From assembly GCA_024275975.1 (NCBI GenBank), contig JAJRYC010000080.1, positions 1 to 49,684 of the forward strand: DNA of 49,684 nucleotides. The letters run 5' to 3'. Of this stretch, positions 1-49,684 are shown piece after piece; the stretch's first letter is position 1; every line of letters begins with the position of its first letter. Both the position numbers and the translations under genes were made by a program. The notes beneath the pieces were generated by a model. That model had not been told where the DNA came from. It ran no database searches and worked only from the letters and a program-made list of their open reading frames with translations. The stretch is from Nitrospirota bacterium (GTDB lineage: Bacteria; Nitrospirota; Thermodesulfovibrionia; Thermodesulfovibrionales; UBA6898).

Positions 1-1
1 A

Positions 2-253
2 AGAGGCGGCAATGTCGGCATCGGCACGACAGACCCGCAGGAAAAGCTGGAAGTTGCCGGAAATATGAAAGTAAGCGGCACGATCAGCGGCGCCACATAT
101 GGATATGGTGGGATGTATACATATAATGCCGTGACTCCTTCCTGCGTGAGCGCTAATCCATTCACAGACGATTGCACCTGCCCGGCTGATTTCCTGACGC
201 AGACGCTGCTGACTGTCAACGATGACGTGATTTACTCCTGTTATAAAAAATAA
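2..253 (+). CDS. C-terminal part of a repeat-type surface or fibre-like protein (5' end outside window)
   Basis: The reading frame is open from base 2 to the TAA at 251-253, so the gene starts before the window. The visible part begins with a GGNVGIGTTDPQEKLEVAG segment. This type of repeat is common in large surface, tail-fibre and adhesin-like proteins. A short tail of about 50 residues follows, with four cysteines (S-C-V, D-C-T-C, S-C-Y), and ends in CYKK. A methionine inside the repeat (base 65) could be mistaken for a start, but the repeat continues upstream of it, so I treat it as internal. No enzymatic motif is seen. A prophage fibre or a minor-pilin-like tip protein are alternatives. 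Confidence 0.55.
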   Translation, partial: RGGNVGIGTTDPQEKLEVAGNMKVSGTISGATYGYGGMYTYNAVTPSCVSANPFTDDCTCPADFLTQTLLTVNDDVIYSCYKK

Positions 254-285
254 GAAGGCTCACAGAAATAATTGCTTTCGCCTGG

Positions 286-330
286 AAAAGCCTTGACAGT
301 TCATTTCCCTCTGAGCTAGGCTTTTTTATT
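286..330 (+). terminator. Probable Rho-independent terminator after the surface-protein gene
   Basis: AAAAGCCT (286-293) pairs with AGGCTTTT (318-325) and the right arm runs into a T-rich stretch. The 24-base loop is long, so this is a moderate call. Confidence 0.45.
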
Positions 331-366
331 TAGTGCGCGCGGCATACCCGGGGGAGGTGAACTTAA

Positions 367-540
367 ATGGATAAATCCTGTAGTATTCCTTTCATTAATA
401 TCAGGCCGTTATCAGGCAGATTGAGGTCTCTGGGGATTATCTTCATCATAACAGTCGTTTTTCCATTAATATCCGGCATGCAGGCATTTGCCGTGACTGA
501 TACATGGAGCGGGCTGGGCACTTATGTACATCGGATCTGA
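367..540 (+). pseudogene. Truncated exported protein: signal peptide only
   Basis: An ATG at 367 follows a good ribosome binding site (GGAGGTGA, 353-360). It opens a 57-codon frame ending in TGA at 538-540. The translation has a basic N-terminus (RPLSGRLRS), a hydrophobic core (LGIIFIITVVFPLISG) and a cleavage-like AFA, then only about 15 residues before the stop. This is a complete signal peptide with almost no mature protein. It is most simply the 5' remnant of an exported protein gene whose body was lost or frameshifted. A genuine tiny secreted peptide is less likely. The upstream truncated surface protein could be related, but nothing in the sequence proves it. Confidence 0.5.
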
Positions 541-603
541 TTTCTGGTATTATTTGATGAGGAAGATCGTTAAAGATTAAATTTCAGTATACCAGGGGGT
601 GGC

Positions 604-1080
604 ATGGAAAATTTCTCTATAACTGAGGCGATTGAACAGGCTGTTCAGACAGAGAGGCTTGGATATGATTTTTATAATCAAATGGCTGAAAAGTTTAAAG
701 ATGATGAAGGTATTCCGGGCCTTTTTAAAATGCTTTCGGCAAAAGAACTGGAGCATGAAAAGACTTTCTCCGGCCTGAAGGAGAAGGTCAGGGATGCGGA
801 GATCGAAGGATGGGAGGAGTTTTCACAATATTTAAGGGCTATTGTTGAATCGGCCTTTTTTCTTGGAAAAGACAAGGCGCTGGCATCCATGGCTGATGTA
901 AAGACAGTCGGAGACGCACTCGATTACGCCCTTGGCTTTGAAAAGGAGTCCCTGCTTTACTACATCGAAATAGGGAACGCGCTTAAGGATAATGAAATTA
1001 TTAATGAGATTATAAATGAAGAGAGAAGCCATATAATACAACTCGGAAAGAGCAGGGAAGACCTGATCAGCCAGACCTGA
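604..1080 (+). CDS. Ferritin-like di-iron protein (rubrerythrin family, no rubredoxin domain)
   Basis: This 158-residue all-helical protein has the spaced Glu and Glu-x-x-His motifs of the ferritin-like/rubrerythrin fold: E17 in TERLGYDFY, E48-x-x-H51 in KELEHEKTF, E113 in FEKESLLYY, and E139-x-x-H142 in NEERSHI. These would bind a di-iron centre. There is no CxxC rubredoxin domain at either end, so it belongs to the short stand-alone group often found in anaerobes and linked to peroxide or iron handling. The start follows a GGGGGTGG purine stretch. It appears monocistronic, with about 100 bases before the next frame. The specific substrate cannot be told from sequence. Confidence 0.85.
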   Translation: MENFSITEAIEQAVQTERLGYDFYNQMAEKFKDDEGIPGLFKMLSAKELEHEKTFSGLKEKVRDAEIEGWEEFSQYLRAIVESAFFLGKDKALASMADVKTVGDALDYALGFEKESLLYYIEIGNALKDNEIINEIINEERSHIIQLGKSREDLISQT

Positions 1081-1180
1081 ATGCCGGCGGATGGAAGCGC
1101 CGGAAAGGCCTCGAAATGACGACAGGATTTAAGTATTATTCAGATAAATGAGGGCATAACCTGATCAGGAATCCGGGAAA

Positions 1181-1753
1181 ATGGACATCTCGATAAAGAT
1201 AGGCGGCGAAGCAGGGCAGGGCATACAGACAATTGGCGGCACACTCGCAAGTGTGTTCGCGAGAACAGGTTATCATGTCTTTACCCATCAGGACTATGAA
1301 TCACGGGTCAGGGGCGGACATAATTTCTTTCAGATCAGGTTTTCCGATGCCCCCGTAATGTCATCGAGAGATAAAATCGATATCCTCGTCGCCATGGACA
1401 GGGAGAGCATTTCATTCCACGAAAAGGAACTTTCCGAATACGGACGGATAATCTATGACTCCGCCGCATTGAAGCAGAAGCATGACAAACCACGGTTTCT
1501 TGACATCCCGCTTGTAGATCTCTCGGTCGAGCACGGCGGAAGCAGGATAATGGCGGGCACGGTAGCGGTCGGCGGTTTCGCCCTGATGGTCGAACGGCTT
1601 TCCCTTTCGGGAATGACAGAGACGCCTGTAGTGATAGCTCTTGCGCATAGGCCAGGCCGCAAAGCTTCCGCACTACCTGAGATGCAATACCTTCAACGGC
1701 CTGCATGGAAGGACTCTCCCTGTCGCGACAGGCATAAGGCTCTCCAATCATGA
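1181..1753 (+). pseudogene. 2-oxoacid:ferredoxin oxidoreductase: gamma domain joined to a scrap of the alpha domain
   Basis: Residues 1-130 are a convincing gamma (POR_N-type) domain: IGGEAGQGIQTIGG, then QDYESRVRGGHNFFQIR. The normal gamma end (IMAGTVAVG) runs straight into GGFALMVERLSLSGMTETP, an alpha-subunit motif that should lie a few hundred residues further on in a gamma-alpha fusion KorA. About 28 residues later (near base 1655) the alpha motif stops and the DNA continues as beta subunit in another frame. The listed frame then reads nonsense to its stop. So the TPP-domain alpha subunit is almost wholly missing and the locus cannot encode a normal enzyme. Two internal deletions or an assembly error would explain it. 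Confidence 0.75.
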
Positions 1754-2360
1754 TATGTCCGTGATCGCTGTTGCGGGTGACGGCGACTGCTATGGCGAGG
1801 GAGGGAACCACCTTATTCATGCCATGAGAAGGAACGTTAACGTAAATCTCTTTGTTCATGACAACCAGATATACGGCCTCACAAAGGGGCAGGCTTCTCC
1901 GACAAGCATGGAGGGAATTAAGACGAAAAATCAGCCCTCCGGTGTTTTTTCCGGACAATTAAATCCGATGGCCCTGGCTGTGGCGCTTGACTGTAGTTTT
2001 GTCGCCAGGGGATTTGCGGGAGATGCGGAACATCTGAAGGGGCTGATAAAAGATGCGCTAAACCACAAGGGGTTCAGCCTTGTTGATATACTGCAGCCCT
2101 GTGTGACATTCAATAAAATCAATACGTATGAATGGTACAGCCGGAGGGTATTTCATATAGAGCCGGAGTATGATCCGGAAGACAGGATCAGGGCGTTTGA
2201 ACGGGCGCTCGAATGGGGGGACAGGATCCCCATAGGTGTGATTTACAGACACCATCGTCCGATATATGAAGAAAGAATACCCGTCATCAGGAACAGCCCC
2301 CTGGTGAAACAGCCTTTTGATGTCTCAAGGCTGGAGATTACGTTACAGGAGTTCTATTGA
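1641..2360 (+). pseudogene. 2-oxoacid:ferredoxin oxidoreductase beta subunit lacking its N-terminus
   Basis: From about base 1647 the frame reads IGQAAKLPHYLRCNTFNGLHGR, then the TPP/Mg motif GDGDCYGEGGNH, then YGLTKGQASPTS and DILQPCVTFN. These are characteristic of KorB/PorB-type beta subunits. The expected first ~60 residues, including the CPGCG iron-sulfur motif, are absent. The nominal start is a TTG with no independent ribosome binding site, created where the alpha scrap of the upstream frame is joined. The C-terminal half is intact and not obviously decayed, which suggests a recent event. The gene is convergent with the octahaem cytochrome gene. Confidence 0.75.
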
Positions 2361-2372
2361 GGCGAATATTGA

Positions 2373-2408
2373 GTAAATAATGTGACTGCGTAATATCACA
2401 TTATTTAC
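2373..2408. terminator. Bidirectional terminator hairpin between convergent genes
   Basis: GTAAATAATGTGA (2373-2385) and TCACATTATTTAC (2396-2408) are a perfect 13-base inverted repeat with a 10-base loop. It sits between the ends of the beta-subunit frame and the octahaem cytochrome gene, so it can serve both strands. Confidence 0.65.
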
Positions 2409-2440
2409 AGGTATTTGCTCAAGACCAGTTCCGTCGCCTG

Positions 2441-3778
2441 TCAGAATGTTCCCCTGCCCGTTCTTAACGATGCCGGGGCCCAGCTGTCATCCGATCCGTG
2501 AAAATGGCAATTATTGCAGTCTATGGGTTGCCCGCCACCGCCACCGCCGCCACCGCCACCGCATACAACCCTGGCAAGACCGGCGCCGTGACAGTTGCTG
2601 CATGAAGACTGGCTATATGGATAATCAGGTGCGCAGTGGTGAACATATTCCCATGAATTGACCGAACCACTGGAACTGTAATCCCTGTCATCAGTATGGC
2701 ACTGCCTGCAGAGGTAACCTGTTTCCCTGCCATTGGTCGTGGTGACGGGTCCGGCAAGCAGACTGCCGTTCACCTCTTTTCTTATCATACGCGTATTGGG
2801 TGATCCATGGGGTTCATGACAGTCGGTACATGAGAGCACATACTGGCCGCCATTGGCGTTTGTATAGGGGGTGTCTATATCCAAATAATTGCTGCCGGTT
2901 GCGTCAGCCGCCATCTTCCCATGCTTGTCGCCGGTTGCGGCGTACCAATCTATAAAATCTATAGAACTGTTTGAATGACAGTCCAGGCAGAATGTCGGGA
3001 AATCGGTCAGGTTGGAGCCGTTCTGTGTATTGGACCCGTCCGGCTCAAAAGTCGTTGTGGAATTATACCGGTAAGGCGCCTGGTAAATTAACGCACCGGC
3101 ATAATCGCTCATCTTTTCCCCTGTTCCATCTCCCCAGAGGCCCCATGCGAGGTTGTCCGTGCTGTGCAGGCTTGGACGGGAAACAGGCCACCCCCTGCTA
3201 GCGGATGTCTTTGCGGTGTTGGGCGAGTTCTCGGGGTCTCCCTGGGCAGAGTGCGGATTATGACAGGCGACGCACGGATTTGAGTTGGATGTGAATCCCC
3301 ATGATTGAGTGGCGATAAAACTCTGTATGTTCCCCAGGTTATGTGATGAAATACTCGGCGGATCGGTAAAGGCCTCCAGAATATCGTTCAGGGTATCGGT
3401 AGTCCAACCCCCCGCGCGGAAGCTGTAACTGCGATTGACAACCGCGGAGGCTGCGTATGTGGTTGTATTGTCATGGCATTTAAAGCAAACGCCGTCTGTC
3501 TGGCTGATGTAGTTGTCGTAAAACAGCAGATAATCGGATGGCGCGGTCGTCTGTCCCTCAATACTTGCGTGCTGTTCGTGGCAGTGGGCGCAGTTTCCTT
3601 TTGAATAATCCGGGAAAGGAGTGACACCGTCGATTGTATTGCGATCTACTCCATACAAAATATCCCCATGGGCGGAATCAAGATAAGGCCCGGCGCTGAC
3701 GGAATCAACACGCAGGAAAGCCGGTAAGAGGAGCAGGGTATATAAAACAATCAATAGCATCTTTTTTCTGTCTCTCAA
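2441..3778 (-). CDS. Exported octahaem c-type cytochrome with a poly-glycine run
   Basis: The 445-residue protein has an N-terminal signal peptide (MLLIVLYTLLLLPAFL core, cleavage near VSAGP). It has eight CxxCH sites: CAHCH, CFKCH, CVACH, CLDCH, CTDCH, CRQCH, CSNCH and CNNCH. Several are followed by a second histidine (HEQH, HNPH, HEPH), typical of bis-His multihaem proteins. Between the seventh and eighth sites is a run of ten glycines. It lies just downstream of, and in the same direction as, an OmcS-like hexahaem gene (55-base gap) and is probably co-transcribed from the sigma-54-type promoter at 4997-5011. A periplasmic or cell-surface electron carrier is likely. The exact partner is unknown. 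Confidence 0.85.
   Translation of the reverse strand: MRDRKKMLLIVLYTLLLLPAFLRVDSVSAGPYLDSAHGDILYGVDRNTIDGVTPFPDYSKGNCAHCHEQHASIEGQTTAPSDYLLFYDNYISQTDGVCFKCHDNTTTYAASAVVNRSYSFRAGGWTTDTLNDILEAFTDPPSISSHNLGNIQSFIATQSWGFTSNSNPCVACHNPHSAQGDPENSPNTAKTSASRGWPVSRPSLHSTDNLAWGLWGDGTGEKMSDYAGALIYQAPYRYNSTTTFEPDGSNTQNGSNLTDFPTFCLDCHSNSSIDFIDWYAATGDKHGKMAADATGSNYLDIDTPYTNANGGQYVLSCTDCHEPHGSPNTRMIRKEVNGSLLAGPVTTTNGRETGYLCRQCHTDDRDYSSSGSVNSWEYVHHCAPDYPYSQSSCSNCHGAGLARVVCGGGGGGGGGGQPIDCNNCHFHGSDDSWAPASLRTGRGTF
2531..2560 (-). repeat. Poly-Gly coding microsatellite (ten GGN codons)
   Basis: Ten consecutive glycine codons, alternating mainly GGT and GGC (read as ACC/GCC on the plus strand), lie inside the octahaem cytochrome gene. 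Triplet repeats of this kind can change length in frame. The run separates the last two haem-binding sites. Confidence 0.85.
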
Positions 3779-3833
3779 TTTATCACCTCCGGAATTTCCC
3801 TGAGATATCCCGGCCCCTGTGTATGGGCCTCAT

Positions 3834-4961
3834 CTAATTTTTCGAAGTATGGCATACATTACATCCATTTGTCGCAGCGTTTCCAGGCCATCCCTTGAAG
3901 TCCCATCTCAATAATTTATAATACGGAGAGGCATGGGAACGGTGGCATGAAATGCAGATGACAATATCAGTGCCCGGCGTCACGGCGGCGGTATTTATGA
4001 CATTATCAGGGTCCGGCCTGGCAACGGGCGCAACCAAGCTGTAAGTCGTGTAATTGGCGTATTCACCCGTGCTCTTCAATGCGATATCCGTCGGGTGCCT
4101 CAGCCACGGGCTTGCGCTGCCGACACCCAGGGAATTATGGAATCCGCCGCTCCCGCTGTTTCCGTGACACTGCCCGCAGAGATAGCTGATGGTCGAAACA
4201 GTGCTGAAATTCGTCGCCCCCTGGTACTCATTATGGCTTGTATTAATGTTGTCCTGTTCCCAGTCCGTATCTTCTTTTCCTGTTATGCCGTTCAGGAAAC
4301 GGTAGCTGAGGCCGACCGTGCCCCCGGTGATACCACCGGAATCATCTGTGTGGTGCGCTCCTGTTACCCCCACGATATTATTATTGCCAGTGCTTCTGTC
4401 TCCATGGCACCCGAATTCCCCGGCACAGGTCAACTGTGACGACATGGCCGAGCCTCCGGGCGGAGTGAGGCCGAGGGTGCTGTCCTGCGCCTTTATCCCT
4501 GATACATTATGCCCTGTCGAGTCATCGGCGATTGCATAGTAGAAGTTTCCACCGGCGAGTATGCTGGTGGGCGAGGTTGTGTTGTAGATAATGGGTGTAT
4601 TGTTTATTATGGTGACGGCCGTAGTACTGCTGTGACATCCGACGCAGTCATTCGTGAGCAGGGCGTCATATGGTCCGGACCCGCCCCATCCCGACGACTG
4701 CGTGCCGTTCTGGCTGTAATGCATTGTGTGGCAATTGCTACAATCACCTGTAACGCTAGAGACTGCCGTGGACGGAACGGAGAAAAGTGCTAGCGTAAAT
4801 AACAGGCATGGAATGAGATAAAGCGGCAAAAGCCTGTGGCGTATGGTGGAGCATTTGTTCAGGCCGGTTTCTTCAGTGTCTGATATATTTGTGTCATAAC
4901 CGGATATAAACGCTTTTGTACCCGCGTCTATGAATTTAATTGTATTTAAATTTAAGGTCAT
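3834..4961 (-). CDS. OmcS-like hexahaem c-type cytochrome, paralogue A
   Basis: It has six haem sites in the order CSNCH-TMH, CVGCH, CAGEFGCH (a CX4CH site), CGQCH, CISCH-RSH and CNVCH. The spacer motifs are shared with three paralogues in this window: LAGGNFYY, GHNVSG, GAHH, SYRFLNG, HNEY, SPWLRHPTD and LLRWD. The site order, the opening CxxCHTMH, the LRHP segment and the closing CHRxHAS...CxxCH resemble Geobacter sulfurreducens OmcS as I recall it, a filament-forming extracellular cytochrome. The open frame reaches a TTG at 5000, but that codon lies inside the sigma-54-type element, so I start at the ATG at 4961. This leaves about 40 residues before the signal peptide (RLLPLYLIPCLLFTLALF), which is unusually long; a later non-ATG start is possible. 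Confidence 0.8.
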   Translation of the reverse strand: MTLNLNTIKFIDAGTKAFISGYDTNISDTEETGLNKCSTIRHRLLPLYLIPCLLFTLALFSVPSTAVSSVTGDCSNCHTMHYSQNGTQSSGWGGSGPYDALLTNDCVGCHSSTTAVTIINNTPIIYNTTSPTSILAGGNFYYAIADDSTGHNVSGIKAQDSTLGLTPPGGSAMSSQLTCAGEFGCHGDRSTGNNNIVGVTGAHHTDDSGGITGGTVGLSYRFLNGITGKEDTDWEQDNINTSHNEYQGATNFSTVSTISYLCGQCHGNSGSGGFHNSLGVGSASPWLRHPTDIALKSTGEYANYTTYSLVAPVARPDPDNVINTAAVTPGTDIVICISCHRSHASPYYKLLRWDFKGWPGNAATNGCNVCHTSKN

Positions 4962-4996
4962 ATCGGGCTTTACGAAACTCTTTTCTAATGAACGCC

Positions 4997-5011
4997 GCAA
5001 TAATTATGCCA
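4997..5011 (-). promoter_or_regulatory. Candidate sigma-54 (-24/-12) promoter of cytochrome A
   Basis: On the minus strand the site reads TGGCATAATTATTGC: GG and GC separated by ten bases, matching the RpoN consensus TGGCAC-N5-TTGC. The predicted transcript starts near 4985, upstream of the chosen ATG at 4961. Confidence 0.6.
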
Positions 5012-5122
5012 CTTGTAACGCTCATATTACGCTAAAATGCCGGCGGTTTAATCCTGTTCAGTACGGAAAGTATGTAAGTGGCTATATAATGTATGGAAAT
5101 CATTATATGTCATCCGGCATCC

Positions 5123-6394
5123 TCATTTTTTATGGCACTGTATGCAAAGCTGCCTTTTCCTGTCAAAGGAGAGCATGAAATCGGCCCTCGCGGAATGTAT
5201 ACTGTGACATGAAATGCAGGTGACCTGTCCGCCGTTGCGCGGGTCGATAACGCCCGGTCCTAAAGGATGGGTGGTTTTATGCTCTGATTCATGACATCTG
5301 GAGCAGGTTGATATCTTGTCAGCCCTGAAATAGAGCGGTTCACCGGAATGGACCGGTATATGGCATTCAAAACATTTTCTGTTTTTGACGGGGTCGCACC
5401 CCTGGCCTTTCAGCGTCTTTTCCATCCGGGCTATCCTCTTCGCCGTACTTTTATGGCATGAGAGGCATAAGTCCGCCTCTTCAACCGTCAGGTTCTTCCT
5501 GCCGGAGGCATGGTTGTTGTGACACATCGCGCAGGCGTTCTTTGCCCCCTTGACGTGTATGTCCCCCTCCCTGAATTTTGAGGGGTCCTTCTCGTGGCAG
5601 CTGAAACACAGCGCCTCTCCGGGAAGCCTGGTGGTCAGAGGCGTATTGATTGAAACAGGGTTGTGGCATTGCCCGCACTTCCTGTCAAGAAACGCGGTGT
5701 GGCCGTAGGGGCCCAGCAGTCCTTCGGCATCGGAGCTATGTCCGGCATGACATGACGTGCAGTCCATGGATCTTGTAGCGAAAGATATCGGGACTCCCTC
5801 TGCCTTGCACCGGGGCTTATGGCAGCTTTTGCATAACTTCCCTGGCGCGGCCAGCAACTGGTTCTTTTCCCCGGATGCATGCGGATTATGGCATGACGAG
5901 CATTTCCCGTCGCTGAAAGGTTTGTGGACGTTAGCTTTTTCTGCATCGGCTTCAAGCCGCCCGTGGCATTCCCGGCAGAGATTTTTCTCTTTCGCTACCA
6001 GCAGGTATTTATTTTCGCTGCTATGGGCGTAATGGCAGTCGGTGCATCTGCCGTCTTTGAGTGCGCTGTGCACGCTTGCCTTTGAAAGAAGATTCCGGAT
6101 GTCCTTATGACAGCCAAGGCAGAGCGAGTTGATCTCGCTGTTCAACAGGCCTTTGATATTGCTCGTATGAGGATTATGACATGATGAGCAGAGGCCCTGT
6201 CTGAATGGAAAATGAACGTAAGCGCTGTTAAGATCACCCTTCAGTTTTTTATGACACTGGTAGCACAGTTCAGGCATGTCGGCCTTAAGGCCGTTATATG
6301 CATAGGCCTGCCCGCTCCATAAAAAGACGATCATCAGCATGGAGCATAGAGCATAAAGCAGAGTCGCCGGTATCTTTCTCCCTGTCTTATTCAT
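5123..6394 (-). CDS. Exported 16-haem c-type cytochrome (doubled CxxCH repeat type)
   Basis: The 423-residue protein has a signal peptide (LLYALCSMLMIVFLWSG, cleavage near QAYA). It contains sixteen CxxCH sites, mostly in alternating pairs of about 45 residues: LCxxCH, then a histidine-bearing linker, then CxxCHNPHxS. This is the doubled CXXCH arrangement. The second histidine after many sites (NPH, YAH, AGH, NNH) is a likely axial ligand. Its start overlaps the end of the 26-haem gene by eight bases, so the two are probably translated together and may form one conduit. Several residues near the end (CDPVKNRKCFECH) add an extra cysteine. A periplasmic wire is the simplest role. Confidence 0.88.
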   Translation of the reverse strand: MNKTGRKIPATLLYALCSMLMIVFLWSGQAYAYNGLKADMPELCYQCHKKLKGDLNSAYVHFPFRQGLCSSCHNPHTSNIKGLLNSEINSLCLGCHKDIRNLLSKASVHSALKDGRCTDCHYAHSSENKYLLVAKEKNLCRECHGRLEADAEKANVHKPFSDGKCSSCHNPHASGEKNQLLAAPGKLCKSCHKPRCKAEGVPISFATRSMDCTSCHAGHSSDAEGLLGPYGHTAFLDRKCGQCHNPVSINTPLTTRLPGEALCFSCHEKDPSKFREGDIHVKGAKNACAMCHNNHASGRKNLTVEEADLCLSCHKSTAKRIARMEKTLKGQGCDPVKNRKCFECHIPVHSGEPLYFRADKISTCSRCHESEHKTTHPLGPGVIDPRNGGQVTCISCHSIHSARADFMLSFDRKRQLCIQCHKK

Positions 6395-8351
6395 GGCAGA
6401 ACTTGCAGTCTCCCCTGAGAAATGGATTATGTCTGATTTTCTTAAGCATTCCCGGCTCTTCGGTTACATGTGGTTCATGACAGCCCAGGCATTTTTTGAT
6501 TCCGGCCAGGGATTTTCCGTGCGCCTTCATCAGGTTTTCCGTGTCTTTTTCATGGCATTTGAGACATAATGCCGGGTCTCCCTCGCTTACCAGGTTTTTT
6601 GATTCGGAATAATGGGAACGGTGACAGCTGAGGCAGTCTCCTTCTTCCATGCTTATATGGCCTTCTCTCACCCTTGTGGTGACTATTTTCTCATGGCATG
6701 AGAGACAGAGATCATTCGGGTTGCTCAAAAGCAGGTTGTTAATCTTTGTCACGTGCGGGCTGTGACATGTGGTGCACTTCCCTTCTTCAACGGGCATATG
6801 CCTGTTACTGCTCTTCTCCAGTCCGGATTCCATCGTCTTGTGACATTCATAGCACAGCTCCGGCATCGGTTCGACCGTGTTGGCGCTGAAGTCGCTTGCA
6901 TGGGGATCATGGCATTTTCCACAGGCGTTGTCTTTAAAAGGCTCATGCATGTCACTATCTTTGTACCCTAGGACCATGTCGCCGTGACAGCTCAGGCAGA
7001 GCTCTCCCATCTCATCCTTCAGCAGTTTCTCCTGAGTGGAAGCGTGCGGGCTGTGACAGGATATACACTGTTTTTTGGCGACAGGCGTATGAATGTACGT
7101 TTTTAAGAATTCCTGTTCCTCCTTTGCATGACAGGAATAACATAATTCGGACATCGGCACCCTGACCATGGCGGCATTGTTGCTTCCGTGGGCGTCATGG
7201 CACTTTGTGCATTCCAGGTCGGCGAACGGGAGGTGCGTATATTTCTTGTCCAGGTTCTTCTCTTCATTGATATGGCAACTGAAACATATTCGGTCCTTGC
7301 CGGCTTTCAGGTAAGACATATTTTCCGAAGAATGCGGGTCGTGGCAGGCCGTGCAGCCCTGTTCTTTTATCGGCTCATGAAGGTTGCTAACCTTGAATAT
7401 ACCAGACATCTCTTTATGGCATTTAATGCAGAGATCATTTTTATCCTCTCTGGTGATATTTGGATAATCCGTGGCATGCGGGCCGTGACAGCTCAGGCAA
7501 TCGCCGTCGGCCATGGGGCCATGCATGTATTTCTTTTTAAATTCATTCTCTTCTTCCTTATGGCAGGAATAACAGAGTCCGCCATCCGGTTGGATAACAT
7601 CAAAGGGTTTGGGATCTGTGGCCTCTTTATGGCATGAAGCACACTGCCGGAGCATTAAAGGGGCATGAACTGATTCCCGCAACAGGCTGTTGTTTGTCGA
7701 ACTGTGAGGAGTATGGCAGCCGGTGCATTTGCTCCTCTCAACAGGATAGTATTCATGGGCCTTTCTGAACCCCCCCGACTTGTAATCATGGCACGACCGG
7801 CAGAGAGCCGATTCCTCTTTAACGAGGTTGTACCTGTATTGTGAGCCGTGGGCCGCGTGACAGACGAGGCATCCGCCGGAGAGCGGTTCGTGGCGTTTGG
7901 CCCTCATAAAAGGGGTTTTATCGTGACATGTAAAGCAGATATCGCTGCCTGTTGTCTTCTGGAGCGCTTTGTTGTCCGATGCATGGGGGTCATGGCAGGC
8001 AATACACCTGTCCTGCTTCAGGGCGGTATGAATATTCGCCATCTTTTCGATCTCCCCGGCCATCCCGGAATGGCAGCGATAACAGAGTTTTGACTCCGAC
8101 CTTTCCCTGAGTGATTTAACGGCGATCTTTCCATGACGCAGATGACAGGCCTCACACTCCCGGTCACCGGCCGGCGCATGGACATATTTCTTGCCTAACT
8201 CGGGCAACTTCTCCTTGTGACAGTCCATGCAGGGCTTTGGCTGAAACCCCTTTCTCTCCTGTCTCTCTTCCGGCAGGCATGAGTTAATCAGGCTGAAAAT
8301 TAAAAATACCAGAAGAATTTTCAGTGTATTCTTTGCTATGGGCTTAATCAT
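6387..8351 (-). CDS. 26-haem c-type cytochrome, probable lipoprotein
   Basis: The 654-residue protein has twenty-six CxxCH sites at a near-constant density of one per 25 residues. They are arranged as tandem modules of LCxxCH followed by H-x-P and CxxCHxPHAS. The N-terminus is basic, then hydrophobic (LKILLVFLIFSLI), with a lipobox-like INSC at residues 22-25, so it is probably a lipid-anchored periplasmic or outer-membrane protein. The start has a good GAGGGAGT site just upstream. It lies 65 bases downstream of the prolyl isomerase gene and overlaps the 16-haem gene, consistent with one long minus-strand operon. The module repetition suggests growth by tandem duplication. Confidence 0.88.
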   Translation of the reverse strand: MIKPIAKNTLKILLVFLIFSLINSCLPEERQERKGFQPKPCMDCHKEKLPELGKKYVHAPAGDRECEACHLRHGKIAVKSLRERSESKLCYRCHSGMAGEIEKMANIHTALKQDRCIACHDPHASDNKALQKTTGSDICFTCHDKTPFMRAKRHEPLSGGCLVCHAAHGSQYRYNLVKEESALCRSCHDYKSGGFRKAHEYYPVERSKCTGCHTPHSSTNNSLLRESVHAPLMLRQCASCHKEATDPKPFDVIQPDGGLCYSCHKEEENEFKKKYMHGPMADGDCLSCHGPHATDYPNITREDKNDLCIKCHKEMSGIFKVSNLHEPIKEQGCTACHDPHSSENMSYLKAGKDRICFSCHINEEKNLDKKYTHLPFADLECTKCHDAHGSNNAAMVRVPMSELCYSCHAKEEQEFLKTYIHTPVAKKQCISCHSPHASTQEKLLKDEMGELCLSCHGDMVLGYKDSDMHEPFKDNACGKCHDPHASDFSANTVEPMPELCYECHKTMESGLEKSSNRHMPVEEGKCTTCHSPHVTKINNLLLSNPNDLCLSCHEKIVTTRVREGHISMEEGDCLSCHRSHYSESKNLVSEGDPALCLKCHEKDTENLMKAHGKSLAGIKKCLGCHEPHVTEEPGMLKKIRHNPFLRGDCKFCHE

Positions 8352-8416
8352 TACTCCCTCGAATCAGTCTTTGCGCCATATTTATATACATAACATAATA
8401 CATTAATTGATCGATT

Positions 8417-9595
8417 TTATCTCTTCAGCATTTTTTCATATGACCGCAAAACATCCTCATGGATTTTTATATCCGCATCCGCCTTCAGCCTGGCAATATA
8501 TGTTTTCATGAGGTTGTCCGCCTGCTCCCTGAAGCAGGCCCTGTAAATGTCATCTTTTACCTCCCCGAATCCCCTGGCCTCGGCCTCGATCCTGTCCTGG
8601 ACACGTATTATCCTGAAGAAAGAATCAACCCCGAATGCCGGGCTTATCTCTCCGGGCCCGGTCCTGCCGGCGACTTCCCTTTCGGGCTCCGGCAATTGCA
8701 TGATGTCGATCCAGCCGACATCGCCGCCGTCCCCGGCCGCGGAATCAACTGACTTTTGTCCGGCCAGCCATGAAAAATCAGCGCCGTTCCCCAGGCTTTT
8801 CAATATATCCCTTGCCTCGTCCATGGTCTTTACCGTGATCTGCTGGATCTTGATCATCTCCGGACCGGTAAAATCCTCCTGATGTTTTATGTAATAATCC
8901 TTCAGTTCTGCATCCGTAACGACAACCCCGGGTATGATTACCTTGTTGAAGAATGTCTTTTTCAGTAGTTGATTTTCATAACGGCTGACCTTGCCTTTCA
9001 GGTCTGTATTGACTTCATAAAGCCGGCCAAGCGCCTCATGGTCTATCACTTTGTAATTAATCCAGTTGTCGATCATCTGCTTTTTCAACTTCGGCATGTT
9101 TTTGTTCCTTTTGTACGCGGGTAATGCCATTGATACAAAATCCCCCGCACTCATAACAGAACTGTATACCCGGGCCAGTGGTCTTTTATCCTTCGACCAT
9201 TTTTCCGTTTGCTCTTCATTACCGTCCAGCTTAATGTCGGCAAGAAGCGCTTCATCAATATCGATGACAGCCTGTTCGCGGAGCTTCTCCAGGTAGCTCT
9301 TCTCCAGTTCCTTCTGCTTCTCCGCGTGAATAGTTTTTTTAATGCGTTTTTTGATATTCCCGAGACCCGCGCCCGGGGATTCTCCATCACCTGGTAGATT
9401 CAGGATGTAGTATTTACCTTCTACGTCCAGTATGCCGCTGTTTTGGCCGGGTCTGAGACCGGAAAGGGTCTCTTTAATCAGGGGTTTCAGAGAATGTATT
9501 GTATAAATGACTTCACCGCCGTCCTTGCCGGAGGCGTGGGTGGAAAGGGTTCGCGCGATTTCCCTGAAGTCGCCCCCTTTCCGGAGCAGGTCCAA
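8417..9595 (-). CDS. Parvulin-type peptidyl-prolyl isomerase, C-terminal portion (after frameshift)
   Basis: This frame continues the protein begun at 10053. The nominal TTG start at 9595 is not real: the frame is open further upstream and reads NYIRFGIIEAKSETDAEGI, joining the end of the upstream frame at the A-run of 9651-9657. It carries a degenerate first parvulin-like segment (GGDFREIART, GGEVIY) and a second, better one near the end (IKIQQITVKTMDEA, GADFSWLA, DGGDVGWI, EISPAFG). The linker is a long charged SurA/PrsA-like helical region. The role would be folding of exported proteins, plausibly the cytochromes encoded next to it. Whether a full-length protein is made depends on the frameshift being a sequence error or recoded. 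Confidence 0.75.
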   Translation of the reverse strand: MDLLRKGGDFREIARTLSTHASGKDGGEVIYTIHSLKPLIKETLSGLRPGQNSGILDVEGKYYILNLPGDGESPGAGLGNIKKRIKKTIHAEKQKELEKSYLEKLREQAVIDIDEALLADIKLDGNEEQTEKWSKDKRPLARVYSSVMSAGDFVSMALPAYKRNKNMPKLKKQMIDNWINYKVIDHEALGRLYEVNTDLKGKVSRYENQLLKKTFFNKVIIPGVVVTDAELKDYYIKHQEDFTGPEMIKIQQITVKTMDEARDILKSLGNGADFSWLAGQKSVDSAAGDGGDVGWIDIMQLPEPEREVAGRTGPGEISPAFGVDSFFRIIRVQDRIEAEARGFGEVKDDIYRACFREQADNLMKTYIARLKADADIKIHEDVLRSYEKMLKR

Positions 9596-10053
9596 TATTC
9601 CCTCGGCGTCGGTTTCAGATTTTGCCTCGATGATGCCGAACCGTATATAGTTTTTTTATAATAATTTGCGATCTCTTCCCCGGATACCGATATCCTCTGG
9701 ACGATCTCTTCATTGTAAAGCCTGGACACGGACTCCCTCAGTATGAAAGCCCGGACGGCCTCCCGGACTTCGGGGTACTGTTCCATGCCCATGCGCCGTG
9801 CTTCATCGGTGATCAGCCGGTCGTCTATCAGTTTCCGGATATACCTCGATATATCGAGGGCGCTGGCATTGGAGAGGTCCTCTCTTCTGTGAGCTACCTG
9901 CAACGCGTACTTAAGGTCGGCTTCCATTACAGGACTGCCGTCCACAACCGCGAATACATCCGGCTTATGATTCACCGGCGCGCAGCCCGGGAACAGAATA
10001 AATATGTATAAAAAGGCGATTAAAAAAGTCTTTGTTTGCATCCGTCCAGTCAT
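9487..10053 (-). CDS. SurA/PrsA-like prolyl isomerase lipoprotein, N-terminal portion (frameshifted)
   Basis: It starts with a lipoprotein signal (FLIAFLYIFILFPGC, lipobox FPGC) followed by FAVVDGSPVMEADLKYAL and LIDDRLITDEARRMG, the usual N-terminal SurA-type chaperone region. After EEIANYYKK (about residue 133) the frame loses similarity and ends in low-complexity sequence. At that point there are seven A residues (minus strand). One more A, or a -1 slip, connects it to the frame at 8417-9595, giving a protein of about 545 residues. It lies 33 bases after the CsgG-like gene. Confidence 0.75.
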   Translation of the reverse strand: MTGRMQTKTFLIAFLYIFILFPGCAPVNHKPDVFAVVDGSPVMEADLKYALQVAHRREDLSNASALDISRYIRKLIDDRLITDEARRMGMEQYPEVREAVRAFILRESVSRLYNEEIVQRISVSGEEIANYYKKTIYGSASSRQNLKPTPREYWTCSGKGATSGKSREPFPPTPPARTAVKSFIQYIL

Positions 10054-10086
10054 CTTCCTGCCTTTCCCGCGGTTTTCATATCCATT

Positions 10087-11262
10087 CTAATTACTATTAT
10101 GATAAAATCCCGCCGACTCCATTTTTTTTACTAATTCCGAAACCAGGTGTTGCGCCACACTATCAACGGACCTGATCCTGCCCCAGTCTAATACAGTAAT
10201 ATTATCATCGCCACTTAACCTGCCGCTCTCATACCATAAGATACTGTTTTTTCGTGCATCGATCAATCTGGCGGTGATGACCGCCTCCGGTGGAGAAGAT
10301 GTATCCTGTCCGTCCGAATAGAGTTCCACCGTCCCGACTAAAAAAACGTCCGCCGTCAACGGTTTTGAGAGGCCTTCGATGCTTCTGTAATCCAGCTCGC
10401 CTTTATATCTGACCCTTTGGTCCACTATCCATTTTCTGACCTCTCCATATTCTATCGGTTGAAATTTCCTGCTCTTGAATAACTCGGTTAAAAACATGTG
10501 GGAGACTATTATGCCTGCATCCTGTTTTCGGCTCTTGTTCAGAAAAGGCATGACGGCGACCTGGTATGTTGATTCCGTCTCTTTGTAAGCCGGTATGGCG
10601 CTGAAAGAGCTGAACAGTCTGTCAACTACCTTTGGAACCAGTCGTCCGATCGTCTTTACCGTGCCCAACCCCAGTATCCTCGTGAAATCCTCTCCGGTGG
10701 CCGAGGCGCAGTCCGCCCAGATGATCCGGTCGCCGGAGGTCCCAACCAGGCGGGCCATCAGCCCGAGCCCTGGATTTTCTTTTGTGTAAAAAGAACTGAC
10801 CGAGCCCATCAGGACGGCGTCCACCTTCAACTCGTTTCGTATCTTCCGGGCCAGGTCCTTTGAGATATAAGCGGTGGTCCTGATCCGTTCTTTAAGCAGA
10901 AACTTGTTCAGGCTTTTCTCCTCCAGCAGTACGTAACCTTTTCTTTCTAATTCGCTTCTTACCGCAGGCATGACCTGCGGCAGGACATCTATTGCATCGC
11001 TGTTGTTTTCGAACGGGAAGAGGGCGATCTTGCCATTAAAATCCTCTTTCGCCTGGGATTGCCGGTCAGCGTGGGCGGACCCGGGGGAAAAGAGCAGCCC
11101 GGCAAAGAGCATGGTCAACAGTGTGAAGAGCAGTAAACTCGCCCGGCCTCGCGGGCGGGGATTTTTTCTGATGGAGATGCGGTCCCGCCTGTTTACGCCG
11201 TGTTCCGGCGGACCGTCAATCTGTGTTGTTGGCGCGGGATTTTGATCTGTATTTCCATGCAT
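10087..11262 (-). CDS. CsgG/LpoB-like exported protein with two tandem domains
   Basis: The 391-residue protein has a long basic N-terminus, a hydrophobic segment (SLLLFTLLTMLFAGLLF) and a cleavage-like AHA. It then has two copies of the fold found in CsgG, LpoB and GNA1162 proteins. The first begins KIALFPFENNS and includes DAVLMGSVSSF. The second begins QVAVMPFLNKS and includes ADVFLVGTVELY. The family includes periplasmic and outer-membrane secretion or assembly factors. It sits in a run with two smaller paralogous lipoproteins, an outer-membrane barrel and the prolyl isomerase, so a part in exporting or anchoring the cytochromes is a reasonable inference. No catalytic motif is visible. 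Confidence 0.65.
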   Translation of the reverse strand: MHGNTDQNPAPTTQIDGPPEHGVNRRDRISIRKNPRPRGRASLLLFTLLTMLFAGLLFSPGSAHADRQSQAKEDFNGKIALFPFENNSDAIDVLPQVMPAVRSELERKGYVLLEEKSLNKFLLKERIRTTAYISKDLARKIRNELKVDAVLMGSVSSFYTKENPGLGLMARLVGTSGDRIIWADCASATGEDFTRILGLGTVKTIGRLVPKVVDRLFSSFSAIPAYKETESTYQVAVMPFLNKSRKQDAGIIVSHMFLTELFKSRKFQPIEYGEVRKWIVDQRVRYKGELDYRSIEGLSKPLTADVFLVGTVELYSDGQDTSSPPEAVITARLIDARKNSILWYESGRLSGDDNITVLDWGRIRSVDSVAQHLVSELVKKMESAGFYHNSN

Positions 11263-11265
11263 TGC

Positions 11266-11847
11266 TTAGTATTCAGTCAGCGTCCGGACGCATTCTCTCA
11301 CCACCTTTAGCATGGTCTCGCTCATTGTATCCGACCTGGCGCCGAAATGCCTGGACATGAAACTGTCTCCAACCGCTGTTTTTGTTACGGACCAGATGAT
11401 GCTTCCTGAGTCTGTGTCCGCCATCATAAGGGTGATCGTCACCTCCGGCGCGGAAACATTTCCGGTCCTGACGACTTCGAACCTCTCGACCGAACCAAAG
11501 ATCACCGCCTGAACATTGAGCGCCTTCCCTATAGTCTTTATCTGTTCCGCGTTCAGAGAGGTTACAGCCCTGATTCCCGACTTGTTGATCGCCGACATCA
11601 CATCTCCCGGGACTACAACGTCCACAAGACCTGAAACCAGCAGCTCATGGATAACCACCTGCCTCACGGCTTCATCGGCGGACCTGTCGGCGGTAAGATT
11701 ATCCAGCGGCAGGACGGCCACTTTTTTTATGAAGCTGAAGTCTATATCCTGCCGGATATGAAATGAAGGAGCGGGGCTGCTGCATCCGGAGATGATAAAG
11801 ATTACAAGTAATAAACCTGTCCGAAAAAGCTTTTCTGAAAATTTCAT
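11266..11847 (-). CDS. CsgG/LpoB-like lipoprotein, copy 1
   Basis: The 193-residue protein has a clear lipobox (LLLVIFIISGC, cysteine about residue 22). The domain then reads VAVLPLDNLTAD, LLVSGLVDVVVPGDV, IGKALNVQAVIFGSVERF and GSIIWSV, the core of the CsgG/GNA1162 fold. It is a paralogue of the next gene upstream (11861-12463), with the same EVTI/EVSI-NLML strand, SxxIIWSV and a closing xRHFG motif. Only three bases separate it from the two-domain CsgG-like gene, so the three are co-transcribed. Members of this fold form rings or bind periplasmic partners. Which applies here is unknown. Confidence 0.7.
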   Translation of the reverse strand: MKFSEKLFRTGLLLVIFIISGCSSPAPSFHIRQDIDFSFIKKVAVLPLDNLTADRSADEAVRQVVIHELLVSGLVDVVVPGDVMSAINKSGIRAVTSLNAEQIKTIGKALNVQAVIFGSVERFEVVRTGNVSAPEVTITLMMADTDSGSIIWSVTKTAVGDSFMSRHFGARSDTMSETMLKVVRECVRTLTEY

Positions 11848-11860
11848 ATATTGATACCTC

Positions 11861-12463
11861 TCATTTATCTCTATATTGCCGCCTGGCGGCCGTAACAGGC
11901 GATGGACCCGAAAATAACGTGTCTATGGATTTTCTCACAACCTTTCTGGCCGCCTCACTCAGGGAGATGCCTTCCGTTCCAAAATGCCTTGTCCAGAAGT
12001 CGGCGCCTCCCGAAGTATTCCATACCGACCATATAATCTCTCCGTTCGATGTATCGAGGAGCATCAGGTTGATCGAGACCTCGGGATAAGAGACTGAAAC
12101 TCCCCTGCTGATGTTATAGGCCTCGACCGAGCCTGTCATGACCGTATCCACACCCAGTGTTTTCCCTATATTCTTTATATCCCTGCTGCTTATTGACCCC
12201 AGGTTTTTTATCTTCATATCCTTAAGGTGGCTTGTTACCTCTCCCGGCTCGATAACGTCGATTCCTCTTGAGAGCAGCTCGGTTATCACCATCCTTCTTA
12301 CCTTCTCTCCCGCGTTCACGTCGTTTGTCAGGGACTCGAATGGAAATACGGCCACCCGTTTTATACCGGCGACATCAACTTCGGGCCGCACGTAATATTC
12401 AAGACTGTTCCCCCCGCACCCGTATGTAAATACCAGTAAAAGGCTGAAGGTTGACAGCGCCAT
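11861..12463 (-). CDS. CsgG/LpoB-like lipoprotein, copy 2
   Basis: The 200-residue paralogue of the adjacent gene has a short signal with a lipobox-like TYGC (cysteine about residue 16). The domain reads VAVFPFESLTND, LLSRGIDVIEPGEV, IGKTLGVDTVMTGSVEAY, GEIIWSVW and WTRHFG. The C-terminus is basic (TAARRQYRDK). A -10-like TATAAT lies in the 78-base gap upstream without a recognisable -35, so a weak internal promoter is possible. Two similar lipoproteins plus the two-domain protein suggest a hetero-oligomer, but this is inference. Confidence 0.68.
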   Translation of the reverse strand: MALSTFSLLLVFTYGCGGNSLEYYVRPEVDVAGIKRVAVFPFESLTNDVNAGEKVRRMVITELLSRGIDVIEPGEVTSHLKDMKIKNLGSISSRDIKNIGKTLGVDTVMTGSVEAYNISRGVSVSYPEVSINLMLLDTSNGEIIWSVWNTSGGADFWTRHFGTEGISLSEAARKVVRKSIDTLFSGPSPVTAARRQYRDK

Positions 12464-12541
12464 AACGAATATTCTAAAAGATTTTATGGTCCTGATTTTA
12501 TCACCCCTGCTTCTTTCAGTCTATTATAGCAAATTGCGATC

Positions 12542-14815
12542 TCAAAACCGACAATTTAAGTTCGCGCCGAAATTATAAGTTTTTGTCTCATGCACCTCTC
12601 TGTTTTTTGTGAGGTTGTATGTAAGGCGGAGGTCCATGAACCTGGTTATATACCATATTCCGTAACTGCTGAGCGAATCGGTGACAGAAGGGCCGGGTTC
12701 CGAACGGCTGTGCTGGTAATTCAGGTTCAGCCGTATGGTCTTAAGGGGAAGCCAGTCGAGTAGCAGCCCCCCTGAAGTGTTTGTATCGCTGCCGATGTTT
12801 GAGATCCTGAAGCTGCCTGAAAAGTTGATGAGCCTGCCCGGCCGGTAGGTTATGATCGTGGCGCCCTCGGTTGAATCATATGATTTATCCTCCGACGATA
12901 TCCTGCTGAAACTATAGATAAGATTTCCCGAAAGCTTCCGGGTGAGAACGGCATACAGCGAACCGCTGACAAATCCTGTGTCGGAAACCGTACCGGTGGA
13001 ATAGGATTTCGACTCTGTATATCCTATGTCCGTAATCATATTAACATCCCTGTATAGTCTTGACCCCAGGCTTAACAGGACCGAGCTGTTTCTTGACTGT
13101 TTGCTGCCTAAGCTGTAACTATCGCTGCCGATGAAGGAGAGGTTTGTGTCGAGCGTCGGCAGAGGAGAAGAGTTAAAAGAGAGTGAATAGGTGTTTGAGC
13201 TGATCTCCGTCACATCCTTATTGTCAAACGCTTCGTTTCTCTGGAGACTCAGGGTTGTTGTAAGCAGCCGGTGGGTCATCCATGTGGTTGTTATTCCATA
13301 GGTGCGTGTCAGGTTGCTGATCAGGTTCTCTCCGTTCCGGCCTACAGTCCTGCTTAATATGTTCGTAAAGACACCGCCCATGGAGTTCAGGATCGAGCCG
13401 GGATGCTGGTCCGCCCTGTTTATATGGTAATTCAGGGAAATCCTCAGTTCAGGCAGAGGCCGGAGGTCGGCATTTACACTCAGACCCTGGGTGAAGAACG
13501 TGGATACATCCTTGATGCCCTCCTGAGTTACGGTGTCCATACCGTACGCCTCGATCTCCGTTACCAGAACGTCTGTCAATCCGGCCGCGTTAACATTAAC
13601 CATATTAACCGCCTTAAAATAAGAAGCGGTCTGCGGGGCGGAAAAAATCAGTTCATAACGGTATATATTATTAAAGGCGTCATAAACGGTTACCGCCACT
13701 CCCTGTACGCTTATCTGTGTCCATATGGTTCCGAGGATATTGGAATTGCTTGTATAAACTCTCCAGTTGGCGGCATTCGTGAGACTGGTGTCCTGGCTGA
13801 CGTCTCTGTCCACATAAATATACAGCCTGTCCACGGTATTGCCGGATGATATCCAGACGCCTATATTATTGTATTGCTGAGTGCCGATATTGATACTGCT
13901 AATTCCTGTATTGTAATCCTTGTTAATCAGATTTCCCTCGGAATTTAGTACATTCACGTCCGGCTGTACGGCAGTTCCCTGGGCGTATAGTCCTCCAAAC
14001 GGCGTCCTTTCGAAAAGCAGGCTGCCTGTTCCCGACAGAAACTGCCGGCTCTTGTTCCGCGCGTAGCTGCCCTGATAAACCGTGGAAATATTTGCCTTGC
14101 CGTTCCAGAAGGAGCGGGAATAGGCGGCATTGTATGTGCCTGTGAGGTTGTCCCTGACTGTTTTAGTCGTTGTATCGGCGGGTGTCTCGTTAATGCTGTG
14201 AATGTAACCGAGGGTATATCCGAGTTTTAAACTCCTGCCGGAAAAGTTATAGCCGGAATTCGCGGAATATGAACTTTCTGTGCTAGCGGTCTCCCTTGGA
14301 GAGAGGTAGTCATGGTCCTTCTGCCTGTCAAGCTGAAGGGTGAGATACGGGAGATCAACAGGGTTTATATTCAGTCGCGAATAATAATAATCCTTGGTCT
14401 TCCTGCCCTTATTCCCCAGGCCTGCCGTAGACCAGCGTTCCTGACGGCGGTAACCGGCGTTAATCTCATACATCGGGTTTTTTATGAAAAAATCTATTGC
14501 CGGTTCCACCGACCGCCTGTAAGTTTTTGTGGTGTCACCCCCCGGGTCTGTAACCCTGGAGTCATAGATTGTCGTCCTTAAATAAATGTTATAGAAGATC
14601 ATCGATGTGATCTCTTTATCCAGTTTCAGATAATAGTTCTGCGAAAAAGTATCGGTTGTTGTCTCCTGATTGTATTCAGTCTGTTTTAATGTACCGTATT
14701 TTATGTCGCCCCATCCGCTGAAGCCTTCTGCAGATGCGTCAGCGCAAAATACTACACTCAGCATGATCGAGATGGTGATGTTATATAAAAGTTTCTTCAT
14801 GAATCTGTCAGTCAT
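12542..14815 (-). CDS. Large outer-membrane beta-barrel with an inserted discoidin-like domain
   Basis: After a signal peptide (LLYNITISIMLSVVF, cleavage ADASA) the protein is made of alternating amphipathic strands and ends in phenylalanine (LNCRF), as beta-barrel proteins do. Strands such as YYYSRLNINPVDLPYLTLQL and LRLTYNLTKN recur. Around residues 315-445 the pattern changes: NIGVWISSGNTVDRLYIYV, NWRVYTSNS, RYELIFSAPQTASYFKAVN and TEIEAYG read like a discoidin/F5-F8-C-type binding domain inserted between strands. There is no haem motif. In this context it could be a porin sheath, a surface anchor or a polysaccharide-binding protein. The ATG at 14815 is used; the TTG further upstream and an ATG at 14800 are alternatives. 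Confidence 0.72.
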   Translation of the reverse strand: MTDRFMKKLLYNITISIMLSVVFCADASAEGFSGWGDIKYGTLKQTEYNQETTTDTFSQNYYLKLDKEITSMIFYNIYLRTTIYDSRVTDPGGDTTKTYRRSVEPAIDFFIKNPMYEINAGYRRQERWSTAGLGNKGRKTKDYYYSRLNINPVDLPYLTLQLDRQKDHDYLSPRETASTESSYSANSGYNFSGRSLKLGYTLGYIHSINETPADTTTKTVRDNLTGTYNAAYSRSFWNGKANISTVYQGSYARNKSRQFLSGTGSLLFERTPFGGLYAQGTAVQPDVNVLNSEGNLINKDYNTGISSINIGTQQYNNIGVWISSGNTVDRLYIYVDRDVSQDTSLTNAANWRVYTSNSNILGTIWTQISVQGVAVTVYDAFNNIYRYELIFSAPQTASYFKAVNMVNVNAAGLTDVLVTEIEAYGMDTVTQEGIKDVSTFFTQGLSVNADLRPLPELRISLNYHINRADQHPGSILNSMGGVFTNILSRTVGRNGENLISNLTRTYGITTTWMTHRLLTTTLSLQRNEAFDNKDVTEISSNTYSLSFNSSPLPTLDTNLSFIGSDSYSLGSKQSRNSSVLLSLGSRLYRDVNMITDIGYTESKSYSTGTVSDTGFVSGSLYAVLTRKLSGNLIYSFSRISSEDKSYDSTEGATIITYRPGRLINFSGSFRISNIGSDTNTSGGLLLDWLPLKTIRLNLNYQHSRSEPGPSVTDSLSSYGIWYITRFMDLRLTYNLTKNREVHETKTYNFGANLNCRF

Positions 14816-14844
14816 CCTTCTTAACCCCGGCAACAGGTCTCAAG

Positions 14845-16443
14845 TCACGGCTGGTACGGAAACATGGCTATGCCATAGGGATGCCGTCCTACCGGTATAA
14901 CCCGGTCCACCTTTCTCGTGGTCTTGTCTATTACCGAAATATTGTTTGAGCCACTGTTTGCTACATAGATTTTCCTGCCTTCAGGATCCAGAATCAGCGC
15001 CCCCGGAGAATTTCCGACAGGTATGGTCCCTATAATAGAAGGCAGCGCCGTCCTGAGTGAGTCGAAACTCCCGAAAAAAGGCCTGATAACAACTATTTCT
15101 CCAGGCGATTCCCTTAAAAAATAAATCCTGTCAAACGCGGGATCAGCAACCACGCCTGTGCCGTAATTTCCGACATTGCTTATGGAGCTGACCGAACCCG
15201 AGTAGTTTCCTTTCACGATCTCAGGGATATCTATTACCGAAATATTATTGAAGCCGTGGTTGGCGACATAAACCTTGCCTCGCTGATAGTCTACTGAAAG
15301 TGCAACAGGGTCCCACTCCACGTCCAGGCTGATCACCTCTTCACATCTGCCGCTGAAGAGGTCCATCTTCAGCAGGGAGAGACTTTTGTAATTTTTATTG
15401 ACCACGTATACATTGAGATATTTTTCGCGGTAAGTCCTCAATAAACTGATATCATCATGGCTCAGGAACCTGGTCCCCGTCAGGCTTTCAACAGGCGGAT
15501 CTACGGCCACCGCCACGGGACCGTTGCCCACCTCGATTTTTTCTATCTCCTGAAAGGTTGAAGCGTCAATAACGGAGACATTGTTAGAGCGGTAGTTGGA
15601 GACGAAAACCAGTTCGTTTCCCCCTGCCACGCGGCCCACGGCTATGCCCACCGGCTCCCGGCCGAATCTGACCGGTATCTCGTTTTCTATTGTATTGGTA
15701 GTAGGGTCTATCACTGAAATACTGTCAGAGCCGGAATTTGCAACATATACCTTCATCAGATCTTTTCCGGAGCTTGTAGCTATGCCCCTCGGCTTCCTTC
15801 CAACCATTATTGTCGCCACTACTGTTCCGGTCTGCCTGTTGATGACGGAGACATTGTTCGAGTCCTCGTTGGTCACATAGACAAGCAGACTGCTCAGTTC
15901 AGGAGACTGGCCCCTGACGGTTATTAGAGGGCTGAACCGGTATCCGTCAACAATGGATGCGTCCGAATTCCAGCTCAGGAATAATGAAGTGTTCCTGTTA
16001 TGGCTTACGGTAATATCCAGTGGTATCCTGATTACTCCACTGTCCACCGCCAGGTCCGCCATCGTCTCTTTTCTTTTAATGGACGCTCTGCTTACGGCCA
16101 GTATGAGTTCCCTGTACCCGCCTTCGGGAAGGGGCCTTTCTCCCAAAAGCATCTGGCGGCCCTTGCTCTCGATGGAATTTATCCTGATTGGCGCGCTTCT
16201 TATCTCCCTGGAAGTTCCATCATCAGCCATGATTTTTACCGCCGAAAGATTAAATGTGATATCCAGCTTTGCGTTCTCAGGCCCGTTCAGAAAGACCGTA
16301 ATCTGGCCGCTGTACAGACCGGAAGGTTCTTCAGGTTCAGTAAGCGTGGCGCAGCCCGTCAGGGCGACCAGGAGTATAAAGCATGTAGCAGCGAAAGATA
16401 TTTTGTATCCTGCCGCCTTCCTGGTTGTCCGCCAATTACTCAT
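14845..16443 (-). CDS. YVTN-type beta-propeller lipoprotein
   Basis: The 532-residue protein has a lipobox (ILLVALTGC). An N-terminal beta-rich domain (residues ~40-180, with FLNGPENAKLDITF) precedes a seven-bladed propeller made of YVTN repeats. Repeat signatures are VYVTNEDSNNVSVIN, VYVANSGSDSISVID, VFVSNYRSNNVSVID, VYVANHGFNNISVID and IYVANSGSNNISVID, each followed by a V-G-xxPxGIA strand. Such propellers act as surface scaffolds or bind partners and polymers. It is 11 bases after the NHL propeller gene and just before the outer-membrane barrel, so all three are likely co-transcribed. Confidence 0.85.
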   Translation of the reverse strand: MSNWRTTRKAAGYKISFAATCFILLVALTGCATLTEPEEPSGLYSGQITVFLNGPENAKLDITFNLSAVKIMADDGTSREIRSAPIRINSIESKGRQMLLGERPLPEGGYRELILAVSRASIKRKETMADLAVDSGVIRIPLDITVSHNRNTSLFLSWNSDASIVDGYRFSPLITVRGQSPELSSLLVYVTNEDSNNVSVINRQTGTVVATIMVGRKPRGIATSSGKDLMKVYVANSGSDSISVIDPTTNTIENEIPVRFGREPVGIAVGRVAGGNELVFVSNYRSNNVSVIDASTFQEIEKIEVGNGPVAVAVDPPVESLTGTRFLSHDDISLLRTYREKYLNVYVVNKNYKSLSLLKMDLFSGRCEEVISLDVEWDPVALSVDYQRGKVYVANHGFNNISVIDIPEIVKGNYSGSVSSISNVGNYGTGVVADPAFDRIYFLRESPGEIVVIRPFFGSFDSLRTALPSIIGTIPVGNSPGALILDPEGRKIYVANSGSNNISVIDKTTRKVDRVIPVGRHPYGIAMFPYQP

Positions 16444-16454
16444 TAATCGGACCT

Positions 16455-17411
16455 TCAGTCTTTGTCCATCGGTTTTTGACGAAGTTCATATACCTCAACC
16501 CTGTTATTGAATGTGTCCGCAACCAGTATCCTGCCCTTTCTGTCTACTGATATTTCCCTGGGGTACTGGAACCAGCCCTTCCCCCAGCCGAGGCCGCCGA
16601 ATTCAGCCAGGTATTCGCCGCCCCTGTCATATATGTTTACAGTATGCCGCATATAGTCTACAACATACATAAGTCCGTTGCGGTTATCAATCCCGACTGC
16701 CAGCGGCCTGCTCAGTTTGGCGCTGCTGCCGCCCTTAACGCCGAATTTAAAGAGGAACTTTCTATCTTTATCATATACGTATACACGGCCTTCCTCCTCG
16801 CTGACGAGATATATTTTTCCCTCCCGGTCCAGGGTGACACTGGTTAACTTCACCTTCCGACCGTTTTCCTCCGGAGTTATTATTTCCGTTAAACCGCCTT
16901 TTTCGTCGAGAACCAGGACACCCGGGAAATAGGTGGCGGCCACATATATATTCCCATTTTTGTCGATGGCCAGACGGAAAGGGACAAACGAATCCGATCC
17001 CTCAAACCCCTGCATATAAATGTCCCGCTCCCACTTCAGGCATGCATTAAAGACGGAAATCCTGGGTCTCGGATTACTCACGCTTTTAGCCTGGGCGACA
17101 TAGAGCCTGCCTTCGGCGTCAAGCGTCAAGCCCTGCGGCGCTTCAATGCCTTTCCGTTTATCGAGGGTAAAGAGGGCGAAAAGATCGGATGTATATATAA
17201 TGATCCTGCTCTTGCCGTCAATTACGTAAATTTCGTCCCTGACCGGCTCGGCGTAAACAAAAGAAGGAAAAGACAGCCTTCCGTCTTCTTCATCGTAAAG
17301 TATGCTGTCCAGATTATTCACGGGACCGGTCCGTGTCTGCGCGTTAACCTGACGGCCAGGGAGAAAAACAGATAACGCGAGCGTGATAATTACAGCAAGG
17401 GTTCGAATCAT
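16455..17411 (-). CDS. Exported NHL-repeat beta-propeller protein
   Basis: About 318 residues. The signal peptide (TLAVIITLALSVFLPG, cleavage near VNA) is followed by NHL repeats: PQGLTLDAEGRLYVAQA, RLAIDKNGNIYVAATY, LDREGKIYLVSEEEG, AVGIDNRNGLMYVVDY and REISVDRKGRILVADTF-NNRVEVYE. I use the ATG at 17411, preceded by GGGGAGG; a TTG at 17423 is in frame but would contain that site. It is the first gene of the long minus-strand unit. NHL proteins are found beside extracellular cytochrome genes in Geobacter, including near OmcS as I recall, which supports a role with the cytochromes. Confidence 0.82.
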   Translation of the reverse strand: MIRTLAVIITLALSVFLPGRQVNAQTRTGPVNNLDSILYDEEDGRLSFPSFVYAEPVRDEIYVIDGKSRIIIYTSDLFALFTLDKRKGIEAPQGLTLDAEGRLYVAQAKSVSNPRPRISVFNACLKWERDIYMQGFEGSDSFVPFRLAIDKNGNIYVAATYFPGVLVLDEKGGLTEIITPEENGRKVKLTSVTLDREGKIYLVSEEEGRVYVYDKDRKFLFKFGVKGGSSAKLSRPLAVGIDNRNGLMYVVDYMRHTVNIYDRGGEYLAEFGGLGWGKGWFQYPREISVDRKGRILVADTFNNRVEVYELRQKPMDKD

Positions 17412-17430
17412 ACTCCTCCCCAATCAACCT

Positions 17431-17470
17431 GAATTAACCTTGAAAATCGCAGAAATTCATGCAAATCTTC
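17431..17470. repeat. 40-base shared element, copy 1 (upstream of the NHL gene)
   Basis: This stretch is close in sequence to 21462-21501 upstream of cytochrome D. Shared words in order are ATTAACCTT, an A/T stretch with ATCG, AAATTCATGCAA and TTC. Both copies lie on the same side of, and point the same way to, a minus-strand gene start. It may be a regulator site or a common leader. Confidence 0.4.
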
Positions 17471-17482
17471 AAATTAATCTAT

Positions 17483-17512
17483 AAGATATTGCATTTATCA
17501 GCGTATTGTCAA
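17483..17512 (-). promoter_or_regulatory. Candidate sigma-70-type promoter for the NHL-propeller operon
   Basis: On the minus strand TTGACA (17512-17507) is followed after 18 bases by TATCTT (17488-17483). It would start a transcript about 65 bases upstream of the NHL gene. Confidence 0.45.
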
Positions 17513-17560
17513 ACCATTTTGCCGGCCTGTATCCCCCCGCCTGCTCTTTATGTGACTTTA

Positions 17561-17610
17561 AGGTAAAAACAGGACAGGCCGGCTAAGGCCGGCCCGTCCT
17601 GTTTTTACCT
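17561..17610. terminator. Very strong terminator hairpin after cytochrome B
   Basis: AGGTAAAAACAGGAC and GTCCTGTTTTTACCT pair over 15 bases. A single mismatch follows, then GGCCGGC/GCCGGCC, with a TAAG loop. The A and T tracts are part of the stem, so it can stop transcripts in either direction. It separates cytochrome B from the NHL operon. Confidence 0.8.
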
Positions 17611-17628
17611 GCTTTACTGAATTTGTTG

Positions 17629-18774
17629 CTAATCCGCGTTTTTGCTGGTGTGGCATATAAAACAGCCGTTATCTGTGGTGCCTTGTCCCGCCTGTATAGT
17701 GGAATAATCCCACCTCAGAAGGTCGTCCTGTGGAGAGCCGTGCGCCCTGTGGCATGACAGACACATTACTATGTCGGTTCCGGGTGTAACCGTAGCGCTG
17801 CTGGTAGCTGGGACTGAAGCTCTGGCGACCGGCGCTTCAAGGCTGTATGCATTGCTGTTGTCTGGGTTATATGTGCTATACTCGCCGCTTGAGGGCAGAG
17901 CAATATCCGTCGGGTGTCTCCGCCATGGAGACGCGCCCCCGGTTGTATCATCGATCCTGCTATGGAAATAACCGTGGCATTCAGCACAGAGGAAGCTGAT
18001 TGTGGTTTTATCACCATAAGTTGTGCTTGCCAGGTCCCTGTTTGTAGGACTGTCAACACCAAAATATTCGTTGTGAGCCGTAGTTGACTCGCCATAATTC
18101 CAGTTGGAATCCTCCAGACCGTAGATACCTCCCAGGAATCTGTAACTGCTTCCTACTGATGTTCCCCCGTTCGTACCGTCGGACTGAGTGGCGGTTCCAC
18201 CAGTATTTCCATGGTGGGCTCCGGTAATGCCGGTAGAGTCGTGCTGTCCATGGCACCCATACGTCCCGGCGCATGTGACCTGGGTGCCGGAACTCCAAGT
18301 GCCGCCTCCAACCTGTCCATAAGTGAACCCTGACGTGGCGCTTGCATCCCATCCGGGAGGTGTGGTCAGTTGTGCATCAGCCGCCGCAACACCCGACATA
18401 TTGTGCCCGCGGGCGTCGGTTGCGCCGAGGCCTGTTGCGACCCAGTAAAAGTCGCCGCCGGCCAGTGTGTCGCTGCCACCCTGGCCAGTTGGAGCAGTCG
18501 TATGTAGTACTATCGGGGCGCCAAAACTGTTTGTCTGGGTGGCGGTGTCGCCTGAGTGGCAGCCCAGGCAGCTTCCTTTAAGCAGGTAATCCTGGGGAGT
18601 GGTTCCACCCGTAGTCCTGGAACCGCCGGAAAAGTCAGTGACCTCGCCTGCTCCGTTCTGGCTGTTGTGCATGGTGTGGCAGTTTGAACATACACCTGTG
18701 ATTGCAGATCCGGAACTGGATACAAAAACAAGTGATAGTATTGCTAAGGAAATTATTAGCAGTATATTTCTCAT
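17629..18774 (-). CDS. OmcS-like hexahaem c-type cytochrome, paralogue B
   Basis: The 381-residue protein has a signal peptide (ILLIISLAILSLVFVSS, cleavage near GSA). Its six haem sites are at about residues 29 (CSNCHTMH), 69 (CLGCH), 168 (CAGTYGCH, CX4CH), 263 (CAECH), 338 (CLSCHRAH) and 371 (CFICH). Conserved histidines for distal ligation sit in GHNMSG, GAHH, HNEY and RRHPTD. The Gly/Thr/Ser-rich spacers and short ordered structure resemble extracellular filament cytochromes. The start ATG has an AGGGGG site eight bases upstream. It has its own sigma-54-type promoter and a strong terminator, so it is a single-gene unit, the most independently expressed of the four paralogues. Electron transfer outside the cell is inferred from the OmcS resemblance. 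Confidence 0.85.
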   Translation of the reverse strand: MRNILLIISLAILSLVFVSSSGSAITGVCSNCHTMHNSQNGAGEVTDFSGGSRTTGGTTPQDYLLKGSCLGCHSGDTATQTNSFGAPIVLHTTAPTGQGGSDTLAGGDFYWVATGLGATDARGHNMSGVAAADAQLTTPPGWDASATSGFTYGQVGGGTWSSGTQVTCAGTYGCHGQHDSTGITGAHHGNTGGTATQSDGTNGGTSVGSSYRFLGGIYGLEDSNWNYGESTTAHNEYFGVDSPTNRDLASTTYGDKTTISFLCAECHGYFHSRIDDTTGGASPWRRHPTDIALPSSGEYSTYNPDNSNAYSLEAPVARASVPATSSATVTPGTDIVMCLSCHRAHGSPQDDLLRWDYSTIQAGQGTTDNGCFICHTSKNAD

Positions 18775-18857
18775 TGTACGACCCCCTTAGTTATGTAAAT
18801 TTGTCACTTGTGTCGTTAATACTCGTATCTTTTAGTACCCATTATAGTATTTAAACC

Positions 18858-18872
18858 GCAATTATTATGCCA
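18858..18872 (-). promoter_or_regulatory. Candidate sigma-54 (-24/-12) promoter of cytochrome B
   Basis: The minus strand reads TGGCATAATAATTGC with ten bases between GG and GC. It differs at one base from the site in front of cytochrome A. It predicts a start near 18846 and a leader of about 70 bases. Confidence 0.65.
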
Positions 18873-19209
18873 AACATCTAAAGTGAATTCCGAAAAACTA
18901 CTGATACATTGTATTTCAGACGATACCTTTTTTGCAACAATATTTTCAATCACTTTTCCTGATTAATGATATATCCGTGAGACCCTGTAATTTCACTGCT
19001 GAAAGGCGGTCTTGGTAAAATGGGCCATCCCTGATATCGCGACCCTCATTACCCATCTTCGCTGGTTTTAATTTTTAATGATAACACCTTGTTTACCATG
19101 GACGGACAAGCGCCCGTTTCCGTTTATGTGTCGTAGATTACACAAACTATGTGTTGTCTTACATACTATCCAGGGAAGCCTTGATTTATTTTCGGCTGAA
19201 TTCCGGGGG
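18873..19209. other. Gene-free interval upstream of cytochrome B
   Basis: No convincing gene is present. The stretch next to the sigma-54-type site would be expected to hold activator binding sites; an ATAC-AAT-GTAT inverted repeat occurs about 40 bases upstream of it. The rest shows nothing I can name. A weak ACACA/TGTGT inverted repeat near 19140-19155 might end the cytochrome C transcript. Confidence 0.4.
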
Positions 19210-20262
19210 TCATCTCCCCTTCCGTGAATGGCAGGTGAGGCATCCGGTTCCCTGGACACCACTCTCAACAACCATCTTGTCATAGTCCCATCTCAACAGA
19301 TCTGGATAGGGACTTGCATGGGCCCTGTGGCAGGAGAGGCACATCACAATGCTCTCCATATTAACAACCTCCTCTCCGCCTGTTGGCTGGATATACGCCA
19401 CCGGCGCTTCAAGGCTGTAACTGATATAGTTCTGATATTCAGACCCTGTGTAGCCGCCCAGCACGCTGCTGAACGCGATATCTGTGGGGTGTCTGATCCA
19501 GGGGCTGCTGTTATAAGCATACCCCACCTCTCCAGCGCCGCCGAGATTCGGGTGCGCATGGAATTTCCCATGGCATTCACTGCAGAGGTAACTTATGGTA
19601 TCCATCGTGCTGTGGCTGATATCGCCTTTGTACCCGTTATGATTGTCGATTGTGGCCTGATATTCCCAGTCTTTATGCTCCTTGCCTTTTATCCCGTAAA
19701 GAAAGCGATAACTGTCGCCTACTGTCTCGCCCTCAATAATCCTGTCGTCCGCGTGATGAGCTCCTTTAATGGACTTATAGGGATCCTCTATCGTTCGGTT
19801 TCCATGACAGCCCCATGTCCCGGCGCATGTGAGCTGCTGTTGCTGCGGCCATTCCGTCGGGCCTGTTCCGCCGGGGACCGTAACTCCCTTTAAAAACCCG
19901 GGGGGTATATTCATGGGCGGCGGCTCCTGAAGCGATATCCCGGCGACATTATGCCCCTTTGAGTAATCGGGATTGTATCCATCCGCGACATAATAGAAGT
20001 TTCCGCCGGCAAGGTCTCCATCAATCATATGATGCAGCACCTGGGGTGTTCTGACCTTGCCTTCGGTAATTATATTCCTGATCCCGTCAGGCTCCCGGCC
20101 GTGGCATCCCAGGCATCCGCCCCTGGTCAGCGCGGGGAACGGTTCCGCGGCGTGCATATTATGACAATCCCTGCATTTCCCCTTCACCCTGGCATAAAGA
20201 GGTGTCGACATTGCGTCGCATATAATAAAAAAAAGAATCGCGATTAAAAAAACTTTTCTCAT
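19210..20262 (-). CDS. OmcS-like hexahaem c-type cytochrome, paralogue C
   Basis: The 350-residue protein has a signal peptide (VFLIAILFFIICDAMS) and six haem sites in the family order: CRDCHNMH, CLGCH, CAGTWGCH (CX4CH), CSECH, CLSCHRAH and CLTCH. Linker motifs shared with A, B and D include AGGNFYYVADG, GHNVAGI, GAHHADD, SYRFLYGIKGKE, SPWIRHPTD, YSLEAPVAY and LLRWDYD. It follows cytochrome D by 86 bases with no promoter recognised between, so both are probably on one transcript. The spacer between haems 2 and 3 is shorter in glycine and threonine than in B, so the paralogues are not recent copies. Confidence 0.85.
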   Translation of the reverse strand: MRKVFLIAILFFIICDAMSTPLYARVKGKCRDCHNMHAAEPFPALTRGGCLGCHGREPDGIRNIITEGKVRTPQVLHHMIDGDLAGGNFYYVADGYNPDYSKGHNVAGISLQEPPPMNIPPGFLKGVTVPGGTGPTEWPQQQQLTCAGTWGCHGNRTIEDPYKSIKGAHHADDRIIEGETVGDSYRFLYGIKGKEHKDWEYQATIDNHNGYKGDISHSTMDTISYLCSECHGKFHAHPNLGGAGEVGYAYNSSPWIRHPTDIAFSSVLGGYTGSEYQNYISYSLEAPVAYIQPTGGEEVVNMESIVMCLSCHRAHASPYPDLLRWDYDKMVVESGVQGTGCLTCHSRKGR

Positions 20263-20348
20263 TGTATAGTTCCGTTTGATCCCGTCTTCAGGGCGCCTGA
20301 ATCATTATCCGGCACGGCCTGGTTCTTTATATTAATGCCCCGCACTTC

Positions 20349-21407
20349 TTATTCTCCCTTTTCCGTATGGCAGATAAAACATGCGCCCTTGCCCGCCTCT
20401 CCGGCGGTGACAGCATCATAATCCCACCTTAAACTGAATTTATAAGGACCGGCATGCGCCATATGGCATGACAGGCAAAACACAGAGTCCGAGCCCGGCC
20501 TTACTATTTCGCCCAGGTCACTGGTGAGGCTGCCTCTGGCGACCGGGGCCTCCGTACTGTAGATTCTTTCGCCGGTTTTGCCGGGAGGGGGAGGGTCGTC
20601 AGGGTTATATTTTAGATATTCTCCTCTTTCCGGCAGAATAACGCCGGTCGGGTGCCTGAGCCAGGGGCTCTCTTTGCCTGTATTGATGCTTCCATGCAGA
20701 TCACCGTGGCAGTTCGCGCAGAGCCTGTTTATTCCGGATGTATATTCATTATGTTTTTTGGGAGAACGGTTGCGTTCCCACTCATCATCCTCTATGCCGG
20801 TAACACCCTTTTCCTTGCCGGTAATCTTCAGAAATCTGTAGCTCCTGGCTGTTGTACTTCCGTCGATGGGCCGATCTTCAGCATGATGGTTTTTCATGAT
20901 CGCCTTAAACGGATCTTCTATGTTGCGGTCGCCGTGGCAGCCATTGGACCCCGAGCATGCCAGTGTTTTCCCTGGATTATAGCCGATCACGGAAGGGTCT
21001 GACTGTCTGTCATATCCCGGGGGGGCGCCATTATGTTTCCTGTCCACGGGCGCAATACCATCGACATTATGTCCGTACCTGTCGCCGAAATCCCTGGAAA
21101 CATAATAGAAATTTCCGCCTGCCAGAGGCTTTACGGGTTCAACATGGTTGAAGACAACAGGCACATCGACTTGACCGATGTGTTTTAACGTGTCCCTTGT
21201 GCTGTTTGTGTGGCAGTCCACGCAGAGGGCGTTCTGGAGCACAAACTTCAGCGGTCCGCCTGGAGCGGACTCCAGCATTCCGGGATAGAGACCGTGACAG
21301 GCCTCGCAATCTCCGGTGATTTTGGCCTCTGCCTCCCGGCAGGCCAGCGCCGCGAATGCAACAAACAGGAAGAAGGCCCCGAGTATGATTATTCCATTTT
21401 TTTTCAT
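20349..21407 (-). CDS. OmcS-like hexahaem c-type cytochrome, paralogue D
   Basis: Six haem sites: CEACHGLY, CVDCH, CSGSNGCH (CX4CH), CANCH, CLSCHMAH and CFICH. Family motifs include LAGGNFYYV, GHNVDGI, NHHAED, SYRFLKI, HNEYTSG, SPWLRHPTG and LRWDYD. I start at the ATG at 21407 (MKKNGIIILGAFFLF signal peptide); the frame is open to 21443 but that stretch overlaps the sigma-54-type element. It is the most diverged of the four: the first site lacks the TMH and the loop after it is shorter. It leads the D-C pair. A filament subunit or an interacting cytochrome are both possible. Confidence 0.84.
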   Translation of the reverse strand: MKKNGIIILGAFFLFVAFAALACREAEAKITGDCEACHGLYPGMLESAPGGPLKFVLQNALCVDCHTNSTRDTLKHIGQVDVPVVFNHVEPVKPLAGGNFYYVSRDFGDRYGHNVDGIAPVDRKHNGAPPGYDRQSDPSVIGYNPGKTLACSGSNGCHGDRNIEDPFKAIMKNHHAEDRPIDGSTTARSYRFLKITGKEKGVTGIEDDEWERNRSPKKHNEYTSGINRLCANCHGDLHGSINTGKESPWLRHPTGVILPERGEYLKYNPDDPPPPGKTGERIYSTEAPVARGSLTSDLGEIVRPGSDSVFCLSCHMAHAGPYKFSLRWDYDAVTAGEAGKGACFICHTEKGE

Positions 21408-21427
21408 AACCTGATATTTATAAACTA

Positions 21428-21442
21428 GCATAAATAATGCCA
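21428..21442 (-). promoter_or_regulatory. Candidate sigma-54 (-24/-12) promoter of cytochromes D and C
   Basis: The minus strand reads TGGCATTATTTATGC: GG and GC with ten bases between, weaker than the other two because the -12 block is ATGC. The implied leader is only about ten bases long. Confidence 0.5.
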
Positions 21443-21461
21443 CTATTTAATGTCAAAACTC

Positions 21462-21501
21462 TGATTAACCTTAAATATCGTATAAAATTCATGCAACATT
21501 C
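21462..21501. repeat. 40-base shared element, copy 2 (upstream of cytochrome D)
   Basis: Similar to 17431-17470 over its length (ATTAACCTT, ATCG, AAATTCATGCAA). Here it lies about 20 bases upstream of the sigma-54-type site, a position suitable for an activator. Confidence 0.4.
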
Positions 21502-21565
21502 GGGTCAGGTTAAGCATAAAGATCTGTCTGAACACCCCCAGTTCTGTAAATTCCGGCGCAGTAGC

Positions 21566-21865
21566 TTATTTTTTGTTATACGAGTGACAATTAAGACAGA
21601 GTTCAAAGGGTTTCGTCGCCTTGTATCTGAAGAGCTTCATGTATTCGGAGCTGTGCGGATTATGGCAGCTGGCGCATGAAAACTCTCCATACCTGGCCTT
21701 CGGGTCTTTCCTGTCCCTGAGCGGATGACCTGCCTGGGTAAAACCGCTTGCGGCATGTGGCGACTTTGCTATCTCCGGGTGGCACTGCAGACAGCCGTCG
21801 GTCGTCGGAAGCCGGAGCAGAGACGTATACGGTGACGCATGGGGTTTGTGACAGACCGGGCACAT
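21566..21865 (-). CDS. 15-haem cytochrome, C-terminal portion (after frameshift)
   Basis: This frame holds CPVCHKPHASPY, CLQCH, CASCHNPHSSEY and CLNCH. It is open further upstream, where it also reads PTLCFNCHDKGEFN, the expected next module of the protein that starts at 22731. The connection lies at the A-run near 21964-21969. The ATG at 21865 is therefore internal to the original gene. The order KKLLIADIPTLCFNCH restored by one extra A matches the repeated module (KLLLKSVPGICFTCH) upstream, which makes the frameshift interpretation secure. Confidence 0.8.
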   Translation of the reverse strand: MCPVCHKPHASPYTSLLRLPTTDGCLQCHPEIAKSPHAASGFTQAGHPLRDRKDPKARYGEFSCASCHNPHSSEYMKLFRYKATKPFELCLNCHSYNKK

Positions 21866-22731
21866 TCCCGCTGAAACAGGGGGATGCTGGTTCTTCCTGT
21901 TGAACTCTCCCTTGTCGTGGCAGTTAAAACAGAGCGTTGGTATATCGGCGATGAGGAGTTTTTTGCATCGCCCTGATGTGGTTCATGGCAGCTCAGACAC
22001 ATTCCAGCCTCAACAGGGGGATGTTCGTATTTGTCCTCGAACTCGGCCTGGATATGACAGGTAAAGCATATGCCGGGAACCGATTTCAGAAGCAGCTTTT
22101 CGGCAGCGGATGCATGCGGATTATGGCAGCTCAGGCACTTACCCTTCAGTACCGGCGCATGATGTTTCTTCTTTGTATCTGAAATATAGAGATCTTTCTC
22201 ATGGCAGATAAAACATAGGTCCGGCGGCTTCGAGACAAGCAGTTTCTCTATATTACTGCTATGCGGATTATGGCATGATGTGCACATTCCGCCGGCCACG
22301 GGCGGATGAGTGGATTTCTTCTCGAATTTTTCCTTGTCATGGCAATTGAAGCAGAGGCCGGGCGTTGCCGTGATGAGAAGATTAGGGTTGTCCGATTTAT
22401 GCACGTAATGGCATGAGAGACACATGCCCTGGGCGACGGGCGGATGCTGGATTTTCCTTGTGAATTTTTTCCTGTCATGGCAGGTAAAGCAGAGGTCCAC
22501 TCCCGTCGCGAAGAGAAACTTTTGAGGTTTCGCCTCCATCTCATGTGGTCTCGTATGGCAGGCCACGCATCCGCTTTCTTTGATAATCGGATGGACCACC
22601 TTCGCATCCGTCTTTCTCTTGTGGCATAATAAGCAGTCAGGGAATTGCTTGGAAAATGCCGGTCCGGGAAAGCTGAAGACAAAGGCTGTAGCAATCAAAA
22701 AGGATAAAAATATGGCGCGATATATATTCAA
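21769..22731 (-). CDS. Exported multihaem c-type cytochrome, N-terminal portion (frameshifted)
   Basis: The signal peptide (AIFLSFLIATAFVFSFPG, cleavage near AFS) is followed by ten CxxCH sites in modules of LCFxCHDKxxF, HPPVxxGMC, xSCHxPH. The frame leaves this pattern after EPHQGDAK (near 21965) and reads unrelated sequence to its stop. The minus strand there is GCAAAAAACTCC, phased as A-AAA-AAC, a canonical -1 slippery heptamer. A -1 shift restores five more haem sites, total fifteen. The start codon is a TTG preceded by AGAGGT. It is a doubled-CXXCH cytochrome, probably periplasmic, with its own sigma-70-type promoter. Confidence 0.8.
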   Translation of the reverse strand: MNIYRAIFLSFLIATAFVFSFPGPAFSKQFPDCLLCHKRKTDAKVVHPIIKESGCVACHTRPHEMEAKPQKFLFATGVDLCFTCHDRKKFTRKIQHPPVAQGMCLSCHYVHKSDNPNLLITATPGLCFNCHDKEKFEKKSTHPPVAGGMCTSCHNPHSSNIEKLLVSKPPDLCFICHEKDLYISDTKKKHHAPVLKGKCLSCHNPHASAAEKLLLKSVPGICFTCHIQAEFEDKYEHPPVEAGMCLSCHEPHQGDAKNSSSPIYQRSVLTATTRESSTGRTSIPLFQRECARSVTNPMRHRIRLCSGFRRPTAVCSATRR

Positions 22732-22786
22732 TTGTAATACCTCTCAGGCACCACCGATTCTCCTGAAAAATTTGTATATTTGCGAT

Positions 22787-22815
22787 ACATTAGCAGAGCA
22801 TGGCTTATATGTCAA
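22787..22815 (-). promoter_or_regulatory. Candidate sigma-70-type promoter of the 15-haem cytochrome
   Basis: Minus strand TTGACA (22815-22810), a 17-base spacer, TAATGT (22792-22787). It would start a leader of about 50 bases. Confidence 0.45.
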
Positions 22816-22944
22816 TTATAGAAGACGCCGGCATGCTTTCCTGTATTGTATACTATACAGCAATGTCGCCGCTGTTATGTCGGTCGGAAAACTTATTCCG
22901 TTGTCCGTAAAAGATATGCTGACCATTAACAGAGAAACGCGAAG

Positions 22945-23673
22945 ATGGGGATATATAATATAATGCAAGCGGCGCTGGTTACGGGAGCAGCCGGGGGGCT
23001 GGGAAAGCATATAGCGCTTGCCCTCACGAAAAACAGATACAGCGTGGTGGTCAACTACCGTTCTTCAGAGGATGAGGCCCGTTCAATTCTCCGGATGATG
23101 GATAAGGATTCTTTTTCAGTAAAAGCGGATGTCCGAAGCTCAGGGGATGTGGAGGCGATGGCCGATCGGATTGATTCCAGGCTTGGCAGGCTTGATGTCA
23201 TAATAAATAACGCGGGGGTCACAAAAGACAGCCTGTTACTGAAACAGACGGAACGGGAATGGGATGAGATAATCGGTACAAATCTGAAGGGTTGTTTTAA
23301 TTTAATTAAAATAATGGCCCCCATTATGATAAAGTCCGGCGGAGGACACATAGTTAATATCTCATCTTATTCAGGAATAAAAGGGAAATCCGGCCAGGCG
23401 GCGTACAGTGCTTCCAAGGCCGCGCTTCTCGGGCTCACGGTTACTGCCGCCCGTGAACTCGCGGAGTATAATATCAGAGTGAATGCCGTGCTTCCGGGAT
23501 ACATGGCGACCGGTCTGGGCATGAAAGCAGGCAGGGCTATGGAATCGGCAAGAGAGAGCAGTATCATAAAGAGATTATCGGATCCCGGAGAGACGGCGGA
23601 ATTCATACTGTATTTACTGAAGACGGAGAATATCACCGGCCAGGTATTCAGCCTTGACAGCAGGATTATTTAA
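22945..23673 (+). CDS. Short-chain dehydrogenase/reductase (FabG-like)
   Basis: A 242-residue classical SDR: cofactor motif TGAAGGLG near residue 14, NNAG near 88, catalytic Ser in NISSYSG near 138, and YSASK near 153. An Arg in NYRSSEDEA after the second strand suggests NADPH. It most resembles 3-oxoacyl-[acyl-carrier-protein] reductase but is not in a fatty-acid gene cluster here, so another keto-reductase role is possible. Two ATGs (22945 and 22963) are in frame and neither has a strong ribosome binding site; 22963 gives the more usual N-terminus. It is convergent with aspS. Confidence 0.85.
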   Translation: MGIYNIMQAALVTGAAGGLGKHIALALTKNRYSVVVNYRSSEDEARSILRMMDKDSFSVKADVRSSGDVEAMADRIDSRLGRLDVIINNAGVTKDSLLLKQTEREWDEIIGTNLKGCFNLIKIMAPIMIKSGGGHIVNISSYSGIKGKSGQAAYSASKAALLGLTVTAARELAEYNIRVNAVLPGYMATGLGMKAGRAMESARESSIIKRLSDPGETAEFILYLLKTENITGQVFSLDSRII

Positions 23674-23740
23674 TCGGGAAACCTGAATGCAGCGAAAACA
23701 GCAGTCCGGGGGCTGGAAACTCCCTGTCCGCGGATGGATT

Positions 23741-25516
23741 TCAGACTTCGTCCGTTTTTATATGCAGTTCTTTGAGCTGTTTCGGTTCGACCAGTGCAGG
23801 GGCGCCGGACATCATGCAGAATGCCTTCTGTGTCTTTGGGAATGCTATTACATCCCTGATGGACGTTGCGCCGGTCATCAGCATAACGAGCCTGTCAAGT
23901 CCCAGCGCTATTCCTCCATGAGGCGGCGCGCCATACTTCAGGGCGTCAAGCAGGAAACCGAATTTCACCTCCGCCTCCGTGTCGGATATATTCAGAACTT
24001 CGAACATCTTCTTCTGAACATCACGCCTGTGTATACGTATGCTTCCGCCGCCTATCTCATTGCCGTTTAACACAATATCATAGGCCATGGCTTTCAGCGA
24101 TGAGAGCATCTCCCTGTCTCCGGCATCTCCTGCGAGCATCTTCTCCATATCTCCGGCTATCGGTGATGTGAACGGATGGTGCATCGCCTGAAACCTCTCC
24201 TCTTCCTCGTCCCATTCGAGAAGGGGGAAGTCTGTTATCCATACGAACTTATAATCGGGCTGAATCAGGTTCAACCTTTTGCCCAGTTCAAGCCGCATGC
24301 GGCTCAGGACATCGTAGACCACTTTGCTCCTGTCGGCGATAAAGAGCATGAGGTCGCCTTCTTCCGCCTGGAGTCTTTTGGCCATGCTCCTTAAAATCTC
24401 TTCGGGGAAGAACTTGGCTATCGGAGATTCAAACCCGTTTTTCACCTTTATCCAGGCAAGACCTTTTGCGCCAAATGACTGGGCCTCGGATGTAAGTATA
24501 TCCAGTTCTTTTCTTGAGAGCGCGGCCATGCCTTTGCCGTTTATGGCCTTTACCATGCCTCCTGACTGAAGTGCGTCCAGAAAGACCTTGAAATTCCCCC
24601 CGCCGGCCAGGTCCGCCATGTCTTTCAGCTCAAGTCCGAATCTCATATCAGGCTTGTCATTGCCGAACCTCTCCATCGATTCATTGTAGCTGAGTCTCTG
24701 GAAAGGCGTTTCGATGTCTGTCCCCAGTGTTTCCCTGAAAATCGTTTTCATCATGTCTTCAATCAGCCCGAGGATATCATCCATGTCGACAAAAGACATC
24801 TCAAGGTCAACCTGTGTGAATTCGGGCTGACGGTCCGCCCTGAGGTCTTCATCCCGGAAACACCTTACTATCTGGAAATATTTTTCAAAACCGGCAACCA
24901 TCAAGATCTGCTTGAAGAGCTGGGGGGACTGGGGGAGCGCGTAGAAATGGCCGGGATTGAGGCGGCTGGGCACAAGATAATCCCTCGCCCCTTCGGGTGT
25001 TGATTTTGTAAGCATGGGGGTCTCTATTTCGAGGAAGCTTTTCATATCCAGGTAGTCTCGGAACCCTTTAATAATACGGTGGCGCATCATCAGGTTCTGC
25101 TGCATTTCAGGCCTTCTCAGGTCAAGATACCTGTGTCTGAACCTGAGCGCCTCACCTGCCTCAGCGGCCTCCTCCATATTGAACGGCAACGCCGCAGCCC
25201 TGTTCAGCACGACCAGCTTATGTACGTACATCTCGGTCATGCCTGTTGGAATGGACGGGTTTTCGGTTCCGTCAGGTCTCTTCCTCATCTCGCCTGAAAC
25301 GGATATCACGTATTCGGCCCTCAGGTCATGCGCTATTTCATGCGCGTCAACAGCCACATCCGGGCTGAATACTATCTGGCATATTCCGCTCCTGTCGCGG
25401 AGGTCTATAAAAATAAGCCCTCCGTGGTCTCTTCTTCTGAAGACCCACCCGGTGATAGTCATCACCGAACCGATGTCCGGCTCTCTTATATCGCCGCAAT
25501 TCTTATCGCGAATCAT
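23741..25516 (-). CDS. aspS: Aspartyl-tRNA synthetase
   Basis: The 591-residue protein has the class II bacterial AspRS layout: an N-terminal OB-fold anticodon-binding domain (GWVFRRRDHGGLIFIDLRDR), then motif 1 (FLEIETPMLTKSTPEGARDYLVP), motif 2 (FRDEDLRADRQPEFTQ-VDLEMSF), an inserted GAD-type domain (residues ~290-410), and motif 3 (GIALGLDRLVMLM). It charges tRNA(Asp); the sequence does not show directly whether it also charges tRNA(Asn). The ATG start overlaps the end of the upstream pseudouridine synthase gene by four bases, so the two are translationally coupled. Confidence 0.97.
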   Translation of the reverse strand: MIRDKNCGDIREPDIGSVMTITGWVFRRRDHGGLIFIDLRDRSGICQIVFSPDVAVDAHEIAHDLRAEYVISVSGEMRKRPDGTENPSIPTGMTEMYVHKLVVLNRAAALPFNMEEAAEAGEALRFRHRYLDLRRPEMQQNLMMRHRIIKGFRDYLDMKSFLEIETPMLTKSTPEGARDYLVPSRLNPGHFYALPQSPQLFKQILMVAGFEKYFQIVRCFRDEDLRADRQPEFTQVDLEMSFVDMDDILGLIEDMMKTIFRETLGTDIETPFQRLSYNESMERFGNDKPDMRFGLELKDMADLAGGGNFKVFLDALQSGGMVKAINGKGMAALSRKELDILTSEAQSFGAKGLAWIKVKNGFESPIAKFFPEEILRSMAKRLQAEEGDLMLFIADRSKVVYDVLSRMRLELGKRLNLIQPDYKFVWITDFPLLEWDEEEERFQAMHHPFTSPIAGDMEKMLAGDAGDREMLSSLKAMAYDIVLNGNEIGGGSIRIHRRDVQKKMFEVLNISDTEAEVKFGFLLDALKYGAPPHGGIALGLDRLVMLMTGATSIRDVIAFPKTQKAFCMMSGAPALVEPKQLKELHIKTDEV

Positions 25517-26244
25517 GCCGCCTCCCCGATTTTCAATTCTCTGTTCAATTTTTTCATCTCGTCATCGGAAATATGCCTGATCGCGCCGGGACTCAGATCA
25601 CCCATCTCAAGTCCGTTAATCCTCACCCTTATTAACCTGACCACCTGATGGTCGACCCTTTCGAGCATCCTTCTTATCTGCCGCTTTTTTCCTTCATATA
25701 TTATCATCTCGATCCATGAATTATGCTCGGCCCTTTTGAGTCTTCTGACCCGGGCAGGCGCTGTCACTGTTTTATCGAGTCTGATGCCGTTCCGGAGTTT
25801 TTCTAATTCCTCTTCTTCGAGCACGCCCTTTATTTTTACGAGATATGTCTTGGATATCTTTTTCGATGGGTGCAGAATCGCGTGAGCGAAATCCCCGTCA
25901 TTAGTAAGCAGAAGCATTCCTTCCGAATCATAATCCAGTCTGCCGACCGGGTAAACCCTCTGCTTTATCCCCTTCAGAAAGTCTTTGACAGTGGGCCTTT
26001 GCTGTGGATCACCCAATGAAGTTACCACCGCCCTCGGTTTGTTGAAGATGAGGTATACCTTCTTTTCGGGTCTCAGGAGAAGTTTTCCATTAACCTTTAT
26101 ATGGTCTTTTCCCGGATCCGCCTTCATCCCTATCGTGGCGATCTTTCCGTTTACTGTAACGCGTCCTTCCATGATAATCTCCTCTGCTTTTCTGCGCGAG
26201 GCGATTCCCATCTTCGCGATTATTTTCTGTAGGCGATGTTCCAT
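25513..26244 (-). CDS. RsuA/RluB-family 23S/16S rRNA pseudouridine synthase
   Basis: The 243-residue protein has an N-terminal S4 RNA-binding domain (RLQKIIAKMGIASRRKAEEII, KVNGK), then the synthase domain with the catalytic motif GRLDYDSEGMLLLTNDG (Asp near residue 103), KTYLV, and the C-terminal EGKKRQIRRM. This layout fits RluB (23S rRNA) or RsuA (16S rRNA) enzymes. Length and the QIRRMLERVDHQVVRLIRVRI segment favour RluB. It overlaps aspS by four bases. Confidence 0.92.
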   Translation of the reverse strand: MEHRLQKIIAKMGIASRRKAEEIIMEGRVTVNGKIATIGMKADPGKDHIKVNGKLLLRPEKKVYLIFNKPRAVVTSLGDPQQRPTVKDFLKGIKQRVYPVGRLDYDSEGMLLLTNDGDFAHAILHPSKKISKTYLVKIKGVLEEEELEKLRNGIRLDKTVTAPARVRRLKRAEHNSWIEMIIYEGKKRQIRRMLERVDHQVVRLIRVRINGLEMGDLSPGAIRHISDDEMKKLNRELKIGEAA

Positions 26245-26317
26245 AACCCTAAATTATAACATAAATAGCGGACAAGAGGTATATAAAATAAACGCTTCAG
26301 GTGAAAAATATTATTAA

Positions 26318-26335
26318 CTAACCCAACTGGGTTAG
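26318..26335 (-). terminator. Probable terminator after the zinc-ribbon gene
   Basis: CTAACCC/GGGTTAG with an AACT loop. On the minus strand it is followed by an A/T-rich tract ending in T residues. Confidence 0.5.
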
Positions 26336-26349
26336 CATCCGGCCGGGCT

Positions 26350-26523
26350 TCAGCCTCCGCCGTAAAACAGTTTGTTTATTTCAGAAGAAGTCAATGGTTC
26401 CGATATCTGAAGCTGTTTTTCTCCGCATCCGGGGCAGCTTTCTTTCTGTAGTTCAATATCGTTATCAATCATGCTGGCGTAATTACTTCCGCATTTCCGG
26501 CATATGCACCTGTAATATGACAT
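26350..26523 (-). CDS. Small zinc-ribbon protein
   Basis: A 57-residue protein with two cysteine pairs (CRKCG and CPGCG, plus CIC just before), typical of FmdB-like zinc ribbons, and a short acidic tail ending in YGGG. The start is set by the ribosome binding site: an ATG further upstream (26538) is itself part of GGAGGTG, which is spaced correctly for the ATG at 26523. A regulatory or metal-binding role is possible, but no function can be given. It has a -10-like TATAAT about 50 bases upstream and a terminator hairpin after it, so it is probably monocistronic. Confidence 0.75.
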   Translation of the reverse strand: MSYYRCICRKCGSNYASMIDNDIELQKESCPGCGEKQLQISEPLTSSEINKLFYGGG

Positions 26524-26570
26524 TCTGTTCACCTCCATTTAAAGTTATTGCACAGTTGCTATACTACTAG

Positions 26571-26576
26571 ATTATA
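26571..26576 (-). promoter_or_regulatory. -10 element (TATAAT) of the zinc-ribbon gene
   Basis: Perfect TATAAT on the minus strand, about 48 bases before the start codon. No good -35 is seen at the usual spacing. Confidence 0.4.
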
Positions 26577-26758
26577 ACACATGCCGGTGCAATTTTCATC
26601 AAAAAAATGGGGGGAAGCCGCACTGGATAATTTTATATTTTAACTATGGTGTTTTCAGTGTAAAAGAACCTATGCGGGTTGGGATTGAACGGGGAATATG
26701 GATGCCTGGTCAGGGAGTTATATTCAGATTAAACGTGCAATGTTTATTTTAAGGGGTG

Positions 26759-26789
26759 AGAGATACCCTCTATAAAAGAGGGTATCTCT
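26759..26789. terminator. Hairpin after hsp20
   Basis: A perfect 12-base stem, AGAGATACCCTC and GAGGGTATCTCT, with a 7-base loop lies 12 bases beyond the hsp20 stop. There is no long T-run, so it may act as a stability hairpin or a weak terminator. Confidence 0.6.
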
Positions 26790-26800
26790 TGCGAGGGGGA

Positions 26801-27292
26801 TTATTCAACCTTGACCTTTTTCTCCCTTTTTTTGGCCTCTTCGGTTTTTGGAACCCTCACCTCAAGAACGCCATTTTTGAACTTTGCCTTTGCCTTATCG
26901 GACTGCACCTCGGCCGGCAGGCGAAAGCTGCGCGAGAAGGAACCGTAAGAACGTTCCAACCTGTAATAATTTTTTTTCTCAACCTTGTCTTCCTTCTTTT
27001 TTTCTCCGGAGATAGTCATGGAATCATCTGTCAGGCTTATGTCGATGTTGTCCTTTTCAAACCCGGGCAGTTCAGATTTCACAACGACATCATCACCATC
27101 CTCATAAATGTCCACGGACGGTGAAACCTCTTCCATTGCCGGCATCTTCAGCCTCGGGAACCACGAGGGACTCAACAGGGAAAATGGTCTCCTGCAAACA
27201 TCTTCGACCAATCTTTCCATCTCCTCAAATGGCGCGGGAACACGGGAAGGTTCTACCTTTGACAGCTCTTTTGATTCTTTTTTCTTTGTCAT
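26801..27292 (-). CDS. Small heat-shock protein, Hsp20/alpha-crystallin family
   Basis: The 163-residue protein has a basic N-terminus (MTKKKESKEL) and the alpha-crystallin domain from about residue 55: SVDIYEDGDDVVVKSELPG, then ISGEKKKEDK, YGSFSRSFRLP and the closing FKNGVLEVRVPK. The C-terminal tail is lysine-rich and lacks an obvious I-x-I motif. It is an ATP-independent holdase. The start follows AGGAGGTG and a near-ideal sigma-70 promoter, so high expression is likely. No CIRCE element is present. Confidence 0.96.
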   Translation of the reverse strand: MTKKKESKELSKVEPSRVPAPFEEMERLVEDVCRRPFSLLSPSWFPRLKMPAMEEVSPSVDIYEDGDDVVVKSELPGFEKDNIDISLTDDSMTISGEKKKEDKVEKKNYYRLERSYGSFSRSFRLPAEVQSDKAKAKFKNGVLEVRVPKTEEAKKREKKVKVE

Positions 27293-27336
27293 GATCCACC
27301 TCCTGATAATTAATTTAACTCCAAGTGTGTAATTAA

Positions 27337-27365
27337 AATTTAGGCCGGAAGGATGAAGATGTCAA
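27337..27365 (-). promoter_or_regulatory. Sigma-70-type promoter of hsp20
   Basis: Minus strand TTGACA (27365-27360), a 17-base spacer, TAAATT (27342-27337). The leader is about 40 bases and ends in AGGAGGTG. Confidence 0.75.
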
Positions 27366-27714
27366 CCCTGGAATTCCGGTGATTTTTCTTTTTTTCGGAG
27401 TTTTAGAGTAAATAACGGGGGTTAGGTGATGTTTATCGCCTTTTTTTGACATATCTGGTGATAATGGTCCGTTTTTCTTCTGTCTTAGCAGGGTGTTTTC
27501 TCCCCGCCTCCCATGGGATAGTATTTGGCAGGATAACAGGAATGTCCGGATTGCAGGGAGGCATCCTGTGTCCGTCCATGTAGCTGGTCGTTGTTGCGCG
27601 GAACTGGCAAACAGTTCTGTTTTGAATATTAAATATTGGACTACGAATAAGTAGTATTGAAATATTACAATAAATTAACTGACATTTAAGCCTCTAACCG
27701 GTAGAATTATATCT
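27366..27714. other. Junction interval between hsp20 and the restriction island
   Basis: No gene is seen. It contains the orphan terminator-like hairpin at 27424-27447 and becomes A/T-rich near 27620. I find no clear promoter for the hsdS-like gene. This is the left edge of the accessory island. Confidence 0.45.
27424..27447 (+). terminator. Orphan terminator-like hairpin
   Basis: AGGTGAT-GTTT-ATCGCCT (one G-U pair) followed by seven T residues is a good Rho-independent terminator on the plus strand. No plus-strand gene ends near it, so it may remain from a deleted gene. Confidence 0.45.
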
Positions 27715-28347
27715 ATGGCAGCGATAATACCGTACAACAAACTGCAACTGTCCTGTATAGCAGAGAAAATTTTTCATGGTATTTCACCTTCCAGGAGAAC
27801 CAGGGCTGTTGCTTCCGGAAAGAGAATACCTGTTATAAATGTAAAGGACATAGTTAATGGCCGGATAAATACTGATGGTATTGATTCCATCACTGTCGCA
27901 AACCATAAGGATTTTGGGAGATATACGGTAAACGTCGGCGATATTGCGATTACATGCAGAGGAACGCTTCTGAAGTCTGCTGTTGTTCCTGAAAAGCTTG
28001 ATGGTTATCTTATAGCATCTAATTTAATAGTCATACGTCTGAAAGCAAATTTTGAACCTCTCCTGCTCTCAACTTATCTTCAGAGCCCGGAGGTGCAAAA
28101 AATCTTACTCGCAAATTCCAGGTCTTCAACAATGCAGGTGGCCTTTACAATTGCGGATATCGGGAAAATTAAAGTGCCTGTAATCCCGCCCGAGACGCAG
28201 AAAAAACTTTCAGGATTAATTGAAATTGCTGAAAATTATTATAATTCGGCAATTGAAGCCGCCAATATAAGGCGGGAGATAGCTTATAGAATTACCCTTG
28301 ATTGTTTTCATGAAAATATCCCGACACTCACCGGAGGTGAAAATTGA
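27715..28347 (+). CDS. Half-size type I restriction-modification specificity subunit (single recognition domain)
   Basis: The 210-residue protein has one target-recognition domain of HsdS type: IPVINVKDIVNGRINTDGID, then GDIAITCRGT, LRSP-like YLQSPEVQKIL and the conserved helix IGKIKVPVIPPETQKKLS. A C-terminal coiled region follows (AENYYNSAIEAANIRREIAY). Full HsdS has two such domains, about 400 residues. Its stop overlaps the hsdM TTG start by four bases. The place before hsdM is unusual, as hsdS normally follows it. It could be a genuine half-subunit that dimerises, giving a symmetric target, or one half of a split hsdS whose other piece is at 31512-32075. Confidence 0.75.
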   Translation: MAAIIPYNKLQLSCIAEKIFHGISPSRRTRAVASGKRIPVINVKDIVNGRINTDGIDSITVANHKDFGRYTVNVGDIAITCRGTLLKSAVVPEKLDGYLIASNLIVIRLKANFEPLLLSTYLQSPEVQKILLANSRSSTMQVAFTIADIGKIKVPVIPPETQKKLSGLIEIAENYYNSAIEAANIRREIAYRITLDCFHENIPTLTGGEN

Positions 28348-29864
28348 ATAAACTCACGAGGGAACAACTGAATGCGCATTTATGGAGTGCGGCGGATATT
28401 CTTCGAGGCTCCATTGATTCATCGGATTACAAAAATTATATCTTCGGAATGCTATTTTTAAAACGACTTTCCGATGTTTTTGAAGAAGAGGCGGAAAAAG
28501 TTGAAGAAAGAGAGCTTAAGTCTGGAACCCCTCTAAGAGAAGCCAAAAGGATTGCATGGGAAGATCAGGATGAGCACCAGTTTTTTGTGCCTCCACGGGC
28601 CAGATGGTCTGAGATCAAAAAGGTGTCAACCCAGATAGGCGAGGCCTTTAACAAGGCCTGTGAAGCACTTGAGGAACAGAATCAATCCCTTGAAGGTGTC
28701 CTTGCAGTAATAGATTTTAATGACCCTTACAGGCTTGGGGATGCAAAAAACCGGGAAACAGTCCTTCTGCGGCTTGTTCAGCATTTTTCGCAGATTGGTC
28801 TGAAAAATTCAGACCTGTCAGAGCCTGATATGCTTGGTCGGGCTTATGAGTACCTGATAGAAAAATTTGCTGATGACGCAGGTAAAAAAGGGGGGGAATT
28901 TTATACACCGCGAAAGGTAGTCCAGCTTCTTGTGGAACTCCTTAAACCGAAAGAGGGGATGAGAATCTGCGACCCAACGGCAGGGTCAGGCGGTATGCTT
29001 ATCGAATGCGCCTATCATATTGAACGCCGAGGAGGAAACCCAAAGAACCTTTCACTCTTCGGGCAGGAGAAAAATCTTGGTACCTGGGGGATATGCAAGA
29101 TGAACATGCTTCTGCATCGACTTCCTGATGCAAGGATCGAAAAAGGAGATGTCATTCGTGACCCAAAGCTTGTCAAGGACGCTGAACTCATGCTCTTTGA
29201 CAGGGTGATAGCAAATCCTCCCTTCAGTCTTAGTGAATGGGGAAGAGATGAAGCCGAAAATGACGGTTATGGACGCTTTCGTTTTGGTTTGCCTCCAAAG
29301 ACAAAAGGCGATTATGCATTTGTTCAGCATATGATTTCAACTGTCAATATGCAGGGCATGGTCGGTGTTATCATGCCGCACGGAGTCCTGTTCCGTGGAG
29401 CAGCAGAAGGGAGAATCCGCAGTGGCCTTCTGGAACAGGATTTTTTTGAGGCTGTGATAGGTCTGCCGTCGAATCTGTTTTACGGGACGGGCATACCGGC
29501 GGCCATATTGATTTTCAACAGGAACAAGCCCGAAGAAAGGAAAGGTAAGGTTTTATTTATCCATGCGGCGGAGCATTATGAGGCAGGAAAAAATCAGAAC
29601 AGGCTCCGTGATGAAGATATTGAAAAGATAGTCAATGCATTTAATGAATATAAAGACATTGATAAATTCTCCCGCATTATCTCTCTGGAAGAAATTAAGG
29701 GAAATGATTACAACCTTAATATCAGCAGATATGTTGATATCACCGAACCGGAGCCGCAGATTGATATAAAAGAGGCGTTGAAGAAGCTTCGACGGCTTGA
29801 AAAGGAGCGTGATGAGGCAGAGGCAAATATGAATGCCTTTTTAAAAGAATTGGGTTATTGCTAA
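28344..29864 (+). CDS. hsdM: Type I restriction-modification DNA methyltransferase subunit
   Basis: The 506-residue protein has the HsdM N-terminal helical domain (LNAHLWSAADILRGSIDSSD, FLKRLSDVF), then the SAM motif DPTAGSGGML near residue 215 and the catalytic motif NPPF near residue 294, which marks N6-adenine methylation. Motif-X-like GGEFYTPRKVV precedes them. It begins at TTG (28344) with GGAGGTGA correctly spaced, and overlaps the half-size hsdS. No frame damage is seen, so methylation may persist even if restriction is compromised by the specificity-subunit rearrangement. Confidence 0.95.
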   Translation: MNKLTREQLNAHLWSAADILRGSIDSSDYKNYIFGMLFLKRLSDVFEEEAEKVEERELKSGTPLREAKRIAWEDQDEHQFFVPPRARWSEIKKVSTQIGEAFNKACEALEEQNQSLEGVLAVIDFNDPYRLGDAKNRETVLLRLVQHFSQIGLKNSDLSEPDMLGRAYEYLIEKFADDAGKKGGEFYTPRKVVQLLVELLKPKEGMRICDPTAGSGGMLIECAYHIERRGGNPKNLSLFGQEKNLGTWGICKMNMLLHRLPDARIEKGDVIRDPKLVKDAELMLFDRVIANPPFSLSEWGRDEAENDGYGRFRFGLPPKTKGDYAFVQHMISTVNMQGMVGVIMPHGVLFRGAAEGRIRSGLLEQDFFEAVIGLPSNLFYGTGIPAAILIFNRNKPEERKGKVLFIHAAEHYEAGKNQNRLRDEDIEKIVNAFNEYKDIDKFSRIISLEEIKGNDYNLNISRYVDITEPEPQIDIKEALKKLRRLEKERDEAEANMNAFLKELGYC

Positions 29865-29893
29865 ATTGCAAGCACCTTAGGGGTGAAAATAAG

Positions 29894-29922
29894 TTGACAA
29901 GTTGTCAATTATGTTTTATAGT
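29894..29922 (+). promoter_or_regulatory. higBA promoter with overlapping operator
   Basis: TTGACA (29894-29899), 17-base spacer, TATAGT (29917-29922). The palindrome TTGACAAGTTGTCAA (29894-29908; 7-base arms around one base) covers the -35, as expected for autoregulation by a HigA-type antitoxin. Confidence 0.75.
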
Positions 29923-29938
29923 ACTTGGAGAATGATTA

Positions 29939-30238
29939 GTGAAATTCAGGTTTGCCGATTCGAAGCTGGAAAGTCTTTATCTTTATGGAACTGGAAGTGA
30001 ACGGTACTCTCAGGGTATAGTGGAGGCTTTCATAAGGCGAGTAAGGACTATTGAGGGCGCTAAAGACGAAAGGGATTTGAGAGCATTAAAGAGTCTGCAC
30101 TTTGAAAAGCTGAAATCAGAAAGGAACAGATATTCCATAAGGCTTAATAAAGGATGGAGATTAATATTAACGTTTGAGAAAGATGAAGATGGCAAGGCTG
30201 TGGTTTTAATAGAAATTAATAACCATTATGGAGACTAA
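29939..30238 (+). CDS. higB: HigB/RelE-type toxin
   Basis: The 99-residue basic protein has the HigB pattern: MKFRFADSKLESLY, FIRRVRTIEGAKDERDLRAL, LHFEKLKSERNRYSIRLNKGWRLIL and the C-terminal VVLIEINNHYGD. The family are ribosome-dependent mRNA interferases. The start is GTG, eight bases after GGAG, and the next gene begins within or just beyond its stop. It is inside the restriction island, where it may help maintain the region. The toxin is followed by its antitoxin, the order typical of higBA. Confidence 0.9.
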   Translation: MKFRFADSKLESLYLYGTGSERYSQGIVEAFIRRVRTIEGAKDERDLRALKSLHFEKLKSERNRYSIRLNKGWRLILTFEKDEDGKAVVLIEINNHYGD

Positions 30239-30239
30239 A

Positions 30240-31325
30240 ATGGAAATCAGGAAAAGGCCATATCGGCCAATACCGCCGGGTGAAATATTAAAAGAAGAGC
30301 TTGATGCACGTGGCTGGACCCAGGGAGACTTTGCAGAGATAACGGGTAAGCCTTTACAGGCCATTAATGCAATAATAGTCGGCAAAAAGGCAATTACCCC
30401 GGAAACTGCTATCCTTTTCTCTGAAGCACTGGGGACTTCCCCTGAGTTCTGGCTGAATCTTGAATCAGCTTACAGACTGGACATGCTTTATCAGGAGCAA
30501 CATAAGGCAGAGCTTGTTTCACGAAAAGCAAAATTATACAGTATAGCTCCGGTAAAAGAGCTGATAAAACGCGGTTGGATAAAGGCGTCAGAGTCGATTA
30601 ACCTGTTAGAAGCAGAGGTTCTTGACTTCCTTGGCATTTCAGACATGGATACCCCCTCTGCAATAGCAGCAAATTTTCGTAAGTCCGGCACTGGTGTTAT
30701 TGATACTCCGTCGCTCACGGCTTGGATAAGAAAAGCAGAAATTGAAGCACGGAAACGCTCCTGTCCCGAATTTGACTTAAAAAAGTTCAGGCACTCTGTT
30801 AAGGTGTTAGCCTTACTTTCTGCTGAGGAGCAAACCACCCGTCAAATCCATCAAGAACTCTGTGAACTCGGCATCCGCCTTGTCTTTGTGCCGCATCTGC
30901 CGCAAACGCGTGTTGATGGCGCTGCTTTCTGGCTGGATAAAAAGTCACCGGTAGTTACCCTCTCTCTGAGAATGGATAGGATAGATAATTTCTGGTTTAC
31001 GTTGATGCATGAACTTGCGCATTTGTTAGAGAGTTCCAGGAGCAATGTCAGTTACATTGACAAGGATATAACAGACGAACCAAAGAACGAAATTGAGAGA
31101 AAGGCAAATCAAACTGCACGCGACCTGCTGATCCCTCCCCAGAGATTCGGAGATTTTGTAAGTCGGAACAAGCCATATTTTTCAAGAAAGGTTGTTATCT
31201 CATTTGCTAGGGACCTTGGGATTCACCCCGCAATCGTTGTTGGGCGGTTGCAGTACGAGAAACTGATCCCTTACACCAATTTGCGTAATCTGATAAGTAA
31301 AGTACGCCCGATATTTTCTGAATAG
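30240..31325 (+). CDS. higA: HigA-type antitoxin fused to an ImmA/IrrE metallopeptidase domain
   Basis: The first ~95 residues are a HigA helix-turn-helix domain (IPPGEILKEELDARGWTQGD, LPLQAINAIIVGKKAITPET-like, FWLNLES). The rest is a domain with the zinc-peptidase motif HELAH (residues ~256-260) and a downstream E in NEIERKANQTARDLLIP, as in ImmA/IrrE. Canonical HigA is about 100 residues, so this is the long form (about 360). The peptidase half may release repression by cleaving itself or partners, though this is inference. The ATG at 30240 is preceded by GGAG; an in-frame ATG at 30228 overlaps the toxin gene and has no such site. Confidence 0.87.
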   Translation: MEIRKRPYRPIPPGEILKEELDARGWTQGDFAEITGKPLQAINAIIVGKKAITPETAILFSEALGTSPEFWLNLESAYRLDMLYQEQHKAELVSRKAKLYSIAPVKELIKRGWIKASESINLLEAEVLDFLGISDMDTPSAIAANFRKSGTGVIDTPSLTAWIRKAEIEARKRSCPEFDLKKFRHSVKVLALLSAEEQTTRQIHQELCELGIRLVFVPHLPQTRVDGAAFWLDKKSPVVTLSLRMDRIDNFWFTLMHELAHLLESSRSNVSYIDKDITDEPKNEIERKANQTARDLLIPPQRFGDFVSRNKPYFSRKVVISFARDLGIHPAIVVGRLQYEKLIPYTNLRNLISKVRPIFSE

Positions 31326-31366
31326 ATCAAAACTTAGGTGCAATGTCAGAGAAAGGAGTCTTAAAA

Positions 31367-31582
31367 ATGGCAAAAGGAAAAGTTTCAAAAATAATCGATG
31401 GAGATACTTTTAAGATCCAAGATGGAAAATCAATTCGCCTTTCCAAGGTAAGAGCTCCGGAACTCGGCACAAAGGGCGGAGCCAAGGCAAGAAATGAATT
31501 GAGTAGTCTGATTGAAGGGAAAACCGTCAGCTATGACGAGAAAAGAGAATCCTATAACTCTTCCTTACTTGCGAGTTGCTAA
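31367..31582 (+). pseudogene. Truncated thermonuclease (SNase)-like gene
   Basis: The N-terminal 60 residues match the staphylococcal-nuclease-like fold: KVSKIIDGDTFKI, SIRLSKVRAPE, GGAKARNELSSLIEGKTVSYDEK. The active-site arginine pair region and C-terminal half are missing, because near 31545-31560 the DNA changes to specificity-subunit sequence in another frame. The start ATG at 31367 has AGGAG eight bases upstream; an earlier ATG at 31343 is less likely. It is a remnant and is not expected to be active. Confidence 0.7.
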
Positions 31583-32075
31583 TGTGCAAGATGGCTTTGT
31601 TGATCTTTCAGAAATTAAGCATATTGTTATAGACAAGAATAAAGCCGAGAGATACCTACTGCAAAATGGCGATGTGCTTTTTAATGAAGGTGGTGACAAT
31701 GATAAACTTGGACGAGGCTGCGTTTGGGAGGCTAAAATTAATCCATGTGCGCACCAGAATCATGTCTTTGCCGTAAGGTGCTCTTCAAAAATATCTCCAT
31801 ACTACTTGGCTATTTTTGCTGCCAGTACGATAGGGAAACAGTTTTTCTTAAATGCAGCAAAACAGACAACTAATTTAGCGTCTATTAACTCTTCCCAACT
31901 TAAATTGTTTCCTGTCCCTTTACCATTAATAAACGAACAACTTCAAATCATGGAAGTCATTAGATGTGTAGATAATAATATTACTGCAAAACAAGACCTA
32001 CTTGATAATATGCAACTTATTAAAACCGCCCTCATGCAGATTTTATTGACTGGCGAAGTGAGGGTGAAGGTGTAA
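31512..32075 (+). pseudogene. 5'-truncated type I specificity subunit (C-terminal half of HsdS)
   Basis: From about base 31555 the frame reads ITLPYLRVANVQDGFVDLSEI, a conserved HsdS motif, then YLLQNGDVLFNEGGDNDKLGRG, the QTTNLASINSSQLK strand and the closing helix with TGEVRVKV. This is one recognition domain plus the C-terminal conserved helix. No ribosome binding site precedes it and the first codons belong to the SNase fragment. It may be the second half of the original two-domain HsdS. If translated from an upstream start it might pair with the half-size protein at 27715, but that is speculation. Confidence 0.7.
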
Positions 32076-32091
32076 TGGACATTTTAAAAAA

Positions 32092-32117
32092 GGGCAGGCA
32101 CGGGGGCCTGCCTCTAC
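32092..32117. repeat. Short GC-rich intergenic palindrome, MITE/REP-like
   Basis: GGCAGGC and GCCTGCC pair around a 6-base loop, in the 52-base gap before hsdR. The surrounding words (GGGCAGGCACGGGGGCCTGCC type) resemble dispersed intergenic repeats I have seen in other genomes. Only one copy is in this window. Confidence 0.45.
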
Positions 32118-32127
32118 GATTGATAAA

Positions 32128-35124
32128 ATGATATCACACGACTGGAATGAACTTCATCTTTCTGAAGACCCCGCTATTGAGTGTCTTCAATCACTCGGCT
32201 ATGCTTTTGTATCTGCCGAGGAACTTGACAAGGAACGTGCAAGCCGGAAGGAAGTTGTATTAGTTAAACGTCTTGAGACAGCTATCAGGAAACTTAATCC
32301 CTGGATTTCTGATGAGAACCTGAAGAAGGCTGTTCGTGAGGTTGCCAATGTTCAGGCTGTAAGCCTTATGGAGGCTAATGAGAAGGTTCATACTGCTTTA
32401 GTCCACACCATCTCACTGGAGCAGGACCTCGGGCAGGGCAAAAAGGGACAGAGTGTCCACTTTATTGATTTTGAACATCCTGAGAATAATGAATTTGTTG
32501 TAACCCGGCAGTTCTGGATTCAGGGCAGTAAAAAACTTATATGTCCGGATATTATAATTTTCGTAAACGGTATTCCCCTTGTTGTTATTGAATGCAAGAG
32601 CCCTACAATACAAAACCCTCTTGAAGAAGCTATTACCCAACTGCACCGTTATCAGGAGTCGGAGGATAAGTTCAAGGGACAAGGCGCGCCGCATCTTTTT
32701 TATCCGGCTCAAATCCTGATCGGAACGTGCGGACAGGCTTCAATGTTTGCAGCTATCGCAACTCATCACATGCACTATGCTGAATGGAAAATTCCCTTTC
32801 CTTTGACCCTTGATAACCTGCAAAAGAAACTCGGAAGAATTCCCTCACCCCAGGATGTTCTGCTTTATGGGATGCTTTACCCTGACAATCTCCTTGATAT
32901 TGTGAGGAACTTTACTGTATTTGAGGTTGTAGGAGGCAGTACAGTTAAGAAACTTGCACGATATCAGCAGTTTGTCGCAGTGAATAGGGCTGTAGAGAGG
33001 ATTCTTTCGACGAAGAGCCCGGCAAAGCGTGGTGGCATAATCTGGCATACGCAGGGTTCAGGTAAATCCCTGACCATGCTCTGGCTTGCTGTCAAACTCA
33101 GGCGTATAGCAGGGCTTGAAAACCCTACAATTGTGATTGTTACTGACCGTGTTGACCTTGATAAACAGATAAGCGGTACATTTGAAAGATGTGGGTTCCC
33201 AAATCCTGAGAGGGCCAAAAGCGTGACAGACCTTCGTAAGCTGCTTACGTCAGGGCAGGGGAAGACTATTTTGACAACTATTCAGAAATTTCAGGAGGCT
33301 GCGGGTAAGCTTCATCCAGTACTTACCGAAGAGAAGAATTTATTTGCAATGGTAGATGAGGCACACCGCACTCAATATAAAAGTCTTGCGGCAAACTTGA
33401 GCAGGGCAATGCCCAATGCCTGCTTTTTAGGGTTTACAGGCACACCAATTGATAAAAAAGACAGGAGCACTATACAGACTTTCGGCCCCTACATACACAC
33501 ATATACTATCGAGCAGTCCGTAAAGGACAGGGCAACCGTCCCGATATATTATGAGAGCCGTCTCCTGAACCTCAGGGTTGAGGGTGAAACCCTTGATGCG
33601 ATTTTTGAACGGGTTTTTAAGGATTACTCTGCGGCGGACAGGGATCAGATCAAGAAGAAATACGCAACTCATGAGGCTATTGCCGGAGCGCCAAAGAGAA
33701 TCGAACGTATTTGCCTGGACATCATAGAGCATTTTGAAAAATACATTTATCCGAATGGGTTCAAGGCACAGATTGTTGCTGTAAACAGGGATACGGCGGT
33801 TACCTATAAGGTAACCCTTGACAGACTTGGTGCTCCCGAATCCGTCCTGATAATGTCTGCAAATCACAATGACCCTGAACGTCTGGCAAAATACCATCTC
33901 GGCAAAGAACACCAGCAGAAATTGATTGACCGTTTTAAAGACAGGAACGATCCGCTTGCTATTTTAATTGTATGCGATATGTTGATTACAGGTTTTGACG
34001 CCCCGGTCGAGCAGGTCATGTATCTTGACAGCCCCTTTAAAGAACATACCCTGCTTCAGGCTATAGCAAGGGTAAACCGGACTGCTGAAGGCAAGGATTA
34101 CGGACTCGTGGTGGATTATTGGGGTGTATCACGGTTTTTACAGGATGCTTTAGGCATATTCCATCCAGAAGATATCGAGGGTGTAATGCGTCCAAAATCT
34201 GATGAACTGCCCAGGCTTGAGAGCCGCCACAGGGCGGTCGTGCGTTTTTTTGATAAAGTCGATAAAAATAATTTAGAAGCATGCATAAAAATATTAGAAC
34301 CTGAAGATGTAAGGGCTGAGTTTGATATTTCTTTCAGGAGATTTACACAGAGCATGGATATGCTTCTACCTGACCCTTCAGCCCTTCCGTACATAAAAGA
34401 CCTCAAATGGCTGGGCAAGGTTCGCAATGCTGCTCGTTCCCGCTATCGTGACCCGAGGCTTGACCTTTCAGGATGCAGGGAAAAGGTACGCAAAATCATT
34501 GAGGAACATATTCAGGTTTCTGGTATAGACCGGCTCCTTGAGCCTGTCTCAATATTCTCGGATACGTTTGATGAAGAGGTAGCCAAACTTTCGTCAACAG
34601 AGGCGCAGGCGAGCGAGATGGAACATGCCATAAGACACGAGATTTCTGTAAGATTCGAAGAAGACCCTGTGTTTTACCAATCCCTGAAGGAGAAGCTCGA
34701 AAAGATAATTGCGGAAAAAAGACAGGAGAGGATAGATGCTGCACGGCAACTCAAGCTCCTGCAGTCAGTGAAAGATGAAATGGTAAATGTGCACAATGTT
34801 GCCGAAGACATGGGAATGTCGGAGTCTGAGTTTGCTTTCTACAATCTTTTATCTAAAGAAGATACCGGGACCGGCATGTTGAAAGTTGCTGAAGAACAGG
34901 CTTCCTATGGAGAAAAGAAGGAACCTAAAAAGAAACTGGCGGGGTTAATATTAGAATCCCTTGAAGAGCTTGCAGTCATAGACTGGATACAGAAAGAAGA
35001 TGTTCAGCGTGAGATGCGGAGACAGATCAAGAAGCATCTGAGGGTTGAGGGCTATAAGCTGGATGAAATTGAACCTTTAACGACCGACCTGATGGAACTT
35101 GCAAGGGTGAGATTTGGAAGATGA
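32128..35124 (+). CDS. hsdR: Type I restriction endonuclease subunit R
   Basis: The 998-residue protein has the HsdR order: N-terminal nuclease domain with PD...ECK (PDIIIFVNGIPLVVIECKSP, residues ~155-175), then an ATP-dependent translocase with Walker A TQGSGKS near residue 313, VDEAHR near 410, FTGTPI near 436 and a helicase motif VI-like QAIARVNR near 655. A C-terminal helical region follows (EEHIQVSGIDRLLEP onwards). It is intact and full length. It begins 52 bases after the hsdS fragment and overlaps the YgjP-like gene by four bases. Restriction needs a working HsdS, so activity here depends on the half-size subunit. Confidence 0.95.
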   Translation: MISHDWNELHLSEDPAIECLQSLGYAFVSAEELDKERASRKEVVLVKRLETAIRKLNPWISDENLKKAVREVANVQAVSLMEANEKVHTALVHTISLEQDLGQGKKGQSVHFIDFEHPENNEFVVTRQFWIQGSKKLICPDIIIFVNGIPLVVIECKSPTIQNPLEEAITQLHRYQESEDKFKGQGAPHLFYPAQILIGTCGQASMFAAIATHHMHYAEWKIPFPLTLDNLQKKLGRIPSPQDVLLYGMLYPDNLLDIVRNFTVFEVVGGSTVKKLARYQQFVAVNRAVERILSTKSPAKRGGIIWHTQGSGKSLTMLWLAVKLRRIAGLENPTIVIVTDRVDLDKQISGTFERCGFPNPERAKSVTDLRKLLTSGQGKTILTTIQKFQEAAGKLHPVLTEEKNLFAMVDEAHRTQYKSLAANLSRAMPNACFLGFTGTPIDKKDRSTIQTFGPYIHTYTIEQSVKDRATVPIYYESRLLNLRVEGETLDAIFERVFKDYSAADRDQIKKKYATHEAIAGAPKRIERICLDIIEHFEKYIYPNGFKAQIVAVNRDTAVTYKVTLDRLGAPESVLIMSANHNDPERLAKYHLGKEHQQKLIDRFKDRNDPLAILIVCDMLITGFDAPVEQVMYLDSPFKEHTLLQAIARVNRTAEGKDYGLVVDYWGVSRFLQDALGIFHPEDIEGVMRPKSDELPRLESRHRAVVRFFDKVDKNNLEACIKILEPEDVRAEFDISFRRFTQSMDMLLPDPSALPYIKDLKWLGKVRNAARSRYRDPRLDLSGCREKVRKIIEEHIQVSGIDRLLEPVSIFSDTFDEEVAKLSSTEAQASEMEHAIRHEISVRFEEDPVFYQSLKEKLEKIIAEKRQERIDAARQLKLLQSVKDEMVNVHNVAEDMGMSESEFAFYNLLSKEDTGTGMLKVAEEQASYGEKKEPKKKLAGLILESLEELAVIDWIQKEDVQREMRRQIKKHLRVEGYKLDEIEPLTTDLMELARVRFGR

Positions 35125-35849
35125 ATAAAGTAATTTTTGGCCGGAAAACGATTAGATTTTCAGTAATCCACAGTGTCCGACGTAAAAAGACGATAGCTTT
35201 ATACATAGAACCCACTGGTGATATTTTAGTCAGGGCACAGGTTAACACATCCTGTTCGAGACTTACACACGTAGTTAAATCAAAAGCAGAATGGATAATT
35301 ACAAAACTGATGTCTCTAAATGATGTTTCGCACCAAATAAAAAAAGAGCTTGTAAGTGGTGAGTCATTTTATTACCTCGGGCGTCACATGAGACTCAAAA
35401 TACTGAAGGTCATGGGTGGAAAGAAAACAGCTGTGAGGATATATAGGGGGCGTCTTGAGGTCATAATGAATCTGGCAGGTAAAAACGGGAAAGTTCATGA
35501 AGAGATCAGGGATGTAATAACTGAGTGGTATAAGATGCAGGCGGCAAGACGCATTCCCGAGCGTGTTGAAATTTACGCTGACAAGATGGGGGTAGCAACT
35601 CCACCTGTCTTTATAAGAAACCAGAAGAAAATATGGGGTAGTTGCAGTTCAAAAGGGGCTTTAAGGTTTAACTGGCGTATAATTATGGCACCCATGAGTC
35701 TTGTCGATTACGTCATCGTTCATGAACTCTGTCATGTAAAATATAAAAATCATTCAAAGTTGTTCTGGAAATATCTGGGCGCTGTAATGCCTGACTACGA
35801 AAAAAGGAAAGAGAGAATCAGGATAGACGGTGTGCAATGGTCCATCTGA
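35121..35849 (+). CDS. YgjP-like metallopeptidase domain protein
   Basis: The 242-residue protein has the zinc motif HELCH near residue 196 (VIVHELCHVKYKNHSKLFW), preceded by IWGSCSSKGALRFNWR, a signature of the DUF45/YgjP family. It is often found next to type I restriction genes, and here its ATG overlaps the hsdR stop by four bases, so it is probably translated with it. A processing or regulatory role in the restriction system is plausible but not shown. It ends six bases from the convergent lpxI gene, which marks the right edge of the island. Confidence 0.85.
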   Translation: MNKVIFGRKTIRFSVIHSVRRKKTIALYIEPTGDILVRAQVNTSCSRLTHVVKSKAEWIITKLMSLNDVSHQIKKELVSGESFYYLGRHMRLKILKVMGGKKTAVRIYRGRLEVIMNLAGKNGKVHEEIRDVITEWYKMQAARRIPERVEIYADKMGVATPPVFIRNQKKIWGSCSSKGALRFNWRIIMAPMSLVDYVIVHELCHVKYKNHSKLFWKYLGAVMPDYEKRKERIRIDGVQWSI

Positions 35850-35854
35850 ACGTG

Positions 35855-36667
35855 TCAGGTGGCTGTATATCCGACGATTGATATGCCGGCCCTGTCGGCT
35901 TCTTTTATCATTTCTTCCTTGTTGATGATTATGCTCTTCCCGGATTCAACCGCTAGCAGGCGCGCCTGGACCTTAATCATGGTGCTTAGGGTGTCCGACC
36001 CTACTACGGGTACATCAAATCTAATGTCTTGCCGGGGTTTGCTGGTTTTTATGACCACAGCTCCCTTGCCTGCAAGCTTCCCGCCTCTTTTTATTGCTTC
36101 GTCAGTGCCCTCTATCGCCTCAATGGCCATTACGGCCTGATCTTTTACTACCACTGTCTGGCCGATGTCCAGTCCGCCGATCTCTTTTGCGATTTTCCAG
36201 CCGAAGACGATATCTTTCCATTCGGATTTCGATGGCGGCTTATTAGTCAAAACACCTTCTGGCGTCATCAGCCCTGAACTGAATTCGGTTGTATTCAGAA
36301 GTGTAATGCCCTCTTTCCGTAATTCGTCCGCTATGGCAAGGAGTATGGAATCGTCACTCTTGTTTTTAAGTCTGAAAAGCAGTTTTATGGCACGCATGTC
36401 CGGTCTGATACTGTTTTTGTATAGTAATAATTTAGGGACCTTGCCCGCCATTACCGCCTCTGTAATACCGGATTTTTTTAGCGCTTCAATTATCTTGCCA
36501 AGTTTTCCGACATTAATCCACTTTATATCATCGGTAAATGAGGCCAGATTCTTGTCCGCAAGGGGTTCAAGCCCTATCGCAAAAACAGTATAGCCCTTCC
36601 GGCGTGCTTCGTACGCGACGGCTTTAGGGAGTTCCCCGCTGCCTGATATAAGTCCCAGTTTTTTCAT
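35855..36667 (-). CDS. lpxI: UDP-2,3-diacylglucosamine pyrophosphatase LpxI
   Basis: The 270-residue protein matches the LpxI (DUF1009) family: KLGLISGSGELPKAVA, IEALKKSGITEAVMAGKV, DDSILLAIADELRKEG, LDIGQTVVVKDQAVMAIEAIEGTDEAI and the C-terminal PVVGSDTLSTM. It cleaves UDP-2,3-diacylglucosamine to lipid X in lipid A synthesis and replaces LpxH in many bacteria. The start is the ATG at 36667, eight bases after AGGAG; an upstream in-frame start would overlap lpxA. It lies directly after lpxA in the same direction, with 19 bases between. Confidence 0.9.
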   Translation of the reverse strand: MKKLGLISGSGELPKAVAYEARRKGYTVFAIGLEPLADKNLASFTDDIKWINVGKLGKIIEALKKSGITEAVMAGKVPKLLLYKNSIRPDMRAIKLLFRLKNKSDDSILLAIADELRKEGITLLNTTEFSSGLMTPEGVLTNKPPSKSEWKDIVFGWKIAKEIGGLDIGQTVVVKDQAVMAIEAIEGTDEAIKRGGKLAGKGAVVIKTSKPRQDIRFDVPVVGSDTLSTMIKVQARLLAVESGKSIIINKEEMIKEADRAGISIVGYTAT

Positions 36668-36686
36668 CTGGACCGCTCCTGTGCGG

Positions 36687-37466
36687 TCACCTGCATATAC
36701 CGCGTCTGTTTTTTTTGATGAACTGTATAAGATAAGTGATCTCATCAGTGGCCGGCAGGCTGTCCTGTATCTTCTTTAGCGCTTCTTTCAGGGCGCGCTT
36801 TTCCCTGAAAAGTATTTTGTACGCCTTCTTCAGATTGTTTATTGTTGAGGCGGAAAACCCGTGTCTTTTGAGCCCGATTGAGTTGAGTCCGTATAGCTTG
36901 GCCCTTGGCCCGGAAGCCACCATATACGGAGGAATGTCCTGTGCGATACCGCTGAAACCTCCCACCATGGAATGCCTTCCTATTCTTGTGAACTGGTGCA
37001 CCGCGACCAGTCCGCCGATAACGGTATAGTCTTCAACAGACACATGGCCTGCAAGTGTTGCGGCGTTCGCCATTATAATATTGTTTCCGATCTTGCAGTC
37101 GTGCGCAATATGAACGTACGCCATCATAAAATTGTTATCGCCAATCGAAGTGATCCCGTCTCCGCCCACCGACGCCCTGTGTATCGTTGCGTATTCCCTG
37201 ATAGTATTGTTATCGCCTATTATGAGTTTTGTCTCTTCCCCGTTGTATTTCAGGTCCTGGGGCGGGAACCCTATGCTCGAAAACGGATATATTGTGCAGT
37301 TTTCTCCTATTTCCGTGTGACCTTCGACGATCACATTTGAATGAAGTTTGGCGCCTTTTTTGATTCTTACGCCCTCTTTTATAATACAGAAGGGACCGAT
37401 ATCAGTACCCTTGTCGATTTTGGCCCTGGGATCTATTATGGCGGAAGGATGAATTCTGGGTTTCAT
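36687..37466 (-). CDS. lpxA: UDP-N-acetylglucosamine acyltransferase
   Basis: The 259-residue protein is a left-handed beta-helix of hexapeptide repeats (IHPSAIIDPRAKI, IGPFCIIKEGVRI, IGEN, IGDNN). It has the LpxA-type segment AYVHIAHDCKIGNN (catalytic His) and the C-terminal helix AYKILFREKRALKEAL. It adds the first acyl chain to UDP-GlcNAc in lipid A synthesis. It lies between fabZ (3 bases) and lpxI in an operon. Confidence 0.95.
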   Translation of the reverse strand: MKPRIHPSAIIDPRAKIDKGTDIGPFCIIKEGVRIKKGAKLHSNVIVEGHTEIGENCTIYPFSSIGFPPQDLKYNGEETKLIIGDNNTIREYATIHRASVGGDGITSIGDNNFMMAYVHIAHDCKIGNNIIMANAATLAGHVSVEDYTVIGGLVAVHQFTRIGRHSMVGGFSGIAQDIPPYMVASGPRAKLYGLNSIGLKRHGFSASTINNLKKAYKILFREKRALKEALKKIQDSLPATDEITYLIQFIKKNRRGICR

Positions 37467-37469
37467 TGT

Positions 37470-37901
37470 CTAAATCTCCGCCTTTGTTACCATGGCGGTA
37501 AATTGGGCCTCTGAGGCGATCTTGCCGTCGACCGATGCTGTTCCCGAGAATTTCCAGACTTTCCCCCTCTGCTGCAATACCTTGATTTCCAGTATGATTT
37601 GATCGCCCGGAACGACAGGACGCCGGAACTTCGCCTTTTCAATACTCATGAAATAGACGGAATCTCCCTCTATGCCAGAGCTGAAGGCCAATATTCCGGC
37701 AACCTGCGCCATTGCCTCCACTATGAGGACGCCCGGCATTATGGGCTGTCCCGGGAAATGCCCCTGAAAGAAGGCTTCATTAATTGTCACATTTTTTAAA
37801 CCGCTGGCGCTTGCGCCGGACTGCATATCAGTAATTCTGTCGACAAGGAGAAATGGATACCTGTGAGGAAGATATTTCATTATTTCATTTATGTTCATCA
37901 T
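37470..37901 (-). CDS. fabZ: 3-hydroxyacyl-ACP dehydratase FabZ
   Basis: The 143-residue hotdog-fold protein has the FabZ motifs [33 protein letters not shown] (catalytic His and Glu) and [10 protein letters not shown]. It dehydrates 3-hydroxyacyl-ACP in fatty-acid synthesis and competes with LpxA for the same substrate. The start used is the ATG at 37901 after AAGGGG; a TTG at 37919 is in frame but has no better site. It overlaps the end of lpxD by about 17 bases. Confidence 0.95.
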
Positions 37902-38925
37902 GTTGTATCCCCTTTTCAATTTTGTTTAATTTTTTTTCGAGATCTTTTAGCCTTTTGTTCATATCCGGCAGCTTTGCAAACAATGACTGGGACCTGAGCC
38001 AGTTTTTATGCGGAATGGCCGGCGAGCCCGAATAAGCCCCTTTTGTTATACGTCCGGTAACCCCTGACTGCGCGCCTATAATGGTGCCTGAATCAATATT
38101 GACGTGGTCGGCAATTCCCACCTGCCCGGCGATCGTCACGAAGCTGCCTATCTCGGTGCTGCCGCCTATCGCGACCTGGGCGACTACGATCGAATTTTCC
38201 CCGATCTTTACATTGTGGGCTATCTGTACGAGATTGTCGATTTTTGTCCCCCTGCCTATTACAGTGCTGCCGAGAGTTGCACGGTCGATAGAGACATTTG
38301 AACCGATCTCTACATCATCTTCGATTATGACACCGCCGACCTGGGGTATTTTGTAATGAATGCCGTTTTCGAATACATACCCGAATCCGTCGGAACCGAG
38401 CACGGTTCCGGAATGAATGATGACCCCGTCGCCTACCAGGACATCTTCGCGTAACACAACATTAGGATGGATTATGCATCGCCTGCCGACCTTTGTGTTT
38501 GCGCCGATAAAGACCCCTGGCAACACAACAGTCTCATCGCCTATCGAGACATTATCCGATATATAGCAGTAGGGGTATATCGAGACATTCGTACCGGTCA
38601 CCGCATTATCGGAGACGGTAGCCTTTTCGCTAATACCTGGTTTGAAAGACGGCCCGGGATGGAAGTGCTCCAGCGCCCTGGCAAAAGCAAAGTAGGGATT
38701 GGATACTTTTAGCTGAGTAATATCGATATCATCAATGGGCTCTCCGACAATTACACATGACGCATTACTTCCCCTGATATCTTTTATGAATTTTGAGGAT
38801 GCGGTGAAAGTTATATCACCTTTTTTGGCATCGTTGACCCCCGAGACCCCGGTAATCTCTATATCCGGGTCACCGATTATTTTTCCATTTACCGTTTCGG
38901 AAAACTCTTTTAATTTCAGTAACAT
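37885..38925 (-). CDS. lpxD: UDP-3-O-(3-hydroxyacyl)glucosamine N-acyltransferase
   Basis: The 346-residue protein has the LpxD N-terminal uridine-binding domain ([25 protein letters not shown]), then many hexapeptide repeats ([38 protein letters not shown] with the catalytic His) and a C-terminal helix ending [14 protein letters not shown]. It adds the second acyl chain in lipid A synthesis. The ATG at 38925 is used; a TTG four codons earlier is an alternative. Confidence 0.95.
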
Positions 38926-39037
38926 ATCCGTTTTCAACTCTCTTTACGCAACCAGAGACTCTTTCTTTCCCCTGTTGCCCAATGAGTGGAAAGAGGCGTT
39001 AATGCCGGGGATTATGCTGTATTATACAGGATAAAAA

Positions 39038-39565
39038 TTATTCCCCGGCGACTGCCTTTGATTTATTATATCTCTTCATTACAGTGTCAGTTAAATCAAT
39101 GCCTTTTTTTGAATAAAGAACCAGTTCATCCGCCTTTACAAGAATAATTGTATAATTCTCTTCTTCGCCTATCTTCGATATGATCTTCCTTAGGTCTTTT
39201 ACAATGTCAAGCGTGAACCGGCTCTCTTTCTTTTTAACCTCAGTCTGGGAGTCAGTGACAAGTCTCTGGTATTCCTTGATCGCCTGCTCCAGCTCTTCCT
39301 CCCTGGTCTTCCTGGCTTCCGGCGACAGCACGGAAGACTGCTTTTCCAGGTCTCCGCGCATTGTTTCTATCGCCAGTCCCTTTTCATTGATTGCATCCTG
39401 TTTGGCCTGTATCAGAGTCTCAAGGTCGGCTTTTGCTTTCTTTCCGGGGTCCGACAGGTTTAATGCCTTGATTATATCTACAAGGCCGATTTTGACATCT
39501 CCGGCATAAGCTGACGATCCCACGAGTAAAAAGATAACGGCTAACAGGTAAACAAATTTTTTCAT
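39038..39565 (-). CDS. OmpH/Skp-family periplasmic chaperone
   Basis: The 175-residue protein has a signal peptide (FVYLLAVIFLLVGSSAYA), then the OmpH pattern: VKIGLVDIIKALNLS, a long charged coiled coil (residues ~45-120), and the C-terminal YTIILVKADELVLYSKKGIDLTD. It holds outer-membrane proteins for the Bam complex. It is 18 bases after bamA and 112 bases before lpxD, the usual bamA-skp-lpxD order. The start follows AAAGGAG. Confidence 0.92.
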   Translation of the reverse strand: MKKFVYLLAVIFLLVGSSAYAGDVKIGLVDIIKALNLSDPGKKAKADLETLIQAKQDAINEKGLAIETMRGDLEKQSSVLSPEARKTREEELEQAIKEYQRLVTDSQTEVKKKESRFTLDIVKDLRKIISKIGEEENYTIILVKADELVLYSKKGIDLTDTVMKRYNKSKAVAGE

Positions 39566-39583
39566 ATTCTATCTCCTTTTGCT

Positions 39584-41884
39584 TTAAAAAAAACTTCCAA
39601 ACGCGAATTCGAATTTGCTTGGACTCTCATCAGGTTTGCTGTCCAGGTTATAGCCCCATTCAATCCGGATAGGGCCGATCGGCGAAATCCACCTGATGCC
39701 GGCTCCGGTTGTGTATCTCAAATTGCCGAAATTATGAAATTTTTCATAGGAGTTGCCGGCGTCAAAGAATACAAGCCCCTTTAGTCGCGCCCCTTCTATC
39801 AAGGGGAAAATATACTCAGTATTGAAAATAAGCTCTTCTGTGCCGCCAAGTATCTCGTCCGTCTCTTCATCCCTTGGCCCCGCCTCTCCGTAGCCTAACC
39901 CTCTGACTGAGTACATGCCGCCCACATAAAACCGTTCATAAAGTGGAAGCTTCTCGTTAAAGAGACCGCTTGCATATCCGAAGCGGCCTCTGACCATAAA
40001 CGTGGTTTTGCCGAGAGGGAAGTACCAGGCTGAATCAATCAGGCCCTTTATAAAGGCATTTGTGCCCCCAAGGCCAGCACACGTGATATTCAGTGAGTTC
40101 CTTGATCCGTTTGAGGGGTCCAGGTAATTATCCCTGGTATCTCTTGTGATGGAAGGTGAGATGCTGCTGGTGGTGTTAGTGCCTTCCTGCTCGGCTATTA
40201 ATTTGGAAATACACCTTGCCTCGCATTCAGGGTCCGGATCCGTAACGCACTCCTCTATGCAGTCGTCAACGCTTGCATCGAGACTGATAGTCGCTTTCTC
40301 GAACTTGTAAGACAGGTTAGCGCTCCAGTATTCCGCGAGGCTTTTGCCGACGCCGGCGTAACAGCCGAAGGCTTCTTTGTCGTAGTTGATGTATTCCCTT
40401 GAAGTTTTGTATATCCCTGTTGAAAAAGATACCGGTTTGTCAAAGAGCCATGGATCTCTGAAGGAGACTTCATATAAGGAACTTTTGCTCCCGAATTCAC
40501 CCTTTAGTTTCAGGTACTGCCCTTTCCCGAAGAGATTCCCCTGGGTGAAATCGATTGTCGCTACGAATTTGTCGACAGAGCTGTATCCTCCGCCGACGCT
40601 TAAAAACCCCGTTGGCCTTTCCTTGACTTTAACGTCGAGATTTACGACCTTTTCATCATATTCCGGTTTCGGCACCATCTCGACGGTATCGAAAAAATTA
40701 AGGTTGTTTATCCTTTCATAACTCCTTTTGAGCTTGGAACTGTCATAAATATCGCCTTCGTCAAGCCGGATTTCCCGTCTGATGACCTTGTCCTTTGTTC
40801 TGGTATTGCCAGATACTTCTATCCGGCCTATCCGGTATCTGTCTCCTTCTTCTATGTTCAGAATAACTTTTACCGTTCCGTTTTGATCATCGGTAGTTAA
40901 GTCCGGCGTAACGGAAACAAGGGCGTATCCGTCTTCCGAATAAAGGGATGAAATCGCGCGGATGTCTTCTTCAAGCAGGTTTTTCCTGAACAGATCGCCA
41001 GGGGAAAGGGTCAGTTTTTTCCGGAGGGTTTCATCGTCGAATACACTATTGCCCCTGACTCCTACGGAGGATATTCTGTACTGCTCACCCTCATCAATCC
41101 TGATTGTTATGGTCATGCGTTTCTTTTCTTTGTCCAGGGCAATTTCAGGTTCTGCGACTATCGCCTTTACAAAGCCGTGGTTGAAATAAAGATCCGATAT
41201 ATTCATGATATCTTTCTTCATCTCTCTGCTTTCATAGTATCCAGATGACGTAAAAAAGGAAAAAAGCCACCATTTCCGGGTTTTCATCACCTTCTTTATT
41301 TTCCTGGAAGATATCTTTTTATTGCCTTCGATAATTACGTCCCTGATTTTGATCTTCGGACCTTCATTTATCTGGTATGTGAGGCTTACTTCTTCGTCGG
41401 AAAGTTTTTTAATTACAGGTGTAATATTCGCCAGCCAGTAGCCTTTTTCTTCATAAAAAGCTTTTATTTTCAGAGCATTGTCCTGAATGAGGACGGTGTC
41501 GGCGATCGAACCTGGAGTTATTGTTGTTTTTTCTTTGAGTTCCGAATCTTCAATTTCCCTGTTGCCCTGAAATTCAACCCTGGTAATCGTCGGTTTTTCC
41601 TTGACCACATAGATAAGTTTTACCCCGCCTTCAAAAACCTCCATCTCGACCCTGACATCTTCAAAATAACCCATCCTGAAGATGGTCTTTATATCTTCGC
41701 TCGTTTTGTCCCGAGACACCGGCTCCCCGGTTTTTTGAGAAATTTTTGATATTACAGCGCCTTCCTCTATGCGCTTCAGTCCCTGAATTTCGATCGCGTT
41801 AACCAGTGGAAGTTCTAAGGCAAGTACGGTGTCTAAGCGCGGGAAAAGAAACAGGAACAGTACTAATAAAGCAACCTTACGCAT
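39584..41884 (-). CDS. bamA: Outer-membrane protein assembly factor BamA
   Basis: The 766-residue protein has a signal peptide (ALLVLFLFLFPRL), five POTRA domains (residues ~25-430, for example ITRVEFQGNREIEDSELKEK and RIEVSGNTRTKDKVIRREI) and a C-terminal Omp85 beta-barrel with the conserved VRGL turn (YSVRGLGYGE) and a final phenylalanine (FAFGSFF). A cysteine-rich insert (CIEECVTDPDPECEARC) in a barrel loop near residues 545-560 is unusual and might form disulfides. It is the first gene of the bam-lpx operon, with a GGGAGA ribosome binding site. Confidence 0.95.
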   Translation of the reverse strand: MRKVALLVLFLFLFPRLDTVLALELPLVNAIEIQGLKRIEEGAVISKISQKTGEPVSRDKTSEDIKTIFRMGYFEDVRVEMEVFEGGVKLIYVVKEKPTITRVEFQGNREIEDSELKEKTTITPGSIADTVLIQDNALKIKAFYEEKGYWLANITPVIKKLSDEEVSLTYQINEGPKIKIRDVIIEGNKKISSRKIKKVMKTRKWWLFSFFTSSGYYESREMKKDIMNISDLYFNHGFVKAIVAEPEIALDKEKKRMTITIRIDEGEQYRISSVGVRGNSVFDDETLRKKLTLSPGDLFRKNLLEEDIRAISSLYSEDGYALVSVTPDLTTDDQNGTVKVILNIEEGDRYRIGRIEVSGNTRTKDKVIRREIRLDEGDIYDSSKLKRSYERINNLNFFDTVEMVPKPEYDEKVVNLDVKVKERPTGFLSVGGGYSSVDKFVATIDFTQGNLFGKGQYLKLKGEFGSKSSLYEVSFRDPWLFDKPVSFSTGIYKTSREYINYDKEAFGCYAGVGKSLAEYWSANLSYKFEKATISLDASVDDCIEECVTDPDPECEARCISKLIAEQEGTNTTSSISPSITRDTRDNYLDPSNGSRNSLNITCAGLGGTNAFIKGLIDSAWYFPLGKTTFMVRGRFGYASGLFNEKLPLYERFYVGGMYSVRGLGYGEAGPRDEETDEILGGTEELIFNTEYIFPLIEGARLKGLVFFDAGNSYEKFHNFGNLRYTTGAGIRWISPIGPIRIEWGYNLDSKPDESPSKFEFAFGSFF

Positions 41885-42392
41885 TATTGTCTCCCAATTT
41901 TTAAGTTTTGCCCGGTTTATAGTCCAGTCTGCAGCAGGGATTCACATACGGAAAATGGTCTGTCCTCTCAGCAGCGGTGCGGCCTGCGCAATACTTTTTT
42001 GGTAAACCAAAAGCAGGAACCGTCCGGTCTTCTTCGCAACCGTTTAGTTCCGTCGAACCCATGTCTGTCTGCTTCCGCCGAAAACTTTGTAATTATAGCA
42101 TTTGCACAGGGGAAAAGTAACCCTGGCCGGAATATTTTTATGCGTAGCCACACAGATAAAATAGCCGGGCGGCAGCCCGGTGACTGAAGATCACACGTGA
42201 ATATTCATAAGCTCAGGTGTCGGCGGCGCTGAAAAACGTGGATTTCAGGCGCAATGCCTGTTTCCGGCAGTCTGCGGAATCTTCGGTCTCACTTCCGGGA
42301 TGATGGACCGTTTTTAATAAATAAACTTTCTCCGTATCTTGGAAGTTCACCAGTATACATTATTATACTGAAAGTGTTTATTAGTATTAAAT

Positions 42393-42416
42393 ATCATAAT
42401 AATAAGTTATTATGAT
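42393..42416. promoter_or_regulatory. Perfect inverted repeat upstream of dsrAB (candidate operator)
   Basis: ATCATAATAA and TTATTATGAT are exact 10-base arms with a TAAG centre, about 20 bases upstream of the putative -35 of dsrA. The position suits a transcription regulator. Confidence 0.5.
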
Positions 42417-42437
42417 TTGCAGATTAAATTTTTTTAT

Positions 42438-42466
42438 TTGACCAACAGAGATCAGGTGTTTTAATC
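42438..42466 (+). promoter_or_regulatory. Weak candidate sigma-70-type promoter of dsrAB
   Basis: TTGACC, 17 bases, TTAATC. The -35 is good but the -10 poor; a leader of about 60 bases would follow. Confidence 0.3.
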
Positions 42467-42535
42467 TTATCTATTTGCATTTCTGATATATACGTTAGCG
42501 GCTTCAATAAAAACCATGATACAAGGAGGATACTT

Positions 42536-43765
42536 ATGAAGAAGTATGATACGCCTTTACTGGATGAACTGGAAAAAGGTCCATGGCCGAGCTTCGTCAC
42601 GGAGATGAAGAAGGCTGGACAGAAGAATGAGATGGCAAATGATGCAGTAGGACACCTTGAGAAGTGTTTTAAGACGAGGATAGGTTACTGGAAGCATGGT
42701 GGAATAGTTGGAGTTCTCGGGTATGGTGGCGGAGTTATCGGAAGGTACTCGGAGATTGGCGATGAATTTCCTGGTGTGGCGCATTTCCACACTGTGCGAC
42801 TGAATCAGCCCAGTGGTTTTTTCTACACCACGAAAGCGCTTAGAGAGATATGTGATATATGGGATAAATATGGAAGTGGCTTGACGAATATGCACGGTTC
42901 AACGGGTGACATTGTCCTTCTCGGTACAAATACCGCTGCCCTTGAGCCGATATTTGCTGAATATTCCTCCCGCGGCTGGGATCTCGGAGGCTCCGGATCC
43001 GACCTCAGGACCCCAAGTTGTTGCGTAGGCCCAGGCCGTTGCGAATGGGCGAACTATGATACACTCGATGTAATTTATAACTTAACCCAGGAGTACCAGG
43101 ATGAGCTGCATAGACCTATGTTTGCTTACAAATTCAAGATAAAAGCCGCCGGATGCGCGTGTGACTGTGTCGCTTCCCTTGCCCGTGCGGACATGTCAAT
43201 AATCGGAACCTGGAAGGGAGATATTCAGATTGATCAGGCCGAGGTCAAGAATTATGCCGCCAATGGCATGGATATTAATAGTGAAATCGTAGGGATGTGC
43301 CCGACCGAATGTATGAGTTATGACGGCGGCGAACTGAAGATAGACAACGCGAACTGCAAAAGGTGCATGCACTGCATAACAAAAATGACAAAGGCCCTGC
43401 AGCCGGGCGCCGAGAGAGGGGCTACAATCTGCATAGGCAGTAAGGCTCCTATTGTTGTTGGATCGCTTCTTTCATGGGTTGTTGTTCCTTTTATCAAGCT
43501 TGAGCCGCCTTACACCGAGCTCAAGGAACTGATCCGCAAGATCTGGGATTGGTGGGATGATAATGCGAAACCGAGAGAGAGAATCGGAGAGGTAATAGAG
43601 ATGAAAGGGATGAGGTCGTTCCTTGAGGCGATCGGAATAGATCCTCAGCCGCAGCAGATAAAGGAGCCGAGGAAAGATCCATTCATGTTCTATACCGACG
43701 AAGACATCGCCAAGTTTAAGGCGAACGAAGCCGAAGAAAAGAAAACAGGCGTATATAAGTTTTAA
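42536..43765 (+). CDS. dsrA: Dissimilatory (bi)sulfite reductase subunit alpha
   Basis: The 409-residue protein has the DsrA pattern: [29 protein letters not shown], then the sirohaem/[4Fe-4S] cysteines C-X5-C (CVGPGRCEW, near residue 167) and C-X3-C (GCACDCVAS, near 208). The usual motif is GCPNDC, so one extra cysteine is present. A ferredoxin domain follows ([18 protein letters not shown]). It reduces sulfite with DsrB in the cytoplasm, the last step of sulfate respiration. The start follows AAGGAGG, and dsrB follows after 40 bases. Confidence 0.97.
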
Positions 43766-43805
43766 ATAAATAACTAAACTATAATTTATCAAGGAGGAAT
43801 ATACA

Positions 43806-44876
43806 ATGGCATTACCAGAGAGAAAAACTGACATAGGCCCGCCCCATTATAAGCAGTTCATGCCGCCTGTAATCGTAAATAATTACGGCAAGTGGAAATA
43901 TCATGAAGTTCTTTCTCCCAGCGCCATGGTTCATGTTGCTGACAGCGGCGACAAATTATGGACAGTGAGAGTGGCTTCTCCGAGAATTCTGGCTACTGAT
44001 TCAATACGCGAGATATGTGATATATCCGATAAATATTGTGACGGACACCTGCGGTTTACAACAAGGAACAACGTGGAGTTCCTCGTTTCAGACGAAAAAA
44101 ATCTTGAGCCGATTCAGGCGGAACTCAAGGAAAAGGGATTTTTGACCGGTGGCATAGGTGCCGGAATTTCCAATGTAGTTCATACCCAGGGCTGGGTGCA
44201 TTGCCATGGCGCGGCCACGGACGCATCCGGACTGGTGAAGGCCATGATGGATGAGCTTGTTGATTATTTTACTACAAAGAGGCTTCCTAACAAGCTGAGA
44301 CTCGCGGTTGCGTGCTGCGTTAATATGTGCGGTGCCGTGCATTGCTCCGACATAGCTCTTGTCGCGGTTCATACAAAAGTTCCGACGATCGATCATGAGA
44401 AGGTAAAGAATATGTGCGAACTTCCGACGGTTATATCATCCTGTCCGACCCGCGCGATAAGTCCCGACCCCGCCAAAAAGAGCGTGAAGATAAAGGAAGA
44501 CAAGTGCATGTATTGTGGTAACTGCTTCACGGTCTGTCCGCCTATCAACATTAAGGATCCTGATCGTGACGGAATCGCCATAGTGGTCGGTGGTAAGGTG
44601 AGCAGTCTCAGAACCAATCCGAAGTTTTCGAAGCTGGTTATACCTTATATTTCGAATGAGCCGCCGAGGTGGCCGAAAGTTGTTGCAGCGGTGAAACATA
44701 TTGTTGAGGTCTATGCGGACAACGCCAGGAAGCACGAGAGAGTTGGCGAATGGATCGAAAGGATCGGCTGGGAAAGTTTCTTCAAGCTTACGGGCATCGA
44801 GTTCTCCTACCAGTGCATCGACGACTTCACATTCATGAGAGATACATTGCGGACATCCTCCACCTTTAAGTGGTAG
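43806..44876 (+). CDS. dsrB: Dissimilatory (bi)sulfite reductase subunit beta
   Basis: The 356-residue protein has the DsrB motifs [47 protein letters not shown] (cluster ligands) and a ferredoxin domain [16 protein letters not shown], with FMRDT near the end. It forms the alpha2beta2 enzyme with DsrA. The start follows AAGGAGG. DsrB with DsrA and DsrD indicates the reductive type of enzyme, not the oxidative one of sulfur oxidisers. Confidence 0.97.
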
Positions 44877-44900
44877 GCTGTAGAATAACAGGACTTAAAA

Positions 44901-44928
44901 ATGGCGGCGGTTTTCATGCCGCCGCCAT
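44901..44928 (+). promoter_or_regulatory. Strong hairpin between dsrB and dsrD
   Basis: ATGGCGGCGG and CCGCCGCCAT form a perfect 10-base stem with an 8-base loop. It lacks a T-run, so it may stabilise or process the dsrAB message, or partly end transcription before dsrD, instead of acting as a simple terminator. Confidence 0.55.
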
Positions 44929-44965
44929 ATTATAAACTTATAAACAGTTGTAACGGGGGTAGCAG

Positions 44966-45214
44966 ATGGAACTAACTGAACTTCAGGACAAGATATTTGC
45001 CTTCGTAGAGGCTGCAAAGGGCAAAAAGAAATTGAAGGAGAAGGACATCCTCAAAGGTGTCTCGGCAGCCGAAGGTCTTGAAAAAGATGAAGTGAAGAAG
45101 GCGATGAGAGCCATGATAGACGTTGGAAGGCTTATGTATTCTTATGGCGGCGGCGCAAGCTCGGTCGAGATTCCCAGCGAAGAGTATTTAAGGGAGAAAG
45201 GCCTCATAAAGTAA
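44966..45214 (+). CDS. dsrD: DsrD, small protein of the sulfite reductase operon
   Basis: The 82-residue protein is the expected length, with a winged-helix-like DsrD pattern: LQDKIFAFVEAAKGKKKLKE, KDILKGVSAAEGLEKDEVKK, GRLMYSYGGGASSVEIPS. DsrD is present in sulfate and sulfite reducers and absent from most oxidative Dsr systems, and has been reported to stimulate sulfite reduction. The start follows GGGGGT. It is separated from dsrB by a strong hairpin and followed by a terminator. Confidence 0.95.
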   Translation: MELTELQDKIFAFVEAAKGKKKLKEKDILKGVSAAEGLEKDEVKKAMRAMIDVGRLMYSYGGGASSVEIPSEEYLREKGLIK

Positions 45215-45377
45215 AGACCGGAAGGTCTTCGAGTCAGAAGAAGAGAGCGGCAATCGTCTCGAAATTTATGAAGTTTTTTCCGGAGACTGGAACAGTGTGT
45301 CCGGCTCAAGCGGATTAGAGTACGCAAATCAGAACAGGTTAAACGTCCTGCTGAATAAAGAAGAATCAATAAAAGGG

Positions 45378-45410
45378 CGCTTTCGGAAATCATCCGGGAG
45401 CGTTTTTTTT
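45378..45410 (+). terminator. Rho-independent terminator of dsrABD
   Basis: CGCTTTCGG and CCGGGAGCG pair over nine bases (two G-U), loop of seven, then eight T residues. On the minus strand it may also end the HEAT-repeat transcript. Confidence 0.8.
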
Positions 45411-45411
45411 G

Positions 45412-45846
45412 TTAAGAAGGCGGGCCTGACTGCTTTTTAATATCGTCGATCGCTTCCCTGGCGATCAGGCGCACATCCGGATTTTCATCCGACAGGGCTT
45501 TTTCGAGAAATGGGACCGCTTCCCTGTCGCCGATAATCCCGAGCAGGTTGGACGCGTCACCGCGCACAACCGGATTTTTATGGCTGACGAGGGGAAGGAT
45601 GTTCTGGAGGGCCCTGGTGATATTGCGGCCGTCAAGAGTTCCGAGTTGTTCCATCAGAGCGGTGATTCCGATCCTGACCCGGACCCTTTCATCCTGTATT
45701 AAGTCTCCTATGAGACTGTAGAGTTCGCTGTCATGCCTGAACATATCAATGATATTTTCAAGAAAGCCTTTTTCCATGTAATCCGCGATCATGGATTTAA
45801 GGTCGGAATTGATGTCCCTGTTTTTTTTCATGAAGAATAATAACAC
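45412..45846 (-). CDS. HEAT-repeat protein
   Basis: The 144-residue protein has at least two HEAT repeats near the C-terminus: KNPVVRGDASNLLGIIGDREAVPFLEKALS and ENPDVRLIAREAIDDI, with a related DERVRVRIGITALMEQLG before. The N-terminal 50 residues are helical and charged. It is a protein-binding scaffold without catalytic motifs. A relation to sulfite reduction is possible because genes of this kind occur beside dsr genes, but it is convergent here. Start codons at 45846 (GTG) and 45831 (ATG) both lack a ribosome binding site. Confidence 0.75.
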   Translation of the reverse strand: MLLFFMKKNRDINSDLKSMIADYMEKGFLENIIDMFRHDSELYSLIGDLIQDERVRVRIGITALMEQLGTLDGRNITRALQNILPLVSHKNPVVRGDASNLLGIIGDREAVPFLEKALSDENPDVRLIAREAIDDIKKQSGPPS

Positions 45847-45884
45847 AGTAAAGATTTTTTTTATGTATAATAACCTCTAGGTTG

Positions 45885-48008
45885 ATGGGCTTCCTGAGAG
45901 ACATAAAGCGCGATTACAGGGCTGTTTTCGAGAGAGACCCTGCTGCACGGAGCGGGCTTGAAGTGGTTCTTGCGTATCCGGGTTTCCACGCAGTGTTTTT
46001 ACACAGAATAACCCGTAAGCTATGGAAGTCCGGCATTCCCGTGATACCGAGACTCCTGTCGCATATCGGAAGGTTTTTAACCGGAATAGAGATCCATCCC
46101 GCGGCTGAAATAGGGCCGGAATTTGTTATTGACCATGGGATGGGAGTGGTGATCGGGGAGACCGCGGAGATCGGCCGGAACTGCCTGCTTTACCAGGGTG
46201 TCACCCTTGGGGGTACCGGCAAGGAGCAGGGGAAACGTCACCCTACACTCGGCGACAATGTAATTGTTGGAGCGGGGGCCAAGATTCTCGGAGCGATTAA
46301 AATCGGTGATAATGCTGTTATAGGAGCCAATTCGGTTATATTGAAGCCGGTTCCTGATAATGCCATATGTGTCGGTGTTCCGGGACGGATCACCAGAAAA
46401 AAGATCATCAGAATGACCACGGAGGAAGGCCTGGTCGAGGTAATGGACTATTTCCCTGACCCGACCGTCGAGAAACTGAAGGAATTAGAGGCCAGGTTTG
46501 ATGAGATCTCCAAGAGACTTGACTTCCTGGAAGAGATAAAGAAAAGAGGTGGACGGATGAAGATTTATAATACCATGTCCGGTAAAAAAGAAGATTTCAT
46601 ACCAGTGGCGCCGGGAGCGGTTGGGATGTATGCCTGTGGTATTACGGTTTACGACCACTGCCATATCGGCCATGCCAGGAGCGCCATTATATTTGATGTG
46701 ATGCGCGGATATCTGCGGTACAAAGGGTTTGAGGTCAAATACATAAGGAACTTTACGGATATAGACGACAAGATTATCAACAGGGCGCGGCAGGAAGGCA
46801 TCTCATGGAATGAGGTCGCAAAAAAATATACCGATGAATATTATAATGTGATGGACACCCTTGGCGTGGGGAGGGCTGACGTCGAACCTAAGGCAACGGA
46901 ACATATAAAAGAGATAATAGATATAGTTCAGGGCCTTATAGACAAAGGGTATGCGTATGAGATGCAGGGCGATGTCTACTTCGAAGTCGGAAAGTTCTCT
47001 GATTACGGGAAACTCTCAAATAGGGACCCGGAGGATATGATGGCCGGCGCGCGTGTTGATATCGACGAAAGGAAGAAAAACCCCATGGACTTTGCCCTCT
47101 GGAAATCTTCCAAAGAGGGGGAGCCGTCATGGGACAGCCCTTGGGGTCCCGGCAGGCCGGGATGGCATATCGAGTGTTCCGCAATGTCATTGAAGCACCT
47201 GGGAGAGAGCTTTGATATTCACGGCGGGGGGGCCGACCTTATATTTCCGCATCATGAGAACGAGATTGCCCAGTCAGAGGCGTATACAGGGAAACCTTTT
47301 GCGAAATACTGGGTCCACAACGGATTTATCACGGTTGACAAGGAGAAGATGTCTAAATCCCTCGGCAATTTCTTTACAATACAGGATATCCTCGCCAAAT
47401 TTGACGCGGAGGTGATACGTTTCTTTCTGCTCTCCACCCACTACAGGAGTCCGATAGAGTTTTCCGACGAGCAGTTGAAAGAGGCGGAATTATCCATCGA
47501 CAGATATTATACGACCGCAGTGAGAATCAGGGATTTTTTGACACGGGACCATTCCAGAGACAGGACATGCGCCGAGGAGTCGGTGCTGGAAGATATGGTG
47601 GGGAAATTTTTAGACAGGTTCAAGGCCGCCATGGACGATGATTTTAATACAGCGCTTGCTATAGGCCATATCTTTGAGCTGATCCGTATAGTTAATAAAT
47701 ATATTGATGGCGGGCCATCGGGAAAGAAGTCGGTGGGGTTGATTAAATCCTCATACGACCTTTTGAGGGAGTCGGGGAATCTCCTGAATATTTTCTGGCG
47801 GACGCCGGAGCAATGGTATAACATCCTCAAGGATATCAGGAATATCGGTTTCTCGGAAGAATATATCGTTGCAAAAATAGAAGAGAGAAGAAAATCCAGA
47901 GAGGCGAAGGACTGGGCCGCCTCGGATTCAATAAGAAAAGAGTTAGAGGAAAAAGGGATCATCCTTGAAGATAAAAAAGACGGGACAAGCTGGAAGGTCA
48001 AGATCTAA
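45885..48008 (+). CDS. cysES: Serine acetyltransferase fused in frame to cysteinyl-tRNA synthetase
   Basis: Residues ~1-215 are a complete serine O-acetyltransferase: KRDYRAVFERDPAARS, the left-handed helix with IDHGMGVVIGETAEIG, YQGVTLGGTG and VIGANSVI. After a short coiled linker the frame reads MKIYNTMSGKKE, the start of CysRS. The synthetase part has ACGITVYDHCHIGHARS, the Zn ligands C...HENE, KMSKSLGN and a C-terminal helical domain. No stop lies between. The CysRS start codon (ATG, 46557) survives with GAGGTGGA before it, so a separate CysRS can also be made. Adjacent cysE and cysS genes are known; fusion of the two is what is odd. Confidence 0.85.
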   Translation: MGFLRDIKRDYRAVFERDPAARSGLEVVLAYPGFHAVFLHRITRKLWKSGIPVIPRLLSHIGRFLTGIEIHPAAEIGPEFVIDHGMGVVIGETAEIGRNCLLYQGVTLGGTGKEQGKRHPTLGDNVIVGAGAKILGAIKIGDNAVIGANSVILKPVPDNAICVGVPGRITRKKIIRMTTEEGLVEVMDYFPDPTVEKLKELEARFDEISKRLDFLEEIKKRGGRMKIYNTMSGKKEDFIPVAPGAVGMYACGITVYDHCHIGHARSAIIFDVMRGYLRYKGFEVKYIRNFTDIDDKIINRARQEGISWNEVAKKYTDEYYNVMDTLGVGRADVEPKATEHIKEIIDIVQGLIDKGYAYEMQGDVYFEVGKFSDYGKLSNRDPEDMMAGARVDIDERKKNPMDFALWKSSKEGEPSWDSPWGPGRPGWHIECSAMSLKHLGESFDIHGGGADLIFPHHENEIAQSEAYTGKPFAKYWVHNGFITVDKEKMSKSLGNFFTIQDILAKFDAEVIRFFLLSTHYRSPIEFSDEQLKEAELSIDRYYTTAVRIRDFLTRDHSRDRTCAEESVLEDMVGKFLDRFKAAMDDDFNTALAIGHIFELIRIVNKYIDGGPSGKKSVGLIKSSYDLLRESGNLLNIFWRTPEQWYNILKDIRNIGFSEEYIVAKIEERRKSREAKDWAASDSIRKELEEKGIILEDKKDGTSWKVKI

Positions 48009-48750
48009 AGACGAATGGATTTACGGACTGAATCCGGTTCTTGAGGCCATAAGGTCCGGACGGGAAATAAAATCGGTCATCATCTCCTCATCGAGAAAAG
48101 AGAAGACGTCTGTTATTGACAATGAAGTAACGCTTCGTGGGATAGAGCTTAGAAGAGAAGATAATCTCTTTTTCGACAGCAGATTTCCGAAGGGACATCA
48201 AGGCGTGGCCGCGATGGTTTCGCCCAGAAAATATTCCGATATTGATTATATGTTGAAAATACCGGACAAAAGAGGCGAGTCGCCGCTGTTTCTTATCCTT
48301 GACTGTATTGAAGACCCAAGGAATTTCGGTGCGATTTTGAGGGCGGCCGACGCCGGTGGGGTGCATGGGGTTGTAAAGCAGCCGCACAGGTCCGCGTCTC
48401 TCGGCCCCGAAGCGGTTAAGGCGTCAGCTGGCGCGTCGGAACATATATCCATAGCCATGGTGCCGAACATAAAACATGCGATAAAACAGATGAGGGAGAT
48501 AGGGTTGACCGTAATAGGCGCTGAAGCCGGGAGCGGAAAAACCATATGGGACATTGACCTCGACGTACCGTTGGCACTGGTTATCGGCTCGGAATCCAGG
48601 GGTTTGCGAAAGACTGTAAGGGAAGACTGTGATATACTTGTGAGTCTTCCGATGAAGGGCCGGGTCAACTCACTTAATGTTTCAGTCGCGGCGGGAATCA
48701 TGCTTTTCGAGATAATGCGCCAGAGAGAGCAAAAAAAGCAGCTAGCATGA
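47965..48750 (+). CDS. rlmB: TrmH/RlmB-family RNA 2'-O-methyltransferase
   Basis: The 261-residue protein has an N-terminal substrate-binding domain (WIYGLNPVLEAIRSGREI, GVAAMVSPRKY) and a SPOUT knot domain with LILDCIEDPRNFGAILRAAD, ALVIGSESRGLRK and LPMKGRVNSLNVSVAAGI. RlmB methylates G2251 of 23S rRNA in E. coli. Subfamily cannot be decided with certainty. The TTG start overlaps the end of the cysE-cysS gene by 44 bases, so coupled translation is likely. Confidence 0.9.
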   Translation: MKIKKTGQAGRSRSKDEWIYGLNPVLEAIRSGREIKSVIISSSRKEKTSVIDNEVTLRGIELRREDNLFFDSRFPKGHQGVAAMVSPRKYSDIDYMLKIPDKRGESPLFLILDCIEDPRNFGAILRAADAGGVHGVVKQPHRSASLGPEAVKASAGASEHISIAMVPNIKHAIKQMREIGLTVIGAEAGSGKTIWDIDLDVPLALVIGSESRGLRKTVREDCDILVSLPMKGRVNSLNVSVAAGIMLFEIMRQREQKKQLA

Positions 48751-48791
48751 GCAAATAGCTTGTAATCGGCTATCTGGCCCTTTTATGAGGG

Positions 48792-48820
48792 TTGACACTA
48801 TTAGTAGAATTATTTATATT
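48792..48820 (+). promoter_or_regulatory. Strong sigma-70-type promoter of the tRNA-tuf operon
   Basis: TTGACA (48792-48797), 17-base spacer, TATATT (48815-48820). It is the best promoter in the window and drives the four tRNAs and tuf. Confidence 0.8.
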
Positions 48821-48822
48821 AA

Positions 48823-48838
48823 TTAGTTTTAAAACTAA
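48823..48838. promoter_or_regulatory. 16-base perfect palindrome at the tRNA-tuf start site
   Basis: TTAGTTTTAAAACTAA lies just after the -10, across the predicted transcription start. It could be an operator. Confidence 0.45.
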
Positions 48839-48974
48839 AGGAATTGCTGTTGCCTTTTCCCGAGCCAGCTCAGATAGCGTCCGGTGGTTGGTCCCGGGCG
48901 ATTGAAGATGGAATGGGAAACAGGCTTATAAGAAGGCATAAGACGAAACAAAACTGAACGTCTTTTAAATAATT

Positions 48975-49051
48975 GCCACCGTAGCTCAGCTGGCCAGAGC
49001 GGCTGATTTGTAATCAGCGGGTCGGGGGTTCGAATCCCTTCGGTGGCTCCA
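48975..49051 (+). tRNA. tRNA-Thr (anticodon TGT)
   Basis: Acceptor GCCACCG/CGGTGGC, anticodon stem GCTGA/TCAGC with a TTTGTAA loop, T-arm GGGTTCGAATCCC type, encoded CCA (49049-49051). It reads ACA. Confidence 0.96.
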
Positions 49052-49146
49052 TGGAACATAAAAAGAGCCGAAGGCAGTGGATAAAAAGGTAGTAAGTGGA
49101 CGAATATAGTTACAGAAACGGATTATCGTTGCGGATAAGGTTAGCT

Positions 49147-49231
49147 GGAGAGGTACCCGAGTGGCCAAAGGGGACGGGCTGTAAACCCGTTGGCATCGCC
49201 TACGGAGGTTCGAATCCTCCCCTCTCCACCA
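49147..49231 (+). tRNA. tRNA-Tyr (anticodon GTA)
   Basis: Acceptor GGAGAGG/CCTCTCC, anticodon loop CTGTAAA, a long variable arm as in bacterial tRNA-Tyr, encoded CCA at 49229-49231. Confidence 0.96.
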
Positions 49232-49287
49232 TTAAACGGTAGGGTATAGGTTAAAGGCGTGACAAGTGATTGGTTGTCGTAGATATT

Positions 49288-49362
49288 GCGGGAGTAGCTC
49301 AGTGGTAGAGCGTCAGCCTTCCAAGCTGAGGGTCGCGGGTTCGAATCCCGTTTCCCGCTCCA
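49288..49362 (+). tRNA. tRNA-Gly (anticodon TCC)
   Basis: Acceptor GCGGGAG/TTCCCGC (one G-U), anticodon loop CTTCCAA, T-loop GGTTCGAATCC, encoded CCA at 49360-49362. Confidence 0.96.
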
Positions 49363-49403
49363 TAATAAAGGCGGTTGAAGTAGTTGGAATGGTTTTTTGT
49401 TAT

Positions 49404-49479
49404 GCCCATGTAGCTCAGCCGGCAGAGCACATCCTTGGTAAGGATGAGGTCACCGGTTCGAATCCGGTCATGGGCTCCA
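49404..49479 (+). tRNA. tRNA-Thr (anticodon GGT)
   Basis: Acceptor GCCCATG/CATGGGC, anticodon loop TTGGTAA, T-loop GGTTCGAATCC, encoded CCA at 49477-49479. It reads ACC/ACT and lies just upstream of tuf, as thrT does in E. coli. Confidence 0.96.
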
Positions 49480-49559
49480 TTGCATGCAGTGACCAGGTAT
49501 AAAGTGTTAGTCGGCGGGTTTGATTTCGGATCCGGCGATTATTAAAATCAGGAGGCAAT

Positions 49560-49684
49560 ATGGCAAAGGCAAAATTTGAGAGGACGAAGCCCCATTGCAA
49601 CATAGGGACGATAGGGCACGTGGACCACGGGAAGACGACATTAACCGCGGCGATAACGAAAGTACTGGCGATGAAGGGACAGGC
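49560..49684 (+). CDS. tuf: Elongation factor Tu, N-terminal part (continues past window)
   Basis: The frame opens at the ATG 49560 after AGGAGG and reads [20 protein letters not shown], then [16 protein letters not shown]. The G1 motif GHVDHGKT identifies EF-Tu, the GTPase that brings aminoacyl-tRNA to the ribosome. About 41 residues are visible and the frame is open at the window end. It is the last gene of the tRNA operon; co-transcription with tRNA-Thr, Tyr, Gly and Thr follows the tufB arrangement. Confidence 0.96.

Follow-up and report, generated by a model that had tools for sequence, protein, structure and literature searches.

The closest described counterpart of the locus studied here is the osc (omcS-companion) operon of Geobacter, GSU2504-GSU2493, which, as papers citing Shen et al. 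2025 report that study (PMC12977616, PMC13194489), has already been described as widespread. Every genome with an OmcS-like GSU2501 carries the GSU2500-2493 block downstream, this block has recently been linked to the maturation and secretion of OmcS, and GSU2495 is a protein of ~70 kDa with 26 haems (PMC12977616). Together with the osc name, roles have been proposed for OscH in folding, for OscE, OscF and OscG in secretion, and for OscD in morphology (PMC13194489). Within Geobacter, wire formation is known for OmcS itself alone and not for its homologues (PMC12977616); a role of OmcS filaments in long-range transfer is itself contested (PMC11077965), and the secretion, anchoring and membrane coupling of cytochrome filaments have been described as speculative or unresolved (PMC12307469). 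All 12 axial ligands of the OmcS haems are histidines, 11 of which come from the subunit itself and one, that of haem 505, from its neighbour (PMC6584659). OmcE and OmcZ are likewise multihaem filament subunits, with different haem numbers (4 and 8, respectively), and OmcS homologues are also proposed filament subunits in the OetABI/OmcKL clusters of the sulfate-reducing partners of methane-oxidising archaea, for which electron uptake for sulfate reduction has been proposed (PMC10553843).

The locus described here lies on a contig from an uncultured Nitrospirota bacterium (JAJRYC010000080.1 of assembly GCA_024275975.1; host genome 2.5 Mb, 96.9% complete); the whole analysed stretch of 49,684 nucleotides is referred to as the window. 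The machinery itself is known and widespread and, judged from its sequence, the window is one member of it, with a near-complete Geobacter-type set in a bacterium that carries sulfite-reductase genes. We consider it about 70% probable that the locus is an osc operon, whose products include OmcS-type hexahaem cytochromes and the proteins that fold and export them for assembly into filaments, and that one of its paralogues is likely to be a filament-end or non-polymerising subunit.

Organization of the locus

Companion profiles were built exclusively from the osc genes of Desulfuromonadia and then run against the genes of the window, where all eight companion gene types were matched gene by gene (E 7e-27 to 2e-180). 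The comparison clusters were the OmcS-bearing Desulfuromonadia loci L125-L138. G. sulfurreducens itself is outside the searched genomes and its relatives stand in for it, the OmcS of L132 being 73% identical to the G. sulfurreducens protein, which is also the figure for the best OmcS in those genomes. The labels OscD to OscJ, as used below, are putative assignments from gene order and published descriptions.

All genes of the locus are on the minus strand, and the companion genes are given here from the 5' end. An NHL propeller protein (16455..17423; E 7e-27) is the homologue of the NHL gene that stands at the 3' end in osc operons, and is followed by a YVTN beta-propeller of OscD type (14845..16443; E 3e-61) and a large barrel-like outer-membrane protein of OscE type (12542..14833; E 2e-56) without any Pfam or NCBIfam match. 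Next come two CsgG-like lipoprotein-type proteins of OscF type (copy a, 11861..12463, E 7e-30; copy b, 11266..11847, E 1e-36), a larger CsgG/FlgO-like protein of OscG type (10087..11262; E 2e-46) and a PpiC-type prolyl isomerase of OscH type (8417..10053; E 1e-37 and 2e-10 for its two pieces). The run ends with a 26-haem cytochrome of 654 aa, OscI type (6387..8351; E 2e-180; 37% identical to that of L132), and a 16-haem cytochrome assigned to the OscJ type by profile match and gene order (5123..6394), which scores strongly with both multihaem profiles. The propellers, the isomerase, the CsgG-like proteins and the barrel had been predicted between and beside the hexahaem genes and are indeed found between them; the 26- and 16-haem cytochromes of the same operon had been overlooked, as had the split of the isomerase gene into two overlapping ORFs (8417-9595 and 9487-10053), with a frameshift near an A7 run.

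Downstream of the operon lies an 8-haem cytochrome (2441..3778), as in several of its relatives, where this place is taken by a gene for 7-8 haems. Upstream, a paired-CXXCH cytochrome ORF with 10 CxxCH (21769..22731) is apparently shortened by a frameshift, several relatives having 13-19 haems here. The frameshifts at A-runs in this ORF (near 21985) and in the PpiC gene (near 9655) may be sequencing errors.

The order YVTN-barrel-CsgG-CsgG-PpiC-26-haem-16-haem in the window is the conserved osc order, with the NHL gene displaced and the OscF-type gene doubled, so that the Geobacter-like neighbourhood of the original prediction has turned out to be an osc operon in near-identical order. In the Desulfuromonadia loci the OmcS copies are followed by YVTN, barrel, small CsgG-like, larger CsgG-like, PpiC, 26-haem, 16-haem and NHL genes, whereas in the window the NHL gene is upstream of the YVTN gene. 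Among the fetched Nitrospirota loci the commonest order is one or more hexahaem genes, NHL, YVTN, barrel, two OscF-type genes, OscG, PpiC, 26-haem, 16-haem and a further hexahaem gene; the core run is present in 45 fetched loci. Cultured bacteria that carry osc include Thermodesulfatator autotrophicus (L032) and Thermodesulfobacterium hydrogeniphilum (L052). The collection of plasmids that was searched gave no match.

Elsewhere in the window, dsrA and dsrB are located at 42536-44876, which bears out two of the three genes of the dsrABD set predicted for the host; for dsrD there is an 82-aa dsrD-like ORF after dsrA/dsrB, recognized by eye only. Paired-CXXCH motifs are concentrated on this contig, which accounts for 34 of the 44 matches in the genome. 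Searched with one porin model, of the MtrB/PioB family, the genome gave no match and revealed no OetABI-type conduit, the control genomes being equally silent.

Relationship of the hexahaem cytochromes to OmcS

The four predicted cytochrome ORFs were recovered on the minus strand at 20349..21407, 19210..20262, 17629..18774 and 3834..4961, and are numbered here as paralogues 1 to 4 in that order, paralogue 4 being the 3' hexahaem gene of the operon. They can be aligned over their full length, paralogues 1, 2 and 4 being 40-54% identical to paralogue 3, and, as predicted, each has the GHN, YRFL and RHPT motifs. The haem sites follow one order throughout the alignment, in agreement with the prediction; each protein has five CxxCH and one CX5CH, not six CxxCH, and haem site III is this CX5CH and not the CX4CH that had been read. 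Two further motifs ascribed to all four are less uniform: CxxCHxMH is present in paralogue 2 (CRDCHNMH) and in paralogues 3 and 4 (both CSNCHTMH), but paralogue 1 reads CEACHGLYPG; CLSCHxAH is replaced by CISCHRSH in paralogue 4. A fifth paralogue is located on another contig (C29); when the whole genome was searched at the DNA level for CxxCHxMH, this copy and paralogues 2, 3 and 4 were matched, and paralogue 1 was not.

Profile and fold searches tie the four cytochromes specifically to OmcS, the filament cytochrome of Geobacter. A phmmer search of the PDB with a single sequence did not find OmcS because its sensitivity was too low, and profiles solved this: a four-sequence profile found OmcS at E 3.9e-12, and a 67-sequence profile at E 2.4e-20, far beyond chance as a sequence comparison, the nearest competitors being nitrite reductases at 3e-4. 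AlphaFold2 models were obtained for paralogue 3 (pLDDT 80.6, pTM 0.82) and paralogue 1 (pLDDT 76.3, pTM 0.68), and for both the sole confident Foldseek match among 350,542 PDB chains was OmcS 6ef8 (E 1.1e-5 and 7.5e-5, respectively), far ahead of any other PDB entry. Realigned to OmcS, the model of paralogue 3 gave Z 17.1 over 272 residues (3.9 Å, 30% identity) and that of paralogue 1 gave Z 16.4 over 272 residues (4.1 Å, 24% identity). The whole-chain TM-scores from Foldseek, taken by query length, reached no more than 0.42 and 0.46, and the rmsd was high, which is attributed to a loop-rich fold around haems that are absent from the models. Generic multihaem similarity, the contrary outcome named in advance, was not what these searches found. 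OmcE and OmcZ were absent from the profile and Foldseek matches in the PDB, which is no evidence that their folds differ.

The window family shares with OmcS (PDB 6EF8, 6NEF) the haem-motif order, the GHN, RHP and CLSCHRAH motifs and the overall fold. It differs in being only ~30% identical over the aligned residues, in having CX5CH at haem III where OmcS has CxxCH, in carrying additional conserved histidines (HH and HN) where OmcS has H63 and H144, and in that one paralogue is without an equivalent of H16.

Haem site III

The unusual site, for example C-AGTYG-C-H (in paralogue 2, CAGTWGCHG), also sets the window apart from the Geobacter-type operons. A single CX5CH was found at haem III in 120 of the 158 sequences that could be anchored, and a close homologue from a Desulfofervidaceae MAG has the same site. 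The sister paralogues, including the copy on C29, have CxxCH there, often with an extra site upstream; the position of the final Cys-His, ahead of the HH pair, is unchanged in them. Because of this shared Cys-His and the family-specific HH and HN histidines, CX5CH is, as far as the sequences tell, a probable true haem site. Non-standard spacing of a haem motif has a precedent in the filament cytochrome OmcZ (PMC9473688); a literature search for CX5CH haem sites returned nothing relevant, which is weak evidence of absence.

Loss of the putative inter-subunit histidine in one paralogue

A tree built from 214 hexahaem cytochromes assigns every window copy to a different group, made up of genes placed like it. 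The separate clades, with their characteristic operon positions, indicate that the four paralogues are not interchangeable, and the idea of four equivalent subunits that give different filaments or a mixed one needs revision, all the more as one of them lacks the histidine that would connect subunits. We take H16 to be the histidine that an OmcS subunit donates to haem 5 of its neighbour, paired with H332, as reported for the 2019 Cell structure. This assignment fits, indirectly, a ledger in which nearly the entire OmcS clade shares 12 conserved histidines (H13, H16, H51, H63, H110, H144, H147, H243, H257, H332, H335 and one C-terminal).

Paralogues 2, 3 and 4 keep the H16 equivalent (H36 in the precursor of paralogue 3) and paralogue 1 does not. 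The group of paralogue 1 is a Nitrospirota clade of 17 sequences with support 100, and has Tyr, Phe or Val at this position, Tyr being the residue of the window copy and of the majority of the group. According to the ledger, the H16 position is the sole full departure of this group from the other window-type groups: it retains the haem-proximal histidines, those of GHN and RHP and the pair in CLSCHxAH, and the haem-5 acceptor histidines are kept in all members. Seventeen of the 18 members of this type have no histidine at all between haem motifs 1 and 2, whereas at least one is present in 214 of 217 other hexahaem proteins, the Geobacter-tail group, with none in 8 of 8, being counted apart. 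This other group without the histidine consists of 8 sequences, of which 7 form a clade with support 99, and is located at the 3' end of Geobacter-type osc operons. The window has the H16-less hexahaem gene at the 5' end and a 3' hexahaem gene that keeps H16. Loss of H16 is limited to defined clades, and a histidine-less gene is absent from some osc operons. Further sequences that an automated count scored as H16-less were discounted because they are truncated, wrongly read at their start or different proteins (L086|2158, L101|2917, L113|2947 and L173; in the tree, L114|1 and L116|1). Single exceptions outside both groups are L012 (CTSCHTMYNK) and L156|15758 (CSFCHSRNLA).

The position of the gene is also fixed. 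In 18 of 18 loci the gene of the paralogue 1 type is directly upstream of another hexahaem gene, and in 16 of them this partner belongs to one clade, which in the window is represented by paralogue 2; the remaining two loci (L156 and L158) are aberrant or truncated.

A protein without the inter-subunit histidine should not polymerise in the way of OmcS in both directions and, having lost H16 while keeping its haem-5 site, paralogue 1 could receive a neighbour and not bind onward. It is tempting to suggest, with a probability well short of even, that osc operons contain the gene of a dedicated end-subunit: this OmcS-type cytochrome, whose inter-subunit histidine was apparently lost in two lineages (at the 5' end in Nitrospirota and at the 3' end in Geobacter-type operons), would start, cap or anchor the filament, and the polymer would begin with its tandem partner. 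A lipoprotein-anchored base was rejected for this type, a lipobox-like motif being found in 1 of 18. A literature search for an end-piece of OmcS gave nothing relevant, which is weak evidence of absence.

Proposed assembly and alternative explanations

By analogy with the work on Geobacter, the hexahaem proteins would be exported to the periplasm, receive their haems and be folded by the OscH-type isomerase, after which the subunits would pass through an OscE/F/G-type channel of the barrel and the CsgG-like proteins, while the YVTN propeller (OscD) would affect the form of the filament. Head-to-tail assembly would proceed through the H16 equivalent, with paralogues 2, 3 and 4 as candidate filament subunits. 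Paralogue 1, with an acceptor at haem 5 and no donor, could occupy one end only or remain unpolymerised; most simply it would be a one-ended terminal subunit (base or cap), or else a carrier that does not polymerise, acting together with paralogue 2, its neighbour in tandem. The 26- and 16-haem cytochromes (OscI and OscJ) may deliver or withdraw electrons in the periplasm, linking it to the wire, and along the surface or extracellular filaments electrons would pass between the cell and a partner outside it. The presence of dsrA and dsrB is compatible with electron uptake for sulfate or sulfite reduction, and also with electron export.

The carrier role of paralogue 1 has to be weighed against the end-piece, and we hold the two to be equally tentative. 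Here paralogue 1 would be a periplasmic electron carrier that does not polymerise, or a chaperone-like partner of paralogue 2, and would load electrons onto the filament. The loss of H16 alone predicts no polymerisation, the lipobox count speaks for the lack of an anchor, and the fixed tandem partner also suits such a role. However, the OmcS fold is kept (Z 16.4), and with the acceptor histidines retained in all members haem 5 of a free monomer would be one ligand short unless the partner supplies it.

It is unlikely, but deserves more attention than the readings that follow, that the whole operon is a general export system for hexahaem cytochromes, which act at the surface as monomers or short oligomers (terminal reductases or mediators), and that Geobacter used this system for wires later. 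The cluster always accompanies GSU2501 and not always OmcS, and may have served secretion before nanowires (PMC12977616); the window copies are also distant from OmcS, given their 30% identity over 272 aligned residues. Against this stands the bridging position, which a monomer would not need and which is nevertheless kept in nearly all sequences (214/217) outside the defined clades. Filament formation by the window cytochromes is itself inferred.

That paralogue 1 polymerises after all, haem 5 being ligated by another residue such as Tyr or by another histidine, is highly improbable: Tyr is indeed present in the window copy and most of its clade, but a position that varies between Tyr, Phe and Val is an unlikely replacement ligand, and 17 of 18 members offer no other histidine between the first two haem motifs. 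The last reading, in which these would be periplasmic multihaem cytochromes of a generic kind, not linked to OmcS in particular, can be dismissed, as the phmmer result and the Pfam matches, solely of the paired-CXXCH type, are outweighed by profile and fold searches that single out OmcS and by an operon synteny that agrees with them.

Implications

With this locus a full nanowire-assembly operon is placed in a member of the Nitrospirota that carries dsrAB. Given the osc locus in a dsrAB host and the concentration of the paired-CXXCH matches on its contig, this lineage is likely to engage in extracellular electron exchange. A position-fixed and conserved paralogue, in which the acceptor side is kept and the donor histidine is gone, is a direct and testable candidate for an end-piece; if this is true, the end-subunit would offer a possible answer to how a cytochrome wire terminates or joins the cell.

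Frameshifted genes and neighboring loci

Two genes of the locus, both on the minus strand, are frameshifted at poly-A runs: that of the OscH-type prolyl isomerase PpiC (8417-10053) at an A7 run at about 9640-9660, and that of the 10-haem cytochrome (21769-22731) at an A6 run at about 21980-21990. Because each of them continues in another frame beyond the shift, a sequencing or assembly error is the likely cause, and phase variation at these runs is a possible one. Elsewhere in the window, cysE (serine O-acetyltransferase) and cysS (cysteine--tRNA ligase) share a single frame of 708 amino acids (45882-48008), which may represent a fusion or an assembly effect, and the type I restriction-modification genes hsdM and hsdR (28344-35124) enclose a HigA-like antitoxin-type gene.

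Related clusters and cytochromes

A bacterial-looking cluster of the omcS-companion (osc) type, consisting of PpiC, a 26-haem cytochrome, NHL, hexahaem and YVTN genes, is located on a contig that was assigned to the MAG of an Asgard archaeon (L089, Candidatus Heimdallarchaeota MAG); this assignment is most likely a binning error. Among the fetched loci, the largest tandem set of hexahaem genes is found in L153 (18572-19591 and neighbors), where six are located within one osc operon.

In the genome studied here, the 8-haem cytochrome (2441-3778) carries a run of ten glycines ahead of its last haem motif. A fifth hexahaem paralogue is located outside the operon, on contig C29 (L007, 1444-2550). 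In its haem III region CX4CH adjoins CxxCH, and therefore, judging from its motifs, this paralogue could possibly carry seven haems.
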